Assembly (NCBI RefSeq): GCF_005771425.1
Contig: NZ_VBTZ01000006.1
Span: 94,024 to 158,023 of the forward strand
DNA from: Methylocystis sp. B8
Lineage (GTDB): Bacteria > Pseudomonadota > Alphaproteobacteria > Rhizobiales > Beijerinckiaceae
Length of the DNA stretch: 64,000 nucleotides
Reading direction: 5' to 3'
The notes below the pieces were generated by a model that did not search any database, was not told the origin of the DNA, and saw only the letters and a list, made by a program, of their open reading frames with translations. This document shows, piece after piece, positions 1-64,000 of the stretch; within the stretch, counting starts at the first letter, position 1; the number at the start of each line of letters is the position of its first letter. Both the position numbers and the translations under genes were made by a program.

Positions 1-1479
1 TCGCCGGTCACTCAATCCGCCGCAGCCGCGGGCGGCGCGTCGCAGCGGCTCGTCTCGGGGCGAGACGTGCCGGGCGAATGGTGGCGGTTGTTCCGCTCAA
101 AGCAAATTTCGGCGCTTGTCGCGGAGGCGGTTGCGAATCATCCAACGATCGAGGCCGCAGAAGCCGCCCTTCGCCAAGCGCGCGAGACCTCGGAAGCCGA
201 TGTCGCCTCTTTCTTTCCGTCGGCCACTCTGACCCAGAGTGTCGCGCGCACGCAAATGACGACCGCGCAGTTTGGGGGCTTCGGGCAAAGCTCCTCGTCG
301 AGCGGATCGCAAACCGCCTCGTCGAGCGGACCGACCGCGCTCATCTATACGCTCCACAATTCGAACGCCGCGGTGTCGTTCACGCCCGACGTCTTCGGCA
401 AAACGGCGCGCACAGTCGAAAGCGATTTCGCGGCCGCCGAATATCAGCGCTACCAGCTCGAGGCGACTTACCTGGCTCTGACAGCCAATGTCGTGACCGC
501 TGCGATCACCGATTCCTCTTACGCATCGCAGATCAAGGTGACGCGCGATCTCATCGCGGCCTATCAGAAGCAGCTCGACATATTGCAGAAGCGCTTCAAC
601 CTCGGCGCCGTGAGCGCCGCGGACGTGGTTTCGGAGAAGGCGTTGGTCGCTCAGGCGCAAGCGACGCTCCCCCCGCTCGAAAAGGCTCGGGCGCAAACGC
701 GTATTCAGCTCATGGCCTATCTCGGCCGCTTTCCCAATGACGATAAAGGCGAAGCGATCGACATAGAGCATTTGCATCTGCCGCGCGATCTGCCGGTCAG
801 CCTGCCGTCTAATTTGGTGCGCCAGCGTCCCGACGTTCTTTCGGCGGAAGCGCAATTGCATCAGGCGAGCGCCAATGTCGGCGTCGCCACGGCCAACATG
901 CTGCCGCAGCTCACGCTGACGGCCAATGGCGGCAGCCAGGCGCCCAATTTCTCTCAAATGTTCTGGCCTCAGACGTCGGTCTACAATCTCGCGGCGCAGC
1001 TCTCCGGTCAGGCGTTCGACGCCGGAAGATTGTTCCACCAGCGCGAGGCGAAACTCGCAGCGCTACAACAGGCCGAAGCGCAATATCGCGCCACGGCGAT
1101 CAATGCCTTTCAAAATGTCGCCAACGCCTTGCAGGCGATCAAGCATGACGCCGAAACGCTGCGCGCGCAGGTGGCGGCGGAAAAAGCCGCCGCCGAGAGC
1201 TTGGACATTTCGCAAGCCCAATACGCCGCCGGCTCGACGACATACACGACGGTGCTCAATGCCGAGCAGACCCTGCTCAGCGCCCGTCTCAATCGCGTCC
1301 AGGCGCAGGCGGCGCGCTTCGCCGACACGGCGGCGCTGATGCAGGCGCTCGGCGGCGGCTGGTGGAATCGCCTCGACGAGACGCCGGCGTCGTTGCCCAA
1401 ACCAACCGATCTTATTTCGACCATGCCGATCGCGGCGGCTATACGCGCCGAGGCTGAGGAACGCGCCAATGCCCGTTAA
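1..1479 (+). CDS. RND efflux outer-membrane factor, NodT family (5' partial)
   Basis: This is the outer-membrane channel of a tripartite RND pump, forming the exit duct across the periplasm and outer membrane. The frame is open from the first base of the window, so the signal peptide and true start lie upstream; the GTG at 67 is internal. The visible protein has the two-fold repeated, Ala/Gln-rich helical hairpins of the TolC/NodT fold, the family phrase LRQARPDV-like (VRQRPDVLSAEAQLHQASA), and the late segment LDISQAQYAAGSTTYTTVL seen near the end of these channels. It overlaps the adaptor gene by 11 bp and the pump gene follows, so the three are one operon. The exported substrate cannot be read from the sequence. 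Confidence 0.9.
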   Translation, partial: SPVTQSAAAAGGASQRLVSGRDVPGEWWRLFRSKQISALVAEAVANHPTIEAAEAALRQARETSEADVASFFPSATLTQSVARTQMTTAQFGGFGQSSSSSGSQTASSSGPTALIYTLHNSNAAVSFTPDVFGKTARTVESDFAAAEYQRYQLEATYLALTANVVTAAITDSSYASQIKVTRDLIAAYQKQLDILQKRFNLGAVSAADVVSEKALVAQAQATLPPLEKARAQTRIQLMAYLGRFPNDDKGEAIDIEHLHLPRDLPVSLPSNLVRQRPDVLSAEAQLHQASANVGVATANMLPQLTLTANGGSQAPNFSQMFWPQTSVYNLAAQLSGQAFDAGRLFHQREAKLAALQQAEAQYRATAINAFQNVANALQAIKHDAETLRAQVAAEKAAAESLDISQAQYAAGSTTYTTVLNAEQTLLSARLNRVQAQAARFADTAALMQALGGGWWNRLDETPASLPKPTDLISTMPIAAAIRAEAEERANAR

Positions 1480-2650
1480 GACGTTTTTGCAAGACCGTCT
1501 CGGATCGATGTTCAAGCCCATGATGATCATGCTGGCGAGCGTCGCCGTCGTATTCGGGGGCCTTTACGGCTTCGTCAGTTTCCGCTCGGTGATGATCGGG
1601 CAGTTCCTCGCCTCCATGGCCAATCCGCCACAAACCGTTTCGGTGACCACGGCCGCCTATCAGGAATGGCGGCCGAAGCTTTCCGCCATCGGCACCTTCC
1701 GCGCCGTCAATGGCGCCGACCTCTCGGTCGAAACCTCCGGCATCGTGGAGAAAATCCACTTCCAATCGGGGCAGGACGTCGAGGCGGGGACGATTCTCGT
1801 CGAGCTGCGCAAGGATACCGACAACGCCAGGCTCGAATCCTTGAAAGCCACGGCGGAGCTCAACGCCATCAACCTGCGCCGCGATCAGGCGCAGCTCAAA
1901 ATCCACGCCGCGAGTCAGGCGACGGTGGACACCGACGTCGCCAATCTGAGAAGCGCCAACGCCCAGGTCGTGCAGCAGGAGGCGGTGATCGCGCAGAAGA
2001 CCCTGCTTGCGCCTTTCGCCGGAAGGCTCGGCATCCGCCAGATCGATATCGGCCAATATATCGGCGCGGGAACGCTGATCGTGACCTTGCAGGCGCTGGA
2101 TCCGATCTTTCTCGACTTTGTCCTGCCCCAGCAGGCGCTGAATGGCGTCACGGTCGGTCAGACAATTTCCGCGAAGGTCGACGCTTTTCCCGACCAGAGC
2201 TTTACCGGCAAGATCGACGCCATCAGCTCCAAGGTCGATCTCGCGAGCCGCAACGTGCAGATACGCGCGAGTCTCGCCAATGCCGATCGCAAGCTGCGGC
2301 CCGGCATGTTCGCCTCGGTCGAGATCGCGACAGGCAAGCCCCAACGCCTCGTCACGCTGCCGCAAACGGCGATCGTCTACGCGCCTTTCGGCAATTCGGT
2401 GTTCCTTGCGCAAAAAAACGAGGAGAGCGCTGCTCAGAAAGCGCCGCAAGGCTCCGGCCTCGTCGCGCATCAGGCCTTTGTTCGCCTCGGCGAGACGCGC
2501 GGCGATGAAGTGGCGGTGCTCGAAGGCGTGCCCGAAGGCGCCACGGTCGTGACGGCGGGACAGGTCAAGCTGCGAAACGGCGCGCCGCTCGCCATTTCGG
2601 AAAGTCCGCAACCGCCTGTCGACGCCGATCCCAAGCCCGTGGATCAGTGA
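1469..2650 (+). CDS. RND efflux periplasmic adaptor (membrane fusion protein)
   Basis: A 393-residue adaptor linking the inner-membrane RND pump to the outer-membrane channel. It has an N-terminal membrane anchor (about residues 15-38), then the biotinyl-lipoyl-like half motif around GTFRAVNGADLSVETSG, a helical hairpin (about 110-150), the second lipoyl half (LLAPFAGRLGIRQIDIGQY), a beta-barrel domain and the membrane-proximal domain. Length and order fit AcrA/MexE-type adaptors. The start overlaps the preceding gene by 11 bp, and the pump gene begins 15 bp downstream, so translation is probably coupled. No local regulator gene is visible in the window. Confidence 0.92.
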   Translation: MPVKTFLQDRLGSMFKPMMIMLASVAVVFGGLYGFVSFRSVMIGQFLASMANPPQTVSVTTAAYQEWRPKLSAIGTFRAVNGADLSVETSGIVEKIHFQSGQDVEAGTILVELRKDTDNARLESLKATAELNAINLRRDQAQLKIHAASQATVDTDVANLRSANAQVVQQEAVIAQKTLLAPFAGRLGIRQIDIGQYIGAGTLIVTLQALDPIFLDFVLPQQALNGVTVGQTISAKVDAFPDQSFTGKIDAISSKVDLASRNVQIRASLANADRKLRPGMFASVEIATGKPQRLVTLPQTAIVYAPFGNSVFLAQKNEESAAQKAPQGSGLVAHQAFVRLGETRGDEVAVLEGVPEGATVVTAGQVKLRNGAPLAISESPQPPVDADPKPVDQ

Positions 2651-2665
2651 ACGGAGAGCTCGCTG

Positions 2666-5600
2666 ATGCGTTTCACCGACATTTTCGTGCGTCGCCCGGT
2701 GCTCGCCTCCGTGGTGAGTCTGCTGATCCTGGTGCTCGGCCTGAGATCGCTGACAACCTTGCCCGTGCTGCAATATCCGCGCACGCAAAACGCCGTCGTC
2801 ACGGTGATGACGTACTATTTCGGCGCCGATCCCGCGACCGTCGCCGGTTTCGTCACGACCCCGCTCGAAAACGCCATCGCGCAGGCGAACGGCATCGATT
2901 ATCTCACTTCGACGAGCCAGATCGGCGTGAGCACGATCACCGCCAATCTGCGGCTCAATTACGATTCCGGCAAGGCGCTGACGGAGATCAGCACCAAAGT
3001 CGATTCCGTGCTCAACCAATTGCCGCAGGCCGTGCAGCGTCCCGTCATCACCGTCAAGATCGGTCAGACGACCGACGCCATGTATCTCGGCTTTAAGAGC
3101 GATATGCTGACGCCGAGCCAGGTGACGGATTATCTTATCCGCGTCGTGCAGCCGCGCTTGCAATCCGTGCCCGGCGTGCAGACGGCGGAGCTTATCGGCG
3201 GCAAGACATTCGCGCTGAGGGCCTGGCTCGATCCGGTCAAGCTCGCCGCCTATGGACTCACGGCGGCCGAGGTCGCCGCCTCGCTCCAGGCCAACGACTA
3301 TATCGCCGGCCTCGGCGCGACCAAGGGCCAGTGGGTGCAGGTCAATCTCTCGGCGGCGACCTCGCTTCACTCGCTCGAAGAGTTTCGCGATCTCGTCGTC
3401 AAGCAGGTGAACGGCGCCAATGTGAAGCTGAGGGACGTCGCCAATGTCACGCTTGGCGCGGACGACTATGAATCCTCAGTGTCGTTCAACGGCAAACAGG
3501 CGGTCTATATCGGCATTCTGGTGGCGCCGAGCGCGAATCTGCTCGATGTCGTCAAAGGCGTGAAAGACGCCTATCCGGACATCGTCAAAGCGCTGCCCGA
3601 GGGGCTGAACAGCGAGATCGTCTACGATACGACGAATTTCGTGAACAGCTCTATCGACGAGGTGATTCACACGCTCATCGAAGCGATCCTCATCGTCAGC
3701 TTGGTCGTCTTCGCTTTTCTGGGATCATGGCGATCGGTGTTGATCCCGATTGTGGCGATCCCCCTTTCGCTGATCGGCTCGCTGACTTTTCTCTTCGCGC
3801 TGGGCTTTTCAATCAATCTGCTAACGCTTCTCGCGCTCGTCTTGGCGATCGGGCTCGTCGTCGACGACGCGATCATCGTCGTCGAAAACGTCAACCGGCA
3901 TCTTGCAGAAGGCCTGACGCCTTTCGACGCCGCGCTGCTGGCGGCGCGCGAACTCGCCGGACCGATCGTCGCCATGACGATCGTGCTGATCGCCGTCTAT
4001 GTGCCGATCGGCTTCCAGGGCGGCCTCACCGGCGCGCTCTTTGTCGAATTCGCTTTTACGCTAGCGTCCGCCGTGACCGTGTCGGGCATCGTCGCGCTCA
4101 CCCTATCGCCGGTGAGCTGCGCCCTGGCGCTCAAGCCGCCGGAGCCGGGCAAGAACACGCTTGAATCCCGCATCGTCGGCTTCATTGACGCCAGGATGGA
4201 CGCCGTCAGGGATCGCTATCACGGCCTGTTGGACTCCTCGCTCAATTTCGTTCCCGTCACGCTCGTCTTCGGCGGTTTGATCCTTGCGAGCATCTACTGG
4301 CTCTATTCCAACGCCAAGAGCGAACTCGCGCCAAACGAGGACCAGGGCATTATTCTGGCGCAGGCGACGCCGGCGCCGAACGCGACTCTTCAGCAAAAGC
4401 TGTACTATGCCAATCAAGCCTATAAGATCATCGCCAAGCACCCCGAGACGGACAGCGTCTTTCAGATCAATTCGGCGGCGATGAATCTGAACGGCATGGT
4501 GCTCAAGCCTGCGGACGAGCGCAAGGTCGGGGCCGAGGCGTTGCAGCGCGCGCTTCAGCAGGAGCTCAGCGCCGTCCCCGGCGTGCGCTTCGTCGCCTTC
4601 CAGCCGCCGCCGCTGCCCGGCTCGATGGGCCTGCCGATTCAATTCGTCTTCCAGAGCACCGACCCCTTCGAGAAGATGGACGCCATCTCCCGCGAATTCC
4701 TGTCAAAAGCGTTGGCGACGGGAAAGTTCATGTTCCTCGACACCGATCTTAAGATCGACCAGCCGCAGCTGTCGCTCGTCATCGACCGCGAAAAGACGGC
4801 GCAACTTGGTTTGAGAATGTTCGATGTCGGCGGCGCGCTCACCACTGCGCTGAGCGGCGGCTATACGCAATATTTCGGGCTGGCCGGCCGCTCGTACAAG
4901 GTCATTCCGCAGGTCGCGCAACAGTTTCGGCTCAATCCCGATCAAATCCTGAATTACTACATCAAGACGGCGGACGGTTCCTCGGTGCCGCTTTCGACGG
5001 TCGCGAAGCTCAAGACCACGATCGTCCCAGAGTCGCTCAATCACTTCCAGCAGATCAATTCCGTGACGATTTCGGGCGTCGCCGCGCCTGGCGTCATCGC
5101 GGGCGAGGCGCTCGACACGTTGAAAGAAGTCGCGCGCAAGGCGTTGCCGCCGACCTATACGATCGACTATGCCGGCCCGTCGCGCCAATTCGTCCAGGAG
5201 TCGAGCGGCTTCGCCGTCACTTTCGGCTTCGCGCTGATCATCATCTTCCTGGCGCTCGCCGCGCAGTTCGAGAGCTTTCGCGATCCGCTGATCATTCTCG
5301 TCTCCGTGCCCATGTCGATCGCCGGCGCGCTGGTGTTCATCATGCTCGGCTTCGGCGACGCGAGCATCAACATCTATACGCAAGTGGGCCTTGTCACGCT
5401 GATGGGCCTCATCAGCAAGCACGGCATCCTGATCGTCGAATTCGCCAATGAGCTGCAGCATTCCGGCAAGTCGAAGCGCGAGGCGATTCTTGAGGCGACC
5501 TCCATTCGACTGCGCCCGATTCTGATGACCACCGCCGCCATGGTGCTCGGCGTGCTGCCGCTCATCGCGGCGAGCGGCGCCGGCGCAGCCTCGCGCTACA

Positions 5601-5791
5601 ATATGGGCCTTGTCATCGCCTCGGGCCTCTCGATCGGCACGCTTTTCACGCTGTTCGTCCTGCCGGCCGTTTATCTGGTGCTCGCCGCCGACCATCATGT
5701 GCCGGCGCGGGCGGGTGCCGCATTATCACCCGGCGCGCCTGACGCGAATGCCGGCGCCGATCGTGTTCGGGAGGCCGTTCTCTCTCACTAA
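2666..5791 (+). CDS. RND multidrug efflux pump, inner-membrane permease
   Basis: A 1041-residue proton-driven RND exporter of the AcrB/MexB/MdtB hydrophobe-amphiphile class. It begins MRFTDIFVRRPVLASVVSLL, typical of the family, and has the usual 12-TM plan with two large periplasmic loops (about residues 30-330 and 560-850). The proton-relay acidic pair lies in GLVVDDAIIVVEN (about residue 400), and the second half carries GLISKHGILIVEFANE. Length matches full-size HAE pumps. It is the last gene of the operon. Substrate specificity is not deducible. Confidence 0.93.
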   Translation: MRFTDIFVRRPVLASVVSLLILVLGLRSLTTLPVLQYPRTQNAVVTVMTYYFGADPATVAGFVTTPLENAIAQANGIDYLTSTSQIGVSTITANLRLNYDSGKALTEISTKVDSVLNQLPQAVQRPVITVKIGQTTDAMYLGFKSDMLTPSQVTDYLIRVVQPRLQSVPGVQTAELIGGKTFALRAWLDPVKLAAYGLTAAEVAASLQANDYIAGLGATKGQWVQVNLSAATSLHSLEEFRDLVVKQVNGANVKLRDVANVTLGADDYESSVSFNGKQAVYIGILVAPSANLLDVVKGVKDAYPDIVKALPEGLNSEIVYDTTNFVNSSIDEVIHTLIEAILIVSLVVFAFLGSWRSVLIPIVAIPLSLIGSLTFLFALGFSINLLTLLALVLAIGLVVDDAIIVVENVNRHLAEGLTPFDAALLAARELAGPIVAMTIVLIAVYVPIGFQGGLTGALFVEFAFTLASAVTVSGIVALTLSPVSCALALKPPEPGKNTLESRIVGFIDARMDAVRDRYHGLLDSSLNFVPVTLVFGGLILASIYWLYSNAKSELAPNEDQGIILAQATPAPNATLQQKLYYANQAYKIIAKHPETDSVFQINSAAMNLNGMVLKPADERKVGAEALQRALQQELSAVPGVRFVAFQPPPLPGSMGLPIQFVFQSTDPFEKMDAISREFLSKALATGKFMFLDTDLKIDQPQLSLVIDREKTAQLGLRMFDVGGALTTALSGGYTQYFGLAGRSYKVIPQVAQQFRLNPDQILNYYIKTADGSSVPLSTVAKLKTTIVPESLNHFQQINSVTISGVAAPGVIAGEALDTLKEVARKALPPTYTIDYAGPSRQFVQESSGFAVTFGFALIIIFLALAAQFESFRDPLIILVSVPMSIAGALVFIMLGFGDASINIYTQVGLVTLMGLISKHGILIVEFANELQHSGKSKREAILEATSIRLRPILMTTAAMVLGVLPLIAASGAGAASRYNMGLVIASGLSIGTLFTLFVLPAVYLVLAADHHVPARAGAALSPGAPDANAGADRVREAVLSH

Positions 5792-5975
5792 AACAAACCG
5801 GCCTACCCCCGAGCCTTTGCGCACGTTCGGGATCGAAGCGCGCAAGAAGATTAGGGCGCGTGACGGGGATTCCGACGAGGGTTCGAGGCCAAGGCTGTTC
5901 CAGGCGCTTGTGGCGTCGGAAGGAGACTATGGAATGGAAACGGCGACGCACGGCGTTTGCAGTTTCGTTCCGAGA
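5792..5975. other. Intergenic region between RND operon and tRNA-Asn
   Basis: No convincing gene or terminator is visible here. Short open frames in the stretch have no ribosome-binding site and no recognisable protein motif. Confidence 0.5.
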
Positions 5976-6051
5976 TGGCTCCCCGAGTAGGACTCGAACC
6001 TACGACCTAGCGATTAACAGTCGCGTGCTCTACCAGCTGAGCTATCGGGGA
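5976..6051 (-). tRNA. tRNA-Asn (GTT)
   Basis: On the minus strand a full cloverleaf can be drawn: acceptor TCCCCGA paired with TCGGGGA, D-arm with AGCTCAGCTGGTAGAGC, anticodon loop containing GTT (CTGTTAA), T-arm GGTTCGAGTCC, and an encoded CCA end. Length 76 nt. Confidence 0.95.
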
Positions 6052-6230
6052 ATGCGGTCCCGGCTATACAGGCCGAGGCGCGGTTTGCCAAGCCCGGTGT
6101 AACCATCTGAACCGCTCGCATTTCATTCCCGACGCGCGTCTTGCGCGATCGGCAATCCAGAGCAAAACCGGCGCTTCTGGATCGGCTCTGGATTCCCGGT
6201 CGGCCTTCGGCTTGCCGGGAATGACCGCGC

Positions 6231-7139
6231 TCAAACAGGGCTCAGCGCGTCCGCCGGAGCAAAGGCGGCAAGCGCCGCCGCGACGTCGTCAGGCGTCGGC
6301 AGTCCCGCCTCATTGCCAAGATGCTGGATCTTGTGCGCCGACGCCGCGCGGGCGAATTCGAAATGCTCGCGCCAGGGCGCATCCGGCCGTTCGAGATAGG
6401 AGGCGCAATAGGCGCCGTGGAAAACATCGCCGGCGCCCGACGTGTCGATGATGAGCTCATGTGGCACGGCGAGTGACGGCATCTGCGAAATCTCGCCGTT
6501 TTCGTCATACCACAACATGCCCTTCTCGCCGGTCGTCACCCCGCCGATCCGACAGCCTTTGGATTTCAGCCAGCCGAGCATGTCGAGTTCCGAGAGCGAC
6601 ATCTGCTCGCAGAGTTTTTCGGCGACGATCGCCACGTCGACATAGCCGGTTAACTCCTCGATGCAGGGCCGCAGCGCGCCGCCGTCGAGCGAAACAAGCA
6701 CGCCGAGAGCGCGCGCCGCCTTGGCGTAGTGAAGCGCCGCGTCGGCCATATGCCCATCGAGATGGAGGAGCCGCGCTTCCGAAATGTCGAGTCGGGGAAA
6801 GGCCTGCAGATAATTGTCGTCGCGCGCGCGCAGGATCGCGCGTTTGCCGTCATTGGGCCACACGAAGGAGAGCGACGAGCGCGCCACCCGTCGCGGATGG
6901 ACGTGGATTCCGTAGGTATGGGCCATATCCATGAACATGTGGCCGAGCCAATCGGGCGCCTGTGTCGTCAATAAGCCAATCGGATGGCCGAGCTTGGCGC
7001 AGGCGAAGCCCGCCGTGACGGCGTTGCCGCCGAAGCTCACCGCATAGTCGCGCGCCAGCGTCTTCTGGTCGCCGGTCGGCAGGCGCTCGGCGCGCATGGT
7101 GACGTCGATGTAGGCGTGGCCGATGAAAAGCGCGTCCAA
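6231..7139 (-). CDS. PfkB-family carbohydrate kinase
   Basis: A 302-residue ribokinase-fold kinase that phosphorylates a sugar or sugar-like alcohol with ATP. The N-terminal PfkB signature is FGGNAVTAGFACAKLG (about residues 36-51). The C-terminal signature DTSGAGDVFHGAYCASYL carries the catalytic Asp and the anion-hole GAGD. Length is normal for the family. It lies downstream of the Fe-S carrier gene on the same strand, about 65 bp apart, so co-transcription is possible. The substrate cannot be assigned; ribokinase, fructokinase and nucleoside kinase members share these motifs. Confidence 0.88.
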   Translation of the reverse strand: MDALFIGHAYIDVTMRAERLPTGDQKTLARDYAVSFGGNAVTAGFACAKLGHPIGLLTTQAPDWLGHMFMDMAHTYGIHVHPRRVARSSLSFVWPNDGKRAILRARDDNYLQAFPRLDISEARLLHLDGHMADAALHYAKAARALGVLVSLDGGALRPCIEELTGYVDVAIVAEKLCEQMSLSELDMLGWLKSKGCRIGGVTTGEKGMLWYDENGEISQMPSLAVPHELIIDTSGAGDVFHGAYCASYLERPDAPWREHFEFARAASAHKIQHLGNEAGLPTPDDVAAALAAFAPADALSPV

Positions 7140-7204
7140 GGCTTAAACTCCGAAAATGTGTAAGCGGTGATGACGCGCCACGCGCGAAACCGAGGCTTTG
7201 CGCG

Positions 7205-7543
7205 TCAGACCGCAAAGCTCGTTCCGCAGCCGCAGGAGGCGACGGCGTTGGGATTGTCGATACGGAAGGACTGTCCCATCAAATCGTCAACAAAGTCGAT
7301 TCTGGCGCCTGCGAGAAAACCGAGAGACGCGGGGTCGATCGCGACCCTTGCGCCAGCCTGCTCAACGAGCGCGTCCTCTTCGCTGGGGGCCGGATCGACG
7401 GCGAAGTGATATTGGAAACCAGAGCAGCCGCCGCCCTCGACGGAAATGCGAAACACCGCGCCGGGCGACTCATTGGCGAGGATCGCGTGAATGCGCCGCG
7501 CCGCCTGTTCGGTGAGCGCGATATCGCCTGCCGCCGTCGTCAT
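7205..7543 (-). CDS. A-type iron-sulfur carrier (HesB/IscA/ErpA family)
   Basis: A small scaffold or carrier (112 residues) that receives Fe-S clusters and passes them to apoproteins in the cytoplasm. The three conserved cysteines are present: one in GGGCSGFQY and two in the C-terminal SCGCGTSF. The ATG at 7543 is preferred over an in-frame GTG at 7558 because homologues start shortly before the ALTEQAARRI segment and a GGAGCAAGGA stretch precedes it. It is divergent from dgt with about 180 bp between them, which should hold both promoters. IscA and ErpA cannot be told apart here. Confidence 0.88.
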   Translation of the reverse strand: MTTAAGDIALTEQAARRIHAILANESPGAVFRISVEGGGCSGFQYHFAVDPAPSEEDALVEQAGARVAIDPASLGFLAGARIDFVDDLMGQSFRIDNPNAVASCGCGTSFAV

Positions 7544-7724
7544 TCCTTGCTCCGTCACTTGCTTACGCGCGCCGTCGCGCGTTACAGCGCGACTCGAGCG
7601 CCGTCGCGCAATCGAAAAGAACTCGCCCGAAAATCGAATTCCGGCATATCCAATTCCGCGCCTCGCCGGCGCTTTGCGGGATATGCTCCATGCCGCAAGA
7701 TAGGTCCAAATCTGAGGCCTTTCA

Positions 7725-8960
7725 ATGAAAGGAGCGCATGTGGCGGTTCGCGGCCCTCTTGCAGCATACGCCAGCGACGCTATGCGCTCGCGTGGGCGGC
7801 TCTATCCGGAGGCGCCGTCGCCGACGCGCAGCGAATTCCAGCGCGACCGCGACCGCATCATCCATTGCACCGCCTTTCGCCGGCTCGCGCATAAGACGCA
7901 GGTCTTCGTGCCGCTCGACGGCGATCATTTCCGCACAAGGCTGACCCATACGATCGAGGTCGGGCAGATCGCCCGCGCGCTCGCCCGCGCTTTGCGCGTC
8001 GACGAGGATCTCGCTGAAGCCGTGGCGCTCGCCCATGATCTCGGTCACACGCCTTTCGGCCACGCCGGCGAGGGGGCGCTCGAAGCCTGCATGGCGCCTT
8101 ATGGCGGGTTTGATCATAACGCTCAGGCGCTGCGTGTCGTGACATTGCTGGAGCGCCGTTACGCGCGCTACGACGGCCTCGATCTCGCCTGGGAGACGCT
8201 GGAAGGCATCGTCAAGCACAACGGGCCGCTCTTGGGGCGCGAAGATGTGAGCCATCACCATTCTCTCCCTCACCCTGAGGAGCCTGCACGCGTGGCGCAT
8301 GATCGTCGGCTTTCGCCCTATATCGCCGAATTCGACGCGATCTTTCCGCTAGCGCTCGCGACTTTCGCGAGCGTTGAGGCGCAGGCTGCGGCTCAGGCCG
8401 ACGATATCGCCTATGTCGGCCACGATATCGACGACGGCCTGCGCGCCGAACTGTTTTCGCTAGACGACATCGCGCGAACGCCCTTCATTGCAGGGGTGCT
8501 CACGCATATCCACGATGAGCATCCAGGGCTCGAACGGCCGCGCGTCATTCATGAACTCGTGCGTCGTGTCATCACCGCCTTCGTTGAGGACGCGATTGGC
8601 GAATCGCTGCGTCGGCTCGCGCGCGTCGCCCCGGCGAGCGCCGACGACGCGCGAGGAGCGGGCGAAACCCTCGTCGGCCTTTCGCCGCCGATGGCCGAGG
8701 CCGAGCGCGACATCAAGAGATTTCTCTTCGACAATATGTATCGGCACGAGAAGGTCGCGGGCGTGTGGGAGCGCGCGCGCGACGCGATCTCGCGGCTGTT
8801 TCCGGCATTTTTCGAGAGGCCAGAGTTGATGCCGGCGGAATGGGCGGCCCAGGCCGTAAGGCTGCAAGAAGCCGAGCGCGCGATAATGGTCGCCGATTAC
8901 ATCGCCGGCATGACCGACCGATATGCGCTGAATGAGGTGAAACGGGTGTTTGGCGGCTAG
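7725..8960 (+). CDS. dgt: Deoxyguanosinetriphosphate triphosphohydrolase-like protein
   Basis: An HD-domain hydrolase that cleaves dNTPs to deoxynucleosides and triphosphate. The N-terminal segment TRSEFQRDRDRIIHCTAF is typical of the bacterial dGTPase-like family. The metal site is spelled by THTIEVGQIAR followed by ALAHDLGHTPFGHAGE (the HD pair) and a later GHDIDDG. Length of 411 residues is normal for type-2 (non-E. coli) dGTPases. The first ATG is used because homologues begin a few residues before the SRGRLYPEAPSPTR segment. It heads the rightward housekeeping block, with argS 69 bp downstream. Confidence 0.9.
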   Translation: MKGAHVAVRGPLAAYASDAMRSRGRLYPEAPSPTRSEFQRDRDRIIHCTAFRRLAHKTQVFVPLDGDHFRTRLTHTIEVGQIARALARALRVDEDLAEAVALAHDLGHTPFGHAGEGALEACMAPYGGFDHNAQALRVVTLLERRYARYDGLDLAWETLEGIVKHNGPLLGREDVSHHHSLPHPEEPARVAHDRRLSPYIAEFDAIFPLALATFASVEAQAAAQADDIAYVGHDIDDGLRAELFSLDDIARTPFIAGVLTHIHDEHPGLERPRVIHELVRRVITAFVEDAIGESLRRLARVAPASADDARGAGETLVGLSPPMAEAERDIKRFLFDNMYRHEKVAGVWERARDAISRLFPAFFERPELMPAEWAAQAVRLQEAERAIMVADYIAGMTDRYALNEVKRVFGG

Positions 8961-9029
8961 GCGGGGCCGGGATGATTTCGCTGGCTCAAGCTGATAAACC
9001 GCCGCGGAACTCCTTTCTCCCGGACCTCC

Positions 9030-10811
9030 ATGAACATTTTCGACGACTTTCACGCCCGCATCGCCGCAATACTTGATCGCATCGCCGCGGACGGCCGTCT
9101 GCCCAAGCTCGATTACGCGCGTTTCGTCGTCGAACCGCCGAAAGACCCTACGCTTGGCGATCTTGCGTCGAACGCCGCCATGGTCTTCGCCAAGGAGGCG
9201 AAGCCGCATTTCGCCTCCCCGCGCGAATTGGCGGTCGAGATTTGCTTTGCGCTTGCCGAGACCGAGAATGTCGCGTCCGCGGAAGTCGCTGGCCCTGGAT
9301 TTATCAATATCCGTCTGAAGCCCGAGATTTTCGCTCAAGTTCTTCGCGCGGCGCTCCACGACCCGGCAAACTTCGGCCGCGTCGCTAAGGGCCGCGCAAC
9401 CGCCCTGCAGGGCAAGGTGAATGTCGAATATGTGTCGGCCAATCCGACCGGGCCGATGCATGTCGGTCACGGCCGCGGCGCGGTCTTCGGCGACGCGCTT
9501 GCAAATCTTTTGGCCTTTTCCGGCTGCGAGGTGACGCGCGAATATTACATCAACGACGCCGGCGCGCAGATCGATGTCTTGGCGCGTTCCGCTTATCTGC
9601 GTTACCGCGAGGCCCTGGGCGAAGCGATAACGATCCCCGAGGGACTTTATCCAGGCGATTATTTGAAGCCCGTCGGAGAGTCGCTCACCAACGTGCATGG
9701 CGCGGCGCTCGTCGGCAAATCCGAGAATGAGTGGCTCCCGATCGTTCGCGACGCCGCCATCGACGCGATGATGGAGATGATCCGCGCCGATCTCGCCGCC
9801 TTGAACATCACCCATGAGACGTTCTTTTCCGAGCGCGCCTTGCACGAAAAGAAGAATGGCGTCTCGGCGATCGACGCCGCCATCGATTGGCTGCGGGCGA
9901 AAGGCCTTGTCTATGAGGGACGCTTGCCGCCGCCCAAGGGGCAATTGCCCGAGGATTGGGAGGATCGCGAGCAGACCCTGTTCAAATCGACGCTCTTTGG
10001 CGACGACGTCGATCGGGCTTTAAAGAAATCAGACGGCTCGCCGACCTATTTCGCGGCAGATATCGCCTATCACAAGGACAAGATCGATCGCGGATATGAC
10101 ACGCTCGTCGATGTGTGGGGCGCTGATCACGGCGGCTATGTGAAGCGCATGACGGCGGCCGTCGCCGCGCTTTCCGACAAGCGCGTGACGCTCGACGTCA
10201 AGCTCTGCCAGCTCGTCAAGCTGATGCGCGCTGGCGAGCCGGTCAAAATGTCCAAAAGGGCGGGGGACTTCGTCACTCTGCGAGAGGTCGTTGACGAGGT
10301 TGGCGTCGACGCCGTGCGCTTCATGATGCTCTATCGCAAGAATGACGCGCCGCTCGACTTCGATCTCGCCAAGGTCATCGAGCAATCGAAGGACAATCCG
10401 GTCTTTTACGTCCAATACGCCCATGCCCGTGGTAAGTCTGCGATGCGGCAGGCGCTCGCCGCTTTTCCGGATATGGACGTCTCAGCCCAAAGCTTGGCGG
10501 AGGCCAATTTCGCCCTTTTGACAGACGAGGGCGAACTTGCTTTGGCCAAGATCATCGCGCAGTATCCGCGCGCGATCGAAGCTGCGGCTGCGGCGCATGA
10601 GCCGCACCGGGTGGCGTTCTATCTGCATGAACTGGCGAGCGTATTCCATTCGCATTGGAACCGCGGCAAAGACCAGCCACACTTACGCTTTGTTAAGTTA
10701 GATGAGAGAGAATTAACAATCGCTCGGGTTGCGCTGGTTGGTTCTTTAACGGTCGTCCTGGGGTCAGGCTTGAGGCTGCTCGGCGTGAGCGCCCCCGACG
10801 AGATGCGCTAA
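9030..10811 (+). CDS. argS: Arginyl-tRNA synthetase
   Basis: A class I aminoacyl-tRNA synthetase that charges tRNA-Arg. It has the N-terminal Arg-specific additional domain (about residues 1-115), the HIGH-type signature in [19 protein letters not shown] (about residue 140), the KMSKS-type loop [15 protein letters not shown] (about residue 405) and a C-terminal DALR anticodon-binding domain. The 593-residue length is standard. It lies between dgt and the SPOR gene, as in many alphaproteobacteria. Confidence 0.97.
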
Positions 10812-10895
10812 CAAGACGCTTGAGCGGCAGAACCAGCGCGGGACGCGCTTACTCATTTTGCTTCGCGCCCCAGAGATTAGTAAGCGAGGTGCAAT

Positions 10896-12224
10896 ATGCG
10901 CGAGACATCTGCTAGAGGCCCGGCGATCGATCTGGGCGAATTCGAGCGGCGGCTGCGCGGCGCCGAACGAAAGTCTCAAGTCGACGATCCGCTCAGCGAA
11001 CTTGCGCGGCTAGTGCATGGTGAAAACTCGGCGTCCGATCCCTACGGCCGAATCCTCGCTGAAGCGCTGGGCGCCCGCGCACAGGCCGGCGAAATGCGTG
11101 GCTCCTATGACGCCGCGCCGCCGGTGGCGTCTGAACCAGGCTATTATCCCGAGCCCTCGATAGAGCAGCCTCTTGAGCCCTCCTATCCGCTCGATGCCGA
11201 CTATAGGGATTCGCCGACGGGATACGACCACCAGCACGCGGGTGGCGGAGAAGCGTACTATGAAGCCGAAGCCGGGTGGAGCGAGGATTCGCAATATCTG
11301 GATTATGGCCGGGACGATGAGGCATACGAGGGGTATGGGCAGGGCTGGCGATCGTGGTTCCGGCCATGGCACGCCGTCGTCGCAATCTCGCTCATCGCCT
11401 TTCTGAGCATCGGCTTCGCGTTCTGGCATCGCAGCGGCTCTAACGCATCCCGAGAAATTGCAACGATCGTCGCGCCAGAAGGACCGGTGAAGGTAAAGCC
11501 AGCCGCCGAGGCCGAGACATCGGCGCCCGATGGAAGCGGCGCTCTCGTTCTGGATCGCAAGGAGCAGGCGCCGGTTCAGAAGGTTGTCGCGAATCAGGAG
11601 CAGGCGGTTGACCCCTCCGTCCCGCCGAGCGTGGCGCAACTCGGCAATGGCCCCGTCGACCTGCCGCATGAACCGCCGCCTGCGGCTATTGCCGGTCCAA
11701 AGAAGGTGAAGACGGTCACCGTCCGTCCCGACGGCACCCGGGTAGATAACGCCGCCTTGCCGCCCGCCGTCGCGGTGGCAAGCCGACCTGCGCCCGAAAC
11801 GGCCCCGCCTGCCGCGACGAGCGGCAACGCCGTAGCGACGACGACGCCCGCGAGCGCAGCCAAACCGACGGCGACGCCGCCGAAAATCGCCAAACCCAAG
11901 CCTGCAGCGCCGAAAGTCGCCTCCGCCGAACAATCGCCTGAGGCGGATGCGGACGCTGGTCAGGCGGCCTCGCTGAGCAAAGGCGGCTTCGCCGTGCAGT
12001 TCGGCGCGGCTGACAGCGAGGACGATGCACGCGCCTTGATGAAGACGATCGTCGGCAAATATCGCGCGGAGCTTGGCGGGCTCAAGCCGACCTTCAAAAT
12101 GGCGACCGTCAACGACAAGACAGTCTACCGCGTGCGCGTCGCCGGGGTGAGCAAGGAATCCGCCAACGCGATCTGCAGCAAGGTGAAGGCGACCGGCGGC
12201 GCGTGCTTCGTCGCGGGGAACTGA
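10896..12224 (+). CDS. SPOR-domain cell-division/peptidoglycan-binding protein
   Basis: A 442-residue bitopic inner-membrane protein. The N-terminal 150 residues are acidic and Tyr/Pro-rich, one transmembrane helix follows (about residues 155-176, AVVAISLIAFLSIGFAFW), then a long Ala/Pro/Lys-rich periplasmic linker, and a C-terminal SPOR domain (about 365-442, starting GGFAVQFGAADSEDDARAL). SPOR domains bind denuded glycan strands at division septa. The RBS GAGGTG lies 6 bp before the ATG. nagZ begins 9 bp after its stop, which ties both genes to cell-wall turnover. Confidence 0.88.
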   Translation: MRETSARGPAIDLGEFERRLRGAERKSQVDDPLSELARLVHGENSASDPYGRILAEALGARAQAGEMRGSYDAAPPVASEPGYYPEPSIEQPLEPSYPLDADYRDSPTGYDHQHAGGGEAYYEAEAGWSEDSQYLDYGRDDEAYEGYGQGWRSWFRPWHAVVAISLIAFLSIGFAFWHRSGSNASREIATIVAPEGPVKVKPAAEAETSAPDGSGALVLDRKEQAPVQKVVANQEQAVDPSVPPSVAQLGNGPVDLPHEPPPAAIAGPKKVKTVTVRPDGTRVDNAALPPAVAVASRPAPETAPPAATSGNAVATTTPASAAKPTATPPKIAKPKPAAPKVASAEQSPEADADAGQAASLSKGGFAVQFGAADSEDDARALMKTIVGKYRAELGGLKPTFKMATVNDKTVYRVRVAGVSKESANAICSKVKATGGACFVAGN

Positions 12225-12233
12225 CCCGCCGAC

Positions 12234-13238
12234 ATGCGCGCGTTCATATGCGGATTAAAGGGCGTCGCGCTCGATGAAGAAGAGCGCGCCTTCCTTCGAG
12301 ACAGCGCGCCATGGGGCGTTATCCTCTTTCGCCGAAATATCGATGCGCCCGAGCAGGTCGCCCGTCTGACCGCCGAAGTTCGCGACGCTCTCGGGCGCCA
12401 CGCGCCTATTCTCGTCGATCAGGAAGGCGGCCGCGTGCAGCGGCTCGGTCCGCCGCATTGGCGCGCCTATCCGGCTGCCGCGCGCTTTGAGCAGGCGGCT
12501 AAAGACGCCGCGCAGGCCGAGCGGCTCGCTTGGCTCGGCGCGCGCCTCATCGCGCATGATCTAAGACAAGTCGGAATCGACGTCGACTGCCTGCCGGTGC
12601 TCGATACGCCTGCCGAGGGCTCTCATAGCATCATCGGCGATCGCGCCTATAGCCGCGATCCGGCGCGCGTCGCCGCGATCGGCCGCGCTGCTGCGGAGGG
12701 TTTGATGGCGGGCGGCGTCGCGCCGGTGATGAAGCACATCCCCGGTCATGGGCGCGCCCGCGCCGACAGCCATATGGAGCTGCCGGCGGTCGACGCGAGC
12801 CGCGAGGATTTGGAGCGCATCGACTTCGCGCCTTTCAAAACCAACGCCGATCTGCCGATGGCGATGAGCGCACATGTCGTCTACACGACGATCGATCCGA
12901 CGGCGCCGGGCACGCTTTCCAAGACTGTAGTCCACAAGATCATACGCGGTCATATCGGCTTCGACGGCCTCCTGATGACCGACGATTTGTCGATGAAGGC
13001 GCTTTCGGGAAGCTTTCGCGAGCGCGCGGAGCGCGCGATCGGCGCCGGATGCGATGTTGTTCTGCACTGCAACGGCGAGCTCGCCGAAGCGCGGCCTGTC
13101 GCCGAAGGGGCGCCGCTGCTTGAGGGCGCGGCGCTGGCGCGCGCCGAAAAGGCGTTGGAATGCGTGGGGCACATCGCGCCGTTCGACGTGGCCCAGGCCA
13201 CGCGCGAGTTCGACGCCTCAATGGGCGCGGTGGCCTGA
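12234..13238 (+). CDS. nagZ: Beta-N-acetylhexosaminidase (NagZ, GH3)
   Basis: A cytoplasmic GH3 enzyme (334 residues) that removes GlcNAc from anhydro-muropeptides in cell-wall recycling. Signatures: DQEGGRVQRL, the NagZ loop MKHIPGHGRARADSHMELP carrying the His/Asp acid-base pair, and LLMTDDLSMKAL, where Asp is the nucleophile. A single-domain form of this length is typical of Gram-negative NagZ. A striking palindrome follows the stop codon. Confidence 0.94.
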   Translation: MRAFICGLKGVALDEEERAFLRDSAPWGVILFRRNIDAPEQVARLTAEVRDALGRHAPILVDQEGGRVQRLGPPHWRAYPAAARFEQAAKDAAQAERLAWLGARLIAHDLRQVGIDVDCLPVLDTPAEGSHSIIGDRAYSRDPARVAAIGRAAAEGLMAGGVAPVMKHIPGHGRARADSHMELPAVDASREDLERIDFAPFKTNADLPMAMSAHVVYTTIDPTAPGTLSKTVVHKIIRGHIGFDGLLMTDDLSMKALSGSFRERAERAIGAGCDVVLHCNGELAEARPVAEGAPLLEGAALARAEKALECVGHIAPFDVAQATREFDASMGAVA

Positions 13239-13242
13239 ACTC

Positions 13243-13282
13243 CGGTATTATGGCGCAAACGCCCGTTTGCGCCATAATACCG
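13243..13282. repeat. 40-bp near-perfect palindrome after nagZ
   Basis: Two 19-bp arms (13243-13261 and 13264-13282, CGGTATTATGGCGCAAACG and its exact complement) are separated by only 2 bp. It starts 4 bp after the nagZ stop. There is no following T-run, so it is not a classical intrinsic terminator. It could stabilise the nagZ 3' end or be a REP-like mobile palindrome. Confidence 0.85.
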
Positions 13283-13448
13283 CTGAACTCTGCGCCGGTC
13301 GGCGCTCGTAGTTTTCGCTATGCCGGGTTCCTGTGGACGGCCTTTCCCCAGCGCAGGCCGCGCTTGCGATAGCAGGCCATCGGGGCCAATCTCGGGCGGA
13401 ATTGTTCGGCGACGCCGATTCGCGAAAGGAAACAGGCGCAAAGCCCGT

Positions 13449-14255
13449 ATGGCTCAGGAACTGACCTTCGAATTGGACGAGCCGAGAGGCGAGGGCGAAG
13501 ACGCCTTTCTCGTCGACGTCGACGGGTTCGAGGGGCCACTCGACCTGCTGCTCGAACTCGCGCGCCGGCAGAAGGTCGATCTCGCGCGCATTTCCATACT
13601 CGCGCTCGCCGAGCAATATCTCGCCTTCATCGAAGCTGCGCGCCGCGTGCGACTGGAGCTCGCCGCCGACTATCTGGTCATGGCCGCCTGGCTTGCTTTC
13701 CTGAAGTCTCGGCTGTTGCTACCCGAGCCGCCGAAGGGCGAAGAGCCTTCGGCGTCCGACCTCGCCGCCGCGCTTGCTGAACGCCTGCGCCGGCTGGAGC
13801 TTATTCGGCGCGCCGCCGACAAGCTCACCGAACGCGCCCGGCTCGGCCGCGATATGTTTTTGCGCGGCGGACCGGAAGGCGTGGAGACGATCTCGCATCC
13901 CAAATTTCAGGCGAGCCTCTACGATCTTCTTTCGGCCTACGCCCGGCAGCGCCAGAAGACCGCGACCTCCCGCGTCGTGCTGCGCCAACGCGCGGTCTGG
14001 TCTCTAGCCGAAGCGCGCGAGGCGCTCGAACGGCTCATCGGCGTCGCGACGGAATGGACCGTGCTCGACGATTTTTTGCTGCATTACTGTGTCGACATGC
14101 AAACGGCGCGCACCGTGCGCGCTTCGGCCTTCACCGCTTCGCTCGAAATGGTGCGGGAGGGTCGGTTCGACATGCGTCAGGATCGGCACTTTGCGCCGCT
14201 TTGGGTGCGGCGGCGCGCGCCAGAGGAAGCGGATGAGTCTGCGGGCGCGTCATAG
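13449..14255 (+). CDS. scpA: Segregation and condensation protein A
   Basis: The kleisin subunit (268 residues) of the SMC-ScpAB condensin. The N-terminal SMC-head-binding segment reads DGFEGPLDLLLELARRQKVD, followed by the long helix around YLVMAAWLAFLKSRLLLP, both family hallmarks. The ATG at 13449 is preferred over an in-frame ATG at 13320, because the extra 43 residues are Arg-rich, have no counterpart in the family and run back almost into the palindrome. scpB follows 24 bp downstream. Confidence 0.93.
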   Translation: MAQELTFELDEPRGEGEDAFLVDVDGFEGPLDLLLELARRQKVDLARISILALAEQYLAFIEAARRVRLELAADYLVMAAWLAFLKSRLLLPEPPKGEEPSASDLAAALAERLRRLELIRRAADKLTERARLGRDMFLRGGPEGVETISHPKFQASLYDLLSAYARQRQKTATSRVVLRQRAVWSLAEAREALERLIGVATEWTVLDDFLLHYCVDMQTARTVRASAFTASLEMVREGRFDMRQDRHFAPLWVRRRAPEEADESAGAS

Positions 14256-14279
14256 CCCGGAATTTCAGGAGGACGCGTC

Positions 14280-15026
14280 GTGGCGCAGGCTGCGGAGAAA
14301 ATCGAACTGTTTGACGTGAACAGCGACGAAGAGCTTGCGCGTCACGAGACCCGGCTGCGCGAAGCGGAGCGCATCATCGAGGCGCTGTTGTTCGCCTCGG
14401 CCGAACCGCTCGACGAAGCCGAAATGACGCGGCGACTCGAAGAGGGCGTCGAACTCGATCGCGTCCTTGAGCGGCTGCGCGCGCATTATGCCGGCCGCGG
14501 CGTCAATCTCACGCGCGTCGGCAAGAAGTGGTTTTTCCGCACCGCCGCGGACCTCAACTGGATTCTCGCGCGCGAGCAGGTCGAGGAGAAGAAGCTCTCC
14601 CGCGCCGCGCTGGAGACGCTGGCGATCATCGCTTATCACCAACCGACGACCCGCGCCGAAATCGAAGAGATTCGCGGCGTCGCCATTTCCAAGGGCACGC
14701 TCGACGTTCTGCTCGACACCGGCTGGATCAGGCTGCGCGGCCGCCGCAAGGCGCCAGGAAGGCCGATCACCTATGGCACGACCGACGCCTTCCTGATGCA
14801 TTTCGGTTTGGAGCAGATCGGCGATCTGCCCGGGCTCGATGAGCTGAAGGGCGCGGGGCTCTTCGATGGCCGGCTGCCGAAAGGCTTCGGCGTGCCGCAG
14901 CCTTCCGACGATGCCGCCTTGCGCGATGACGAGGAGCCGCTGGAGGATGAAGCGCCGGCGCTCCTCGACATGGAGTTCCCGGACGAGCCCGAGGCTCCTG
15001 AGGAGCCCGACGGCGAGGAGCTTTGA
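14280..15026 (+). CDS. scpB: Segregation and condensation protein B
   Basis: The winged-helix partner (248 residues) of ScpA in the condensin complex. Motifs include EALLFASAEPLDE near the start, then ALETLAIIAYHQPTTRAEIE and IRGVAISKGTLDVLLDTGWI in the second winged helix. The C-terminal 70 residues are acidic and probably disordered. The start is GTG at 14280, with a GGAGG site 6 bp upstream (CAGGAGGACGCGTC). Confidence 0.94.
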   Translation: MAQAAEKIELFDVNSDEELARHETRLREAERIIEALLFASAEPLDEAEMTRRLEEGVELDRVLERLRAHYAGRGVNLTRVGKKWFFRTAADLNWILAREQVEEKKLSRAALETLAIIAYHQPTTRAEIEEIRGVAISKGTLDVLLDTGWIRLRGRRKAPGRPITYGTTDAFLMHFGLEQIGDLPGLDELKGAGLFDGRLPKGFGVPQPSDDAALRDDEEPLEDEAPALLDMEFPDEPEAPEEPDGEEL

Positions 15027-15188
15027 CGCCGCCGCGCCTTCGCGCAGTCAAGCGATGAACCCTTCCGAATTGCAAGCAAGCCACCGCGCGGCCTCCGCGC
15101 TTCCCATCCTTGTTTTTAAGCCGCTGGACGCATAGTTTCCGGGCAAACGCCGGTCGTCCCGGTTTTCTCTTTAGGAAGGATGCGCGCC

Positions 15189-15425
15189 ATGGGCGGTCTG
15201 TCGATCTGGCACTGGATCATTGTCGGCGCGGTCGTCTTCATTCTCTTCGGCGGCAAGTTCAAGCTCTCCGACGTGATGGGCGATGTCGCCAAGGGCATCA
15301 AGGCTTTCAAAAAGGGCATGTCGGAAGACGACGCCGCGGCAGATGACGCCAAAAAGCCCCTGGAAGGCCAGACGAGCGAACGTCGCGCTCTGGAAAGCGA
15401 CAAGGCCGACGGTAAGAAGGTCTAG
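15189..15425 (+). CDS. tatA: Sec-independent translocase protein TatA
   Basis: A small Tat pore subunit (78 residues). It has one N-terminal membrane helix ([17 protein letters not shown]), the hinge GGKFKLSD and the amphipathic helix with [15 protein letters not shown], then a charged tail. The ATG at 15189 has AGGAAGG upstream and matches the usual MG-start; an in-frame ATG 9 bp earlier is less likely. It begins the tatABC run. Confidence 0.95.
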
Positions 15426-15429
15426 CGTC

Positions 15430-15545
15430 CCTTCCCTGTCCCCCGCTCTCACGGGAGAGGGACCCTTACGAGCAGCGTCAAAGAGCGGATGAAGGGCGGC
15501 TCCCGCTCCCTCTCTCAGTAGCGGGGGAAGGGTTGAGGTGGGGGT
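15430..15545. repeat. Inverted-repeat element between tatA and tatB
   Basis: The tatA-tatB gap holds an imperfect palindrome. TCCCTTCCCTGTCCCCCGCT near the left end pairs with AGCGGGGGAAGGGTTGAGG near the right, with internal GGGAGAGGGA/TCCCTCTC arms. GC-rich CCCTCTCCC-type palindromes are common dispersed repeats in Rhizobiales genomes. It sits inside an operon and may affect the tatA:tatB expression ratio, which is inference. Confidence 0.6.
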
Positions 15546-15561
15546 GAGAGCAGGTAACGAC

Positions 15562-16035
15562 ATGTTCGATCTCGAACCCGGCAAGCTCATCGTCATCGCC
15601 ATCGTCGCCCTCATTGCGATTCCATCGAAGGATTTGCCGCGCGTTTTGCGCACGCTTGGGCAGTTCACTGGAAAAATGCGCCGCATGGCCGCGGAGTTTC
15701 AGGGCCAGTTCATGGAAGCGATGCGCGAGGCCGAGCTTGAGGATCTGCGCAAAGAGGTCAGCGAGATGCGGGACGCCGTAAAGGAGAGCGTGAAGCTCGA
15801 CGGCGCTTTCGATCCAATGGCCGAAGCGCGCAAGCAGATTACGGACTCATTCAAAGGCGAACCGCTTTCGCGCACAGAAGCGCCTCATCCCGAGGAGCCG
15901 CGCAGCGGCGACCTAAAGGGCGAGGACGCGCCGATCGCATCCTTCGAGACGCGGCCTTCGGCTGCTCCTCAGGATGAGGACTCTGGTTTTGCTCCGGCTG
16001 AGCAGGCGGATTCGTCGAAGAAGGCCGGCGCATGA
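15562..16035 (+). CDS. tatB: Sec-independent translocase protein TatB
   Basis: The substrate-receptor subunit TatB (157 residues). It begins [20 protein letters not shown], a membrane helix with the conserved Glu near its start, followed by the hinge [14 protein letters not shown] and a long amphipathic helix. The C-terminal half is acidic, Pro/Ala-rich and probably disordered. The ATG at 15562 is chosen over a GTG at 15538 because it matches the family N-terminus. The stop overlaps the tatC start by 4 bp. Confidence 0.93.
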
Positions 16036-16823
16036 ACGAGGCCGATGAAGCCGAAATCGAGGCCAGCAAGGCGCCGCTGATCGAACATCTGATGGAATTG
16101 CGCGAGCGCCTGATCAAGGCGCTGCTCGCCTTCCTCGCGATGTTCGTGGTCTCCTTTTTCTTCGCCAAGGACATCTACAATCTGCTTGTCATTCCTTATA
16201 CGCAGGTCGCGGGACCCGAAGCGAAGCTCATCTACACCGCGCCGCAGGAATATTTCTTCACCCAGATCAAGGTCGCGCTGTTCACGGCGGCGTTTCTTTC
16301 CTGTCCGATCGTGCTGGCGCAGATCTACGCCTTCGTCGCGCCAGGACTCTATCGGCACGAGCGCTCGGCGTTTCGGCCTTACCTTTTTGCGACGCCGATT
16401 TTTTTCGCGATCGGCGCGCTCGTCGTCTATTTTTTGGTGATGCCCAATCTGCTGCACTTCTTCATCGGGATGCAGCAGGCGAATGAGCCTGGCAAGGCGC
16501 AGATCGAACTGCTGCCGCGCGTCTCCGAATATCTTTCGCTGATCATGACGCTCGTGCTCGCCTTCGGCATCGTGTTTCAGCTGCCGGTGGTTCTGACGCT
16601 GCTCGGCCAGGTCGGCATCGTCACTTCCGACTTTCTGAAAGAGAAGCGGCGCTATGCGGTCGTGCTCGTCTTCATCGTCGCCGCCGTCTTAACGCCGCCC
16701 GATGTGTTCTCGCAGCTCGCGCTCGCGCTGCCCGGCGTGTTTTTATACGAAGCATCGATTTATGCCGTGCGCATGGTTGAGAAGAAGCGCGCCGCAGCCC
16801 AAGCGGCGGCGGGGGGATCATAG
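16032..16823 (+). CDS. tatC: Sec-independent translocase protein TatC
   Basis: The core multispanning Tat receptor (263 residues) that recognises twin-arginine signal peptides together with TatB. Hallmarks: [18 protein letters not shown] near the N-terminus, [17 protein letters not shown], and the late TM segments around [18 protein letters not shown]. It has six predicted membrane helices. Its start overlaps tatB (ATGA), so the two are translationally coupled. Confidence 0.96.
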
Positions 16824-16890
16824 GCGACATCTCGCCGCTTGACCCTTTTCAGCGCTCGCGAGAGAAAGGCGCCCTCGACAAAGCCCCCGC

Positions 16891-18880
<1,990 letters not shown>

Positions 18881-18994
18881 CAAAATACCTCCAGAGAATG
18901 GGGCAGGACGTTTAGGGTCATTGTGGACGTTCAGAGCCGAATCGTCCAAAGAAAACCTGGGTTTCGTCAGACGCCCGCCAAGCGAAGCGAAAGC

Positions 18995-19768
18995 ATGCGC
19001 ATTCTCATCACCAATGACGACGGCGTTCACGCGCGCGGCCTTGCAATCGCCGAGGCGATCGCCCGCGAATTTACCGATGATATTTTTGTCATCGCGCCGG
19101 AATTCGAGCAATCGGGCGTCTCGCATTCGCTGTCGCTCAACGATCCGCTGCGGCTGCGCGAGATTTCGCCGCGCCATTTCGCCGTCAAGGGCACGCCGAC
19201 CGATTGCGTGATCATGGGCGTACGCAAGCTCCTGCTCGATCATCCGCCAGATCTCCTCATTTCCGGCGTGAACTGCGGCCAGAATATCGCCGAGGACGTC
19301 TCCTATTCCGGCACCATCGCCGGCGCGATGGAGGGCACGATTCTTGGCATTCCATCGATTGCGCTGTCTCAGGTCTATGATTTTTTTGCAAACCGCCGGA
19401 TGGTGCATTGGGAGTGCGCCGAGGCGCATGGCGCTGAGGTCGTGCGCCGTCTGCTCAAGGCGGGAATTCCAAAGAATGTGCTGATGAATGTGAATTTCCC
19501 GAGCTGTCCGCCGCAAGAGGTCGCGGGCGTCGCGATCACCATGCAGGGCAGGCGCAGCAGCGACATCATGAACATCGAGGATCGTAAGGACGGCCGCGGC
19601 AACCCTTATCACTGGATTTCCTTCCAGCGCGGCGACTTCAAGCCGGGGCAGGGCACCGATCTGCTGGCGCTCGAAGAAAAGAAGATATCGATCACGCCGC
19701 TGCAGCTCGATTTCACCGATCACCCGACGGTGACGCGACTCGCGGCGGCGTTCGAGGGCAAGGAATGA
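18995..19768 (+). CDS. surE: 5'-nucleotidase SurE
   Basis: A metal-dependent survival-protein E family phosphatase (257 residues) acting on nucleoside 5'/3'-monophosphates and short polyphosphate. Signatures: MRILITNDDGVHARGL at the very start (metal-binding Asp pair), KGTPTDCVIMG, and ISGVNCGQNIAEDVSYSGT. The ATG at 18995 is chosen because the conserved MRILITNDDG must be N-terminal; an upstream in-frame start adds 24 unrelated residues. It overlaps pcm by 4 bp. Confidence 0.95.
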   Translation: MRILITNDDGVHARGLAIAEAIAREFTDDIFVIAPEFEQSGVSHSLSLNDPLRLREISPRHFAVKGTPTDCVIMGVRKLLLDHPPDLLISGVNCGQNIAEDVSYSGTIAGAMEGTILGIPSIALSQVYDFFANRRMVHWECAEAHGAEVVRRLLKAGIPKNVLMNVNFPSCPPQEVAGVAITMQGRRSSDIMNIEDRKDGRGNPYHWISFQRGDFKPGQGTDLLALEEKKISITPLQLDFTDHPTVTRLAAAFEGKE

Positions 19769-20442
19769 CGGACGAGCGCCGCGCCCCCGAAATCGAGGAA
19801 CGCGCGGCGCTGCTCTTGACCTTACGCCAGGCGGGCGTACGGGATTTGGCGGTGCTTCGCGCTATCGAGGCGACCCCGCGCGAGGCTTTTGCGCCCTATC
19901 GTTTTCGCGATCTCGCCAATCGCAATCTTTCCCTGCCAATCGGCTGCGGCCAGACCATGTCGCGTCCGGTCGAACTCGCCCGGCGGCTCGAGGCGTTGCG
20001 GGTCGGTCGAGGGCATCGAGTGCTTGAGGTCGGGGCAGGGTCCGGCTATGGGGCCGCGGCGCTCGCCCAGCTCGCGCGCGAGGTCGTGAGCTTGGAGCGG
20101 TTCGAGACGCTCGCGATCGAAGCCTCGCGCCGCCTCGTGAGCCACGGCGTAACGAACGCGAAGGCGATCTACGCCGACGGCCTTGATCCGCCGCGCGACC
20201 TGGGGCGCTTCGACCGGATCGTCGTTCAGGCTTCGGTCATCGCCGCGCCGGCGGCGCTCATCGAGATGCTTACGCCCGGCGGCCTTATGCTCTTCGCCCG
20301 AAGGGAGCACGCCATGGCCGGGGCGCGCGCGAAGGAACGATTGATTAAGGTTGATCTCATTGAGGGCGGCGAATTGCGAGAGACCGATTTCGGCCCCTGC
20401 CGCCTCGGACCAGCGATTCCCGGCCTTGCTCAGGCGCTCTGA
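19765..20442 (+). CDS. pcm: Protein-L-isoaspartate O-methyltransferase
   Basis: A SAM-dependent repair enzyme (225 residues) that methylates isoaspartyl residues in damaged proteins. It shows the family loop LPIGCGQTMSRPVELARRLE, SAM motif I HRVLEVGAGSGYGAAAL, and the downstream DRIVVQASVIAAPAALIEML. The start ATGA overlaps the surE stop, the classical surE-pcm coupling. The usual downstream LysM/M23 lipoprotein gene is also present. Confidence 0.95.
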   Translation: MTDERRAPEIEERAALLLTLRQAGVRDLAVLRAIEATPREAFAPYRFRDLANRNLSLPIGCGQTMSRPVELARRLEALRVGRGHRVLEVGAGSGYGAAALAQLAREVVSLERFETLAIEASRRLVSHGVTNAKAIYADGLDPPRDLGRFDRIVVQASVIAAPAALIEMLTPGGLMLFARREHAMAGARAKERLIKVDLIEGGELRETDFGPCRLGPAIPGLAQAL

Positions 20443-20568
20443 AAGGCCCGAGTCCTAACGTTGAAAATTTTCATAGTCGCGTACGCTTCGCATTCATCTT
20501 AAACGCCTCCTTAACCGCCGCGCTGTTACCCATAGGCCGTTCAATGTTGCGTTCGGGTGGGTCGCGTC

Positions 20569-21903
20569 ATGGCTATCAAGCGTCCATTTGCTTATTCACG
20601 CGCCGCAGGGCGTTTTTTGGCGGCGGCTGGCGTTGCTGCCCTTGCCGGTTGCTCCGACGCTTCACGTTTCGCGGGCGATCCCTTCTCTGATCCGTTCTCG
20701 AACGGCGTCAAAACCGCCTCGCGCGGCGTCGACCGCGCGCCGGTTGGCGCGATCGCCTCCGCTCCGGCTCAGAGCGCGCCGTCGACCGCGGTGGAATCCC
20801 GTCCGCTGCCGGCGCCGAACGCCAGCGCATCCGCTCCGGCCGCCGGCGCCGCTTCTTCAGCCCATGCGCCGGCTCCGGCCGCCACATCGCCCGGCCGTGT
20901 CGCGGCCGCCTCCGGGAATGGTCATTGGAGCGCTGAAGGCGGCACGCCCATCGTCGTCGCCCAGGGTGAAACGGCGGCGCTGCTCGCGACCCGCTATGGC
21001 GTCCCCGCGGACGCCCTGCTGCGCACCAACGGTTTTAACGCCGCGTCTCAGGTTCAGCCGGGCTCTCGCCTGGTGATCCCCGTCTATCGCGCCGGGGCGG
21101 CGCCAGCGGCCGTGGCGAGCGCGCCGGGCGCCTCCAAGACCGCCGCGCCGGGCGCCAAGCCCGTGGCCGCAAAAATCGCCGCTCCAGCGAAGACTGGGGC
21201 CGCCGCCAAATCGGCGGAGCAGGCAAGGCCTCTGCGGAAGACCGAGTCTGAACTGGAAAAAGCCAAAGTCGCAGCTAAGCCTGCAACGGAGAAGACTCTC
21301 GGCAAAGCCGAGCCGCGCATCGCTGAAGCGACGCCGGCTCGCCCTGTCAAAACCGAGCGGATCGCGCGGGGCGCTAGCGCTTCGCCCGCGGAGGTCGAGT
21401 CCAAGGTTGCCGACGCTCGGAGTAAGACCGCCGAACCGGCGCCGGAGACGGCCGCCGCGCGGAAGCTCGACACGACCGCGACCGCCTCCATCCCTCCCGC
21501 GGGCGAGACGAAGACAGTCGCTTCCGACGAGGGCAAACCCGAATTTCGTTGGCCCGCCCGCGGCCGCATCATTCAGGGATTTTCCTCGGGCGGCAATGAC
21601 GGGATTAACATCGCAGTGCCCGAAGGAACTCAGGTCAAGGCTGCGGAAGGCGGCGTCGTCGCTTATGCCGGCAACGAGCTCAAGGGCTACGGCAATCTCG
21701 TGCTCATTCGCCATCCGAATGGCTTCGTCTCCGCCTACGCCCATAACGGCGAGCTCGACGTGAAGCGTGGCGATCAGGTCAAGCGCGGCCAGACGATCGC
21801 CAAGTCGGGCCAGTCCGGCAATGTCGGCTCGCCGCAGCTCCATTTCGAACTGCGCAAGGGGTCTACTCCGGTTGATCCGACGAGCTATTTGGCAGGTTTG
21901 TAG
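20569..21903 (+). CDS. NlpD/LppB-like lipoprotein: LysM plus degenerate LytM (M23)
   Basis: An envelope lipoprotein of about 444 residues. The signal peptide ends in the lipobox LAGC, so the mature protein is lipid-anchored. A Pro/Ala-rich linker is followed by a LysM domain (about 120-170: VVAQGETAALLATRYGVPAD), another low-complexity Ala/Lys/Pro linker and a C-terminal M23/LytM domain (about 325-440). The zinc ligands of active M23 enzymes look lost: the HxGxD position reads NDGIN and the HxH position reads QLH. That pattern is typical of NlpD/EnvC-type amidase activators, not hydrolases. The ATG at 20569 is preferred to a GTG 12 bp upstream. Confidence 0.88.
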   Translation: MAIKRPFAYSRAAGRFLAAAGVAALAGCSDASRFAGDPFSDPFSNGVKTASRGVDRAPVGAIASAPAQSAPSTAVESRPLPAPNASASAPAAGAASSAHAPAPAATSPGRVAAASGNGHWSAEGGTPIVVAQGETAALLATRYGVPADALLRTNGFNAASQVQPGSRLVIPVYRAGAAPAAVASAPGASKTAAPGAKPVAAKIAAPAKTGAAAKSAEQARPLRKTESELEKAKVAAKPATEKTLGKAEPRIAEATPARPVKTERIARGASASPAEVESKVADARSKTAEPAPETAAARKLDTTATASIPPAGETKTVASDEGKPEFRWPARGRIIQGFSSGGNDGINIAVPEGTQVKAAEGGVVAYAGNELKGYGNLVLIRHPNGFVSAYAHNGELDVKRGDQVKRGQTIAKSGQSGNVGSPQLHFELRKGSTPVDPTSYLAGL

Positions 21904-21949
21904 CCAGTTCTCTGGCGCACGCGAGACATAGGCGTCGGAGATTTAAGGC

Positions 21950-21983
21950 GGCGGGTCCCAAGAAAGGCCCGCCGTCGTCTTTT
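21950..21983 (+). terminator. Intrinsic terminator after the NlpD-like gene
   Basis: Stem GGCGGGTC (21950-21957) pairs with GGCCCGCC (21966-21973) across an 8-nt loop, and GTCGTCTTTT follows. It lies 47 bp past the NlpD-like stop and could end the surE-pcm-lipoprotein transcript. Confidence 0.65.
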
Positions 21984-22043
21984 GCTCTTCCATGCAGGCG
22001 AACATGCTATACCCGCGGACCGCAAAACGAAGGGTTACGCACA

Positions 22044-22337
22044 GTGAAGCATTGTTTCGTTCTCGCGCTCCTTCTCGCCGCCACGCCCGCATTCGCCGTT
22101 GATCCGACCGGCGTCCCGCAATGCGACGCGTTGCTGAAGCGCTATGAGGCGTGTTCAGGACAACTACCGCCGCAACAGGTTCATGCTGCGCAAAAAGAAC
22201 TGCTCGACGGCGCGGTCGGCATTCGCGCCGCGGCGACAGATCCGTCGAAACGGCCTGATCTCGAACGCTATTGCGCCGATCGATTCGAGTTGATGAAGCG
22301 GGAAAGCGACATCAAGGAGTGCATGTCGAAGCCATGA
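22044..22337 (+). CDS. Small secreted hypothetical protein
   Basis: A 97-residue protein with a clean signal peptide (MKHCFVLALLLAATPAFA), leaving a mature chain of about 79 residues with four Cys (PQCDALL, YEACSG, RYCADR, KECMSK). These are probably two periplasmic disulfides in a small helical fold. I do not recognise a named family. Its end overlaps the convergent zapE stop by 26 bp. Confidence 0.75.
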   Translation: MKHCFVLALLLAATPAFAVDPTGVPQCDALLKRYEACSGQLPPQQVHAAQKELLDGAVGIRAAATDPSKRPDLERYCADRFELMKRESDIKECMSKP

Positions 22338-23463
22338 GCGCGTTGCGCGCGTTGATGTAATCCTTTCCGCGCATTTCAATCAGCCGCGACGCCGTGCGCT
22401 CGAATTCGCGCGCTTCAGCGCCGAAGGCCGCACGGTAAAGCTCGGAGGGTTCGGCTGCAGCGGAAACGATCAGCAGAATTCTCGCTTCGTAAAGAATGTC
22501 GATGAGCGTGATGAAGCGGCGCGCCTCATTGCGCTGTTCGGGCGCCAGCACTGGAACGTCTTCGAGGATCAGCGCCTCGAAGTTGTCGGCAATGGCCATG
22601 TAATCGGCAGCCGATAGGGCCTGACCGCAAAGCTGCGCGAAGGTGAGGCGCGCGACGCGGCCCGCCGCCTGAGGGATGTCGATGCGCCGTCGTTTGACTT
22701 CTATCGTCGTCGGCGACTCCAGCGCGCCGCCGGCAAGCGTGGAGTACAGCGCATCGATCGCAGCTCTCGCGCGCAGGTCAACGGGCGTGAAATAGATTTG
22801 TCCGAGATCTCCTTGCCGCTGGCGATAATCGCTCGATGCTTCGAGACGTATAACGTCCATTCGTTCCTGCAAAAGAGCGATGAACGGAAGAAATAAATCG
22901 CGGTTGCGGCCGCCTTCGTAAAGCCGCGATGGCTCGACGTTGGACGTGGCGACGATGATGACGCCTGACGCCAGCAGCGCGGAAAAAAGACGCGCCAATA
23001 TTGTGGCGTCCGCAATGTCATTCACTGCGAATTCGTCAAAACAGAGCACGCGCGTTTCCCGCGCGATCTCCCGCGCAACACAGGTCACGGGATCGGTTTC
23101 GCAAGCACGCGGATTTAGACGCAGCCGATGCAGACGATCGTGCACGTCCGCCATAAAGGCATGGAAATGAGCGCGCCTCTTCTTCTCCACGGAAAGTTCG
23201 CTGAAGAACAGGTTCATCAGGAAGGTCTTGCCGCGTCCGACCTGCCCCCAGAGATAAAGGCCGCGTGGGCGCTGCGCCAAACGACGAAATCTCGCAAGAA
23301 GCGATTGCGTCAACCTGGCGCTCTTCGGCGTTCGGCCCGAGAGCGCATCGGCGAGCGTCTGAAGCTTTTCGATCGCCGCGCGCTGCGAGGCGTCGCGCTC
23401 CAGCGCGCCTTGAGCGACGAGCGAGTCATACTTCTGGACGATGGTCTGGGCGCGCGGCGTCAT
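22312..23463 (-). CDS. zapE: Cell division protein ZapE (AFG1-like ATPase)
   Basis: A P-loop ATPase of the AFG1/LACE1 family (383 residues); the E. coli member acts at the division ring. Walker A is in GLYLWGQVGRGKTFLMNLFF, Walker B in RVLCFDEFAVNDIADATIL, and a sensor-like ATSNVEP follows. The ATG at 23463 is chosen because it overlaps the upstream gene's stop as ATGA and matches the start of homologues (MTP...). A start 54 bp earlier would run deep into the neighbour. Confidence 0.9.
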   Translation of the reverse strand: MTPRAQTIVQKYDSLVAQGALERDASQRAAIEKLQTLADALSGRTPKSARLTQSLLARFRRLAQRPRGLYLWGQVGRGKTFLMNLFFSELSVEKKRRAHFHAFMADVHDRLHRLRLNPRACETDPVTCVAREIARETRVLCFDEFAVNDIADATILARLFSALLASGVIIVATSNVEPSRLYEGGRNRDLFLPFIALLQERMDVIRLEASSDYRQRQGDLGQIYFTPVDLRARAAIDALYSTLAGGALESPTTIEVKRRRIDIPQAAGRVARLTFAQLCGQALSAADYMAIADNFEALILEDVPVLAPEQRNEARRFITLIDILYEARILLIVSAAAEPSELYRAAFGAEAREFERTASRLIEMRGKDYINARNALMASTCTP

Positions 23464-23957
23464 ATGCGCCGCATCCGGCCATTCGCCTCTGCAAAGGCGC
23501 CGGGGCGCAGTTCGCAATAGAGCAGGCGGTCCGGGTCCACCGGCCCCGGCATGGTGATTTGGCCCCGCGGCACGCGCGCGAATCCGAGGCGCGCGTAATA
23601 TTCCTCATCGCCGACAAGCAGGACGAGGCCATGTCCGGCTTCGCGGGCGGCGTCCAGCGAATATTTGACCAGCGTCTCGCCCACGCGCTGTTGGCGAAAC
23701 GCCGGCTCCACAGTCAGCGGTCCAAGCAGAAGCGCGGGCGTCGAACCGACAAGGATCGGCGTCATGCGGTTGGCGCCGACGAGCAACGTGCCGATCCGCG
23801 CGACGAATGACAGCGTGCGATCCGGCTCGACGCCTTCACGCAGGCGATAGGCCGTGCGCGCATATCGGCCGGGACCGAACGCTCGCTCATCGAGCTTGTC
23901 GATATGCGCGTCGTCGGCGGCCGTCAGCGGCCCAAATTTAACGGCAAGATCGATCAT
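23460..23957 (-). CDS. GNAT-family N-acetyltransferase (YhbS-like)
   Basis: A 165-residue acetyltransferase of the GNAT fold. The acetyl-CoA loop is LLGPLTVEPAFRQQRVGETLVKY (the R/QxxG/A position reads RQQRVG), followed by LVLLVGDEEYYARLGFARV, a common GNAT motif B. It is translationally coupled to zapE by a 4-bp overlap. The substrate is unknown. Confidence 0.82.
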   Translation of the reverse strand: MIDLAVKFGPLTAADDAHIDKLDERAFGPGRYARTAYRLREGVEPDRTLSFVARIGTLLVGANRMTPILVGSTPALLLGPLTVEPAFRQQRVGETLVKYSLDAAREAGHGLVLLVGDEEYYARLGFARVPRGQITMPGPVDPDRLLYCELRPGAFAEANGRMRRI

Positions 23958-23971
23958 GTTGCGGCTTGACC

Positions 23972-24029
23972 TTAGAGCGCGCGCTGCGAAAAAGTGGTAA
24001 CCGGTTTTTTTGCGTAGAGCGCGCTCTAA
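23972..24029. repeat. Rhizobiales-type intergenic palindromic element
   Basis: Terminal arms TTAGAGCGCGC (23972-23982) and GCGCGCTCTAA (24019-24029) are exact complements and enclose GAAAAAGTGGTAACCGGTTT. This layout (AGAGC arms around AAAGTGG-ACCGGTTT) is a frequent small dispersed repeat in Rhizobiales intergenic regions. No promoter or gene is visible in it. Confidence 0.7.
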
Positions 24030-24052
24030 ACTTTTGGAATCGATGACGTTAT

Positions 24053-24082
24053 CTGCATTTGGGCGATTCCGCCCAAATGCAG
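24053..24082. repeat. Perfect 13-bp stem-loop
   Basis: CTGCATTTGGGCG (24053-24065) and CGCCCAAATGCAG (24070-24082) form a perfect stem with a 4-nt loop, directly after the dispersed repeat and about 90 bp before the next gene. It may belong to the same mosaic repeat. No T-run follows. Confidence 0.75.
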
Positions 24083-24169
24083 CGTGATCTATGCGCAGGC
24101 CATATCACGCGTTCTCTGCGCCGCAAAATGCCAGGTTGCGGCGCGATATCTGCGCAGCAGGGGAAGCTC

Positions 24170-24754
24170 ATGGCGGCATATCGCTTGCGGCGGGCAAACT
24201 TGGAGGACGCCCGCTCAATCGCCGAGATCAACGCTGCTGCCTGGCGCGAGACCTACGTCGGGCTCATGTCGGCCGAGGCGCTGGCAAGCATCGATCTGGA
24301 CGACTGGATGCGGCGCTGGCTGGAACGGATCGGTTCGAGCGAAGACGATCAGGCCGTCTTCGTGGCTCTCGAAGACGAAGTTCCGGTCGGCTTCGCCCGC
24401 TGCAGCCGCCAGTCCAACCCGAAGCTCGTTCCGCTTGGCTTCGACGGCGATATCGCGTCGATTTATCTGCTGAGGCGCGTCCAAGGCCTTGGGTTGGGCA
24501 GATGCTTGATGACGCGGCTCGCCGAGCATCTGATATCTATCGGCTGCGCGAGCGCCGCGGTGTGGGTGTTGCGTGACGCGGCTGAGGCGCGCGGCTTTTA
24601 CGAGACGCTAGGCGCGGCGCCTCTTGGCGTCGAAGGCGTGTGGGAGATCGCGGGCGCTGTCCTTCCCGATCTCGCCCATGGGTGGCGCGATCTACGCATC
24701 CTCGCTGAAGCCGCCGGCGCCAGTCGAAACCTTAGTCGCCAGCCTCACCAATAG
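24170..24754 (+). CDS. GNAT-family N-acetyltransferase
   Basis: A 194-residue acetyltransferase. The segment YRLRRANLEDARSIAEINAAAWRETY at the N-terminus is typical of this GNAT branch. The acetyl-CoA loop is IYLLRRVQGLGLGRCLMTRLAEHL, followed by VLRDAAEARGFYETLGA. The ATG at 24170 has AGGGGAAG upstream; in-frame starts further up read through the repeat region and are rejected. The 3' end overlaps the convergent NUDIX gene by 10 bp. The substrate is unknown. Confidence 0.83.
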   Translation: MAAYRLRRANLEDARSIAEINAAAWRETYVGLMSAEALASIDLDDWMRRWLERIGSSEDDQAVFVALEDEVPVGFARCSRQSNPKLVPLGFDGDIASIYLLRRVQGLGLGRCLMTRLAEHLISIGCASAAVWVLRDAAEARGFYETLGAAPLGVEGVWEIAGAVLPDLAHGWRDLRILAEAAGASRNLSRQPHQ

Positions 24755-25257
24755 GGTGAAATGGGCGCCTTCTCCAACGCCTCGGATATGCGCGCCCGCG
24801 TCGCGGGCGTCGTATCGGCCGGCAGAGCGTCGAGCGTGAAGAAGCCGGCCTCGGCGATCTCGCGGTCCGGGACGTGCGGCTGCGTCAGTCGAAAAGAGCG
24901 CACGAGGTAAAGCGCGACGTGATCTCGCGCCGAGAAACGTCGATTGAAATATAAGCCGAAGAGTTCGGGCGGTTCGTCGAGGAGAACGTTCGCCTCTTCG
25001 TGGAGTTCGCGCTCGAGCGCATCCATGAGCGTTTCGCCGCTTTCGACTCCGCCGCCCGGCAGATAGAATCCGCTCACATAGGTGTGACGAACGAGCAGCA
25101 CGCGGTTTTGATCGTCAAGCACAAGGCCGCGCACGCCCAAAGTCATGGGACGCTGAAATCGCGCGCCCAAGGCAATAAGCCTCGATGCGAGACGATCTCG
25201 CGCCGAACGGGTCTCGTCGGCTTGCTCTTGCTCCGTCAAAGCTGGCTCCGATTGCAC
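24745..25257 (-). CDS. NUDIX hydrolase
   Basis: A 170-residue pyrophosphohydrolase. The Nudix box is complete: GGGVESGETLMDALERELHE followed by EANV, fitting GX5EX7REUXEEXGU with Ala at the late Gly position. Flanking features are LVLDDQNRVLLVRHTYVSGFYLPGGG and LYFNRRFSARDHVALYLV. The substrate (a nucleoside diphosphate derivative or nucleotide sugar) cannot be assigned. Confidence 0.88.
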   Translation of the reverse strand: MQSEPALTEQEQADETRSARDRLASRLIALGARFQRPMTLGVRGLVLDDQNRVLLVRHTYVSGFYLPGGGVESGETLMDALERELHEEANVLLDEPPELFGLYFNRRFSARDHVALYLVRSFRLTQPHVPDREIAEAGFFTLDALPADTTPATRARISEALEKAPISPYW

Positions 25258-25356
25258 AAACTATGGCAAATGATGTGCGACGGCTCTAGCAATCGCCAGC
25301 CCATCCTAACAGAAAAGCGCCGCAGTTAAACGGGCTTAGAGGAACATGAGGCTTTC

Positions 25357-26238
25357 TTGAATTTTCGACTCGCGCATCTGTCCGACGCTCATATCGGTCC
25401 AATTCCGCGTCCAAATCTCGCGGAGCTCCTTGGCAAGCGCGTCACGGGCTATGTGAATTGGCTTTACAAGCGCGGCGATCAGCACGACATGGGCGTGCTC
25501 GCCAAAATAGTGGCGGACATGAAGTCGCAGACGCCAGATCACGTCGTCATGACCGGCGACATCGTCAACATCGGACTTCCCGGGGAAATCGCGCTCGCCA
25601 AGGACTGGCTCTCCATCCTAGGCGCGCCAAGCGATGTCAGCTTCACGCCCGGAAATCACGACGCCTATGTGGCAAGCGTCACGGACCTTCTTCACGAAGT
25701 TTTCGCGCCTTGGACGACAAGCGAGACTGAAGTCGCGGGCTTTCCATATTTACGCCGGCGCGGCGGCGTCGCGCTGATCGGACTCGACACAGGCGTGCCG
25801 ACGGCGCCTTTCGTCGCTTCCGGTCGGCTCGGCGCTGAGCAGCTGGCGGCGCTCGCGGAGTTGCTGGACCGCGCGAAAGCGGAGAGGCTCGCGCGCGTCG
25901 TCTGCCTCCATCACCCGCCGCATGTCGGCGGCGCGAGGCTGCTGCGCGGGCTTGAAGACGCGACGAAATTCGAAGACGTCATCGCCCGTCATGGCGCCGA
26001 GCTCATTCTGCATGGGCATAATCACAAACCGAGCCTGCACCGTCTGACCGGGCCCGACGCATTTGCGCCTGTTGTTGGCGTGGCGTCGGCTTCAGCCAAG
26101 CCTGGCGGACACTATCCAGGCGCCGCCTATAATCTTTACGAGATCGAGCGCAACGACGACGGTCTGAACATTCTGCTGCGCAGGCGCGGCTTCGATGAGA
26201 CTGGAGAGATCATCGAGCTTGAATCCATTAAGCTGTGA
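25357..26238 (+). CDS. Calcineurin-like metallophosphoesterase
   Basis: A 293-residue two-metal phosphoesterase. All family blocks are visible: LAHLSDAHIGP, VVMTGDIVNIG, FTPGNHDAYVAS, VCLHHPPHVGG and ILHGHNHKPSLH. The only N-terminal start fitting the family is TTG at 25357 (MNFRLAHLSD); a nearby ATG at 25346 is in another frame and stops after four codons. Related enzymes hydrolyse cyclic nucleotides or phospholipid-type diesters; the substrate here is unknown. Confidence 0.85.
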   Translation: MNFRLAHLSDAHIGPIPRPNLAELLGKRVTGYVNWLYKRGDQHDMGVLAKIVADMKSQTPDHVVMTGDIVNIGLPGEIALAKDWLSILGAPSDVSFTPGNHDAYVASVTDLLHEVFAPWTTSETEVAGFPYLRRRGGVALIGLDTGVPTAPFVASGRLGAEQLAALAELLDRAKAERLARVVCLHHPPHVGGARLLRGLEDATKFEDVIARHGAELILHGHNHKPSLHRLTGPDAFAPVVGVASASAKPGGHYPGAAYNLYEIERNDDGLNILLRRRGFDETGEIIELESIKL

Positions 26239-26389
26239 AACCTGGATCATACCGTGGTCGGTGCCAGGAACATATAATCGCAAGAGGTTGACGGCGAAAT
26301 TCGCAAAAGGACTGATGCATGTCCGCTACGAAATTCCCCACGTTCCATAGAGAAAGCCTCGTTCGGCGACAACGAGCGCTCCAGTTTAG

Positions 26390-27103
26390 TCAGCCTTCGA
26401 AATAGACGCGATAGGCCCACGCCGCCAAAACGGCCAAGAGGCCGAAGAACGCCGCTGCGCCAAAAAATTCCGCTATGAATGCAGCCGCGCGAGTGACTTT
26501 GCCCGAGAACGATGTGTCTTTTGCGCGCGCAGAGATCTTCACCCCGAGCGCTTGCGCGGCTCCGCCGCTCGCGTAATCGACCGCCAAAGCCTTTTCGCGC
26601 TCGATCAAGCGATGCGCGATATAGCCGGTGACAGCGTCGACGATTTCGTCGACGCTGTCGCTTTCGCGAAGCGTCACCCGCCCGTGACGCGTGTCCTGGA
26701 GAAAGCGGTATGTCCGTCGGTCGCGATCCATCTCGACGAAGCCGATCTGATCGATGAACAGCCGCGGCCGTTCAGTCGGCGCAACCCCAACGTCGAAAAT
26801 ATCGCAGTCGCGCGGCACTTGCGCCAATACCGGGGCCAGCGCGTCGCCGAGCATCTCCAGTCGGGCGATTTCCCCGGCGCGTAAATCGGAGAAGGCTGCG
26901 GAACGCTCGGCGTTCTCAAGGCGCGCGCGGCGAAGCGCGTCGGCCAAATTCGCCATGCGCTCGTCCAGCGGACCCCTTGTTCCCCTACGCGCCGCCCGCT
27001 CTCGCTCGGTCACAATCGTCAGACGCTCAGCGGGCGTCGGGGACGCGTTTCGCTGGACGGCGTCGCGGGCGTCGGCTGGCGGCGCGGGCAGGGGCTCTTC
27101 CAT
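26390..27103 (-). CDS. Hypothetical protein with C-terminal membrane anchor
   Basis: A 237-residue protein of unknown function. The N-terminal half is charged and probably coiled (DERMANLADALRRARLENAE). The middle forms a globular region (DIFDVGVAPTERPRLFIDQI, FVEMDRDRRTYRFLQDTRHG) and the C-terminus ends in one TM helix (AAAFFGLLAVLAAWAYRVYF). The ATG at 27103 is preferred: the 65 residues before it in the open frame are compositionally odd, and homologous-looking sequence begins only with the Pro-rich MEEPLPAPP. It is divergent from the GH94 gene. Confidence 0.7.
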   Translation of the reverse strand: MEEPLPAPPADARDAVQRNASPTPAERLTIVTERERAARRGTRGPLDERMANLADALRRARLENAERSAAFSDLRAGEIARLEMLGDALAPVLAQVPRDCDIFDVGVAPTERPRLFIDQIGFVEMDRDRRTYRFLQDTRHGRVTLRESDSVDEIVDAVTGYIAHRLIEREKALAVDYASGGAAQALGVKISARAKDTSFSGKVTRAAAFIAEFFGAAAFFGLLAVLAAWAYRVYFEG

Positions 27104-27319
27104 TTCGTCCACTCGCTGAAGCCCTCGTGGCGCGGCCAGGGCGATAAAGCATTGTGGACTATAGCGGCTCTCCGGGACGGTGCGAAGCGGGAGCGCGACG
27201 AAGGGACGCGGGAGTCGACTTTTTCTCCCGCCTCCGGCAAGGGATTCCTTACGATAGCCGCTGATTCCGATCATTAACGATAAAAACGGTCGATTCAACC
27301 TAAGCCGAGAAGGGAGTTC

Positions 27320-30300
27320 ATGGCGGTCACTCCAGGCGAATCGAATCTCAACAGCGCATTATTCGAGCGCATCCTGATCGGCATGGGCTTTGCGGCCTTC
27401 GCCGCGCTGGAGGCGGCTGGCGGGGGCGAACACGCGATCGTCGCCGGCTTTTTCGCTGGCGCTGCGATATTTGTTCTGCGTCGCTCGTCTGAGAGCGCGC
27501 GCCAGGCGGCGGATTTCGCGGTCGATTTCCTGGCCGTCGCGATTTTCACCTTGCTCTGCGATCGCTCGAGCATGTTGTGGCGGTCGCCGGAAACTTTCGC
27601 CGAGCTGTTCCGCTTCTCACCGGTTGGCGCGGCGACCGCCACGATTCTTTACCTCGCAGGCGTCGTGACGCTTAGAGCGCGTTCGCGCATGGCGGTTCGA
27701 GCGGCGCTCTTCGTTCTGCCGCTGCAGTTCAGCCTCCTCATCGCGCTCGGCTCGCCGCCCGTGACGCAAATCGGCGGCGCGTTGCTCTTGGGCTTGGACG
27801 TTCCGGAGCCTTTGCGAAACATCGCGGGGCGCACGCTGGTTCTGTTTCTGCTCAATGAAGCTGTCGTCGTCGGCGTGCCTCTGGCGCTCGGTCGATTTCT
27901 TCCCCACCAATGGCGTCCGCATGGCATTCTGTTCGCTTCTGCCTTCGTCGCGTCGCTGACGCCTTATATCGCGACCTCGGTCTCCTATTTCGTCGCGCCT
28001 TACTTGCCTTACCCGCTGGCGGCGGCGATCGCGGCGGCTGCGGCGGCGCTCGCGCAAGCGGGCCTATGGGGGCAAACCTATCTCGTCACGCAGGCCATGG
28101 CCGGCCTTTTGCGTGCGACGCCTTCGTTGCAAGTCGTGGTGTTTCACGACTGGCGAACGGGCGCGGAAAAGGGCGCCGTCTACGGCTTCGTGTTCATGGC
28201 GCTGCTGCTTGCGGCGGAACTGGGCGTATCCTTCGCGCCGGCGATGGCGGCGCTTTCGGCTTCAGGGCCGATCGGCGGCGCGCTCATCGGCGCGGCGCTT
28301 TTCCCGCTCGCGCGCGCGATTGTCGAAAGCACCGACTCGACGCCCCCGTTCTTTGGGCGGGTAGAAGAGCTCTATCTGCATCCCTCCAACTATTTTCGTG
28401 GCGGAGTAGCAGGCGCGGCTGTCGCTCTCGCTCTAATGATCGGGCTTCCAGCCGCGAGCGGCGGCGACCGATTTCTGTTCGGCGCGCTGACCGGCGCGCT
28501 GGCTTATGCCGGCGTCGACGCCGCGATTGATCTCGCTGCGCTGACGCAAGGACGCCGGCAGCATCTGCGCAGCTGGCGGGTCTATTCGCTGGGCGTGCTC
28601 CTTGGCGCGCTCGTAGGAGGCGCCGTCGCCTGGTATTTGGACGCCGGGCAGGTCGAAACGATCGTCGCGAAATTCTTCGCCTATACGTCGCTCGATTACG
28701 CAGCCGACGGGCGTCCCGTCAATGAATACATTATTCGCCCACTCTTTTCGAAATGGGGCGCGACGGATCTCGGCAAGGTCGACGGCGGCGTGAGGCTGTT
28801 CTTCGATGAGTCATTCTCCGGCGTCATTCAATGGGTGTTCGCGGCGCCGCTCTTTTCGATCAATCTTTTCTTCCTCACCGCGCTTGTCGAGCGCAGCCTG
28901 CAGCCGCTTCGCCAACTCGCGAGCTGGCAGGGCCTCGACATGCTCATCGAAAACGCCGTGCGCGTTCTGCGTTGGGGCCTTTGGATGGCGCCGGTGATCT
29001 ATTCCTTCCTGAAGGCGTCGCCGGACCCGGCCTGGTACAATCAGGACGGACTCATCCGAACAGGCGTCGCGAGTTGGATGAGCTATATCCTGCCGGACTC
29101 CGACTTCCGCGCATGGAGCCTCGACATCTTCACGGCGCTCCTCGCCTATGACGCGCTCCGCGTGCTGATCTGGTTCGACCATATGGGATTGCGGGTCGCG
29201 ACGCTCGTCAATCTTTCGTTTGTCGGCGGCGACGTCGCGGATGAAAGGGCCGCGCGCTTTCTTGGAAAGTCGCAGACGAGCAGGGCGATCCCGGAGGGCA
29301 TCCGTCGGTTCGGCACATGGGCGCCGCTTTTGCTGCCCTTCTACATTCCGCGCGGCGTGGATTGGGACAGAGCGTGGAGCGCGTCTGAGCAGTTGGCCCA
29401 CACGCGGCCTCCGTCTTACGCTTATCTCGTCAGCGGCTATTTAATTTATGCGGCGCTCGTCGCCTTTGGCCTCGTCATCTTCCTTCTTGGACGGCTCGCG
29501 CGCGCGCAGAAAGTGACGATCGAAGGCATCACTGGCGCAGGCGGCGTTCCCGGCTCCCGCCCGCTGAAGCTCACCAATGGCCTAATGACCAGTGAGTGGT
29601 TTCAGGACGGACAGGGCGCCATCGGCATTGAAGGCGTGGCGCGTGGCGGACCTCCGATCGACTTGACCCGGCGCCCGGACGATCATGCGCATCCGCGCGG
29701 ACGTTTCCTTTTCTTGCGCGAAGATGGCGGCGAGCTTTGGTCGATCGGCGAGGCGCCGACACGTTGTAGAGCCGCTCAGGCGTCGCTCACCGACGCAGGC
29801 GAGAACTGCCTGTTCTTCATGGCGGAGCGCAATGGATTTGCTGTCGAAGCGCGAGTTTCGCTCGCGCCCGACGAGGCGGTCGAGGTCACCCAACTCAAGA
29901 TCGTAAATCTCGAGCAGCGCCCTCGTAAACTGGTTCTCGCGTCGCTGCGCGAATGGGTGCTCAATGAGACCGGCGTCGAGCTTCGCGACCCGGCCTATAA
30001 CGCCATTCATATCGGCACCTGGTACGTTCGTTCGCTGAACGCGATTTTCGCGCAGAACCGCCTGCTCAAAGGTGGGGCGCGCCGTCAGTCGGATCGTCGC
30101 CTGTCGCCTGAGATCGGCTTTCATGCCATCGGCGCCGGCGCGGAAGCGAAAATTTCGGTCCTCGGCTATGAGGACGTGAAGTCGCGTTTTTACGGAATGG
30201 GATCGGTGCATGCGCCGGACAGCCTTCATGGCCTGGCGGCGCCACGCGACCCTAATGACGAAGGGCTACTCTACGGCTTTGAGCCATGCGCCAGTCTGCG

Positions 30301-32791
30301 CGTCGAAATCGAACTTGCGGCCAGCGGCGCGACAGAGCTGATCATCGTCGATGGATGGGCCCGCGATATGGGCCGAGCCACGGACTCGATCGCGCGCCAT
30401 CTGCGCATTGCGCCAGTGGCGCCTGAGACGCTGAACCAAGCTTTGTCGCGCCGCCGCGGGCTCATACTGCCGCCCCCGCCGAAGAAGCCCCGCTATGCCT
30501 TTTCGCAGGACGGACGAAGCGTGACGGTCGCGCCAGGCACGCCGCGTCCGTTCGCCCATGTTATCGCCAACGCCTTCGGGCAGGGCGCGGTGCTGACGAA
30601 TGACGGCGAGATTTTTTCGTTCCACGGCAACTCGCGTCTGAACAGTTTTACGCCGTTTCGCATGGGCGAGGGCCGCATGGCCCCCGCGGGTCAAAGATTC
30701 TACGTCTACGATCTTGCGCGTACGGATGCGCATAGTCCGACCTTCGTGCCGCTACGTCGTCGCGATGCTGAATATGAAGTGACGTTTTCTCTCGGCTCGG
30801 CCGTCTATCGCGCCGAGCGCGATCATCTCGAACTCGAGATGACAGTTTTCGTCAGTCCCACGCAGCCGATCGAGTTCAAGATCTTGAAGATTCGTAACAA
30901 GACTCTTCACGAGCGGCTATTGCAGATTACGCCGGCGATGGAAATTGTCTTGGCCGAAACGCCAAACGAGAGTCTTGGCGTGCTGGAGTCGGTCATCGAC
31001 GAGAATGTGCATTCAATCTACTTCCGCAATCCTCGTAATAATTTCGTGCAGGGCTGGGCCTTTGTGACGACCTCATTGCCGGCGGAGTTTGCTGAGACGT
31101 CCCGTCGCCGCTTCCTCGGGCATGAAAGCCGCGACCCTTACCTGCCGTACATGGTCGAGCACGGCCATCCTGACGCCGGCGCGCCCGCGCATGAACGAAA
31201 GGTCGCCGCCTTCAGTTGCGCGATCGACGTGCCGGCTGGAGAAGAGGCCGTTGTCGTCGTAGCGCTTGGACAGACGACGTCCATCGAAGAAGCGAAGAGA
31301 CTTGCCGATTATGCGCGCGATCCCGAGCACGCTTATGCCGCGTTCGCGGCGAATGCGCGCGCATGGGATGATCAGCTATCGGTGTTGCGCATCAAGACCA
31401 ACCGTCCCGACTTCGATCGCCTGGTCAACGATTGGCTGCCTTATCAATTGCTCGCCGCGCGTCTTTGGGGACGCACCGGTCCCGCGCAACGTTCCGGCGC
31501 GACGGGCTATCGCGACCAGTTGCAGGACGTCATTCCGCTCATTCATCTCGCGCCCCAACGCGCCCGCGCGCAAATCCTATTGCATGCCGCGCATCAATAT
31601 ATCGAGGGCGACGCCTGCAAATGGTGGCATCGCGCGCCCAACGGCGGCACTGGCCTTGCGGACCGCACACATGCGTCGGATCCGCATCTGTGGCTGCCTT
31701 ATGTGACGATCCGCTATGTCCGCGGGAGCGGAGACTACGCCATCCTCGATGCGGTCGAGCCCTTCCTCGAAGCCGCTCCTGTTCCGAAAGATCAGGAGGG
31801 CGAAGCCACCGTGCCGCTGACCTCGCGCGACAAGGACACGCTGCTCGGTCACTGCGCGCGCGCCATCGAATGGACCCTCGACCGTTTCGGTGCCCATGGC
31901 CTGCCGCTAATGGGCTCCGGCGACTGGGACGATGGGATGAATCTTATCGGCGACGAAGGCCGCGGAGAGAGCGTGTGGCTCGGCTTCTTCCTGCACGGCA
32001 TCCTTCTCGACATCGCACCGATATTCGAGGCGAAAGGCGACGCCGCCCGCGCCGAGCGTTATCGTGAACGCGCCGAAAAACTTCGCGCCGCGCTTGAAAA
32101 CTGCTGGCGCGGCGACCGCTATATTCGCGCCTATGCCGACAACGGCGAGGAAGTCGCGCCGATGAGCGCGATGACCTCCTCCTGGCCGACTTTGACGAAC
32201 GCCGTAGACGCCGCGCGCGGACGCGAGGCGATCGAAAACGCCCTCGACATTCTTGGCCTCGGCGATCGCGTGTTGCTCGTTCAGCCGCCCTACGATGAGC
32301 ATTCGCGGCCTTATCCCGGACGCAGCGCCGAATATCCGCCAGGCGTGCGCGAAAACGGCGGGCAATATTCGCATGGCGTTTCCTGGTTCGTCGATGCGCT
32401 GGCGAAGCTCGCCGCGCAGGCGCAAAAGGAAGGGGACTCGCGCGCCGCCGAGGAGTTGTTTCGCACGGCGTTCGAGACGTGGATCGCGATCTCGCCGATC
32501 TCCAAGCTGACGACGCCGGCCGAGTCTGACATTTACGGCCTGCCGCCGCATCAGCAGCCGGCCGACGTCTATAACGGCGAAGGCTACGAAGGTCGGGGCG
32601 GGTGGAGCTGGTATACCGGCGCAGCGGCGCGGATGTTGTCGGCGGCCTATGCGCTGCTCGGGCTCGAATTCGAGAACGGCGAATTGAAACTGCGCCCCGA
32701 CGCGTTCCTTTCCAAAGGCGAACTGCGACTGGAACGCGTGGTCTACCTTGGCAAGACGTTCGAAGCAGAGAAACGTCGCCGCGTCTGGTGA
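27320..32791 (+). CDS. Giant membrane-anchored GH94 (cyclic-glucan-synthase-like) protein
   Basis: An 1823-residue protein. The first ~735 residues contain many hydrophobic helices (last one about 705-730, YLIYAALVAFGLVIFLLGRL). Two GH94-type beta-sandwich regions follow (about 745-1040 and 1065-1340), then the (alpha/alpha)6 barrel. The barrel carries GSGDWDDGMNLIGDEG (about 1534, general-acid Asp), RENGGQYSHGVSWFVDAL (about 1678) and GWSWYTGAAARML near the C-terminus, all typical of glycoside phosphorylases and of the C-terminal part of cyclic beta-1,2-glucan synthases. No GT84 glycosyltransferase domain is visible, so it is not a complete synthase of the NdvB type (about 2800 residues). 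Acetate kinase starts 23 bp downstream. Phosphorolysis of beta-glucan to sugar-1-phosphate is inference. Confidence 0.85.
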   Translation: MAVTPGESNLNSALFERILIGMGFAAFAALEAAGGGEHAIVAGFFAGAAIFVLRRSSESARQAADFAVDFLAVAIFTLLCDRSSMLWRSPETFAELFRFSPVGAATATILYLAGVVTLRARSRMAVRAALFVLPLQFSLLIALGSPPVTQIGGALLLGLDVPEPLRNIAGRTLVLFLLNEAVVVGVPLALGRFLPHQWRPHGILFASAFVASLTPYIATSVSYFVAPYLPYPLAAAIAAAAAALAQAGLWGQTYLVTQAMAGLLRATPSLQVVVFHDWRTGAEKGAVYGFVFMALLLAAELGVSFAPAMAALSASGPIGGALIGAALFPLARAIVESTDSTPPFFGRVEELYLHPSNYFRGGVAGAAVALALMIGLPAASGGDRFLFGALTGALAYAGVDAAIDLAALTQGRRQHLRSWRVYSLGVLLGALVGGAVAWYLDAGQVETIVAKFFAYTSLDYAADGRPVNEYIIRPLFSKWGATDLGKVDGGVRLFFDESFSGVIQWVFAAPLFSINLFFLTALVERSLQPLRQLASWQGLDMLIENAVRVLRWGLWMAPVIYSFLKASPDPAWYNQDGLIRTGVASWMSYILPDSDFRAWSLDIFTALLAYDALRVLIWFDHMGLRVATLVNLSFVGGDVADERAARFLGKSQTSRAIPEGIRRFGTWAPLLLPFYIPRGVDWDRAWSASEQLAHTRPPSYAYLVSGYLIYAALVAFGLVIFLLGRLARAQKVTIEGITGAGGVPGSRPLKLTNGLMTSEWFQDGQGAIGIEGVARGGPPIDLTRRPDDHAHPRGRFLFLREDGGELWSIGEAPTRCRAAQASLTDAGENCLFFMAERNGFAVEARVSLAPDEAVEVTQLKIVNLEQRPRKLVLASLREWVLNETGVELRDPAYNAIHIGTWYVRSLNAIFAQNRLLKGGARRQSDRRLSPEIGFHAIGAGAEAKISVLGYEDVKSRFYGMGSVHAPDSLHGLAAPRDPNDEGLLYGFEPCASLRVEIELAASGATELIIVDGWARDMGRATDSIARHLRIAPVAPETLNQALSRRRGLILPPPPKKPRYAFSQDGRSVTVAPGTPRPFAHVIANAFGQGAVLTNDGEIFSFHGNSRLNSFTPFRMGEGRMAPAGQRFYVYDLARTDAHSPTFVPLRRRDAEYEVTFSLGSAVYRAERDHLELEMTVFVSPTQPIEFKILKIRNKTLHERLLQITPAMEIVLAETPNESLGVLESVIDENVHSIYFRNPRNNFVQGWAFVTTSLPAEFAETSRRRFLGHESRDPYLPYMVEHGHPDAGAPAHERKVAAFSCAIDVPAGEEAVVVVALGQTTSIEEAKRLADYARDPEHAYAAFAANARAWDDQLSVLRIKTNRPDFDRLVNDWLPYQLLAARLWGRTGPAQRSGATGYRDQLQDVIPLIHLAPQRARAQILLHAAHQYIEGDACKWWHRAPNGGTGLADRTHASDPHLWLPYVTIRYVRGSGDYAILDAVEPFLEAAPVPKDQEGEATVPLTSRDKDTLLGHCARAIEWTLDRFGAHGLPLMGSGDWDDGMNLIGDEGRGESVWLGFFLHGILLDIAPIFEAKGDAARAERYRERAEKLRAALENCWRGDRYIRAYADNGEEVAPMSAMTSSWPTLTNAVDAARGREAIENALDILGLGDRVLLVQPPYDEHSRPYPGRSAEYPPGVRENGGQYSHGVSWFVDALAKLAAQAQKEGDSRAAEELFRTAFETWIAISPISKLTTPAESDIYGLPPHQQPADVYNGEGYEGRGGWSWYTGAAARMLSAAYALLGLEFENGELKLRPDAFLSKGELRLERVVYLGKTFEAEKRRRVW

Positions 32792-32814
32792 CGTGGCCTG
32801 TAGGCGGGGCGCAC

Positions 32815-34002
32815 ATGGCTGATCACGTCGTTACGCTCAACGCCGGGTCTTCCTCGGTGAAGTTCGCTCTCTACGCAGCGGATGAGGAATGGCCGCGACT
32901 GATCGTTTCCGGCCGCGTCGAAGGGCTCGGCGCGAAGCCGCGCTTTCACGTCGCCGTCGTCGGCGGAAGAGCGAGCGACATACCGCTTCCTCCCAAGCTC
33001 ACCCACAAGAAGGCGATCGCAGCGATCTTCGAGTGGATCGAAGACGCTTACCCCGGGGCGGCGGTAAGCGCGATCGGACACCGTGTCGTGCACGGCGGGC
33101 TGCGTTTCGCCTCGCCCGTCATCATTGACGCGGAAACGCTCGCGCAGTTGCGCGAACTCATCTCTCTTGCGCCCTTGCACCAGCCGCATAATCTGGCCGG
33201 CATCGAAGGCGCCTGCGAGGCCTTCCCCCACGTGCCGCAGGTCGCGTGTTTCGACACGGCCTTCCACCGCGGACATGCCTTCGTCGACGACGCCTATGCG
33301 CTTCCCTATTCCTACTACGAGCGCGGGTTGCGCCGTTTTGGCTTCCATGGCCTATCATATGAGTATATCGCTCGGCGTCTGCGGGCGATTGATCCGATCC
33401 ACGCAGAAGGCGGCGTCATTGTCGCGCATCTCGGCAATGGCGCATCGCTTTGCGCGATGAAAGGCGGGCGTTCGATCGCCACCACCATGGGCTTTTCCGC
33501 GCTTGAAGGCCTGCCTATGGGCACGCGCTGCGGACAGATTGATCCCGGGCTGCTGCTGTATCTGCTCCAGAGCGAAGCGACGGCGCCTGAGGAGCTGTCG
33601 CGCCTTCTTTACGAGCGCTCAGGTCTTCTTGGCCTTTCCGGCGTATCGCATGACATGCGCGCGCTAGAGGCTTCTAAAGAGCCTCGCGCGCAGGCCGCGA
33701 TAGCCTACTTCATTCATCGCGTCAAAATAGAGATCGCGGCGCTGACGGCGGTCATCGGCGGTCTGGATGCGCTCGTATTTACGGCGGGAATAGGAGAACG
33801 CTCGCCGCGCATACGGGCCGGCGTGGTTGAAGGTCTTGGCTGGCTGGGGTTGGCGCTCGACGCGGCCGCCAATGCGCGCGACGACTCGCTGATTTCCGTG
33901 TCCCAATCGCGCATCCCAATATTCGTGACGCCGACTGACGAGGAAGCAATGATCGCGCGCCATACGATTGAAACGGCGGGGCTGTCGGAAACCGTAAGGT
34001 GA
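32815..34002 (+). CDS. ackA: Acetate kinase
   Basis: Interconverts acetate plus ATP and acetyl phosphate plus ADP. The 395-residue protein shows the ASKHA fold signatures: VVTLNAGSSSVKFALY at the N-terminus, IGHRVVHGGLRF, FDTAFHRGHAF, GFHGLSYEYI, HLGNGASLCAM, and LVFTAGIGERSPRIR. The ATG at 32815 is required because the conserved NAGSSS must lie a few residues from the start. The close spacing to the GH94 gene suggests one transcript. No phosphoketolase or phosphotransacetylase gene lies in the window. Confidence 0.93.
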   Translation: MADHVVTLNAGSSSVKFALYAADEEWPRLIVSGRVEGLGAKPRFHVAVVGGRASDIPLPPKLTHKKAIAAIFEWIEDAYPGAAVSAIGHRVVHGGLRFASPVIIDAETLAQLRELISLAPLHQPHNLAGIEGACEAFPHVPQVACFDTAFHRGHAFVDDAYALPYSYYERGLRRFGFHGLSYEYIARRLRAIDPIHAEGGVIVAHLGNGASLCAMKGGRSIATTMGFSALEGLPMGTRCGQIDPGLLLYLLQSEATAPEELSRLLYERSGLLGLSGVSHDMRALEASKEPRAQAAIAYFIHRVKIEIAALTAVIGGLDALVFTAGIGERSPRIRAGVVEGLGWLGLALDAAANARDDSLISVSQSRIPIFVTPTDEEAMIARHTIETAGLSETVR

Positions 34003-34357
34003 CCGCCAGTGCGGATCGCCGATGAGACGACGTCTCGCTCGGTTGCGCGTCGCCAGTTCTATGCCGGATCGCAGTTGAACGCGTGATCTGGCGGATCGCC
34101 GGCGCCCACAAGCAAGCCGTCGCGCGCGGGGCGTGACGCCATCCTCAATAACGTCTGGAATTCATCAACTTCGCAGTAGCGTCAATAAAACCTGCTACGC
34201 GCTTTCCAGCCTCCAGCGCACAGGCTCCAGCGCTGGCGAAGCTTGTTCATCGCGGCCGTCTCCTTTTGTTTGCCGCAATTCTGTAATTCAGGTGCAGGGG
34301 CGACAAACAAACTCTGCGTTGCTTTGCAGTTTAACGCTAAGATGTAGGTTAGTGCAT
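34003..34357. other. Intergenic region after ackA
   Basis: About 355 bp without a supported gene. GC falls towards the right end. One open frame crosses it but has no start site or recognisable protein sequence before 34358. I see no clear terminator. Confidence 0.5.
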
Positions 34358-34744
34358 ATGAATGCAGAAAACGCCAGGCTTTCGATGGACAGTAAAGCTG
34401 TCGCATTCTTTGAGGACGCCGCCAATAAGCTTCGCACATATTTCGAGCGGGAAGTGCTTGCGGAGCTGTCCGACTTCGCGCGTCCCGCACTCGAAAGCGA
34501 ATTGGAGTCGCTCGCGACTCTATCGGGCGACGATCCCATTCCGCCCTTGGCGGAAATCTCGCTCCTGCGCGGCGAACAATGCGCCCATGATCTGCTCAGC
34601 ATGAATTATGAAGGCGCGGCCACTTCATTCATTCGGCGTTCTATACGAGAGGCTGCGACCGAGGTTCAGGCGGCCGTGCTTGCTGCGTCGATGAATGGCG
34701 GCAACGTGATTGCCTTCCGCGCGAGAGCTTCCCTGATGCGCTGA
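34358..34744 (+). CDS. Hypothetical helical protein
   Basis: A 128-residue predicted soluble, mostly helical protein (KAVAFFEDAANKLRTYFERE, LESELESLATLSGDDPIP, GAATSFIRRSIREAATEVQA). I do not recognise the family. The ATG at 34358 is used because upstream sequence in frame is Cys/Ser-rich and unlike coding sequence. It is followed at 99 bp by a NepR-like gene on the same strand. Confidence 0.6.
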   Translation: MNAENARLSMDSKAVAFFEDAANKLRTYFEREVLAELSDFARPALESELESLATLSGDDPIPPLAEISLLRGEQCAHDLLSMNYEGAATSFIRRSIREAATEVQAAVLAASMNGGNVIAFRARASLMR

Positions 34745-34842
34745 GCTACCGTCTGTTTGGGCTTCTATTCCTCGAATAGGGGGCGCAGATGGAACGTTAT
34801 TGCCGATCAAGTGGTTCAAACTTCCTTGTCGAGGCTTTCTCC

Positions 34843-35034
34843 ATGCCCCCCAATAACGAGAGCTTGAAGCGGACGTTGGCGAAGGCCAACGAAAATCATC
34901 GGAACTCAGTAAATGAGATCGGCAAGCAACTGAAAAATCTTCATTCAGAAACTGCCGCCGAGCCTCTGCCGGAAGAGATGCGCAGGCTTCTCCAGAAGCT
35001 AGACCAACGAAGAAGATCTTCGCATCGGCCGTAG
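34843..35034 (+). CDS. NepR-like anti-sigma factor (orphan)
   Basis: A 63-residue protein. Its C-terminal half, IGKQLKNLHSETAAEPLPEE followed by MRRLLQKLDQRR, matches the two-helix pattern of NepR: a helix with GxxLK/R, then EP(L/V)P, then a helix ending LLxKL. NepR is the alphaproteobacterial anti-sigma factor that holds the general-stress factor EcfG until phosphorylated PhyR binds it. The ATG at 34843 is preceded by GAGG and gives the usual NepR length; an ATG at 34789 is also in frame. Neither phyR nor ecfG is nearby, so this would be a stray paralogue. The assignment rests on pattern only. Confidence 0.6.
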   Translation: MPPNNESLKRTLAKANENHRNSVNEIGKQLKNLHSETAAEPLPEEMRRLLQKLDQRRRSSHRP

Positions 35035-35193
35035 TCATGCGCGCAACATTGCTTCGGCACCGCCTCAATTTTAGTTAAGGCGCCGCCTGTAATCGAAGGA
35101 TCGGCATAGCAGTATCCGGTTTTCTACGTTTTATGCTATTGTGACATACGGCGCGCCTCGCGCCGGGCGCGTTGTAAGCCCGAGGAGGCGACG

Positions 35194-35469
35194 ATGGGGA
35201 ATGGGATATGCTCACGCGTCCCGCCGCCGGTCGGGTGGAGCGCTAACCGGCAAACGCATCCTGCAATCGCTCAAGCGATTTTCGCGCTATCGAGTGACGA
35301 GCGAACGCCTGAAGCCATTTGGGAAGCGCCGACTCCAGAAGAGTGGCGGAAGATTTCGGAGCTTGTCGTCGAATATGTCGATGACGGCGATTTTGCCTGC
35401 GACAATGGCAAATTCGCTTGGGGACCTTTCGAGACGCTTCGTTTGTGGCCGGCGCGACGCGAAGACTGA
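35194..35469 (+). CDS. Hypothetical protein
   Basis: A 91-residue acidic protein of unknown function (TPEEWRKISELVVEYVDDGD, GKFAWGPFETLRLWPAR). A strong GAGGAGG site 6 bp before the ATG supports expression. No signal peptide or membrane segment. No family recognised. Confidence 0.6.
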   Translation: MGNGICSRVPPPVGWSANRQTHPAIAQAIFALSSDERTPEAIWEAPTPEEWRKISELVVEYVDDGDFACDNGKFAWGPFETLRLWPARRED

Positions 35470-35754
35470 TTGCGATCGCGTCGGATGCTGACAGGCTCTC
35501 GTGAGGCGAGTGGTTCGTCATCACGGCCCGTTTTCCTATATCCGAAACACAATGACAGTGCGCGGCGCGGCTTGAACGCCGGGGGGCTCCTCCGCCACCA
35601 TTCGAGTTCTCGCCGAACACTCGGTTGATGGCGATTTTCGAAGAGCCTTGGCATCTCTATATGTTCGGCGATCCAGTCATGCGAGGCATTGGTTTCGCAT
35701 AGGCACATCGCCGCGTTGCTCGATCTCATGCTTGGATTTACATTTCGAAGGTCG
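35470..35754. other. Intergenic region before the alpha/beta hydrolase gene
   Basis: No supported gene. A minus-strand open frame covers it but antisenses the preceding gene and has no credible start. It may be decayed mobile-element sequence, but I cannot identify a family. Confidence 0.4.
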
Positions 35755-37074
35755 ATGATAGGACATGAGCCGATGGTTGGAGACAGCGACCACGGATCAA
35801 GCGTTGGCCGCATTTCGCAGCTCGCAAAATGCCTGGGCACGTACGGCATCCTTGCGCTCCTTTCCATGCTGGTAGGAGTCGGGGGTTTCGTTGCCACGGC
35901 GATGCTGACATCCCGTCCGGCGTTATTCCTGACCGCCGGCTGGTCGATTTTTGCGATCTGCTATGGTGGGGCAATAAGTGTCATCGCGCCTCGGCGGTAT
36001 TGGCCGCTGGCCGTGGCGCTCTTGGCCGTTTTGTCGGTCGTTGGCGGGTTCGCGCTGCTGTGGCCTGCCACGGAGACACGGCAGCCGCCGGCGCCGGGAA
36101 CCGAGTGGGCGACTCTACGCACTGGCAGTCGCCTGGCCTATCTCAGGCTTGCCGCCGTCGGGCCCCGCCATGCCGCGCCAGTCGTCTTCTTGCACGGCGG
36201 TCCCGGGGTGGCCAACATCGAGGGAGACGCAGAGTACCTTCGGCGGCTCGCTGCGAGCGGCTACGATGTCTACCTTTACGATCAATTGGGCGCGGGCGGC
36301 TCGACGCGGCTTGCCGATCCCACGGGTTACACATTGCCGCGCGCTGTCGCCGACCTCGACGCGTTTCGCGAGGCGATACGAGCGCCGAAAGTCGATCTCA
36401 TCGGCTATTCTTGGGGATCGAGGCTCGCGGCCGCCTATTTAAGCGCCCACGCGGACCATGTTTCGAAGGTGGTTTTCGTCTCGCCGGACCGTATGGCGGG
36501 CGACAACAGCAATTTGGTCAACCTGCTAGGGCCGCTCGACGCGGCACATCTATGGGCGGTGCTGCGGCAAGCGTTCGAGCCGCGCGCGTTCACGGCGTGG
36601 GTTCTCGCACAAGTCAATTCGCGTGCGGCGCATGCATTTGCTGGAGACGCCGAAATGGACGCGCGGTTTCGTGCGATCATCGCCGCGCTCGCGCCCGCGC
36701 TGTTTTGCCATCCGCCGGATGGAACGAACGGCGGCGATCCCGGATTCTATGCGAACACGATGCTGCCGCGTCCCGAGGCGCAGCGGGGCATTGACCCACA
36801 TGCGTCGCTGCGGCGCCTCGACACGCCGGCGCTGATCGTGAAGGGGCAGTGTGACTATCTGAGTTGGGCAAGCGCAGTTGATTATCGCGACGCGCTTCCC
36901 CATGCGAGCATGGTCTACGTGCCTGAAGCTGGCCACGAACTATTCGCCGAACAGCCGGACGTCTTCTTCGCCGCCGTCGTGGCGTTCCTCGACGGACGCG
37001 AGCTGCCGTTTGCGACTGTCACACAATCGAGCCCGCCTCCGGGCTACAAAGGCCCTACAGGAGAGAATCACTGA
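35755..37074 (+). CDS. Membrane-anchored alpha/beta hydrolase (proline iminopeptidase-like)
   Basis: About 439 residues. Three hydrophobic helices lie at the N-terminus (about 20-45, 55-75 and 80-100), followed by an alpha/beta hydrolase domain. The oxyanion region is VVFLHGGPGVANIEGD, the nucleophile elbow is DLIGYSWGSRLAAAY (Ser in GYSWGS), the acid is in IVKGQCDYLSW, and the catalytic His is in VPEAGHELFAEQP. The HGGPG and GxSWGS pattern is typical of the proline iminopeptidase S33 group. Several starts are possible (TTG 35689, ATG 35755, ATG 35773); 35755 has AAGG upstream. Confidence 0.78.
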   Translation: MIGHEPMVGDSDHGSSVGRISQLAKCLGTYGILALLSMLVGVGGFVATAMLTSRPALFLTAGWSIFAICYGGAISVIAPRRYWPLAVALLAVLSVVGGFALLWPATETRQPPAPGTEWATLRTGSRLAYLRLAAVGPRHAAPVVFLHGGPGVANIEGDAEYLRRLAASGYDVYLYDQLGAGGSTRLADPTGYTLPRAVADLDAFREAIRAPKVDLIGYSWGSRLAAAYLSAHADHVSKVVFVSPDRMAGDNSNLVNLLGPLDAAHLWAVLRQAFEPRAFTAWVLAQVNSRAAHAFAGDAEMDARFRAIIAALAPALFCHPPDGTNGGDPGFYANTMLPRPEAQRGIDPHASLRRLDTPALIVKGQCDYLSWASAVDYRDALPHASMVYVPEAGHELFAEQPDVFFAAVVAFLDGRELPFATVTQSSPPPGYKGPTGENH

Positions 37075-37302
37075 ATGAATCGCCATCTTCGCGATTCCTC
37101 GCGTCGGGTAAGCGGATGGGATCGGAGAGGAGCCGCCGATTGATACTGATTATCGCTGAAGGCGCACAAGTTGCCCATCTTCGAAAATCCTTTTCGAAGT
37201 TAAGAGCGCAACTTTCTGACCATTCGCAGAGTTGGTCTTTTGCCGCATGCAAGAAGATCCCCGCTATTGGAAAGGCATTACCGTCGTCCCGAATGACTCG
37301 AA

Positions 37303-37349
37303 TGGCGCCGGTTGCAGGATTCGAACCCGCGACCTACTGATTAAGAATC
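37303..37349 (-). other. 3' tRNA fragment (tRNA-Lys(CTT)-like), putative att remnant
   Basis: 47 bp that read on the minus strand as the 3' part of a tRNA: anticodon-loop CTTAATC, a complete T-arm GCGGGTTCGAATCCTGC, the 3' acceptor strand AACCGGC and an encoded CCA. The 5' half is absent. It has the same length and extent as the 47-bp tRNA-Gly duplication at the 41-kb element. It differs at only three positions from the corresponding part of tRNA-Thr at 39236-39311. Such fragments mark sites where an integrative element duplicated a tRNA 3' end. Confidence 0.75.
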
Positions 37350-37385
37350 GCCAAATCCGTTGCGGCGCCTACGACCAGGATTTGT

Positions 37386-37979
37386 ATGAGATCGAATATC
37401 GCCGCTCACGCACGACGCTTTTTTCTTGATGCGATCGCACCAGTTGTGGCGGCGATCACTCCAGCACCCACCGGAGCCATCACCGCCGTCGTCGGCGATA
37501 GTCTCGCGGCCGGCTGCCCATTCCGCACGCTGTCATGTCGCCGCTTCAAAGTGATAAACCTTGCCAAAGGCGGCGCGCGGCTCGCGGATATCGCCGGACA
37601 GTTGGATCGTGCGCAACGAAATGGCGCGTGGCGCTTCATCATCGACGGAGGTCTGAACGATCTTCTCGGCGCCGCCGCTCCGATCCCGGACATTGAACGC
37701 GATTTCCGAGGCATGCTGCAAGTCCTTGATCCGGGCGCTTCCGCGATCTTTACCTTGATGCCTTATGTCGCCCAGAGAGAGGCAGCGCCCCGCATAGATG
37801 CAGCGAACGCGATGATGGCGGAGCTTTGCAGAGAGCGAGGCATCGAGGTGTTGGACCTCAATCCGTATGTTTCGCGCAATGGCGTGCGCCGTGCAGAGAT
37901 GAGCGACGACGGGCTGCATTTCACGCCACGCGCCAATGCGGTGTGGATTGCGGCTCTTCGGGAGAAGTTGAGCGATTAG
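37386..37979 (+). CDS. SGNH/GDSL-type hydrolase
   Basis: A 197-residue esterase-like protein. Block I is AVVGDSLAAGCPF (Ser nucleophile), block II the Gly in KGGARLADI, block III the Asn in GGLNDLLG, and block V MSDDGLHFTPRANAVW (Asp-x-x-His). The N-terminus has no clean signal peptide and begins close to the tRNA fragment, so the first residues may have changed. The substrate is unknown. Confidence 0.75.
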   Translation: MRSNIAAHARRFFLDAIAPVVAAITPAPTGAITAVVGDSLAAGCPFRTLSCRRFKVINLAKGGARLADIAGQLDRAQRNGAWRFIIDGGLNDLLGAAAPIPDIERDFRGMLQVLDPGASAIFTLMPYVAQREAAPRIDAANAMMAELCRERGIEVLDLNPYVSRNGVRRAEMSDDGLHFTPRANAVWIAALREKLSD

Positions 37980-38278
37980 CTTCGAGTCGCCAATCTCTTC
38001 GATCTGCGTCGTCGGCGCGATGTATAGCGGGGCACGAGATTGCGCGGTTGGCCGATCAGATCGGCGAGCCGGTGAAGCTCCTCCCAAGAGAGATGTTGCG
38101 TGAAGCGGCCGCACATGCCGGGAGGGCTCAGGAGATCGATGAAAGTGAATCCCGCGGGCGCGCCGATCGCCTCGAACGGCACGACTCCGTAGTGCTGGCA
38201 GGCGCGGTTTAAGCACCAGACGCGAGCGCCATGAACGCGCTCGGCGCGAAGGTCGACGATTGTCAGCGCGGCAAGCAT
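37980..38278 (-). pseudogene. Broken SRAP gene fused to another gene remnant
   Basis: From 38116 downward the minus strand reads MCGRFTQHLSWEELHRLADL and IGQPRNLVPRY, the N-terminus of an SOS-response-associated peptidase very like the intact copy at 52109. The frame then shifts: APTTQIEEIGDS continues in another frame. It is cut after about 45 codons by the end of the SGNH gene, so the catalytic Asn, Glu and His regions are missing. Upstream (38117-38278) the same frame holds MLAALTIVDLRAERVHGARV and WCLNRAC, apparently the start of a different small protein. It is non-functional debris. Confidence 0.75.
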
Positions 38279-38335
38279 CGAGGCGATGATAAAGGCGAGG
38301 CCAGATCGACCAGCGCTCAGTCTGGATCGTCAGGC

Positions 38336-38905
38336 CTACGCCGCCAACCTATGAACATGCACGTCGTGGCCTCCATTGTTCTGCATAGCGTACATGGCGG
38401 CGCGTTCATGTTCCTCGGTCCGGGTTCGCGCCCACAGCAACAGTCCGCCGCGCGCCAATTGCGCCTGCACCCAATTGCGCTGACGACGTCGAATGAATCC
38501 GCCGATGCCCACGCCAATCAGGCTGGCGGCCATACCAGCGCCAATGCCCGCAAAGATCGCCTCGGCGAAACTGCCGTAAATGGTCCAAACGGTGATCGCG
38601 CCAGCAATGGCGCCAACATAGAAGAGCAGGCCGATGAGCGCAGCTTTGCCTTCATTAAGCGACTCGGTTTCGATGTAGGAAATGCGAGGAGCTTCATCGC
38701 TGTCCTCGATTTCGACCGAGCGTTTCGATCCAACCTTTTCGCGCGTCTTCGCGTCTTCGGTGAGCAGGCTGATTTCGGATCTGTCGAATCCGTGAGTCAT
38801 CAGATAGTCAATGGCAGACCGCAAGTTATCAAGCGAGTCGAACAGGCCTACGACTTCGGTAAATTCGCGGCGCTGTTCGAGCGCAGTCGTTTCATTCGAT
38901 TCCAT
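38336..38905 (-). CDS. YflT/GsiB-type general-stress membrane protein
   Basis: A 189-residue protein. The N-terminal domain (FTEVVGLFDSLDNLRSAIDY followed by LMTHGFDRSEISLL) resembles the heat-induced stress YflT domain. A Gly-rich two-helix membrane segment follows (about 90-140, IGLLFYVGAIAGAITVW and GIGAGMAASLIGVGIGGFI), then a C-terminal soluble part ending in a His-containing tail. GGAGGA lies 7 bp before the ATG. A stress-related role is inferred from the family only. Confidence 0.75.
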   Translation of the reverse strand: MESNETTALEQRREFTEVVGLFDSLDNLRSAIDYLMTHGFDRSEISLLTEDAKTREKVGSKRSVEIEDSDEAPRISYIETESLNEGKAALIGLLFYVGAIAGAITVWTIYGSFAEAIFAGIGAGMAASLIGVGIGGFIRRRQRNWVQAQLARGGLLLWARTRTEEHERAAMYAMQNNGGHDVHVHRLAA

Positions 38906-39235
38906 GGAGTTCCTCCCGAAACTTGGTACTCTTGAATCGAAGCCTGCCTCTGCGCGCCCTTGCCCATCTGAGCGGGCGTTCGCCGTGTGGCCGTCGTATC
39001 AAATATCAGCATGCCCCCGCTTGGCGCTTTCGACAAGGCCAAGCGCTAACGGAGCTCAGGCGAAGAGCTAGAGGCCGCGCCGTCGACGGCCTCAGCGCGA
39101 AGATCCGCGATCGCCGGAAGGGCAGGGAGCTGCACGGCGGCGTGCCGAAATCACGCGAAGCGTGGGACTGGATGTGGGACCAAAACGCTCATCAAAGCGT
39201 AACAAACTGATATATTAATATTATATTTAGTCAGG
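38906..39235. other. Intergenic region before tRNA-Thr
   Basis: About 330 bp with no supported gene. The right end (39205-39235) is strikingly AT-rich (TATATTAATATTATATTT) directly 3' of the tRNA-Thr gene. A short stretch near 39085-39125 resembles sequence near 38240 and 55780. Confidence 0.5.
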
Positions 39236-39311
39236 TGGTGCCGGTTGCAGGATTCGAACCCGCGACCTACTGATTACAAATCAGTTGCTCTACCAGCTGA
39301 GCTAAACCGGC
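39236..39311 (-). tRNA. tRNA-Thr (TGT)
   Basis: Minus-strand cloverleaf of 76 nt: acceptor GCCGGTT with AACCGGC, D-arm AGCTCAGCTGGTAGAGC, anticodon stem ACTGA/TCAGT with loop TTTGTAA (anticodon TGT), T-arm GCGGGTTCGAATCCTGC and encoded CCA. Confidence 0.95.
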
Positions 39312-39392
39312 CCATAGCGTCGTTTGAGGCGCGTCGCGCGACTTCTCTATGCGTCCAAGCCGGCGGGGAGGTCAATCCCGCGCCCGGCGCCA

Positions 39393-40205
39393 TCATCCGA
39401 GCCGCATCGTCGCCACGCTCAAAGCGGCGGCGCAGGCGTTCGACACGTTGAGGCTCTTGATCGGTCCGGGAAGATCGAGCCGCGCGACGGCGTCGCAGCG
39501 TTCGCGCGTCAGACGCCGCAATCCCTTACCCTCGGCGCCGAGCGCCAGAACCAGCGGCTTTGACAGCGCGATGGTCGAGAGCGATTCACCACCTTCCGAA
39601 TCCAGTCCGACGCGCGCATAGCCACGCTCGGCGAGTTCGTCGAGGGCGCGTGCGAGATTGACCACGGAGACGATCGTCACGAATTCCAGCGCGCCAGACG
39701 CCGCTTTGGCGAGCGCGCCCGAAAATTCCGGACTGTGACGTTCGGTGACGATGACCGCGTCGACGTTGAAGGCGCAGGCCGTACGCAGGATCGCGCCGAC
39801 ATTGTGCGGGTCGGTGATCTGGTCGAGCGCGAGCACGACGCCGCTGACGCTGACGATATCGGAAATATCAGCCTCTGGCAGCGGACGCGCCTCGAGCAAC
39901 AGCCCCTGATGCACGGCCTCTGCGCCGAGACGCCGCGCGAGATCGCGCGCGTCGACGAGGCGTGGCTCGAGACCCGCCGCCTGCGCCAGATCCTTGATGC
40001 GCGGTAGCGCGGTCTCGGTCGCATAGAGCGACAGCAACTTGCGCTTGCGCGCGGTGAGCGCGGCGCGCACCGGATGCGCGCCATAAAGCGCGACGAGATC
40101 GGGCGAGGCGGGGCGGAACGGCCCACGCGCCTCCGTTTTAGCGATCGGCGCGCGGCGGCCCGTGTCATGTGGGCTGCGGTCTTTCGGGGGCGGTCGGCGG
40201 CTCAT
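39393..40205 (-). CDS. rlmB: 23S rRNA (guanosine-2'-O-)-methyltransferase RlmB-like (SpoU/TrmH)
   Basis: A SPOUT-class methyltransferase of about 270 residues. The N-terminal SpoU substrate-binding domain includes [20 protein letters not shown]. The catalytic domain carries motif 1 [20 protein letters not shown], motif 2 [20 protein letters not shown] and motif 3 [20 protein letters not shown]. The knot and the conserved Asn/Arg and Asn/Ser motifs fit RlmB. The ATG at 40205 overlaps the ispE stop by 4 bp; a start 99 bp earlier only adds an Arg-rich tail lying antisense to nothing conserved. Confidence 0.9.
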
Positions 40206-41068
40206 CTCAGCACGGTCGTCTTGATCCACCATCCGGGATGTTGGGCGCGAATGACGCGGGCGGCGCGAACGGCGTCGCGTCGCGTCGAAAACAGCGCGAA
40301 GCATGTCGCGCCCGAACCCGACATGCGCGCGAGCCTGCAGCCGCGCGCCGCGCGCAATATGGCGAGCGCATCGACAATAACAGGCGCCTGTAGACAGGCG
40401 GCGTCTTCAAGGTCGTTGCGGCCTTTCGCCAGCAAGGCGAGCACGTCTTCTGCGCTTGGCCGGGCGCCGATCTGCAAATGCGCAGCGCGATCGAGCGACG
40501 CGCCCGGCTTCAATCCAAGCGCGGCAAAGACCGGCGCCGTCGCGACCGGAACGCCGGGATTGATCAGCACCGCCGGCAGCAGGGGAAGACGAATCGGCGC
40601 GTCGAGACTTTCACCGGCGCCGCGCATCATGCGCGCGCGCGGCTCTAGACAGACGGGCACGTCCGAACCGACGACGCGTGCGACCTTTCGGATGCGAGGA
40701 TCATCGAGGGAAAGATCATTCGCTTTCGCTAAAAGGCGCAGCGCGGCGGCGGCGTCCGACGAGCCGCCGCCAATGCCCGCCGCGACGGGCAGGCGCTTCT
40801 CCAATCGAAACCGGCCGAGCCGCAGGCCCTTTATTTCTTCCGCGAGGCGTCGCGCGGCGCGCAACACGAGATTGTCATCGCCGGCGCCGGCGGCCGAGGA
40901 CGTGGGTCCCGAAATGTCGAGCGACAGCGTTTCGTCCGGCGTGAGGGATAGAGTGTCGCCTGCGCCGGAAAAGGCGACGAGACTTTCGAGCTCGTGATAG
41001 CCGTCTTGCCGGCGGCCGAGGACGTGAAGGGTGAGATTGATCTTCGCCGGGGCGCGCGTCGTCAGCAT
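40202..41068 (-). CDS. ispE: 4-diphosphocytidyl-2-C-methyl-D-erythritol kinase
   Basis: A GHMP kinase (288 residues) of the non-mevalonate isoprenoid pathway. It has [20 protein letters not shown] at the N-terminus, the ATP loop [19 protein letters not shown], and the C-terminal [13 protein letters not shown] motif. Length is normal. It is coupled to rlmB by a 4-bp overlap and lies beside the left end of the integrated element. Confidence 0.95.
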
Positions 41069-41118
41069 CTAACCCCGGTCTCCGCACGTGGGGATCGAAT
41101 TCGCGGAGCCCTTTGAAC

Positions 41119-41165
41119 TGGAGCGGGCGAAGGGATTCGAACCCTCGACCCCAACCTTGGCAAGG
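41119..41165. repeat. Left attachment repeat (tRNA-Gly 3' fragment)
   Basis: 47 bp identical to 55924-55970: CCA end, acceptor 3' strand, T-arm and part of the anticodon arm of tRNA-Gly(GCC), minus-strand sense. Sequence diverges immediately on the element side (A versus T at the next base). Confidence 0.93.
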
Positions 41166-41282
41166 AAAAAAGATAGGGTTTCCGGCCATTACTCAATTTT
41201 TCCTCACTTGACTAGCGCCTTGCGTTTGTTGGCTTTTCCGCTTATTTATTTTTCCCACGATTTACCCGGCTTTCCTTTTGGC

Positions 41283-41316
41283 GGCTTCCGAATGGCTTCC
41301 GAAAGTGGCTTCCGAA
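41283..41316. repeat. Three GGCTTCCGAA repeats, candidate integrase arm sites
   Basis: Exact GGCTTCCGAA copies at 41283, 41294 and 41307 (spacing 11 and 13 bp), just before the integrase start. Similar copies lie inside the right end (55859-55893). This arrangement fits arm-type binding sites of tyrosine integrases. The role is inferred. Confidence 0.65.
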
Positions 41317-41317
41317 G

Positions 41318-42625
41318 GTGTCCTCGCACGTGAAGGTCAGGCTCACCAAACAATTCTGCGACACATGGCGACCCTCAAAAGACGATGACGTCGCATGGGA
41401 CGAAGCGACCGAATGCTTCGGCCTGCGTGCTATCAGGAAAGGCGAAGGCTTCCGCAAGACGTTTGTCGTTCAAAAGAAGGGCGCCGGCAAGAAGACGATC
41501 GGCCCCTATGGGCTCTTGACGCTCGACCAGGGCCGCAAGGCGGCCCGCGAGTTATTGGCGCGCCTCGCGCTCGGCGAAAACCCGATCGCGGACGAGCGGA
41601 AGAGACGCGACGCGCTCACCGTCGCCGAACTCTGCGAGCAATATCTCGACGCCGCCCGCGCTGGGCTCGTCGTGACCAACAAGAAGCGCGTCAAAGCCGA
41701 GTCGACGGTCTCAATCGACGAGGGCAGGGTCGCCCGCCATATCATTCCTCTACTCGGAAAGCTCCCGGCGAATTCACTTGCCGGCCGGGCAGACCTGTTG
41801 CAGCGGTTCTATGACGACGTCGCCGCCGGGAAGACGGCTGGCAAGATCAAGACGAAGACCCGCGGGATGGCCCGCGTGCAGGGCGGGGCGCCGGCCGCCA
41901 AACGGGCCGTTGGCTTGTTCGGCGGTATCTGGACGTGGGCGAGCAAGCGCGGGCTTGTAGAGGGCGCTAACCCCACCCGCGGGGTCGATATGGCCGCCGA
42001 CGCCACGCGCGAACGAATCCTCGCGGCGCATGAACTGGCGAACCTCGGGCAGGCGATGCGAGGGGCCGCCGAGCGCGAGACGATGGCGGCGGCCGCCGTT
42101 CGAATACTTGCTCTAACGGGTATGCGCCGCGAGGAAGCCGTCAGCCTTCGCTGGCGCGAGATAGACGCGGCGACTCAATGCTTGAGGCTTGAGGCGACGA
42201 AGACCGGGCGCTCCATGCGGCCGATCGGAAGGGCGGCGCTCGACTATCTGCAAACGCTGCCGCGCCTTCACGATGAATTCGTGTTCCCGAACCGCGACGG
42301 AACTGGCGCCGCCGATCTCAAGAAACAGATCGCGGCCATCTTTGACGACGCCAAGCTGACAGACGCGCGGTCGCAAACGCTGCGCCGGACCTTCGCAAGC
42401 ATCGCCGCCGATGAAGGCTATGGCGACGCGACCATTGCCGAACTCTTGGGCCATAGCCGCCGGGGCGTGACGCAGCGGAGCTACATCCGCCGCCCCGATG
42501 CTGCGCTTGTCGCCGCTGCCGATCGAGTCGCCGCGCGAATAGCGGCTGCGATGGACGGGCAGGGGGCGGACGTTGTTAGCCTCCCGACGAGGGCGAAGGC
42601 CCATCGAAATGAGCAAGAGCTATAG
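41318..42625 (+). CDS. Tyrosine-type site-specific integrase
   Basis: A 435-residue phage-type integrase with an N-terminal arm-binding domain (GKKTIGPYGLLTLDQGRKAA, typical of the P4-like/DUF4102 group), a core-binding domain (about 100-200) and a C-terminal catalytic domain. Catalytic residues seen: Arg in LTGMRREEAVSLRW, Arg356 in TLRRTFAS, His in IAELLGHSRR and Tyr in TQRSYIRR. The box-II position before LRR, usually His (HxLR), is Gln353. The start is GTG at 41318 (or GTG 41330); no ATG is available. It integrates at tRNA-Gly. Confidence 0.92.
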   Translation: MSSHVKVRLTKQFCDTWRPSKDDDVAWDEATECFGLRAIRKGEGFRKTFVVQKKGAGKKTIGPYGLLTLDQGRKAARELLARLALGENPIADERKRRDALTVAELCEQYLDAARAGLVVTNKKRVKAESTVSIDEGRVARHIIPLLGKLPANSLAGRADLLQRFYDDVAAGKTAGKIKTKTRGMARVQGGAPAAKRAVGLFGGIWTWASKRGLVEGANPTRGVDMAADATRERILAAHELANLGQAMRGAAERETMAAAAVRILALTGMRREEAVSLRWREIDAATQCLRLEATKTGRSMRPIGRAALDYLQTLPRLHDEFVFPNRDGTGAADLKKQIAAIFDDAKLTDARSQTLRRTFASIAADEGYGDATIAELLGHSRRGVTQRSYIRRPDAALVAAADRVAARIAAAMDGQGADVVSLPTRAKAHRNEQEL

Positions 42626-43193
42626 CAGCCTCGCCGAGTGGGCGGCCGCGTTTGCGGCGGCGCAAGATGTGCGTCGCAACGCGTTCGACGCCGCGACGGG
42701 CGGAGCGCCGCGCGTGGTCGACGGCGCAGAGATTGCGCGAGCGGAAGCAGAAGTTCTGCGGTTCAAGATGACGTGGCAACGGAATCGAATGCGAGAAATA
42801 TTCAAGGCCTCGCCGGTCCATCAAGACCAGATGGACGGACTAATGATGCTTGACGACATGCTCGTCACGGCGATGCGACTCGGCGCGCTCGAACTCACGA
42901 ATGATAAGCGAGACAGGATCGAAGCGACACGGAAAGGCCGCGCGGCCGGAAAAAGGCGCGGGGCGCAACTTAGCGCGGAAGCCGAGGGAATGTGGAAGCC
43001 TCACGCACTACAATTGGCGCAGGACGCGCAGCGGAAAGACCCCACGCTGCTTTTGCAGAAAGACCTTGCCGAAACCATCAAGAACGGCTGGAGATTGAAT
43101 ATTCACTGTCCCACGTCGCAGCTCGTAAGAGCCGTCCGCGCATGGCAGCGCGAGGGTCGGCTGTTGAGACGAAAAGGGCGGTCAGCCGGCTGA
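42609..43193 (+). CDS. Hypothetical element protein
   Basis: A 194-residue basic protein of unknown function that overlaps the integrase end by 17 bp. The N-terminal part is helical (SYSSLAEWAAAFAAAQDVRR), the middle carries MDGLMMLDDMLVTAMRLGAL, and the C-terminus is Arg-rich (LVRAVRAWQREGRLLRRKGR), suggesting nucleic-acid contact. No signal peptide or known motif. Such proteins follow integrases in many small Rhizobiales islands. Confidence 0.6.
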   Translation: MSKSYSSLAEWAAAFAAAQDVRRNAFDAATGGAPRVVDGAEIARAEAEVLRFKMTWQRNRMREIFKASPVHQDQMDGLMMLDDMLVTAMRLGALELTNDKRDRIEATRKGRAAGKRRGAQLSAEAEGMWKPHALQLAQDAQRKDPTLLLQKDLAETIKNGWRLNIHCPTSQLVRAVRAWQREGRLLRRKGRSAG

Positions 43194-43274
43194 TCTTCTA
43201 TACTAGGCGGAAAACGTGCGTAATCTGCAAAACCATTCCCGCCAAGAGCGGGCTCGCTCACGCGGAATGGTTAG

Positions 43275-43502
43275 ATGCAAAACCGCAAATTCATGCGCGC
43301 CAAGGATGCCGGCGTCTATCTCAAAGACAAATTCGGCTTTGGCTCCGAAAAATCTCTGAACAAGCTTGCCTGCCTTGGCGGCGGCCCTGAGTTTCATAAG
43401 GCTGGCCCCGCTCGGCTCTACACGCCCGAAGCGCTCGACGAATGGGCGATGAGCAAGATCGGCGCGGCGCAGAAAAGCACGTCAGACACGGCGGCGGCGT
43501 GA
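43275..43502 (+). CDS. AlpA/excisionase-like HTH DNA-binding protein
   Basis: A 75-residue protein with the MerR-type winged-helix pattern of AlpA and excisionases: FMRAKDAGVYLKDKFGFGSE followed by KSLNKLACLGGGPEFHKAGP and RLYTPEALDEWAMSKIG. In P4-like elements such proteins bind the att region or activate integrase expression. It is the likely recombination directionality factor here. Confidence 0.75.
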   Translation: MQNRKFMRAKDAGVYLKDKFGFGSEKSLNKLACLGGGPEFHKAGPARLYTPEALDEWAMSKIGAAQKSTSDTAAA

Positions 43503-43505
43503 GAC

Positions 43506-43772
43506 ATGCGCCGCTCAAACGAAAGCCCGCCTCCTGGCGAGAGGCGGGCTCGGAAAATTGATCGATCTGGCAAGGCGATCGCTTCCGAGAAAACCAAATC
43601 CGCTCCCGAAAATCAAGGGAAATCACTCCCGCCAAAGGCGACGCTCGCGCGCAGATGGCCGCGCCTTCGCGTCAACAGATTCAATTTCAAATGGGTCGAC
43701 GACGCGACCGGCGAGCGGGGCGATGACGTCGAGTCGTTGCGCGCCTTCCTTGAGAGGAAGGCGACTTCATGA
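43506..43772 (+). CDS. Small hypothetical element protein
   Basis: An 88-residue, Arg/Lys/Pro-rich N-terminus followed by a compact C-terminal patch (FNFKWVDDATGERGDDVESL). Unknown function. The stop overlaps the next start (ATGA), which supports real translation. Confidence 0.5.
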   Translation: MRRSNESPPPGERRARKIDRSGKAIASEKTKSAPENQGKSLPPKATLARRWPRLRVNRFNFKWVDDATGERGDDVESLRAFLERKATS

Positions 43773-44224
43773 CGCTCACCCCAGCCATCGCGAACAAACT
43801 TGCGGCGATTCTTCCGCGGCTTGCGAGCAACCACGATGGCGAAGTCGTCGCGACGGCAAGAGCGATCGATCGCACACTCAAGAGCGTCGGCGCAGACTGG
43901 CACGATCTCACCGAAGCTTTCACGCGCGGCGCGGCGGTCATCATCATTCGCGACAGGAAGGCGGCGAAGCCGGAACCGAAGCCGTCGTCACGCAAGCCGC
44001 CACCGCGATCGGCGCCGTCGTGGGACTCGCTTTCCCTCGCCGGTCGCATCGCATGGCTCACGATCTGCGCGGAGAAGGCGTGCCTTTCGCCATGGGAGCA
44101 ATCATTCGCCGAGAGCATCTTGGTGTCGCTCCGCGACGATCCATACAGGCCGCTCTCGCCGAAACAGAAGGGCATCTGTGACCGGATAATCCGAAGCGCA
44201 TTCAACTTCGGGTTTCGGCCATGA
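43769..44224 (+). CDS. Hypothetical phage-like protein
   Basis: A 151-residue protein with an N-terminal helical segment (NKLAAILPRLASNHDGEVVA followed by TARAIDRTLKSVGADWHDL), a Pro/Lys-rich linker and a C-terminal half (SLAGRIAWLTICAEKACLSP, LSPKQKGICDRIIRSAF). This two-part organisation recurs in Rhizobiales prophage regions next to replication genes. Function unknown. Start/stop overlaps on both sides place it in one operon. Confidence 0.6.
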   Translation: MTLTPAIANKLAAILPRLASNHDGEVVATARAIDRTLKSVGADWHDLTEAFTRGAAVIIIRDRKAAKPEPKPSSRKPPPRSAPSWDSLSLAGRIAWLTICAEKACLSPWEQSFAESILVSLRDDPYRPLSPKQKGICDRIIRSAFNFGFRP

Positions 44225-45462
44225 CGGAATCGAGCCGCAGGGCCAAACGCACAATCAGTCGCCGTCAGCGGGCTTCGCTCACCCTCTCGCAGCTATACCG
44301 CGTTGCCGCGGCGCAGAGCGCCGCTGGTGAGCTTTTGGACCCAAGGCCATGGCTCAAGGTCCTGGCCAACGTTCTCTCATCGGCACCCGCCGGACGCATC
44401 GGAAAGCGCAGCGGGCGAGACGCTCCAGACTACTGGGAGCTTTCCTATAACAGCTTGCTTGTCGCCGCTCAGCGCTGCGGCATTGAGGCTCCGGCGGAAG
44501 AGATAGAGGCGCAAGTCGCCGATACGTCCGAATGGCGCGCGCGTGAATCGCGGCGCATCGGCCGCTCTCACTTCATGGCCATGAGCGCCGAAAAGATCGG
44601 CGAACTAATCGGCATGACCGAAGAGATTTGGCGCGAGGCCAAAGCATGGAATCTCGCGCCCTACGGCAGTTCGAAGGAGTCGCTGCAACAGGCAAGGAAG
44701 GAGCGCGACAAGATGCGAAAGCAGGACAAGCGCCGCGCGGAAGGCGCGCGACCGCAAGGCGAGAGTTTGTCCAAGCGCAGGCCATGGGAAGCTGAAGGCG
44801 TCTCTCGCCGGACATGGTATCGCCGCATCGCGGCGGCCCAGAATGGAGCGCCGGACGATCCCAATGATGGCGGTGGCACAACTTCGTCCGCGACAAATAA
44901 GTTGGCACAACTTCGTCCGGCACAACTTCGTCCGCGACAAATAAGTGAGCGTGGCACAACTTCGTCCGGGACAAATATTCCCTACGGGCGTTGCCCTCGG
45001 GAATTCCCCAACGACCATGTCCCGGGTTGCGGCGAGGCCGAGGCGGCGCAAGCGCGCCGACCGGCCGGACCCGGCTGCAATGACCGCGGAACGGCCAACG
45101 GGATTGCAAACGACGCGGCGCCCGGCGAAGGCGACAGCGCGGCGGCGCTTGAGCGCCGACTGACAGGCGACTGTGACCAATCATTTTCTGACGCGAAGGA
45201 TGAAACGCTTCGCAGGGATGGCGGCGAGAGCCGGCATGATGGCCAATCGTCCGGCGCTGCATCCGGTTATGCGGCAGGCGACTTTGAGGACGCCATAGCG
45301 CGGTATCAGCGCATCAAAGGCGAGCCCGCGCCGGCCTATCAGATGCAGCCCGGCGGCCTTGCCGTGCGCGCCTTGGCGCTGGTGCGTCGTCCCGACCAGA
45401 TGACCATGCAGCCGATACGTCGTGCGCGCCTTGAGCGACCGCTTGAGGAGATGGCCGTATGA
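44221..45462 (+). CDS. Putative element replication protein with internal iterons
   Basis: 413 residues. The N-terminal 190 residues look folded and DNA-binding-like (SRRQRASLTLSQLYRVAAAQ, MSAEKIGELIGMTEEIWREA, then Lys/Arg-rich RKERDKMRKQDKRRAEGARP and a WEAEGVSRRTWYRRIAA helix-turn-helix-like stretch). The middle is a low-complexity segment encoded by four direct repeats (44874-44977). The C-terminus has DFEDAIARYQRIKGEP. No standard replicase motif is present. A role in replication initiation is inferred from the operon and the internal repeats, as in lambda gene O. Confidence 0.5.
   Translation: MTESSRRAKRTISRRQRASLTLSQLYRVAAAQSAAGELLDPRPWLKVLANVLSSAPAGRIGKRSGRDAPDYWELSYNSLLVAAQRCGIEAPAEEIEAQVADTSEWRARESRRIGRSHFMAMSAEKIGELIGMTEEIWREAKAWNLAPYGSSKESLQQARKERDKMRKQDKRRAEGARPQGESLSKRRPWEAEGVSRRTWYRRIAAAQNGAPDDPNDGGGTTSSATNKLAQLRPAQLRPRQISERGTTSSGTNIPYGRCPREFPNDHVPGCGEAEAAQARRPAGPGCNDRGTANGIANDAAPGEGDSAAALERRLTGDCDQSFSDAKDETLRRDGGESRHDGQSSGAASGYAAGDFEDAIARYQRIKGEPAPAYQMQPGGLAVRALALVRRPDQMTMQPIRRARLERPLEEMAV
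44874..44977 (+). repeat. Iteron-like direct repeats inside a gene
   Basis: Four copies of GGCACAACTTCGTCCG begin at 44875, 44904, 44919 and 44953. Copies 1 and 3 are followed by CGACAAATAAG and copy 4 by GGACAAATA. The periods are 29, 15 and 34 bp. The AT-richer GACAAATA units alternate with the repeats. This looks like an intragenic replication origin or a recently expanded repeat. Confidence 0.8.
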
Positions 45463-45493
45463 CCGGGCTAAAGCGGACACAACCGGACAAAAC

Positions 45494-45775
45494 ATGGACG
45501 GCCTTGCTGACGCGGCGCAGACCGTCGACGCTCTTTATGAGGCTAGCCCCATAAGGCGCCGCTCGACGAAATCGGAAGTCGGGGCCCGGCGGGACGCGCT
45601 TCTCGCCATCGTCTCCGCCGGCAAGCCGATGACGGTCCGCCTGCGCGCGATCGTCGAAAGCGCAATCACAATGCACTTGCCGCACGATCAATTCGACGTC
45701 CTGAAGGCGGCCGAGGCGAGCGAGCGTGAGCACTTCATGAAAATTGCGGAAATGCTTGGCGGGAGTCCGTCATGA
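45494..45775 (+). CDS. Small hypothetical element protein
   Basis: 93 residues, predicted helical (KSEVGARRDALLAIVSAGKP, VRLRAIVESAITMHLPHDQF). Unknown function. The ATG at 45494 is chosen because it gives no overlap with the preceding gene; its stop overlaps the next start by 4 bp. Confidence 0.5.
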   Translation: MDGLADAAQTVDALYEASPIRRRSTKSEVGARRDALLAIVSAGKPMTVRLRAIVESAITMHLPHDQFDVLKAAEASEREHFMKIAEMLGGSPS

Positions 45776-46113
45776 CGCCAGCCGCCGCCATCCGCGACGA
45801 GGCCGCAAGACTTCGATTGCAGGCCGATCGACTCGACGCGCTCGCGGACGCTCTCGACGGCGCGCCGATCGCGCCGGCGGAGCCGACTTGGATCCCTACA
45901 GGGCGAGCGCAACAGATCCTGCGCGTTAACAGCGAGTCGACCATTTACAGAATGATCGAAAGGCACCCGGAAATCGCCCGTCGCGCAGCCAACGGGCGCA
46001 ACTGGCAGATCGACAAAGCGAAGCTCCTCGCGCTCCTCGATCGCGGCCGCGGCGAAAACGGCGAACGCAGCGGCGAAAGCGGCGAATGCCTTCTGCTCGA
46101 ATCACCCCGATAA
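45772..46113 (+). CDS. Putative HTH DNA-binding protein
   Basis: 113 residues. An N-terminal coiled-coil (AAIRDEAARLRLQADRLDAL) is followed by a short DNA-binding-like domain (WIPTGRAQQILRVNSESTIY, RMIERHPEIARRAANGRNWQ) with the pattern of excisionase/MerR-type winged helices. The tail has a GER/GES repeat. Probably a regulator of the element; no assigned family. Confidence 0.55.
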   Translation: MTPAAAIRDEAARLRLQADRLDALADALDGAPIAPAEPTWIPTGRAQQILRVNSESTIYRMIERHPEIARRAANGRNWQIDKAKLLALLDRGRGENGERSGESGECLLLESPR

Positions 46114-46138
46114 TCCGGACAAGCAAACGGAGACGAAT

Positions 46139-47146
46139 ATGGCTTTAAGTTTTAACGCGAACGGTCCGGTCGCCGTCGCCAGATCGCTTTCGCCCGAAGA
46201 GTGGAAAGCGCAGGCGAGCTTCGCGCTCGACAAGGACGCCGCCGACAAATTGCCCGCTGGCGCCCGTGCGAAGTTTCTGGCGCTCCGCAACGAATTGGCC
46301 GAAGCGCGCGCGGTCCTCACCGTTCCGCGCGAGAAGCTCGCCGAGGCGCGCGAGAAGCGCGACAAGGTCAGGCTCCGTCTCGAAAGCCTACGCCGTAACG
46401 GAATGCATGAGGGGCACCCGGCTTTCGACGCAGAGAAAGAAGTTTTCGACCGCCTTAGCGCGGAAGTGAAGCTGGCGAGCGATGAATACTCACGCCGCTC
46501 CGCCGCGATCGGTCCGATTGGCGAGCAGATCAGGCGACTCGAAGCCTATACCGCCTCGCTTCCTCTTTCCGTCGGCATGGCTCCTGCGGTCGCCGTGAAG
46601 CTCCCCAAGGGCGCGTCCATCGTCGCCGCGATCGTACAAGCGCGGGAGAAAATCCAAGAGCACCGCGACGCCATTCAAGCCGCCATCGACGCGCCATGCA
46701 CGAGCGCCGATGTGAAAAAGCGGATGCGCGCGCAGATCGAGGAGCTCGCAGAATCTGGTCGGCCGAGCGTTCAGGGCGCGGTCGATTTTGGCGAGCGCAT
46801 CAAGTTTCCGACGACGCCCGCTGAGGTTTTCGTCGAAAGCAAGCGCGGACACGCCGACGTTTCCGATGCGATCGGCCTCGTCGCTTGGTTGTTCAAGGAT
46901 CAGCTTATCGCCGCGCTCGACGGCGCGCTCGCCGACGTCGCCGACGATGCGAGCGCATTGACCGCAGACGAGCGCCGCAGGCGCGTTGCGGACGCTAAGA
47001 AGCAATTGCTCGAAGCCGAAAGGATCGAGGAGGCGCTGATCGAACAGGCTCGCCAAAGCGGTCTGACCATTGGCCGCCGGCATGACGCCGACCCGCGCGC
47101 GATCTTGCAGCTTTCCGACTCCGCGCCGGAGGTGCGTGACGATTGA
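46139..47146 (+). CDS. Hypothetical coiled-coil protein
   Basis: 335 residues, rich in Ala/Glu/Lys/Arg heptads (LRNELAEARAVLTVPREKLA, EAREKRDKVRLRLESLRRNG, then a second helical block EKIQEHRDAIQAAIDA and ERRRRVADAKKQLLEAERIE). No membrane segment. It is the longest element protein without a recognisable motif. Its place before two scaffold-like small proteins hints at a structural or assembly role, which is speculation. Confidence 0.55.
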   Translation: MALSFNANGPVAVARSLSPEEWKAQASFALDKDAADKLPAGARAKFLALRNELAEARAVLTVPREKLAEAREKRDKVRLRLESLRRNGMHEGHPAFDAEKEVFDRLSAEVKLASDEYSRRSAAIGPIGEQIRRLEAYTASLPLSVGMAPAVAVKLPKGASIVAAIVQAREKIQEHRDAIQAAIDAPCTSADVKKRMRAQIEELAESGRPSVQGAVDFGERIKFPTTPAEVFVESKRGHADVSDAIGLVAWLFKDQLIAALDGALADVADDASALTADERRRRVADAKKQLLEAERIEEALIEQARQSGLTIGRRHDADPRAILQLSDSAPEVRDD

Positions 47147-47245
47147 GTTTCGTCCGGGCTGACGAAGCCGGCTGCCGCTTGGTTTAATTCCTTTGGCCAT
47201 GCGGCGGCCGGCACACAGAAACAATCAGCCCAAGGAGGGCCATCA

Positions 47246-47557
47246 ATGCAACTTTACGACGAGAAAGACCTCGAAAAAGCTTTTGAGGACGGCCGCCGCG
47301 AAGCCGCCTCCTCTTCCGGGGATATCGACGCCGCCTATGCCCGCGGAGTCGCTGCCGAGCGCGAGCGGATCAAAGGCGTGCTGACGAGCTCAGTCGCCGA
47401 GAGCGATCCCCGCACCGCCATCATGCTTGTGGTCAGCGGCGTCGACGCCACGCCCGAGAACATCGCCGCCGTCAATGAAGCGCGGCGCATCGCGGCCGAT
47501 GCAAGCTGGGCAGAGATCAACGCCAAGCGGACGGCATCGCCCGGTCGCTCGTTTTAA
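47246..47557 (+). CDS. Small protein resembling phage protease/scaffold tail (1)
   Basis: 103 residues. The core ARGVAAERERIKGVLTSSVA followed by ESDPRTAIMLVVSGVDATPE and NIAAVNEA matches the spacing of the C-terminal segment of phage S49/ClpP-type prohead proteases (ERxRIxxIL, then xAEGRxxLAxxLA, then SxExAxxLL). There is no protease domain. AAGGAGG lies 7 bp before the ATG. Confidence 0.55.
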   Translation: MQLYDEKDLEKAFEDGRREAASSSGDIDAAYARGVAAERERIKGVLTSSVAESDPRTAIMLVVSGVDATPENIAAVNEARRIAADASWAEINAKRTASPGRSF

Positions 47558-47571
47558 GAGGAGAAACGACA

Positions 47572-47901
47572 ATGTCGACCTACGACAACGATCCGCACTT
47601 CGTCGCCTCTCTCGGCGCCGCACTCACCAAAGAGCGAGCCGACGGCCACAACAGCGCTTATCTCGAAGACTTCGCCGCCGCCTTCACGAAGTCCTACGCC
47701 GAGGGGCGCATCGCATACCGACTGCGCTGCAAAGCGATCATTGAGTCGCCGGAAGCGAAAGGCAGAGAGGTGCAGGCGAAGCACCTCGCCCTCGAAACCG
47801 ACATGACTGCCGAGCAGGCGATCGCGCTCCTGCGCACCATGGCCTCCTCGTCGTCCATCGGCGCGCGTGCTGCCGAGACGATCATCTCTCGACCGCTTTG
47901 A
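47572..47901 (+). CDS. Small protein resembling phage protease/scaffold tail (2)
   Basis: 109 residues, 14 bp after its neighbour, with the same motif in clearer form: RLRCKAIIESPEAKGREVQA followed by KHLALETDMTAEQAIALLRT. This again matches the scaffold-like C-terminus of prohead proteases. The N-terminus (FVASLGAALTKERADGHNSA) is unlike the neighbour. GAGGAGAAA precedes the ATG. Confidence 0.55.
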   Translation: MSTYDNDPHFVASLGAALTKERADGHNSAYLEDFAAAFTKSYAEGRIAYRLRCKAIIESPEAKGREVQAKHLALETDMTAEQAIALLRTMASSSSIGARAAETIISRPL

Positions 47902-48255
47902 ACGGGATTGCCGCGCTTCGCTCCTGTTGCGCGGCGATGACGGGCGGGCGGCGCTTGCAGACCGCCGTCCGCCCCAAGCCAACAAGGATTGCGTCCGCAC
48001 TCGCCGCAATGGTGTGGACGCAACCGGGGCGAGCAGGACACCCGATCGTCATCCTGCTCGCCCTACACCAACGAAGGCGCAAGGCATTGGAATGCAATGC
48101 TTTTATTTTTAAGGTTCCTTTCGAAGCATTCGCTTTGGGGCACGGCGCGGAGGGCCGATTTTCGCGCGTGAAAAAAAAGTGAATTTTTCCACTTGGGTTG
48201 GGAATAGGGAAAGCCGATAAATGCCGCCTCGTAGCCCTTAGACAATCCACCCGGC
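47902..48255. other. Intergenic region of the element with stem-loops
   Basis: No supported gene. It contains a perfect 12-bp stem-loop (GGGCGAGCAGGA 48027-48038 with TCCTGCTCGCCC 48052-48063) and a GC-rich inverted repeat at about 47941-47974. They may end the leftward operon transcript, although T-runs are weak. GC appears to drop to the right of this region. Confidence 0.55.
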
Positions 48256-48465
48256 ATGGTCGAGGTCGGCGACGTGCTCAACGACTTCGAGCTAATGCTT
48301 GCAGAAATTCGCCACGATCTGGAACGCAGCTTGGCGTCGTTCGCTATGAGCGGTGACGAACACGACGCCGAGCTGCGCGCGATTGATCCCGCGGTAAAGA
48401 GAACCTGCGTCCATTTTGAAACCCGGCTTACAAAAGCATTGGAGCGTCACGACACGCCAGGATAA
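48256..48465 (+). CDS. Small hypothetical protein (weak)
   Basis: 69 residues, helical and acidic (LNDFELMLAEIRHDLERSLA). No good ribosome-binding site. It may be a real small gene of the element or a chance frame. Confidence 0.35.
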   Translation: MVEVGDVLNDFELMLAEIRHDLERSLASFAMSGDEHDAELRAIDPAVKRTCVHFETRLTKALERHDTPG

Positions 48466-48757
48466 TAACGGCCAGATGTCCGTCTAATGCTGTTTCTTGA
48501 AGAAATGCTCCGGCCGAGCGAATTTCAAAAGGCGTCAGACGATTAATCTCAAATAGGAGTTCCACCGGCCCGCGCCATCCTCATGCACGTGCGCGAGATC
48601 CATCGTGGGGCTGCGGAAGGCATGTCAGGGGAAAGGGCTGCGGGGCCGGTGTATCTTCTTCGTTGTGAAAGACGGCCAGCGATCGGCGCAAAACCTTTGA
48701 CGCAGGCGTCTCCATCGGTTCAAATACTGCGAAAATTAACTATTCAAAGGGATTCGT

Positions 48758-49111
48758 ATGAGCGAATCTGTGGATGGTTTCTTCACTGCATTTTTGACCG
48801 GAAAGGCAGGAAGCGGCTTTTCGATGTTCGTCATCCGCAAGGGAAAGCTTGTGGGATCCGATATGCTTGGTGCTGTTTACGACGGACGCATCGAACAAGA
48901 CGGCGCGGACGCCTACAAGGTCATATTAGGCGTTCGACTGCCGCCCAATCTTCCTTTGATTCAAGGCGGGATGAGCGGTCCTTTTGGTGACACTTATGAG
49001 ATGAGTTTCAATCTGCCGCACGAGTTTACTTCTCAGAGCTTCGTGCGGATTGACACCAAGCACGGACCGCTCAATGCGAAGATCGTGAAAATTCGAGCCT
49101 TAGATGATTGA
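48758..49111 (+). CDS. GrlR-like small beta-barrel protein
   Basis: 117 residues. The N-terminal pattern FFTAFLTGKAGSGFSMFVIR followed by KGKLVGSDMLGAVYDGRIEQ resembles the GrlR fold (x-F-x-G-x-G-V-V-V-L-x-D-G-x-I-x-G-G-D). Related proteins are small eight-stranded barrels of mostly unknown role. Codon use is AT-richer than the left half of the element. The stop overlaps the next start by 8 bp, so the two genes form a unit. The family call is tentative. Confidence 0.5.
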   Translation: MSESVDGFFTAFLTGKAGSGFSMFVIRKGKLVGSDMLGAVYDGRIEQDGADAYKVILGVRLPPNLPLIQGGMSGPFGDTYEMSFNLPHEFTSQSFVRIDTKHGPLNAKIVKIRALDD

Positions 49112-49676
49112 TATTGACCCGCAAGCGCTGAGCGCCGTCGCCGCAACTGCGTCAGCGCTTGCTGCTGCTCTTTCGGTTTACGCTACGTGGCGTGGGCCTC
49201 AAGCCGCTGCAACGCTTGCTGAAATGATGCGTCGAGACTCTGAGAAAAGCCAAGAGCGCCAGCGCCAAAAGTTCATCATCTTTACAACTCTGATGCAGGA
49301 GAGATCAGCCGTCTATACCGAGAATGCGGTGCGCGCGCTCAACTTGATTGATGTTGTATTTCATGATTCCAAGCCGGTCCGGGAGGCATGGGCAGAGTTA
49401 TACCTTGCGTTCAATTCGCAGCAAGTTGCGCACGGACAAGGTTTCGATGAAAAATTACGAAGGCTGTTAGCGACGATGGCCAATGACATTGGTCTTGGCG
49501 ATAAATTCGGTGCCACTGACTTGAGCAGAGTTTATATCCCAAACGCGTTGCAACAAGAGCGTATCATCCGCGACATGGAACGACAGCAAGCCCTCGCTCG
49601 ACTTCAGGCAAACATGCCGCCGTCCGCCAACACAGCGCCCCCGGTAACCAATCTATTCCCTCCCGCCCCAGAGTAA
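49104..49676 (+). CDS. DUF6680-like membrane-anchored protein
   Basis: 190 residues. One N-terminal hydrophobic helix (about 8-27) is followed by a cytoplasmic helical domain. The stretch RQKFIIFTTLMQERSAVYTE followed by NAVRALNLIDVVFHDSKPVR and EAWAELYLAF fits the DUF6680 pattern (FxTLMxxR, VxALNxIDVxF, VxxAW). Function unknown. Overlap with the GrlR-like gene suggests joint expression. Confidence 0.6.
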   Translation: MIDIDPQALSAVAATASALAAALSVYATWRGPQAAATLAEMMRRDSEKSQERQRQKFIIFTTLMQERSAVYTENAVRALNLIDVVFHDSKPVREAWAELYLAFNSQQVAHGQGFDEKLRRLLATMANDIGLGDKFGATDLSRVYIPNALQQERIIRDMERQQALARLQANMPPSANTAPPVTNLFPPAPE

Positions 49677-49838
49677 GAACTGAGGCCGTTGTCGAGCCTA
49701 TGAAATATTGGGGGGACGCAAAAAAAGCCAGCTCGCTGCGTCCGCCTCCGCGCTGACAAGCTGCTCGACGATTTGCAGAAGGCGGCCGGCGGGAGGCCGT
49801 CCCGCCATGTGATTGCACCGCCTTGCGCAATTCCCTTT

Positions 49839-50063
49839 TTAACGGCCCGCAGATGGGCGCCAGCCCTTCCGCTGTATCCAGCGGTAATAGGCTCGCGCAT
49901 CTGATTGATACAGGCCGAGCGCCGCGGCTATGATGGGGACCACGCTCTCCATAGGCTTGTCGGTGTGGCGAGCCATAATCTCGTAGGCCAATTGACGCTT
50001 GGTAATTATACTCAGTCCTTTCCTCGCCAGCGGCCTTGGCGCTTCGCGCCCCTCTCGCAGCAA
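49839..50063 (-). CDS. Small phage-type hypothetical protein
   Basis: About 74 codons on the minus strand. The convincing part is KRQLAYEIMARHTDKPMESV followed by VPIIAAALGLYQSDARAYYR and WIQRKGW, which looks like a folded helical protein. The start is uncertain: the open frame offers TTG at 50063, while a GAGGAAAGG site lies just before codons for the KRQLAYE part with no ATG. It may be decayed at its 5' end. Confidence 0.45.
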   Translation of the reverse strand: MLREGREAPRPLARKGLSIITKRQLAYEIMARHTDKPMESVVPIIAAALGLYQSDARAYYRWIQRKGWRPSAGR

Positions 50064-50506
50064 CGCAATAAGCCGCTCGCGCGTTATCTTGCAAGCTCCG
50101 CCGGTATGAAATTACGCAATATGACCGGGTCCGAAACTGACCCAGTCTTTGGCGGCCTGCCGCCATTGTTAGACGGATGCGCGCAACTCCGCGAGCCGTC
50201 TTTCGGCGATGGCGGCAACGAGGCGGAACTGCGTGACGTCGTCAGCGCCCGGTGCCTAGTCGGCGGCGTTGTTCATTCGCTCTAGAACGGAATTTAGCGT
50301 GTCATTCCCGAGTCTGATGCTCACCAGAATCTTACGAGATCGCGACGTGAGCGATCTACGACTGCCCAGCCTTTCCGAGAAGTCATCCACTCAGCAAATC
50401 ATTGACCATCAATTTTTATTGGATAGCATCCTGTTTCCCTAAGACGCATCAGCATATCTCAGTTCAACTTTCCAAGTGATCTCTTGTAATGATTCGGGAG
50501 GGAAAT
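50064..50506. other. Region with decayed minus-strand reading frames
   Basis: About 440 bp without an intact gene. On the minus strand near 50160-50270 a stretch reads DDVTQFRLVAAIAERRLAEL, in frame with an ATG but interrupted by a TAG six codons after it, so it looks like a broken small gene. The right part (50290-50500) is AT-rich and probably holds the promoter of the next gene. Confidence 0.45.
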
Positions 50507-51661
50507 ATGGGCGATCTATCCTTGGAGGATTTCAACACTGCAACAGCGTCAACGGTATTGGCGGGTCGCAGTGAAGCTGACGGCTCCTTCAATGGCGACG
50601 TCGTCTTAGCAGTCGAAGCTCAGACATTGGCTGATCACGCAGTTGCCGGCATCAGAACAGTCGGACAGGGAGCGCCCGCACTGCTCGGGCTTGGACAGGG
50701 AGCACCCGCGCTGCTCGGGCTTTCTGATAATGCGGGAGTCGTCGGCGTCGGAACCGCTGGCGTTATTGGTCGGACGGATAACAAACGTTCAAGACTTCCC
50801 CCGACATTCGACAATGTAGGTGTGCTTGGCAGCTCATTCGGGGACCAATTAGCGGCAGGAATGATCGGAGAAAGCGACGTCGGATATGGGGTATATGCGG
50901 TAACGACAGCGGGCACTGGGGTCCGAGGCGACTCCGACAACGTTGGCGTTATGGGTTCTGGCCTCAACAGATTTGGGGTCGTAGGGCAATCGTTAGGATC
51001 GGGTGTCTTTGGACTTGGCGGCACAGTTGGAGTGAGAGGTCAGGCGGATAGGCCAGCTTGTAACGGCGTGTGGGGCAGCAGTGATAATGGAATTGGCGTT
51101 TTAGGCACCTCCCTCAAGAACGTTGGAGTTTACGGACAGTGCGGCGCACGGCCACGCACTCCGGGCGTTGCCGCGGGGTTTTTCGTGGGCCCTGTAATCG
51201 TAGTTGGCAGCTTCACCGCTTACGGGGCAAAGAGTGCCGCCGTGCCGTGCGACGATGGCACGTATCGTCTGTTATACGCGGTAGAAAGTCCTGAAAGCTG
51301 GTTCGAGGACTTCGGCGATGCCCAGCTTGAATCTGGCAAGGCGAGGGTGGACTTGGACCCTAAATTCGCTTCCTGCATCAAAGCCAAAGGGTATCATGTC
51401 TTTCTGACTGCCTGCAGTGACTGCAATGGTCTCTATGTCTCACGAAGAGATAAGACAGGCTTTGAAGTGCGTGAGAGCCAACGCGGAAAAAGCAACGCGC
51501 GCTTTTCATTCCGGATCGTTGGCAAGCGGAAGGATATTTCCGCTGAAAGGTTCGCTTCGGCACCATCCTCAAACGATCTCCTGAAAGCAGTCGAACCGTC
51601 ATTGAAGTGTGAACGCTTTAAGATGCCAGAACAACCGAAGCGCCGGAAAAAGCGGCTCTGA
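50507..51661 (+). CDS. GVxG-repeat beta-helix-like protein
   Basis: 384 residues. A central repetitive region (about 60-215) has the G(V/I)xGxS...GVGVxGxS rhythm of beta-helical or fibre-like proteins. A compact C-terminal domain (AVPCDDGTYRLLYAVESPES, WFEDFGDAQLESGKARVDLD, then YHVFLTACSDCNGLYVSRRD and GFEVRE) is widespread in bacterial hypothetical proteins with such repeats. A ten-residue unit GQGAPALLGL is duplicated in tandem (50667-50728). The ATG at 50507 has GGGAGGG upstream. No signal peptide. Possible roles: adhesin, tail-fibre-like or structural; not determinable. Confidence 0.7.
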   Translation: MGDLSLEDFNTATASTVLAGRSEADGSFNGDVVLAVEAQTLADHAVAGIRTVGQGAPALLGLGQGAPALLGLSDNAGVVGVGTAGVIGRTDNKRSRLPPTFDNVGVLGSSFGDQLAAGMIGESDVGYGVYAVTTAGTGVRGDSDNVGVMGSGLNRFGVVGQSLGSGVFGLGGTVGVRGQADRPACNGVWGSSDNGIGVLGTSLKNVGVYGQCGARPRTPGVAAGFFVGPVIVVGSFTAYGAKSAAVPCDDGTYRLLYAVESPESWFEDFGDAQLESGKARVDLDPKFASCIKAKGYHVFLTACSDCNGLYVSRRDKTGFEVRESQRGKSNARFSFRIVGKRKDISAERFASAPSSNDLLKAVEPSLKCERFKMPEQPKRRKKRL

Positions 51662-51748
51662 GCCTGCGACGCAAAGATCGTCTCGATCTGTCGACGTCGT
51701 CGATGACCCATCGCTCACAGAACGATCGCCGCCGAATTCAGCGTTTCG

Positions 51749-52042
51749 ATGCGCGTAGGCGGAGTTCGAGCGGCGGGGGAAACCGTATCGAGATGGGAGA
51801 GTGAGGCCCAGCCGATGGGCGCTTCCGCGGAGAAAGTCCTGCGCCTCGTCGTCTGCGAAGAACTCAAAGAGCAGGCGCCGGGCGTCACATATAATGCGGC
51901 TATGCTCGCAAGCCTGGAAATCACTGACCCGTGGCGCGATGATCCAAACTATGAAGCGCCGCCGATCGAATTCATTTTCGGTCGCCTAAAAGAGCAATCC
52001 GGCAAGATTGTCGAGGCGTGGGATACCAGACTCGCCGCGTGA
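51749..52042 (+). pseudogene. Truncated MqsA/YgiT-type HTH regulator
   Basis: 97 codons. ETVSRWESEAQPMGASAEKV followed by LRLVVCEELKEQ matches the recognition helix and tail of MqsA-type antitoxin/HTH proteins (TVSRWExGxxPxxxxAxxLLRL). The N-terminal helix-turn-helix and zinc part that should precede it is missing or scrambled (MRVGGVRAAG). No toxin gene is adjacent. Probably a remnant, though a short active form cannot be excluded. Confidence 0.5.
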
Positions 52043-52108
52043 TCCCACAACAAAAACGTCCCGCCGTTACATCCACGGTCGGGCTTTGAGGTCTGCTATG
52101 CTGCCGGC

Positions 52109-52774
52109 ATGTGCGGCCGGTTTACGCAGCATCTGTCTTGGGAAGAGCTCCAGCGCCTCGCCGATCTGATCGGCCAGCCGCGCAATCTCGCGCCGCGCTA
52201 TAACATCGCCCCCACCACGCAGATTGAGGTCATTCGGCCTACGGCAGCCGGCAACGAGCTCGTTCCGATGCGCTGGGGACTTGCGCCGTCTTGGTGGAAA
52301 AAGCCGCTGGGCGCGCTTCCTGCAACGTTCAACGCCCGCGCCGAGACGGTCGCCGAGAAGCCGATGTTCCGATCGGCGTTCAAGTCGCGACGCTGCGTCA
52401 TCCCGGCGTCCGGGTTTTACGAATGGACCGGCAAGCCCGGCGCGAAGACGCCGCATTATTTCTCATCGCCTGACGGCCGGCTGCTTGCGTTGGCCGCTCT
52501 ATGGGAAAGCTGGCGTGATCCCGAGAGCGACGCGAAGGTCGACTCGGCGACCATCATCGTCGGACCGGCGAACGAATGGATGCAGCGCTTTCACAATCGA
52601 ATGCCGGTCATTCTCGACTGGCGCGACGTCAGCGCATGGATGACGGGCGACGATCCCGGCACGCTGTTGCGGCCTGCGCTGGAAGACGCCTTGCAAGAGT
52701 GGGTTGTTTCGTCGCGCGTCAACCGCTCGGGCGTCGCCGACGATGATCCTGCGCTTATCCTGCCGGTCGCGTGA
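52109..52774 (+). CDS. SOS-response-associated peptidase (SRAP/YedK/HMCES)
   Basis: 221 residues. SRAP proteins crosslink through Cys2 to abasic sites in single-stranded DNA and protect them. All key residues are present: Cys2 (MCGRFTQ), Asn75 (FNARAET), Glu105 (SGFYEW) and His162 (RFHNRMPVIL). Length is normal. It is coupled by 4 bp to a small downstream gene. Carriage by a mobile element fits the need to protect ssDNA. A broken paralogue lies at 37980-38116. Confidence 0.93.
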   Translation: MCGRFTQHLSWEELQRLADLIGQPRNLAPRYNIAPTTQIEVIRPTAAGNELVPMRWGLAPSWWKKPLGALPATFNARAETVAEKPMFRSAFKSRRCVIPASGFYEWTGKPGAKTPHYFSSPDGRLLALAALWESWRDPESDAKVDSATIIVGPANEWMQRFHNRMPVILDWRDVSAWMTGDDPGTLLRPALEDALQEWVVSSRVNRSGVADDDPALILPVA

Positions 52775-52989
52775 CGGCGACAGCGCCTTACGCCCTGCCG
52801 TTGCGCGTGCGCAAGATCGGCGAGTCCTACGTCGTCGCCGACCTAAACGGCATTGCGCTCGCCTATGTCTATTTCGAAGACGAGCCGACCCGGCGTGGAA
52901 TCGCCAAACGGCTCACTTCGGATGACGCCAAGGCGGTTGCGCAGACGATCGCTCGGGCGCTGACGGAGGACGCGAAGAATGGCTCATAG
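52771..52989 (+). CDS. Small hypothetical protein coupled to SRAP
   Basis: 72 residues, GTG start overlapping the SRAP stop (GTGA). Sequence: LPLRVRKIGESYVVADLNGI, then ALAYVYFEDEPTRRGIAKRL, a small alpha/beta-looking protein. Function unknown. Confidence 0.6.
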   Translation: MTATAPYALPLRVRKIGESYVVADLNGIALAYVYFEDEPTRRGIAKRLTSDDAKAVAQTIARALTEDAKNGS

Positions 52990-53034
52990 GAAAGCCGAAA
53001 AAGGAAGGAAAAGGAACGCGGTAGTGTCTTAATT

Positions 53035-53286
53035 TTATCGCTCGTGAGTTTTTGTTGGACTGTTTGGGCAGCCAGGTCCAAGAGTCATGCTCCCGCACCA
53101 CCTGCATTTGTTCCCGCTGCCATGACGGTGTCGACCCGTTGGACTGTTTGGGCAGCCCTGACCGTAGGCCATTGAGTTGCAATACTCGCAATGTCGAGAA
53201 TCTGTTGCATGTTGATGGCGCTTGTTCGGGCTATTCGGACACCCAGAGCCAAAAGCGATTGACCCGCAATAGACACACTTACTCAT
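53035..53286 (-). CDS. Triple CCCH zinc-finger mini-protein
   Basis: 83 residues made almost entirely of three tandem repeats with C-x2-C-x8-C-x7-H spacing: C4-C7-C16-H24, C33-C36-C45-H53 and C61-C64-C73-H81. Each repeat reads C-x-[YW]-C-[GN]-S-[IM]-[AT]-[FYL]-G-x-G-C-P-N-S-P. The spacing strongly implies one zinc per repeat. AAGGG lies before the ATG at 53286. It is convergent to the SRAP pair. I know of no named function for it; nucleic-acid or protein binding is the obvious guess. Confidence 0.72.
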   Translation of the reverse strand: MSKCVYCGSIAFGSGCPNSPNKRHQHATDSRHCEYCNSMAYGQGCPNSPTGRHRHGSGNKCRWCGSMTLGPGCPNSPTKTHER

Positions 53287-53419
53287 TGTTTTGCCCTTTG
53301 CTCCGTCACGATTGCCGCTCTAACTGCATCGCGCGCTAGCGAAGAACGTTGTCCGCGACGTGATCGTATCGGATTGAACGCCGCCTAAGCTAGCTCGCCC
53401 GCCTTCCCGACGAAGCCAA

Positions 53420-53453
53420 AACGCCCCCCGCTTACATCCGGCGTCGGGGCGTT
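53420..53453 (-). terminator. Stem-loop, possible terminator for minus-strand small ORF
   Basis: AACGCCCC (53420-53427) pairs exactly with GGGGCGTT (53446-53453); in minus sense TTTTGG overlaps and follows the stem. It lies about 40 bp after the stop of the 55-codon ORF at 53491-53658. Confidence 0.4.
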
Positions 53454-53490
53454 AAGTGCGACGGCGGGGGGCCGTCGGCTTGTTGTGAAT

Positions 53491-53658
53491 CTACGTGCGC
53501 GACCGCACGAATGCAATCGCGCCTGGCCGTTTGCTCGCCCGCAAAAGCGACTCCGCAAGGGCGAGAAAACGGCAGGCGTTAGCGCCCTCGGCGGCCCGCA
53601 GTAGGCCCTCCGCAAGCACCGCCCAAGCGAGGCGGCGGAGGCCGTCGTAACTCGTCAT
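53491..53658 (-). CDS. Small helical protein, 55 residues
   Basis: The minus-strand frame reads MTSYDGLRRLAWAVLAEGLL, then RAAEGANACRFLALAESLLR and ASKRPGAIAFVRSRT. It is a plausible amphipathic helical mini-protein. Its ATG overlaps (ATGA) the stop of an upstream frame ending ARKYGFEVVDLSGEPLA (53655-53885), the usual sign of translational coupling. Function unknown. Confidence 0.45.
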   Translation of the reverse strand: MTSYDGLRRLAWAVLAEGLLRAAEGANACRFLALAESLLRASKRPGAIAFVRSRT

Positions 53659-53885
53659 GCCAGCGGCTCCCCGCTAAGGTCCACAACCTCAAACCCATAC
53701 TTGCGCGCGCGGAGGCGAGCATGGAACGTCGCCGTCACCCCAGGCAGTTTATCGAGAGATCTGAGAGCGAGGAATATCTGCATAAAGCGGCTTGGTCTGT
53801 AGTTAACCGGCAGCTCCGACGAGCGGAAAAGAAACGTCGGGGTGCTCTCTATGACGACCTTGTAGCGATGGTCTTCGCGTTCCAC
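53655..53885 (-). pseudogene. Upstream partner of the 55-residue ORF, probably truncated
   Basis: Only the C-terminal part (FHARLRARKYGFEVVDLSGE) looks like protein. The rest lies antisense to the HEPN-like gene and appears to be chance sequence. The end of this frame is coupled by ATGA to the next small ORF. It may be the stump of a phage gene cut by arrival of the AT-richer segment that starts near 53730. Confidence 0.35.
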
Positions 53886-54344
53886 AGCATTGAAGGCTAT
53901 TTGAATTTCGTCGGAGAGAAGATCGCTCCGGACCTATGGAAAAACGAAAAACACGAATTCGGAAACGACCTCTACAAGAAACTCAAAGCGATATGTGAGC
54001 GCTGTGAGATCGACCCCCCAGAGAAGTCGAAGTGTCCGTACTCCACGATCGAGGCACTGAAGGATTTGCGCAATAAAATGACGCATCCGAAAACACACAG
54101 GGCAAAAGAGGAAACCAAATTCACTGATGGTCAAGAACCGGAAATATTTTCCCCGACGCACCTAGAAACACTCGTCAGTCACGAAAAAGCGCTTCTAGCG
54201 CGCGATGATGTGAGAAAAATTGCAGATCTCATCCACCCCGCCGCCAGAGGTCGATTTCCTGACTCCGGACTGGGCTCAGATCCATTCGATGGAATCACAT
54301 CGATGCGTAATTCAAGCACGAGTCTGCTTAGCGACGATCCCTGA
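53721..54344 (+). CDS. HEPN-like protein (candidate RNase)
   Basis: 207 residues. The predicted four-helix core (about 15-125) contains DDLVAMVFAFHSIEGYLNFV and then IEALKDLRNKMTHPKTH, where R117-x4-H122 fits the HEPN motif (RX4-6H). HEPN domains are RNases in toxin-antitoxin, abortive-infection and CRISPR systems, and also occur in non-catalytic proteins. A GGAGG site 5 bp before the ATG supports the start. Codons are AT-richer than neighbours, suggesting recent transfer. No antitoxin-like gene (MNT/nucleotidyltransferase) is adjacent. Confidence 0.55.
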   Translation: MERRRHPRQFIERSESEEYLHKAAWSVVNRQLRRAEKKRRGALYDDLVAMVFAFHSIEGYLNFVGEKIAPDLWKNEKHEFGNDLYKKLKAICERCEIDPPEKSKCPYSTIEALKDLRNKMTHPKTHRAKEETKFTDGQEPEIFSPTHLETLVSHEKALLARDDVRKIADLIHPAARGRFPDSGLGSDPFDGITSMRNSSTSLLSDDP

Positions 54345-54425
54345 AACTGATAGTTAACCGGATGCCCCAGGCGCGAAGCTGAAAAAAGGCCCGCGGCCAT
54401 GAACCGAGGGCAAGGCGGCGAGACG

Positions 54426-54527
54426 TCAGTGCTGAAGCAGCAGCATGGCGCCGCCCAAAATCACGGCGACCACGACGGACGCGATCACTGCGTTAGCAAT
54501 GGGAGGGGCGATCGGAGCGCGGGTCAT
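54426..54527 (-). CDS. Very small single-TM protein, 33 residues
   Basis: Minus-strand frame MTRAPIAPPIANAVIASVVV, then AVILGGAMLLLQH. One clear transmembrane helix with a short N-terminal Pro-rich part. The ribosome-binding site is weak. Small hydrophobic proteins of this kind occur in phages and type I toxins; no antisense RNA was identified. Confidence 0.4.
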   Translation of the reverse strand: MTRAPIAPPIANAVIASVVVAVILGGAMLLLQH

Positions 54528-54799
54528 ACGAAAATCTCTAAACGCAAGTGGACCAAACGTCGATTAGGCACGTCGCCGCAAGCGTCCAGACGGAAGTGAT
54601 CCTCATCCCGGAGAATGGCGGCGAACCGTGGGCCGCGCCATTCATCCGGCTCGCCTCGTAATGGGGCCTCATCCCGCTGGACAGCATCCCTTCTTATGCT
54701 AACCTTCGGCCGCGCCGAAATGACGCACGTCACCACTTATGGGTGATAGAAAAATGTCTGAAGACAAAGACTTGTGCGAGAAACAAAAGGGAGGCGGTC

Positions 54800-54964
54800 A
54801 TGGCTAAAGAACTCGAAATCACATCGAACGTCTACATCTTCGCTGGAATCGGCGCTGTTGTTATCGGCGCCCTTGCGAGTTTTGCTCTTGGCGGCTTTGC
54901 CAACACACTCGCCGCTGCTGTCGTCGGCGGCCTTGCGGGCGGCTGCCTCGGCCTCTTCTTCTAA
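54800..54964 (+). CDS. Small Gly-rich membrane protein, 54 residues
   Basis: Begins MAKELEITSNVYIFAGIGAV and continues with two Gly/Ala-rich hydrophobic helices (VVIGALASFALGGF, LAAAVVGGLAGGCLGLFF). Strong GGGAGGCGG site 4-6 bp before the ATG. It resembles glycine-zipper or holin-like membrane proteins, with no decisive motif. Confidence 0.6.
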   Translation: MAKELEITSNVYIFAGIGAVVIGALASFALGGFANTLAAAVVGGLAGGCLGLFF

Positions 54965-55137
54965 TCAATACGAGCCGACGCAGGGCTTGGCTCGGCGTCT
55001 GCTAGGGAGCGCCGTCAGCGGCAAAGCACCGCGATTGACCTAGGTGTGTTCGCGCCTAGTTGAGCCGCAGGCCGTTGGCCCTATGGGCTGGCACCGCCCT
55101 TGAACTTCGAAGCCCGGCCGGAAACGACCGGGCTTTT
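54965..55137 (+). ncRNA. Candidate structured RNA ending in an intrinsic terminator
   Basis: A 170-bp GC-rich stretch without a gene contains several stem-loops: CGAGCC/GGCTCG (54971-54976 with 54989-54994), CTAGGTG/CGCCTAG (55040-55046 with 55053-55059), and a final terminator. It may simply be the 3' UTR of the membrane-protein gene. No known RNA family was recognised. Confidence 0.3.
55110..55137 (+). terminator. Intrinsic terminator
   Basis: AGCCCGG (55111-55117) pairs with CCGGGCT (55128-55134) across a 10-nt loop, followed by TTTTCGTTT. Plus-strand orientation, downstream of the small membrane protein gene. Confidence 0.75.
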
Positions 55138-55163
55138 CGTTTGGCGCTGGCGCTCTCAGCGCG

Positions 55164-55595
55164 AAGATCGTCACGTATGAAGGCGACGACGAAGCGGCGC
55201 TCGCTTTTGTCGTCAGCAAGAATCTAGCGCGGCGTCATCTCAACGAAGATCAGCGCGCGGCCGCTGCGGCAGAGATCGCGAATATCATGAATGGCGGTGA
55301 TCGTCGTTCCGATCAGTCCGCAATATTGCGGGCTGAAAAAGTTTCTACGCCTCAAGCCGCCAAGATGATGAACGTGGCGCAGCGCCGCGTCGAAGCGGCG
55401 GCCAAAGTGAAGCGCAAGGCGCCGGAGGTTTTCCAGCGCGTCAAAGACGGGAAGCTGGCGACGCACGTACCCGACAAGGCTACAGCGAAGGCGCTAAGCT
55501 CAGGGGTCAATCGCGGTCGAGCTTTTTTTCCAACGCGTTCAATAGGTCGTGGACCTCAGCTGGCAGGGGCTCGCCGACGATCTTGGCAAGCTTAA
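55164..55595 (+). pseudogene. ParB-like nuclease-domain gene, N-terminally truncated
   Basis: In frame from 55164 the sequence reads IVTYEGDDEAALAFVVSKNL, then ARRHLNEDQRAAAAAEIANI, MNGGDRRSDQSAILRAEKVS and TPQAAKMMNVAQRRVEAAAK. This is the second half of the ParB/RepB-like N-terminal domain family found on phages and plasmids (LAFVxSxNLxRRHLxExQRA, GGDRRSDQxA). The DNA-contacting N-terminal part is missing; the frame starts just after a terminator. The 3' end runs out after KALSSG. Confidence 0.65.
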
Positions 55596-55695
55596 ATTGC
55601 AGCTCTGTGCCGACATTTTCCAGCGCAGCGGCAGACTGTTCTTGAACCTCGCGGTCGAGAGCGCTCCGCCATTCGTTACATTCTTGTTTTTTCAT
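55507..55695 (-). CDS. Small protein with NepR-like C-terminus
   Basis: 62 residues: ALENVGTELQFKLAKIVGEP followed by LPAEVHDLLNALEKKLDRD. The EPLPxExxxLLxxLE end resembles NepR anti-sigma factors and the orphan at 34843. The ribosome-binding site is weak, and the gene lies partly antisense to the ParB remnant. The resemblance is short and could be chance. Confidence 0.4.
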   Translation of the reverse strand: MKKQECNEWRSALDREVQEQSAAALENVGTELQFKLAKIVGEPLPAEVHDLLNALEKKLDRD

Positions 55696-55858
55696 GACAC
55701 CCCGTGGTCGTCGGGGCTTTTATTCTCAACGATCGGACGGAGGCAAGCTGAGCCGCAGGGATAGACCGCACTTGACGACGCGCTCGGCGCGAAGTCGGCG
55801 ATGGTCGGAGAGGCAGGGTAGCGCATCGCGGACAGGATAGCGGCGGCCGGCTTTCGCC

Positions 55859-55893
55859 GGCTTCCGATTCGCTTCCGAAGCCTTCCGGCTTCC
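55859..55893. repeat. Right-end GGCTTCC repeats, candidate integrase arm sites
   Basis: GGCTTCCGAT at 55859, CGCTTCCGAA at 55870 and GGCTTCC at 55887, in the same orientation as the GGCTTCCGAA trio beside the integrase. They lie 31-65 bp inside the right attachment repeat. Confidence 0.55.
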
Positions 55894-55923
55894 ATTGATT
55901 TTTTAGCTAAGTATTTGATTTTT

Positions 55924-55998
55924 TGGAGCGGGCGAAGGGATTCGAACCCTCGACCCCAACCTTGGCAAGGTTGTGCTCTACCCCTGAGCTACACCCGC
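55924..55998 (-). tRNA. tRNA-Gly (GCC), integration target
   Basis: Minus-strand cloverleaf of 75 nt: acceptor GCGGGTG/CGCCCGC (one G-U pair), D-arm AGCTCAGGGGTAGAGC, anticodon stem AACCTTGCCAAGGTT with GCC, T-arm GAGGGTTCGAATCCCTTC and an encoded CCA. Its 3' 47 nt (55924-55970) is the right attachment repeat, so the element restored an intact tRNA when it inserted. Confidence 0.95.
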
Positions 55999-56133
55999 AT
56001 CCGTCGCGCCGGCAAAGCGTGTCGCCGAACCGTCGCGGGCGTCGTTATGCCGGAAACGAATTTGCTTTGCAACAGGCGCGGCGCGCCTGAAGTCGACGCT
56101 ACAGAAGGGACGGACTCCCGGAGCGTCGCTGCG

Positions 56134-56301
56134 TCATTGGATCATGCGCGCTGTGCCGCCGGTGTTTCCGGTGATGTTTGCGCTATCTGGCGATATCCAA
56201 TGCGGGACCCAGGTAAGAGCGAGGACAACAAATGCGGCGAAGCCAATAAGATACGCGAGGATCCTGCCGACTTCCGCGCCTCCGTGAACATTAACGGCCA
56301 T
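56134..56301 (-). CDS. Small single-TM hypothetical protein
   Basis: 55 residues starting MAVNVHGGAEVGRILAYLIG, with one membrane helix (VGRILAYLIGFAAFVVLAL) and a short polar tail. The ATG at 56301 has GGAGAGG 5 bp upstream; the longer open frame to 56466 is not supported. Function unknown. Confidence 0.55.
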   Translation of the reverse strand: MAVNVHGGAEVGRILAYLIGFAAFVVLALTWVPHWISPDSANITGNTGGTARMIQ

Positions 56302-56536
56302 TTGCCTCTCCATCTTTCTGTTGTCCGGTGTTCGCCGGAGGGACAGGGACGGCGACGGACGATGCAGCGATGAGCGCCGTCGCCGTCCGCCAAGACAGCC
56401 AACAGGGGGCGCTGCCGTGGCTAACGCGCAGTCTGCGGAGGCGGGAGCCAAGAACAAGGACCACAAGCTGTATTTTCTATGGTCAAATACTTGGTATCAT
56501 TAGATTTATACTGGATGGATCCAGGAGCCGCCCGCC

Positions 56537-57082
56537 ATGTCCGACGCGCTGAGCTATCAAGACATCATCGATCTGCTCGCGCTTGAGCCGAACGCGACAT
56601 GCGGATTTGTCCGCATCACTTATACGAGCAAGCTCTCCTTCGCCGCCGACGCGCTGCCGGCGCCCTTCGCACGCAGCGGGCCAGTGGGTTCGGCGCTCTA
56701 TTTTCTTGTGACGCCGCACGCGCCGGTGCGGCTGCACCGAATTCGCAACGATCAGCTCTATCATTATTACCTGGGCGATCCGCTGGAGCTGTTCATGCTG
56801 CATAACGACGGCTCGACCGAGCGCATCGTCGTCGGACCCGATCTACGCGCCGGCCACCGCGTTCAGCTGCTCATTCCCGGCGACACTTTTCACACGGCGC
56901 GGCTCTTAGGGAGCGGACGCTGGTTTTTTGGCGCGAGCACTGAGTGGCCGGGCGTCACGCCGCAGGATGTCGAGATCGGCGATCTGGATCAACTAGCGAC
57001 GCAATATCCTGGCGTGGCGCCCGAGATCCGCGCCATTGCGGCTTCGGTCAGAGAGGTTCCGACCGCGCCTGTGCCGCGGTAG
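56537..57082 (+). CDS. Cupin-fold protein, DUF985
   Basis: 181 residues. The DUF985 hallmarks are GSALYFLVTPHAPVRLHRIR, YHYYLGDPLELFML, VQLLIPGDTFHTARL and GSGRWFFGASTEWPGVTPQD. It is a single-domain RmlC-like cupin. The enzymatic or ligand role of the family is not settled. It is convergent with the IalB-family gene; stops are adjacent. Confidence 0.88.
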   Translation: MSDALSYQDIIDLLALEPNATCGFVRITYTSKLSFAADALPAPFARSGPVGSALYFLVTPHAPVRLHRIRNDQLYHYYLGDPLELFMLHNDGSTERIVVGPDLRAGHRVQLLIPGDTFHTARLLGSGRWFFGASTEWPGVTPQDVEIGDLDQLATQYPGVAPEIRAIAASVREVPTAPVPR

Positions 57083-57745
57083 CTATTTGCATTCCTGCAC
57101 GGCGCGGGCGAGCGCTTCCGACAATCCTTTGAGAGAGTAGCTGTCGGTCGTGCTTGTGCCCTTGGACGAAGAAGCCTTCACGATGAGCTTGGAGCCGCCA
57201 CGCAGCGCGCCCACGAATTCCCGCTCACGAGTCTGATCTTTCACCCAGGCGTTCGTTCCTTTGGTGATCAATTCGTAACTGTCGCCGTCGATGTCGGCCA
57301 TTGCGGCCGAACCGTCTTTCGTCGGATAGCCAAGACTGATTGCGACCTCGTTGTGAATATTCTCGGCGGGCCGCGTCGAGATGAAGATATAGGCGGAGGA
57401 GTCTTTGAGCTTGGATTTCGGGGTGCGCTCCTTCGGTTGCCCGAGCGCATAGCAGGTTCTATTGCGCCCGCTCTGAGCGGCGTAGGCGCCCCATTCTCCG
57501 AAGCTGCCGATCTGCTCCGGCTTGTCGGATCCCTTGTCGGCCGCCGGCTTCTCGGCTTTTTCGTTCTTGGCCGGTTTGCGCTTACTAGCGGCTTTCGAGC
57601 CGGCGTCTTCAGCCGGAGCTTCTTCGGCCTTCGGTTTGGTCTCCGCCTTAGGTTTCGCTTCGGCTACGCCAAAAGCGAAGGCTAGGACCAGGGTTGCGGC
57701 GAGCGAAAGGAAAACGCGGAAGCGCGGAAGGGAGTCTATTGGCAT
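57083..57745 (-). CDS. Invasion-associated locus B (IalB) family protein
   Basis: 220 residues. A signal peptide (FRVFLSLAATLVLAFAFGVA, then EAKPK) is followed by a Lys/Ala/Pro/Glu-rich linker (about 35-90) and a C-terminal IalB domain (GSFGEWGAYAAQSGRNRTCY, YIFISTRPAENIHNEVAISL). The family is periplasmic and widespread in Rhizobiales; the name comes from Bartonella and does not imply invasion here. The ATG at 57745 is chosen for the signal peptide. Confidence 0.85.
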   Translation of the reverse strand: MPIDSLPRFRVFLSLAATLVLAFAFGVAEAKPKAETKPKAEEAPAEDAGSKAASKRKPAKNEKAEKPAADKGSDKPEQIGSFGEWGAYAAQSGRNRTCYALGQPKERTPKSKLKDSSAYIFISTRPAENIHNEVAISLGYPTKDGSAAMADIDGDSYELITKGTNAWVKDQTREREFVGALRGGSKLIVKASSSKGTSTTDSYSLKGLSEALARAVQECK

Positions 57746-57816
57746 AGGCTCAGAGTCTACTGTCGCCTCATGGCGCGAACAAGAGCCTGAAGCGAGGCCC
57801 CAAACGCGGCGCAAGA

Positions 57817-58587
57817 TCAGCCCTCTTTCTTCGCGGCCATCAGATAATTGACGTCGGTGTCATGGCTTTTGCGCCAGGTTTTCGTCAGCGGCTGCAAGCT
57901 CATTCCAGCTCGGTCAATTTCCCGCATGCCGCCTTGACGCACCCACGACGAGAGTTCGTCGGGGCGAATGAATTTGTCATGATTGTGCGTGCCCTTCGGC
58001 ACCCAGCCGAGCACATATTCGGCGGCGACGATCGCCAGCAGATAGCTCTTCATCGTCCGGTCTATGGTCGCCAGGAAGAGGAGCCCGCCGGGTTTCAGCA
58101 GCCGCCCCAGCATGGCGATGAATTCCCGCGGCCCTTCGACATGCTCGATGACTTCGAGGGCGGCCACGGCGTCGAACTGCTCGCCGGCCGCGGCGAGGTC
58201 TTCGGCGGTGATATTGCGGTAGTCGATATCGAGGCCGGACTTCTCGGCGTGCTTTTTTGCAATGGCGATGTTGTTTGGCGCAGGATCAACGCCGGTCACG
58301 CGCGCCCCGAGCTGCGCCAGCGACTCGCTCAATATGCCGCCGCCGCAGCCGATGTCGGCGATGCGCACGCCCTCAAGAGGACGGTGTCCGGGCGCATTCA
58401 AGGCTCCGGCGTCATGCCGGATGAACCGGCGGACGTGGTCGCGGATGTAGTCCACGCGGACGGGGTTGATCTCGTGGAGGATCCCCATCTTGCCGTTCTT
58501 GTCCCACCAAAGCTCGGCCAACCGGTTGAAGCGCGCGACATCCTCCGGGTCGACGCTGGCGGAATGAGGAGTGGAGCGTTCGGGCAA
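57817..58587 (-). CDS. ubiG: Ubiquinone biosynthesis O-methyltransferase UbiG
   Basis: A SAM-dependent enzyme performing both O-methylations in ubiquinone synthesis. SAM motif I is VRIADIGCGGGILSESLAQL. UbiG-type segments are VDPEDVARFNRLAELWWDKN, INPVRVDYIRDHV and GTHNHDKFIRPDELSSWV. The open frame runs to 58887, but the family length (~250) and the start of similarity point to TTG at 58587, preceded by GCGAGG. No ATG fits. It is divergent from lysC. Confidence 0.9.
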   Translation of the reverse strand: MPERSTPHSASVDPEDVARFNRLAELWWDKNGKMGILHEINPVRVDYIRDHVRRFIRHDAGALNAPGHRPLEGVRIADIGCGGGILSESLAQLGARVTGVDPAPNNIAIAKKHAEKSGLDIDYRNITAEDLAAAGEQFDAVAALEVIEHVEGPREFIAMLGRLLKPGGLLFLATIDRTMKSYLLAIVAAEYVLGWVPKGTHNHDKFIRPDELSSWVRQGGMREIDRAGMSLQPLTKTWRKSHDTDVNYLMAAKKEG

Positions 58588-58723
58588 GAGGAGGCCTCGC
58601 GAATATGCGGATAAATTGGGTAAATCTTGGAGGCGAGCGTCGCCGTTGACAGGCCCGCCGGCGCGGACACATATAGCGCCGCTTTCTGCGGGACGCGAGC
58701 GTCTCGCCCATTTCCCGGTCCTC

Positions 58724-59956
58724 ATGTCACGCTTGGTCATGAAATTCGGCGGCACGTCGGTCGCCACTGTCGATCGCATCCATAATGTCGCGCGCCACGT
58801 GAAACGCGAGGTCGACGCCGGGCATGAGGTCGCGGTCGTCGTCTCTGCGATGGCCGGCAAGACCAACGAACTCGTCGCTTGGTGCAAAGAGGCGGCGCCG
58901 CTTTACGATCAGAGCGAATATGACACCGTCGTCGCCTCCGGGGAGCAGGTGACGGCCGGACTTCTCGCCATCGCCTTGCAGAAGGCGGGCATGCCCGCCC
59001 GTTCTTGGCTCGGCTGGCAAGCGCCGATCTACACCAATGCCGCGCATGGTGCGGCGCGCATCGAATCGATCGACGGCTCGGGCATCGTTGACGGTTTCGG
59101 CCGCGGAGAAATCGCCGTCGTTGCGGGCTTTCAGGGCGTGCACAAGAACAGCGGACGGATCACGACGCTCGGCCGCGGCGGCTCCGACACCAGCGCCGTC
59201 GCGCTGGCCGCGGCGATCAGGGCCAACCGCTGCGACATCTACACGGACGTCGATGGCGTCTACACCACTGATCCCCGCGTTGTGCCGAAGGCGCACCGGA
59301 TGGACAAAATCTCCTTCGAAGAGATGCTGGAGATGGCGTCGCTCGGCGCAAAGGTTTTGCAGGTGCGCTCAGTCGAGGTCGCTATGGTGCACGGCGTCGC
59401 GACTTATGTGCGCTCGTCGTTCGACGACCCGGAAAATCCGGGGCAGGGGACGTTGATCTGCAACGAGGAGGACATCGTGGAAGCCCAAGTCGTCACAGGC
59501 ATCGCCTTCTCGCGCGACGAGGCGCAAATCACGCTTCGGCGCGTCGCGGACAAGCCGGGCGTCGCGGCCGCGGTGTTCATGCCGCTGGCTGAGGCGGGGA
59601 TCAACGTCGACATGATCGTGCAGGTCGTCTCTGAGGAGGGAATGACCGACATGACCTTCACAGTTGGCACAGCCGATTATGAGCGCGCCTTTGCGATCAT
59701 TGAAAAGGTCAAGGATGCGGTCGGTTTCGCGCACATGACCGGCGAAAAGGACGTGGCCAAGATTTCGGCGATCGGGATCGGCATGCGCAGCCATGCCGGC
59801 GTCGCCGCTCAGGCGTTCCGCGCACTCTCGGAGAAGGGCGTCAACATCCGCGCAATCACCACGTCGGAGATCAAATTTTCCGTGCTGATCGACGAGGCCT
59901 ACACCGAACTCGCCGTTCGGACGCTGCACTCGCTTTACGGCCTCGACGCCGCATAG
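58724..59956 (+). CDS. lysC: Aspartate kinase
   Basis: 410 residues, monofunctional. It catalyses the first step towards Lys, Thr, Met and diaminopimelate. N-terminal kinase signature MSRLVMKFGGTSVATVDRI, then VVVSAMAGKTNELV, GRGGSDTSAVALAAAIRANR and two C-terminal ACT domains (about 265-400) that bind the feedback inhibitor. The ATG at 58724 is required by the conserved KFGGTS; the frame extends upstream without a counterpart. Confidence 0.95.
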   Translation: MSRLVMKFGGTSVATVDRIHNVARHVKREVDAGHEVAVVVSAMAGKTNELVAWCKEAAPLYDQSEYDTVVASGEQVTAGLLAIALQKAGMPARSWLGWQAPIYTNAAHGAARIESIDGSGIVDGFGRGEIAVVAGFQGVHKNSGRITTLGRGGSDTSAVALAAAIRANRCDIYTDVDGVYTTDPRVVPKAHRMDKISFEEMLEMASLGAKVLQVRSVEVAMVHGVATYVRSSFDDPENPGQGTLICNEEDIVEAQVVTGIAFSRDEAQITLRRVADKPGVAAAVFMPLAEAGINVDMIVQVVSEEGMTDMTFTVGTADYERAFAIIEKVKDAVGFAHMTGEKDVAKISAIGIGMRSHAGVAAQAFRALSEKGVNIRAITTSEIKFSVLIDEAYTELAVRTLHSLYGLDAA

Positions 59957-60040
59957 CATGCCTCATATAGCCACGCTTGAAGCCTAGCGTCGCCGCGACA
60001 TCTCTCCCGCAACCGCAGTGTTTGCGGGGGAGGACGTCCA

Positions 60041-60472
60041 ATGGAAGATCTCACCAAAAACGTCATCGCCGAGACGAAGCTCGATCCGAACGTCGCCAAG
60101 GCGGCGATTGGGCTCGTGCTTCGTTTTCTTCGCGACAAGGATAAGACCGGCAATATGCAGGTCATGATCGCCAAGATGCCGAGCGCCCAAGAGGCCGTCG
60201 ACACGGCGCAGTTTGTCGGCGACGGCGGCGTCACTCAGACCATAGAAGGCATGACGAGTCTTTTCGGTCGTGGCCGCGCCGATGTGAACATTCTCGCTGG
60301 ACAGCTCGAAAAACTGGGGATCAGCGAAGTTCAAACCGACGCTTTGGTGCGCCAAGTTCTAAATTGCGCCGAAACGATCCTTGGAGCCGATGGGGTCGAG
60401 AAGATCCGAAGCATCCTGCCTGCCTTGCGCGAGCGAACTGGCACGCGGACCGATCTTCGCCGATCAGCGTAA
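60041..60472 (+). CDS. DUF2780-like helical protein (1)
   Basis: 143 residues. The N-terminal pattern KLDPNVAKAAIGLVLRFLRD followed by the SAQEAVDTA segment and GVTQTIEGMTSLFGRGRADV is shared with the next gene. It is probably a helical bundle. Function unknown. Confidence 0.7.
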   Translation: MEDLTKNVIAETKLDPNVAKAAIGLVLRFLRDKDKTGNMQVMIAKMPSAQEAVDTAQFVGDGGVTQTIEGMTSLFGRGRADVNILAGQLEKLGISEVQTDALVRQVLNCAETILGADGVEKIRSILPALRERTGTRTDLRRSA

Positions 60473-60628
60473 GGTTCCGGAGATGGCGCGCGCGGTAAGC
60501 GCGCGTCAGCCGTCCCGCCAAATCCAACCTACCTCGTGCGAAAGCGCGAGCGGAGCGGCCTTGATTTTCATCCCCGTCGCGGCGACAGTCCTCGCGTTTT
60601 CCGACTTAGGAAGTGTGGGAGGCCCGAT

Positions 60629-61009
60629 ATGGATGAACTGGTGGCGCGCGTCTCTGTGGCCCTTGGCGTTGACGCGGAGGTCGCCAGAACCGCGATTGGC
60701 CTCGTCCTGGGCTTCCTTCAAAAAGAGTCGCCCGATGGCGCCGTCGCCGAATTTCTCGACACGCTTCCCGGCGCACAGGAGGCGATCGCGTCTGCCGAAT
60801 CCGCCGGCGGCGGCAGCGGCCTCAGCGGATTGATGGGCGGCATGGGCGGACTGATGGGGCTTGGCGCCAAGCTCAACGGCGCCGGAATCGAAATGAGCCA
60901 AATCCCGGCGCTGGGCCATGAGATTTTCGGCTATGCCGAAGCTAAACTGGGCCCAGAAAAGCTGCGAGAGATTGTTGATTCGATCCCTGGCTTAGCTCAG
61001 TTCGTTTGA
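60629..61009 (+). CDS. DUF2780-like helical protein (2)
   Basis: 126 residues, paralogous to its neighbour: GVDAEVARTAIGLVLGFLQK, LPGAQEAIASAE, then a Gly/Met-rich turn (GLMGGMGGLMGLGAKL) and ALGHEIFGYAEAKLGPEKLR. GGGAGG lies before the ATG at 60629. The 3' end overlaps the convergent murJ stop by 18 bp. Function unknown. Confidence 0.72.
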   Translation: MDELVARVSVALGVDAEVARTAIGLVLGFLQKESPDGAVAEFLDTLPGAQEAIASAESAGGGSGLSGLMGGMGGLMGLGAKLNGAGIEMSQIPALGHEIFGYAEAKLGPEKLREIVDSIPGLAQFV

Positions 61010-62542
61010 CGCACGCTGCCTAAGGCTGCGAATTGTTACGCCGCCGGCGTGCAGCGCGCCGATGAGCGCGCCGGCGTAGACGAACGCGCCAACGGTCGCG
61101 AGCGCCGTCAGCGCGACGAGATTGGCGAGAACGCCGAAATTGGCGCCGAGCGCCAGCGCCGACGAACGGCCGAAGATCGCGACAGCGGATAGAAAGGCGC
61201 AGGCGACAAATGTCGCGCCGAGCGTCTTTACGAAAATGGCGTCAAAACGCATCCATTGCTGAGCGAGTGCGATTCCGACGAGCGCGGCGAGGTTGATCCA
61301 CAGTCCGACCGACGTCGCTGTCGCGAGCCCGACGGCGCCGAGCGGCCGAAACAAAACGATTTTCAACGCGACATTTGCCGCGAGGGCGGCTAGCGCGATG
61401 AGCATTGGCGTTCTGGTGTCGCCGCGCGCCTGAAAACTTGCGCGCGCCGAGGCGATCAGCACGAGCGCCATCAGACCGGCGCCATAGGCGGCGAGCACGT
61501 CGCCCGCCGCGTAGGCGTCTGCGGCTGAAAATTTGCCGCGCTGGAAGAGCCCTGCGACGATCAGCTCCGGAATCGTGTCGAAGGCGATGAAGAATGGCGC
61601 GGCGAGCGCGACGGTGAGCGCCATTGTTCGGCTCTGCGCGTGAAGCGCGCCCGCTTCGTCGCCCGCGGCAAGGCGTCGGCTCATTTCCGGCAGCAGCACA
61701 GTGCCTGCGGCGATGCCGATCACGCCGACGGGAAGCTGATAGAGCCGCTCTGCATAGGAGATCGATGACACTCCGCCGTCGGGAAGCATCGATGAAAGGA
61801 TCGTGTCGGCGAGCACGGCGATCTGCGGACTTGCCGAGCCGATGATCGCCGGCCCAAGGCGGATGAAGAAATCGCGCACGCGCGGCCAATGCGGCTTCCG
61901 CAGGCGCTGAAGAACGCCGATGCGCCGCGCTTGCCACATCAACAATCCGAGTTCGAGAACGCCGGAGACCGTAATTCCCCAACTCGCGGCATATCCGGCG
62001 TTTGGAAAAAGAAAAGCGACGGCGAGCGCCGCCATCACCGTAAGATTCATTAGATTTGGCGCGAAGGCTGGAAGCGCGAACCGGCCGTGCGCGTTCAGCG
62101 CGCCCATATGCAGGACAAAAAGCGTGATGAAGAGCAGATAGGGAAAGGTGATGCGCGTCAGATTGACGGCCAGCGCGAATTTTTCCGGACGGTCATCGAG
62201 GCCTGGAGCCAACAACGAAACGAATTGCGGCGTGAGGACCCAGACGATCGCCAGCAATATGATCTGTGAGGCAAGGAGTAACGTGTAAACTTCGCCGGCG
62301 AATTCCTCGGCGGCCGCGTCGCCCTCCTGCTCGATCGCCATCGAATAGGAAGGAACGAAGGCGGCGTTGAACGCCCCTTCGCCGAAGATCGCGCGAAAAC
62401 TGTTCGGCAATCGCTGGGCGATGAAGAAGGCGTCGGACACGGCGCCAGCGCCCATGATCGCCGATTGCATCGCGAGCGACAGAAATCCCGTCACGCGCGA
62501 AAGCAGGGTGAAGCCCCCAACCGAGAGCAGATTGCGAATCAT
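60992..62542 (-). CDS. murJ: Lipid II flippase MurJ
   Basis: A 516-residue MOP-superfamily flippase that moves lipid II across the inner membrane. It starts MIRNLLSVGGFTLLSRVTGF, then SDAFFIAQRLPNSFRAIFGE and GAFNAAFVPSYS, the signature of MviN/MurJ, with about 14 membrane helices. The start is unambiguous. It fits the peptidoglycan theme of the window (nagZ, SPOR, NlpD-like). Confidence 0.94.
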   Translation of the reverse strand: MIRNLLSVGGFTLLSRVTGFLSLAMQSAIMGAGAVSDAFFIAQRLPNSFRAIFGEGAFNAAFVPSYSMAIEQEGDAAAEEFAGEVYTLLLASQIILLAIVWVLTPQFVSLLAPGLDDRPEKFALAVNLTRITFPYLLFITLFVLHMGALNAHGRFALPAFAPNLMNLTVMAALAVAFLFPNAGYAASWGITVSGVLELGLLMWQARRIGVLQRLRKPHWPRVRDFFIRLGPAIIGSASPQIAVLADTILSSMLPDGGVSSISYAERLYQLPVGVIGIAAGTVLLPEMSRRLAAGDEAGALHAQSRTMALTVALAAPFFIAFDTIPELIVAGLFQRGKFSAADAYAAGDVLAAYGAGLMALVLIASARASFQARGDTRTPMLIALAALAANVALKIVLFRPLGAVGLATATSVGLWINLAALVGIALAQQWMRFDAIFVKTLGATFVACAFLSAVAIFGRSSALALGANFGVLANLVALTALATVGAFVYAGALIGALHAGGVTIRSLRQRASNELS

Positions 62543-62581
62543 CGCAATCGTCCTAGCAGGATTCCGTTAAGCCTGCGCTCT

Positions 62582-62998
62582 TCAGTGCTCAGGGCAGCGG
62601 AGGGTATATCCGCCGGTTATCGCGGCGAGTTCGTCGCCTTCTCCCCGCGACCAGCGAATATTGGCGCTGCGGCGACATTTATCCGAGATGTTCGCGCCGC
62701 GCTCATAGGTCGCGATGTCCTTCTCGGCGTCGACCATAAAGCCATCGTCGCGCAATTCGTCGATAAGATCGTCGACCTCGGTCGATCCCACATGGAAGCG
62801 TTCGGTAAGCCGTGACTGGAAAACCTGCTGATCGGTTTCCGTCTTTGACTCCGGCAATCCTTCGAGCAGGGTCGGCACGCCGGGGGCCGCCGCGAAACGC
62901 CAGATGCGCACGCCGAAGGCGGCAAAGAGCGCGATCAGCGCCGCGGCGATGATGAGGTTTTTGCCGCGCAATGGCGGACGGCCGGCGTCCAGGTTCAT
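62582..62998 (-). CDS. Hypothetical single-TM protein
   Basis: 138 residues. One N-terminal membrane helix (LIIAAALIALFAAFGVRIWR) is followed by an extracytoplasmic helical domain (VFQSRLTERFHVGSTEVDDL, then IDELRDDGFMVDAEKD) with two Cys (SDKCRRSA, TLRCPEH). Function unknown. It lies upstream of murJ on the same strand, 39 bp away. Confidence 0.7.
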   Translation of the reverse strand: MNLDAGRPPLRGKNLIIAAALIALFAAFGVRIWRFAAAPGVPTLLEGLPESKTETDQQVFQSRLTERFHVGSTEVDDLIDELRDDGFMVDAEKDIATYERGANISDKCRRSANIRWSRGEGDELAAITGGYTLRCPEH

Positions 62999-63065
62999 TA
63001 ATTTGCGCCTCGTCTATTAGTTGCGGCGAGCAGTGAATGTAACGGTTGAATAAGCGTTTGTATCT

Positions 63066-64000
63066 TCATGTTTTTAAAGTATTATTAACCTCTCTAGCGC
63101 TGGTTTCCTCACCGCCCAATCTTTCTGCGACGAGATAAAGCGGCCTTCCCTTTACCTCATTAAAGATGCGCGCGACATACTCGCCGAGCACGCCAAGAGA
63201 AATCAGCTGAACGCCGGAGAAAAAGGCGATCGACACCACCAGCGTGGGAAAGCCCGGCGTGTCGACGCCAAAGAGCATGGTGCGCGCCCAATAATATACC
63301 GCCATGGCGAGGGCGAAGGCCGATATGCCCATTCCGACATAGGTCCAAACCTTGAGTGGAATTGAGGAGAAGGACATCAGCCCGTCGAGCGCGAAACGCG
63401 CCAGCCTCGAGAAATTGAATTTCGACTTTCCGGTGGCCCGTTCCTCAACTTCGAAAGGCACGCCGATCGATTTGAAGCCGATCCAAGCGAAGAGGCCCTT
63501 ATTGAAGCGCGCCCGCTCGCGCATCGTCAGCAGCGCGTCGACCGCCTGCCGATCGAGGAGGCGAAAGTCGCCGGCGCCGGGCGGCAGCCGCACGTCGCCG
63601 AAATTCTCCAGCAAACGGTAAAAGAGGCGGGTGAGCGCGACGCGCAGCTTAGGATCGGTGGCGCGGTCGATGCGCTGGCCGTAGACATTCTTGTAGCCTT
63701 CACGCCACTTCTCGATGAATTTTGCAATCGCTTCCGGCGGGTGCTGGAGATCGGCGTCCAGGATCACGACCGCGCGTCCTTTGGCGTGGTCGAGCCCGGC
63801 GGCGATTGCAACCTCTTTGCCGAAATTGCGCGAAAGCGACAGGGCGCGAAAGCGTGGCTCCTCAGCGCAGAGGTCTCGCAAGATGTCCAGGCTCTCGTCG
63901 CTAGAGCCGTCGTCGACGAAGACCGCCTCATAGGAGACGTCGCAGACGTCGAGGGCGGACCCGATTCGGGCCGCCAGCGGCCGAAGATTCGCCGCTTCGT
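63066..64000 (-). CDS. Glycosyltransferase family 2, DPM1/GtrB-like (5' partial)
   Basis: At least 311 codons; the N-terminus lies beyond the right edge (the frame is open to 63998). The visible part includes VSYEAVFVDDGSSDESLDIL, SLSRNFGKEVAIAAGLDHAK, VVILDADLQHPPEAIAKF (DxD-like) and RFNKGLFAWIGFKSIGVPFE, followed by two C-terminal membrane helices. This is the polyprenyl-phosphate sugar transferase group that makes lipid-linked sugars for lipopolysaccharide or glucan modification. The donor sugar is not deducible. Confidence 0.9.
   Translation of the reverse strand, partial: EAANLRPLAARIGSALDVCDVSYEAVFVDDGSSDESLDILRDLCAEEPRFRALSLSRNFGKEVAIAAGLDHAKGRAVVILDADLQHPPEAIAKFIEKWREGYKNVYGQRIDRATDPKLRVALTRLFYRLLENFGDVRLPPGAGDFRLLDRQAVDALLTMRERARFNKGLFAWIGFKSIGVPFEVEERATGKSKFNFSRLARFALDGLMSFSSIPLKVWTYVGMGISAFALAMAVYYWARTMLFGVDTPGFPTLVVSIAFFSGVQLISLGVLGEYVARIFNEVKGRPLYLVAERLGGEETSAREVNNTLKT

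Follow-up and report, generated by a model that had tools for sequence, protein, structure and literature searches.

A 14.8-kb block of the Methylocystis sp. B8 genome is probably an integrated phage satellite, one of a group that occurs in Methylocystaceae and more sparsely in further genera of the same order. The block lies within the window, the whole 64,000-nucleotide stretch of DNA that was analysed. A sequence-only reading of the window had proposed a satellite-like element, and this is supported by empty sites in related genomes, the anatomy of the element ends, a recurring gene set and the homology of a 109-aa protein, g109, to phage scaffold. A more specific claim, held with slightly less than even confidence, is that the group is an undescribed satellite family in which capsid hijack would use a free-standing lambda-type Nu3 scaffold and a dedicated partner, g335, and whose living relatives form a series.

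Element Ends and Integration Site

41119-41165, unstranded: orphan att copy at the integrase end (exact 47-bp repeat)
55924-55970, unstranded: att copy within tRNA-Gly(GCC) (exact 47-bp repeat; tRNA call)
41318-42625, plus strand: tyrosine integrase (start 41318 or 41330)
41283-41315, plus strand: putative integrase arm-type sites GGCTTCCGA, at 41283, 41294 and 41307
55859-55879, plus strand: putative arm-type sites at the tRNA end, GGCTTCCGA at 55859 and GCTTCCGA at 55871

The element is bounded by a perfect 47-bp direct repeat whose copies are 14,805 bp apart. The tRNA-Gly(gcc) gene occupies 55924-55998 on the minus strand and its 3' 47 nt are the right repeat copy, which places the insertion at the 3' end of the tRNA and leaves the tRNA intact. 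Both ends are defined by the repeat as had been claimed, and the tRNA call and integrase match bear out the description of one copy in an intact tRNA-Gly and an orphan copy beside a tyrosine recombinase gene.

The proposed search for an empty tRNA-Gly site was run on 35 loci or regions (loci are numbered L, genomes G), with partial overlaps L046/L050 and L045/L054, and the 3' side of the tRNA was unoccupied in 23 of the 35. The gene order ispE - tRNA-Gly - cupin was unbroken in 11 loci (10 genomes), and in a further 12 loci (12 genomes) ispE lay within 60 bp of the tRNA 3' end, without a cupin match. In the closest relative, L044 (G027), the site is uninterrupted and the flanks are 94% and 97% identical. 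The remaining 12 rows of the survey include the element itself (L037). The same tRNA-Gly site is filled in G031 by a different, 16.5-kb element (L050, with L046 as its right end) and is probably occupied in G028, spread across contigs (L045, L054, L055); L049 has a 0.5-kb gap at the surveyed site, and neither flank gene was found at L020, L021, L024, L033 and L035. The block thus has the marks of a tRNA-borne integrative element, namely a repeat equal to the tRNA 3' end, an integrase and an empty site in relatives.

The integrase starts approximately 150-165 bp inward of the left repeat copy, matches Phage_integrase (1.8e-18) and an arm-binding domain (3.6e-8) in Pfam, and is 62% identical to the integrase of L050, which uses the same tRNA-Gly. 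All four copies of GGCTTCCGA in the element lie near its ends, as do five of the six copies of GCTTCCGA (the sixth is at 43581), and paired GCTTCCGA sites are found just inside each end. The elements of two related integrases show GCTTCCCC in the same layout as GCTTCCGA here. Judged by these putative sites, the arrangement at the element ends is that of an integrase attP site. The sequence of the arm-type site varies along with the integrase.

Regulatory and Replication Genes

42609-43193, plus strand: 194-aa protein, function unassigned (without Pfam, PHROG or PADLOC match)
43275-43502, plus strand: AlpA-like 75-aa protein
43506-43772, plus strand: 88-aa protein, function unassigned (ORF list; Pfam and PHROG searched)
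43769-44224, plus strand: 151-aa protein (homologue in element L016, 35%, 3e-16)
44221-45462, plus strand: 413-aa putative replication initiator (homologues; Rep profile match)
44875-44980, plus strand: iteron array in the initiator gene, putative origin (repeat analysis; codon shuffles)
45494-45775, plus strand: 93-aa protein, function unassigned (117 aa if the start is 45422)
45772-46113, plus strand: 113-aa HTH_17 protein (Pfam 5.9e-6, 0.1 bit under the cut-off)

The 75-aa protein is likely an excisionase/regulator. Because Pfam and PHROG searches gave no match, its AlpA label rests on position and on resemblance to the same-position gene in L050, L077 and L078 (59-63% identity), and the earlier AlpA-type assignment is kept as such a likeness, without profile support.

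Matches to the initiator occur in five of the 39 genus genomes, its own included. Its profile, A3, matches PDB chain 3vw4 'Rep' at 6e-4 over 41 positions; a Pfam search of the protein and a comparison of its model (pLDDT 62.8) with PDB folds each gave no match, and as a query against viral contigs it retrieved no relative. The intragenic iterons at 44875-44980, noted from the sequence, are real by codon shuffling: the longest repeat is 28 nt, a length reached in 0 of 100 shuffles (shuffle maximum 13 nt). Among six homologues tested, those of L016, L017 and L019 are without exact repeats above chance, and the L017 homologue shows by eye an imperfect repeat only.

The Rep-like match and iterons, together with the absence of a recognised phage structural gene in the window copy, would also suit a plasmid-like element, integrative or mobilisable, whose initiator is of a ColE2/lambda-O-like type and which spread by conjugation or transformation and acquired its phage-like genes by chance. 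This is very improbable, as no relaxase or conjugation gene was matched among the 20 proteins scanned in Pfam and relatives link the common genes to small terminase, tape measure, head protease and capsid genes.

An HTH protein directly precedes g335 also in L076-L079, L154, L158 and L159, a likeness of position and phrog_66, since the window protein has no BLAST match to these. The 113-aa protein was considered as a small terminase and rejected, because L077, L078 and L079 carry an HTH protein in this slot plus a Nu1-like terminase.

Head-Assembly-Like Module

46139-47146, plus strand: g335, 335-aa all-helical protein, family marker (homologues in related elements)
47246-47557, plus strand: 103-aa protein, perhaps a second, diverged scaffold-like protein (weak matches)
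47572-47901, plus strand: g109, stand-alone phage-scaffold-like 109-aa protein (head-protease C-terminal matches)

The layout of the group places an HTH gene, g335 and a scaffold-like gene in that order within tRNA-borne elements of 11-16.5 kb, and the window element has this layout; the gene order is found also in L076-L078 and L154. g335 is present in seven of the 39 genus genomes, with five copies in G012. It has no match at 0.01 in 50,697 phage records, its model finds nothing at E 0.001 in viral and PDB fold libraries, and no significant sequence or fold match was found outside the family. Two relatives were retrieved from viral contigs by the g335 alignment, and none with window g335 as the query.

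g109 is a complete small gene with GAGGAG upstream, and it resembles the C-terminal part of phage head proteases; 15 phage records match the g109 segment only. Profile A2 matches a 555-aa frame in G037 (1.1e-25, positions 4-118 of 122) and retrieved 45 loci from viral contigs, and profile A4 retrieved one locus from genome contigs. G037 holds both a related element, L017, and a prophage in which the 555-aa head-protease gene, L150, sits with TerL, portal and major head protein genes. g109 shares homology with the scaffold portion of this S49 head protease; the g109 homologue of L078 aligns to it from internal Met341 (44% over 117 aa), whose ATG is preceded by AAAGGA. At L152 a 154-aa gene of its own, located behind the protease, encodes the scaffold. 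Compared with the prophage scaffold, g109 is shorter by approximately 40 C-terminal residues, which may matter for capsid binding. Of the scaffold-like mini-proteins named earlier, g109 holds up; the 103-aa protein is possibly a second one, weakly indicated by PHROG matches at 0.02-0.08 and an hhalign match to A2 with E 1.4e-4 yet probability 53, and BLAST gave no support (best E 9.5).

The head-protease family phrog_53 matches 39 of 39 genus genomes and 14 of 14 controls; because cellular peptidases match too, acceptance as a phage or element protease was limited to the five matches below 1e-70. In the element's own genome, a search for TerL of the phrog_15 type, which also matches 4 of 14 control genomes, found none, and there was no second match to profile A2.

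Cargo Half

48758-49111, plus strand: 117-aa protein (or 95 aa from 48824)
49104-49676, plus strand: DUF6680 protein (6.8e-22)
50489-51661, plus strand: 390-aa repetitive protein (C-terminal phage tail family match, phrog_6616, 4.3e-14)
51749-52042, plus strand: 97-aa protein (or 75 aa from 51815)
52109-52774, plus strand: SRAP protein (1e-64)
52771-52989, plus strand: 72-aa protein (ORF list; gene caller)
53035-53286, minus strand: 83-aa cysteine-rich repeat ORF (ORF list, repeats; missed by the gene caller)
53721-54344, plus strand: 207-aa possibly HEPN-like protein
54800-54964, plus strand: 54-aa hydrophobic glycine-rich protein (gene caller)

SRAP, reported earlier, is certain, and the HEPN-like label is weak (best E 0.07). 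The 390-aa ORF was missed by the gene caller. PADLOC at 0.01 matched none of 10 proteins, nine of them from the cargo half, and the cargo was on this ground rejected as a known defence system.

The block could, with a low but real probability, be a satellite that is no longer mobile and is retained for its cargo, host-benefit or defence genes having taken the place of the packaging and tail genes that once followed g109. In contrast to L075, L077 and L078, it has neither small terminase nor tape measure past g109; the cargo half is lower in G+C, and a ParB-like remnant lies at 55068-55463. Against this, the integrase, AlpA-like gene, initiator, g335 and g109, with the att repeats and arm-type sites, are each open and correctly ordered; a similarly reduced set exists in L076 (G012), and none of the 10 scanned proteins matched PADLOC. 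Under the preferred satellite reading, the window copy is possibly impaired because it is without the small terminase and tape measure known from relatives.

Related Elements and Structural Genes

By homology, the gene set partly recurs in elements integrated in tRNA genes of Methylocystaceae and of further genera in the order, most of them 11-16.5 kb long; the recurring parts are the integrase, AlpA-like protein, putative initiator with iterons, g335 and g109. A tRNA site with direct repeats of 44-62 bp, in elements of 11.2-16.5 kb, was found in nine of 17 other loci tested (L016, L050, L077, L078, L082, L083, L085, L086, L154). The long repeat is missing in the other eight: L079 and L084 have repeats of 15 and 14 bp only, L076, L081 and L153 have none, and L017, L075 and L080 have no tRNA within the stretch examined. 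In a second batch of three loci, L159 and L160 are also tRNA-borne, with direct repeats and element lengths in these ranges, and L158 has no long repeat. All repeat-bounded related elements carry g335 except L016, which has the initiator and 151-aa gene in common with the window, and L050, which has the integrase and AlpA-like gene. L017 combines integrase, AlpA-like gene, initiator, g335 and g109. The five elements of G012 have two genes in common, g335 at 82-90% and a 372-aa gene at 97.7-99.9% DNA identity to L078; the integrase gene of L078 is without a DNA match in the remaining four.

Capsid, portal, TerL and tail-tube genes were not recognised in the window element (21 proteins against PHROGs, 20 against Pfam), and tblastn at 1e-3 found no terminase or tape-measure remnants. 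The reported lack of capsid and conjugation genes is thus upheld for the proteins scanned, and that of a terminase applies to the window copy but not to the group, since many relatives have a Nu1-like small terminase and a few a large one. The small terminase is found in L017, L050, L078, L159 and L160 and, by DNA identity to L078, in L075, L077 and L079; the tape-measure gene in L050 and L078 and, by identity, in L075 and L077; the head protease in L085, L088 and L160; and the major head protein in L160. In the proposed family the elements would form a series: scaffold only in the window element and L076, small terminase and tape measure in addition in L075, L077 and L078, the complete head protease in its place in L085 and L088, and the protease together with the major capsid protein in L160.

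Decay of a lambda-type prophage down to a scaffold stub, with loss of the head and tail genes, would explain the homology of g109 to a phage head-protease C-terminus, the tail-family match of the 390-aa protein and the inner stop in g335 of at least one relative (G010). Such an origin is most unlikely: overlapping small gene sets recur despite differing integrases, tRNA sites and replication genes, which is hard to reconcile with independent decay, g335 is absent from the phage records searched, g109 is complete, and colinear remnants of one full phage were not found.

Proposed Mechanism

In the proposed satellite cycle, growth of a lambda-headed phage would lead the AlpA-like protein and integrase to excise the element. 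Lambda O fires replication from iterons in its own gene, and the initiator may likewise start replication at the iterons in its gene. g109 would be an unattached version of the Nu3-type scaffold that the helper makes linked to its protease. Together with g335 it would join or compete with that scaffold, making the helper capsid protein form shells for the small genome, and helper portal, terminase and tail would finish the particle. Without a small terminase, the window copy would need a site accepted by the helper terminase. Scaffold competition as the mechanism is inferred by analogy with SaPI1, whose CpmB is described in the available part of the source as competing with helper scaffold for capsid protein (PMC5644958).

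Comparison With Known Satellite Systems

SaPI1 and classical PICIs are att-bounded islands of about 15 kb, and PICIs are recognised by an integrase, an AlpA-like gene, this size and a primase-type replication gene. The window element is att-bounded at 14.8 kb with an integrase; its AlpA-like gene is assigned by likeness to the L050 and L078 genes, without a Pfam match, and Pfam/PHROG scans found no primase-type replication gene. Relatives carry a small terminase, whereas the window copy does not; g109 resembles an S49 head-protease scaffold part, and initiator and host differ. P4-like satellites are defined by the P4 primase-helicase, Sid and Psu, none of which was matched among the proteins scanned in Pfam/PHROGs. 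CpmB, like g109, is separately encoded and resembles helper scaffold, according to the part of the text consulted (PMC5644958). P4 is described, in the consulted portion of another source, as using the helper terminase directly (PMC10690885); the window element would, as proposed, likewise rely on helper terminase.

In the same portion, cf-PICIs encode all capsid-formation and packaging parts and are defined by major capsid protein, protease, portal, TerS and TerL (PMC10690885). L160 is similar in carrying head protease, major head protein and small terminase, but is without evident portal or large terminase (four of its proteins scanned), and the window element shows no capsid, portal, TerS or TerL gene in Pfam/PHROG scans. 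The PICMI model, as excerpted, requires a primase and a fis site, and capsid remodelling is not encoded by PICMIs (PMC10803314). Like PICMIs, the window element has an integrase and an AlpA-like gene; it differs in its tRNA-Gly site, in place of fis, its scaffold-like gene and the lack of a match to a primase (DUF3987/DUF5906).

Named satellites in the parts of the literature consulted have Vibrio, Staphylococcus, Escherichia, Streptococcus and Streptomyces as hosts, and cf-PICIs are said there to be widespread across Bacteria (PMC10690885). Titles, abstract beginnings and open-licence text yielded no description of satellites of Methylocystaceae or their order, which is weak evidence of absence. 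The present group would place satellites in methanotroph-family Alphaproteobacteria. It would also link one particular type of helper, represented by prophages like L150, with a minimal capsid-hijack module, and scaffold competition is its prediction.

A tape-measure gene is reported for PLE and predicted for some cf-PICIs in the available part of a source in which satellite tail manipulation is only just reported (PMC12987554). Relatives L050 and L078, and by identity L075 and L077, would add tape-measure-bearing elements to these; the window element has no tape-measure match, and PLE, from Vibrio cholerae, whose core genes include a tape measure and a tail chaperone, is likened by description only. 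If the family is as proposed, its series would be a natural record of satellites taking over head and tail genes.

Boundaries, insertion site and integrase

The exact 47-bp direct repeat that the sequence-only reading had placed at the ends of the element was borne out, with its right copy forming the 3' part of tRNA-Gly(GCC); the two copies are 14,805 bp apart, start to start. The empty site proposed for related genomes is also present: the tRNA 3' side is unoccupied at 23 of 35 loci or regions (22 genomes), with an unbroken ispE / tRNA-Gly / cupin gene order at 11 of the 35 and ispE directly against the tRNA, without a cupin match, at 12. The nearest unoccupied site (L044) has flanks 94% and 97% identical to those of the window and the same ispE-to-repeat distance. 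The same tRNA-Gly is occupied in genome G031 by a different 16.5-kb element (L050) and in G028 probably by another, divided among contigs. L050 carries replication genes, a small terminase and a gene for a 695-aa tape measure, with no capsid gene among its scanned proteins.

The neighbouring tRNA-Thr has a 37-bp direct repeat (37307-37343 and 39240-39276, 1.9 kb apart), probably left behind by a second element that has decayed. It encloses a minus-strand ORF (37976-38278) with an SRAP-like start by eye, resembling the SRAP of the window element. In genome G019, element L016 sits in the same tRNA-Thr.

Inward of the att copies, the window element has three GGCTTCCGA at its left end, and one GGCTTCCGA plus one more GCTTCCGA at its right end; 4/4 of its GGCTTCCGA and 5/6 of its GCTTCCGA are located at the ends. 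L050 and L078 (an element of genome G012), with integrases at 62% and 57% identity to that of the window element, have paired GCTTCCCC at both ends, as read by eye; the motif varies along with the integrase. Judged from sequence, these motifs have the layout expected of putative integrase arm-type sites. By alignment, the window integrase keeps both arginines, the second histidine and the tyrosine typical of the family; at the position of the first histidine, the window and L050 integrases have Q and the remaining five in the alignment have H. The window's own genome holds a further integrase with an AlpA-like gene behind it (L157; G000:C26:16749-19703), apparently as a separate island.

Gene content and family dynamics

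The 335-aa family-marker protein, g335, is modelled as all-helical (pLDDT 82.3) and has no known relative in sequence or fold searches. As a single query it was found in 9/297 genomes of the order; its profile matched 7/39 genus genomes and, across the class at a cut-off of 1e-6, 3/385 genomes, own counted. Among related loci, g335 is preceded by an HTH gene (L076-L079, L154, L158, L159) and followed by a scaffold-like gene (L017, L075-L078, L154), a head protease (L084, L085, L160), a small terminase (L017, L075, L077-L079, L159) or a tape measure (L075, L077, L078). On representative loci, profiles confirmed the terminase, the tape measure, the protease and the major head protein. TerL was recognised in L016 by profile and in L082 and L019 by similarity, and g335 is present in L082.

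The proposed absence of capsid and terminase genes holds for the window copy, which is without small terminase, tape measure, protease and capsid; many relatives have small terminases (e.g. L017, L078), and a few have TerL (e.g. L016). No remnants of the missing genes were found in the window element by tblastn at 1e-3, and L076 in G012 has a similarly reduced gene set. G+C is lower in the cargo half (0.55-0.60 vs 0.61-0.65, 2-kb windows).

In viral contig L087 (IMGVR_UViG_3300048592_001403), a g335 homologue lies downstream of a large recombinase and of genes that resemble portal and head protease by eye; this may be an element lodged within a phage. A window remnant (55068-55463) resembles a 238-aa L087 protein, ParB-like by eye (31% over 137 aa, 5e-12). 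In genome G010, a 12.7-kb tRNA-Gly-borne element (L160, 7065-19803) combines g335 with genes for a head protease, a major head protein and a small terminase; its g335 match contains one in-frame TGA.

Genome G012 has five related elements (L075-L079) with different integrases, each at a different place. They have in common g335, at 82-90% DNA identity to L078, and a 372-aa gene, at 97.7-99.9%; none of the other four contains a DNA match to the L078 integrase gene, and small terminase, g109 (a 109-aa scaffold-like protein) and tape measure occur in 4/5, 4/5 and 3/5. Modules have been exchanged while the payload persists, a pattern more in keeping with active mobile elements than with decaying prophages. 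Counting against active elements, ends were not found for every relative: long repeats (44-62 bp) bound 9/17 other loci tested, the remaining eight comprising two with only 14-15 bp repeats, three with none and three without a tRNA in the stretch. Repeats were found at 2/3 further loci.

Putative replication initiator

The 413-aa putative initiator has matches in 5/39 genus genomes, own counted. A profile built from five homologues has a match of 41 positions (E 6e-4) to PDB chain 3vw4 'Rep', which we take to be the ColE2 initiator's DNA-binding domain. In the window gene, 15-16-bp repeats follow immediately on this stretch, and the repeats reported earlier are above chance: the longest, 28 nt, was reached by 0/100 codon shuffles. 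The L015 and L018 homologues carry repeats at the equivalent place, exceeding all 100 shuffles, with similar spacings (15 and 33 bp, against 15 and 34 in the window). By the same test, no repeats above chance were seen in L016, L017 or L019; L017 has an imperfect 15-bp repeat by eye. The natural reading is a putative self-encoded origin inside the gene, in the style of lambda O.

Scaffold-like protein and possible helper type

g109 matches phage head proteases in their C-terminal part. In lambda, the scaffold Nu3 is produced internally from the protease gene. Genome G037, which carries L017, also has a prophage (L150) with TerL, portal, S49 protease and major head protein; the protease's terminal domain begins at Met341, with AAAGGA upstream. 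Satellite genes match this domain nearly from its first residue (L078, 44% over 117 aa; L017, 37% over 120 aa; window g109, 42% over 88 aa) and end about 40 residues before the prophage C-terminus. The profile of scaffold-like proteins (A2) matches it at positions 4-118 of 122 (1.1e-25), and window g109 is 60% identical over 55 aa to a second prophage fragment, L151. The window's own genome has no phrog_15 TerL and no A2 match besides g109; therefore a helper of the L150 type would need an outside source.

Comparison with known satellites

Compared with cf-PICI and P4-like families, as had been suggested, the window element fits neither definition, nor that of PICMI. A 2026 paper reports satellite tape-measure genes in PLE and as a prediction in some cf-PICIs (PMC12987554); L050, L075, L077 and L078 also have one. 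SaPI1 CpmB is described as sharing with the helper scaffold the end that binds the capsid, and as competing with that scaffold (PMC5644958). By analogy, g109 may compete with a helper scaffold in the same way as CpmB.
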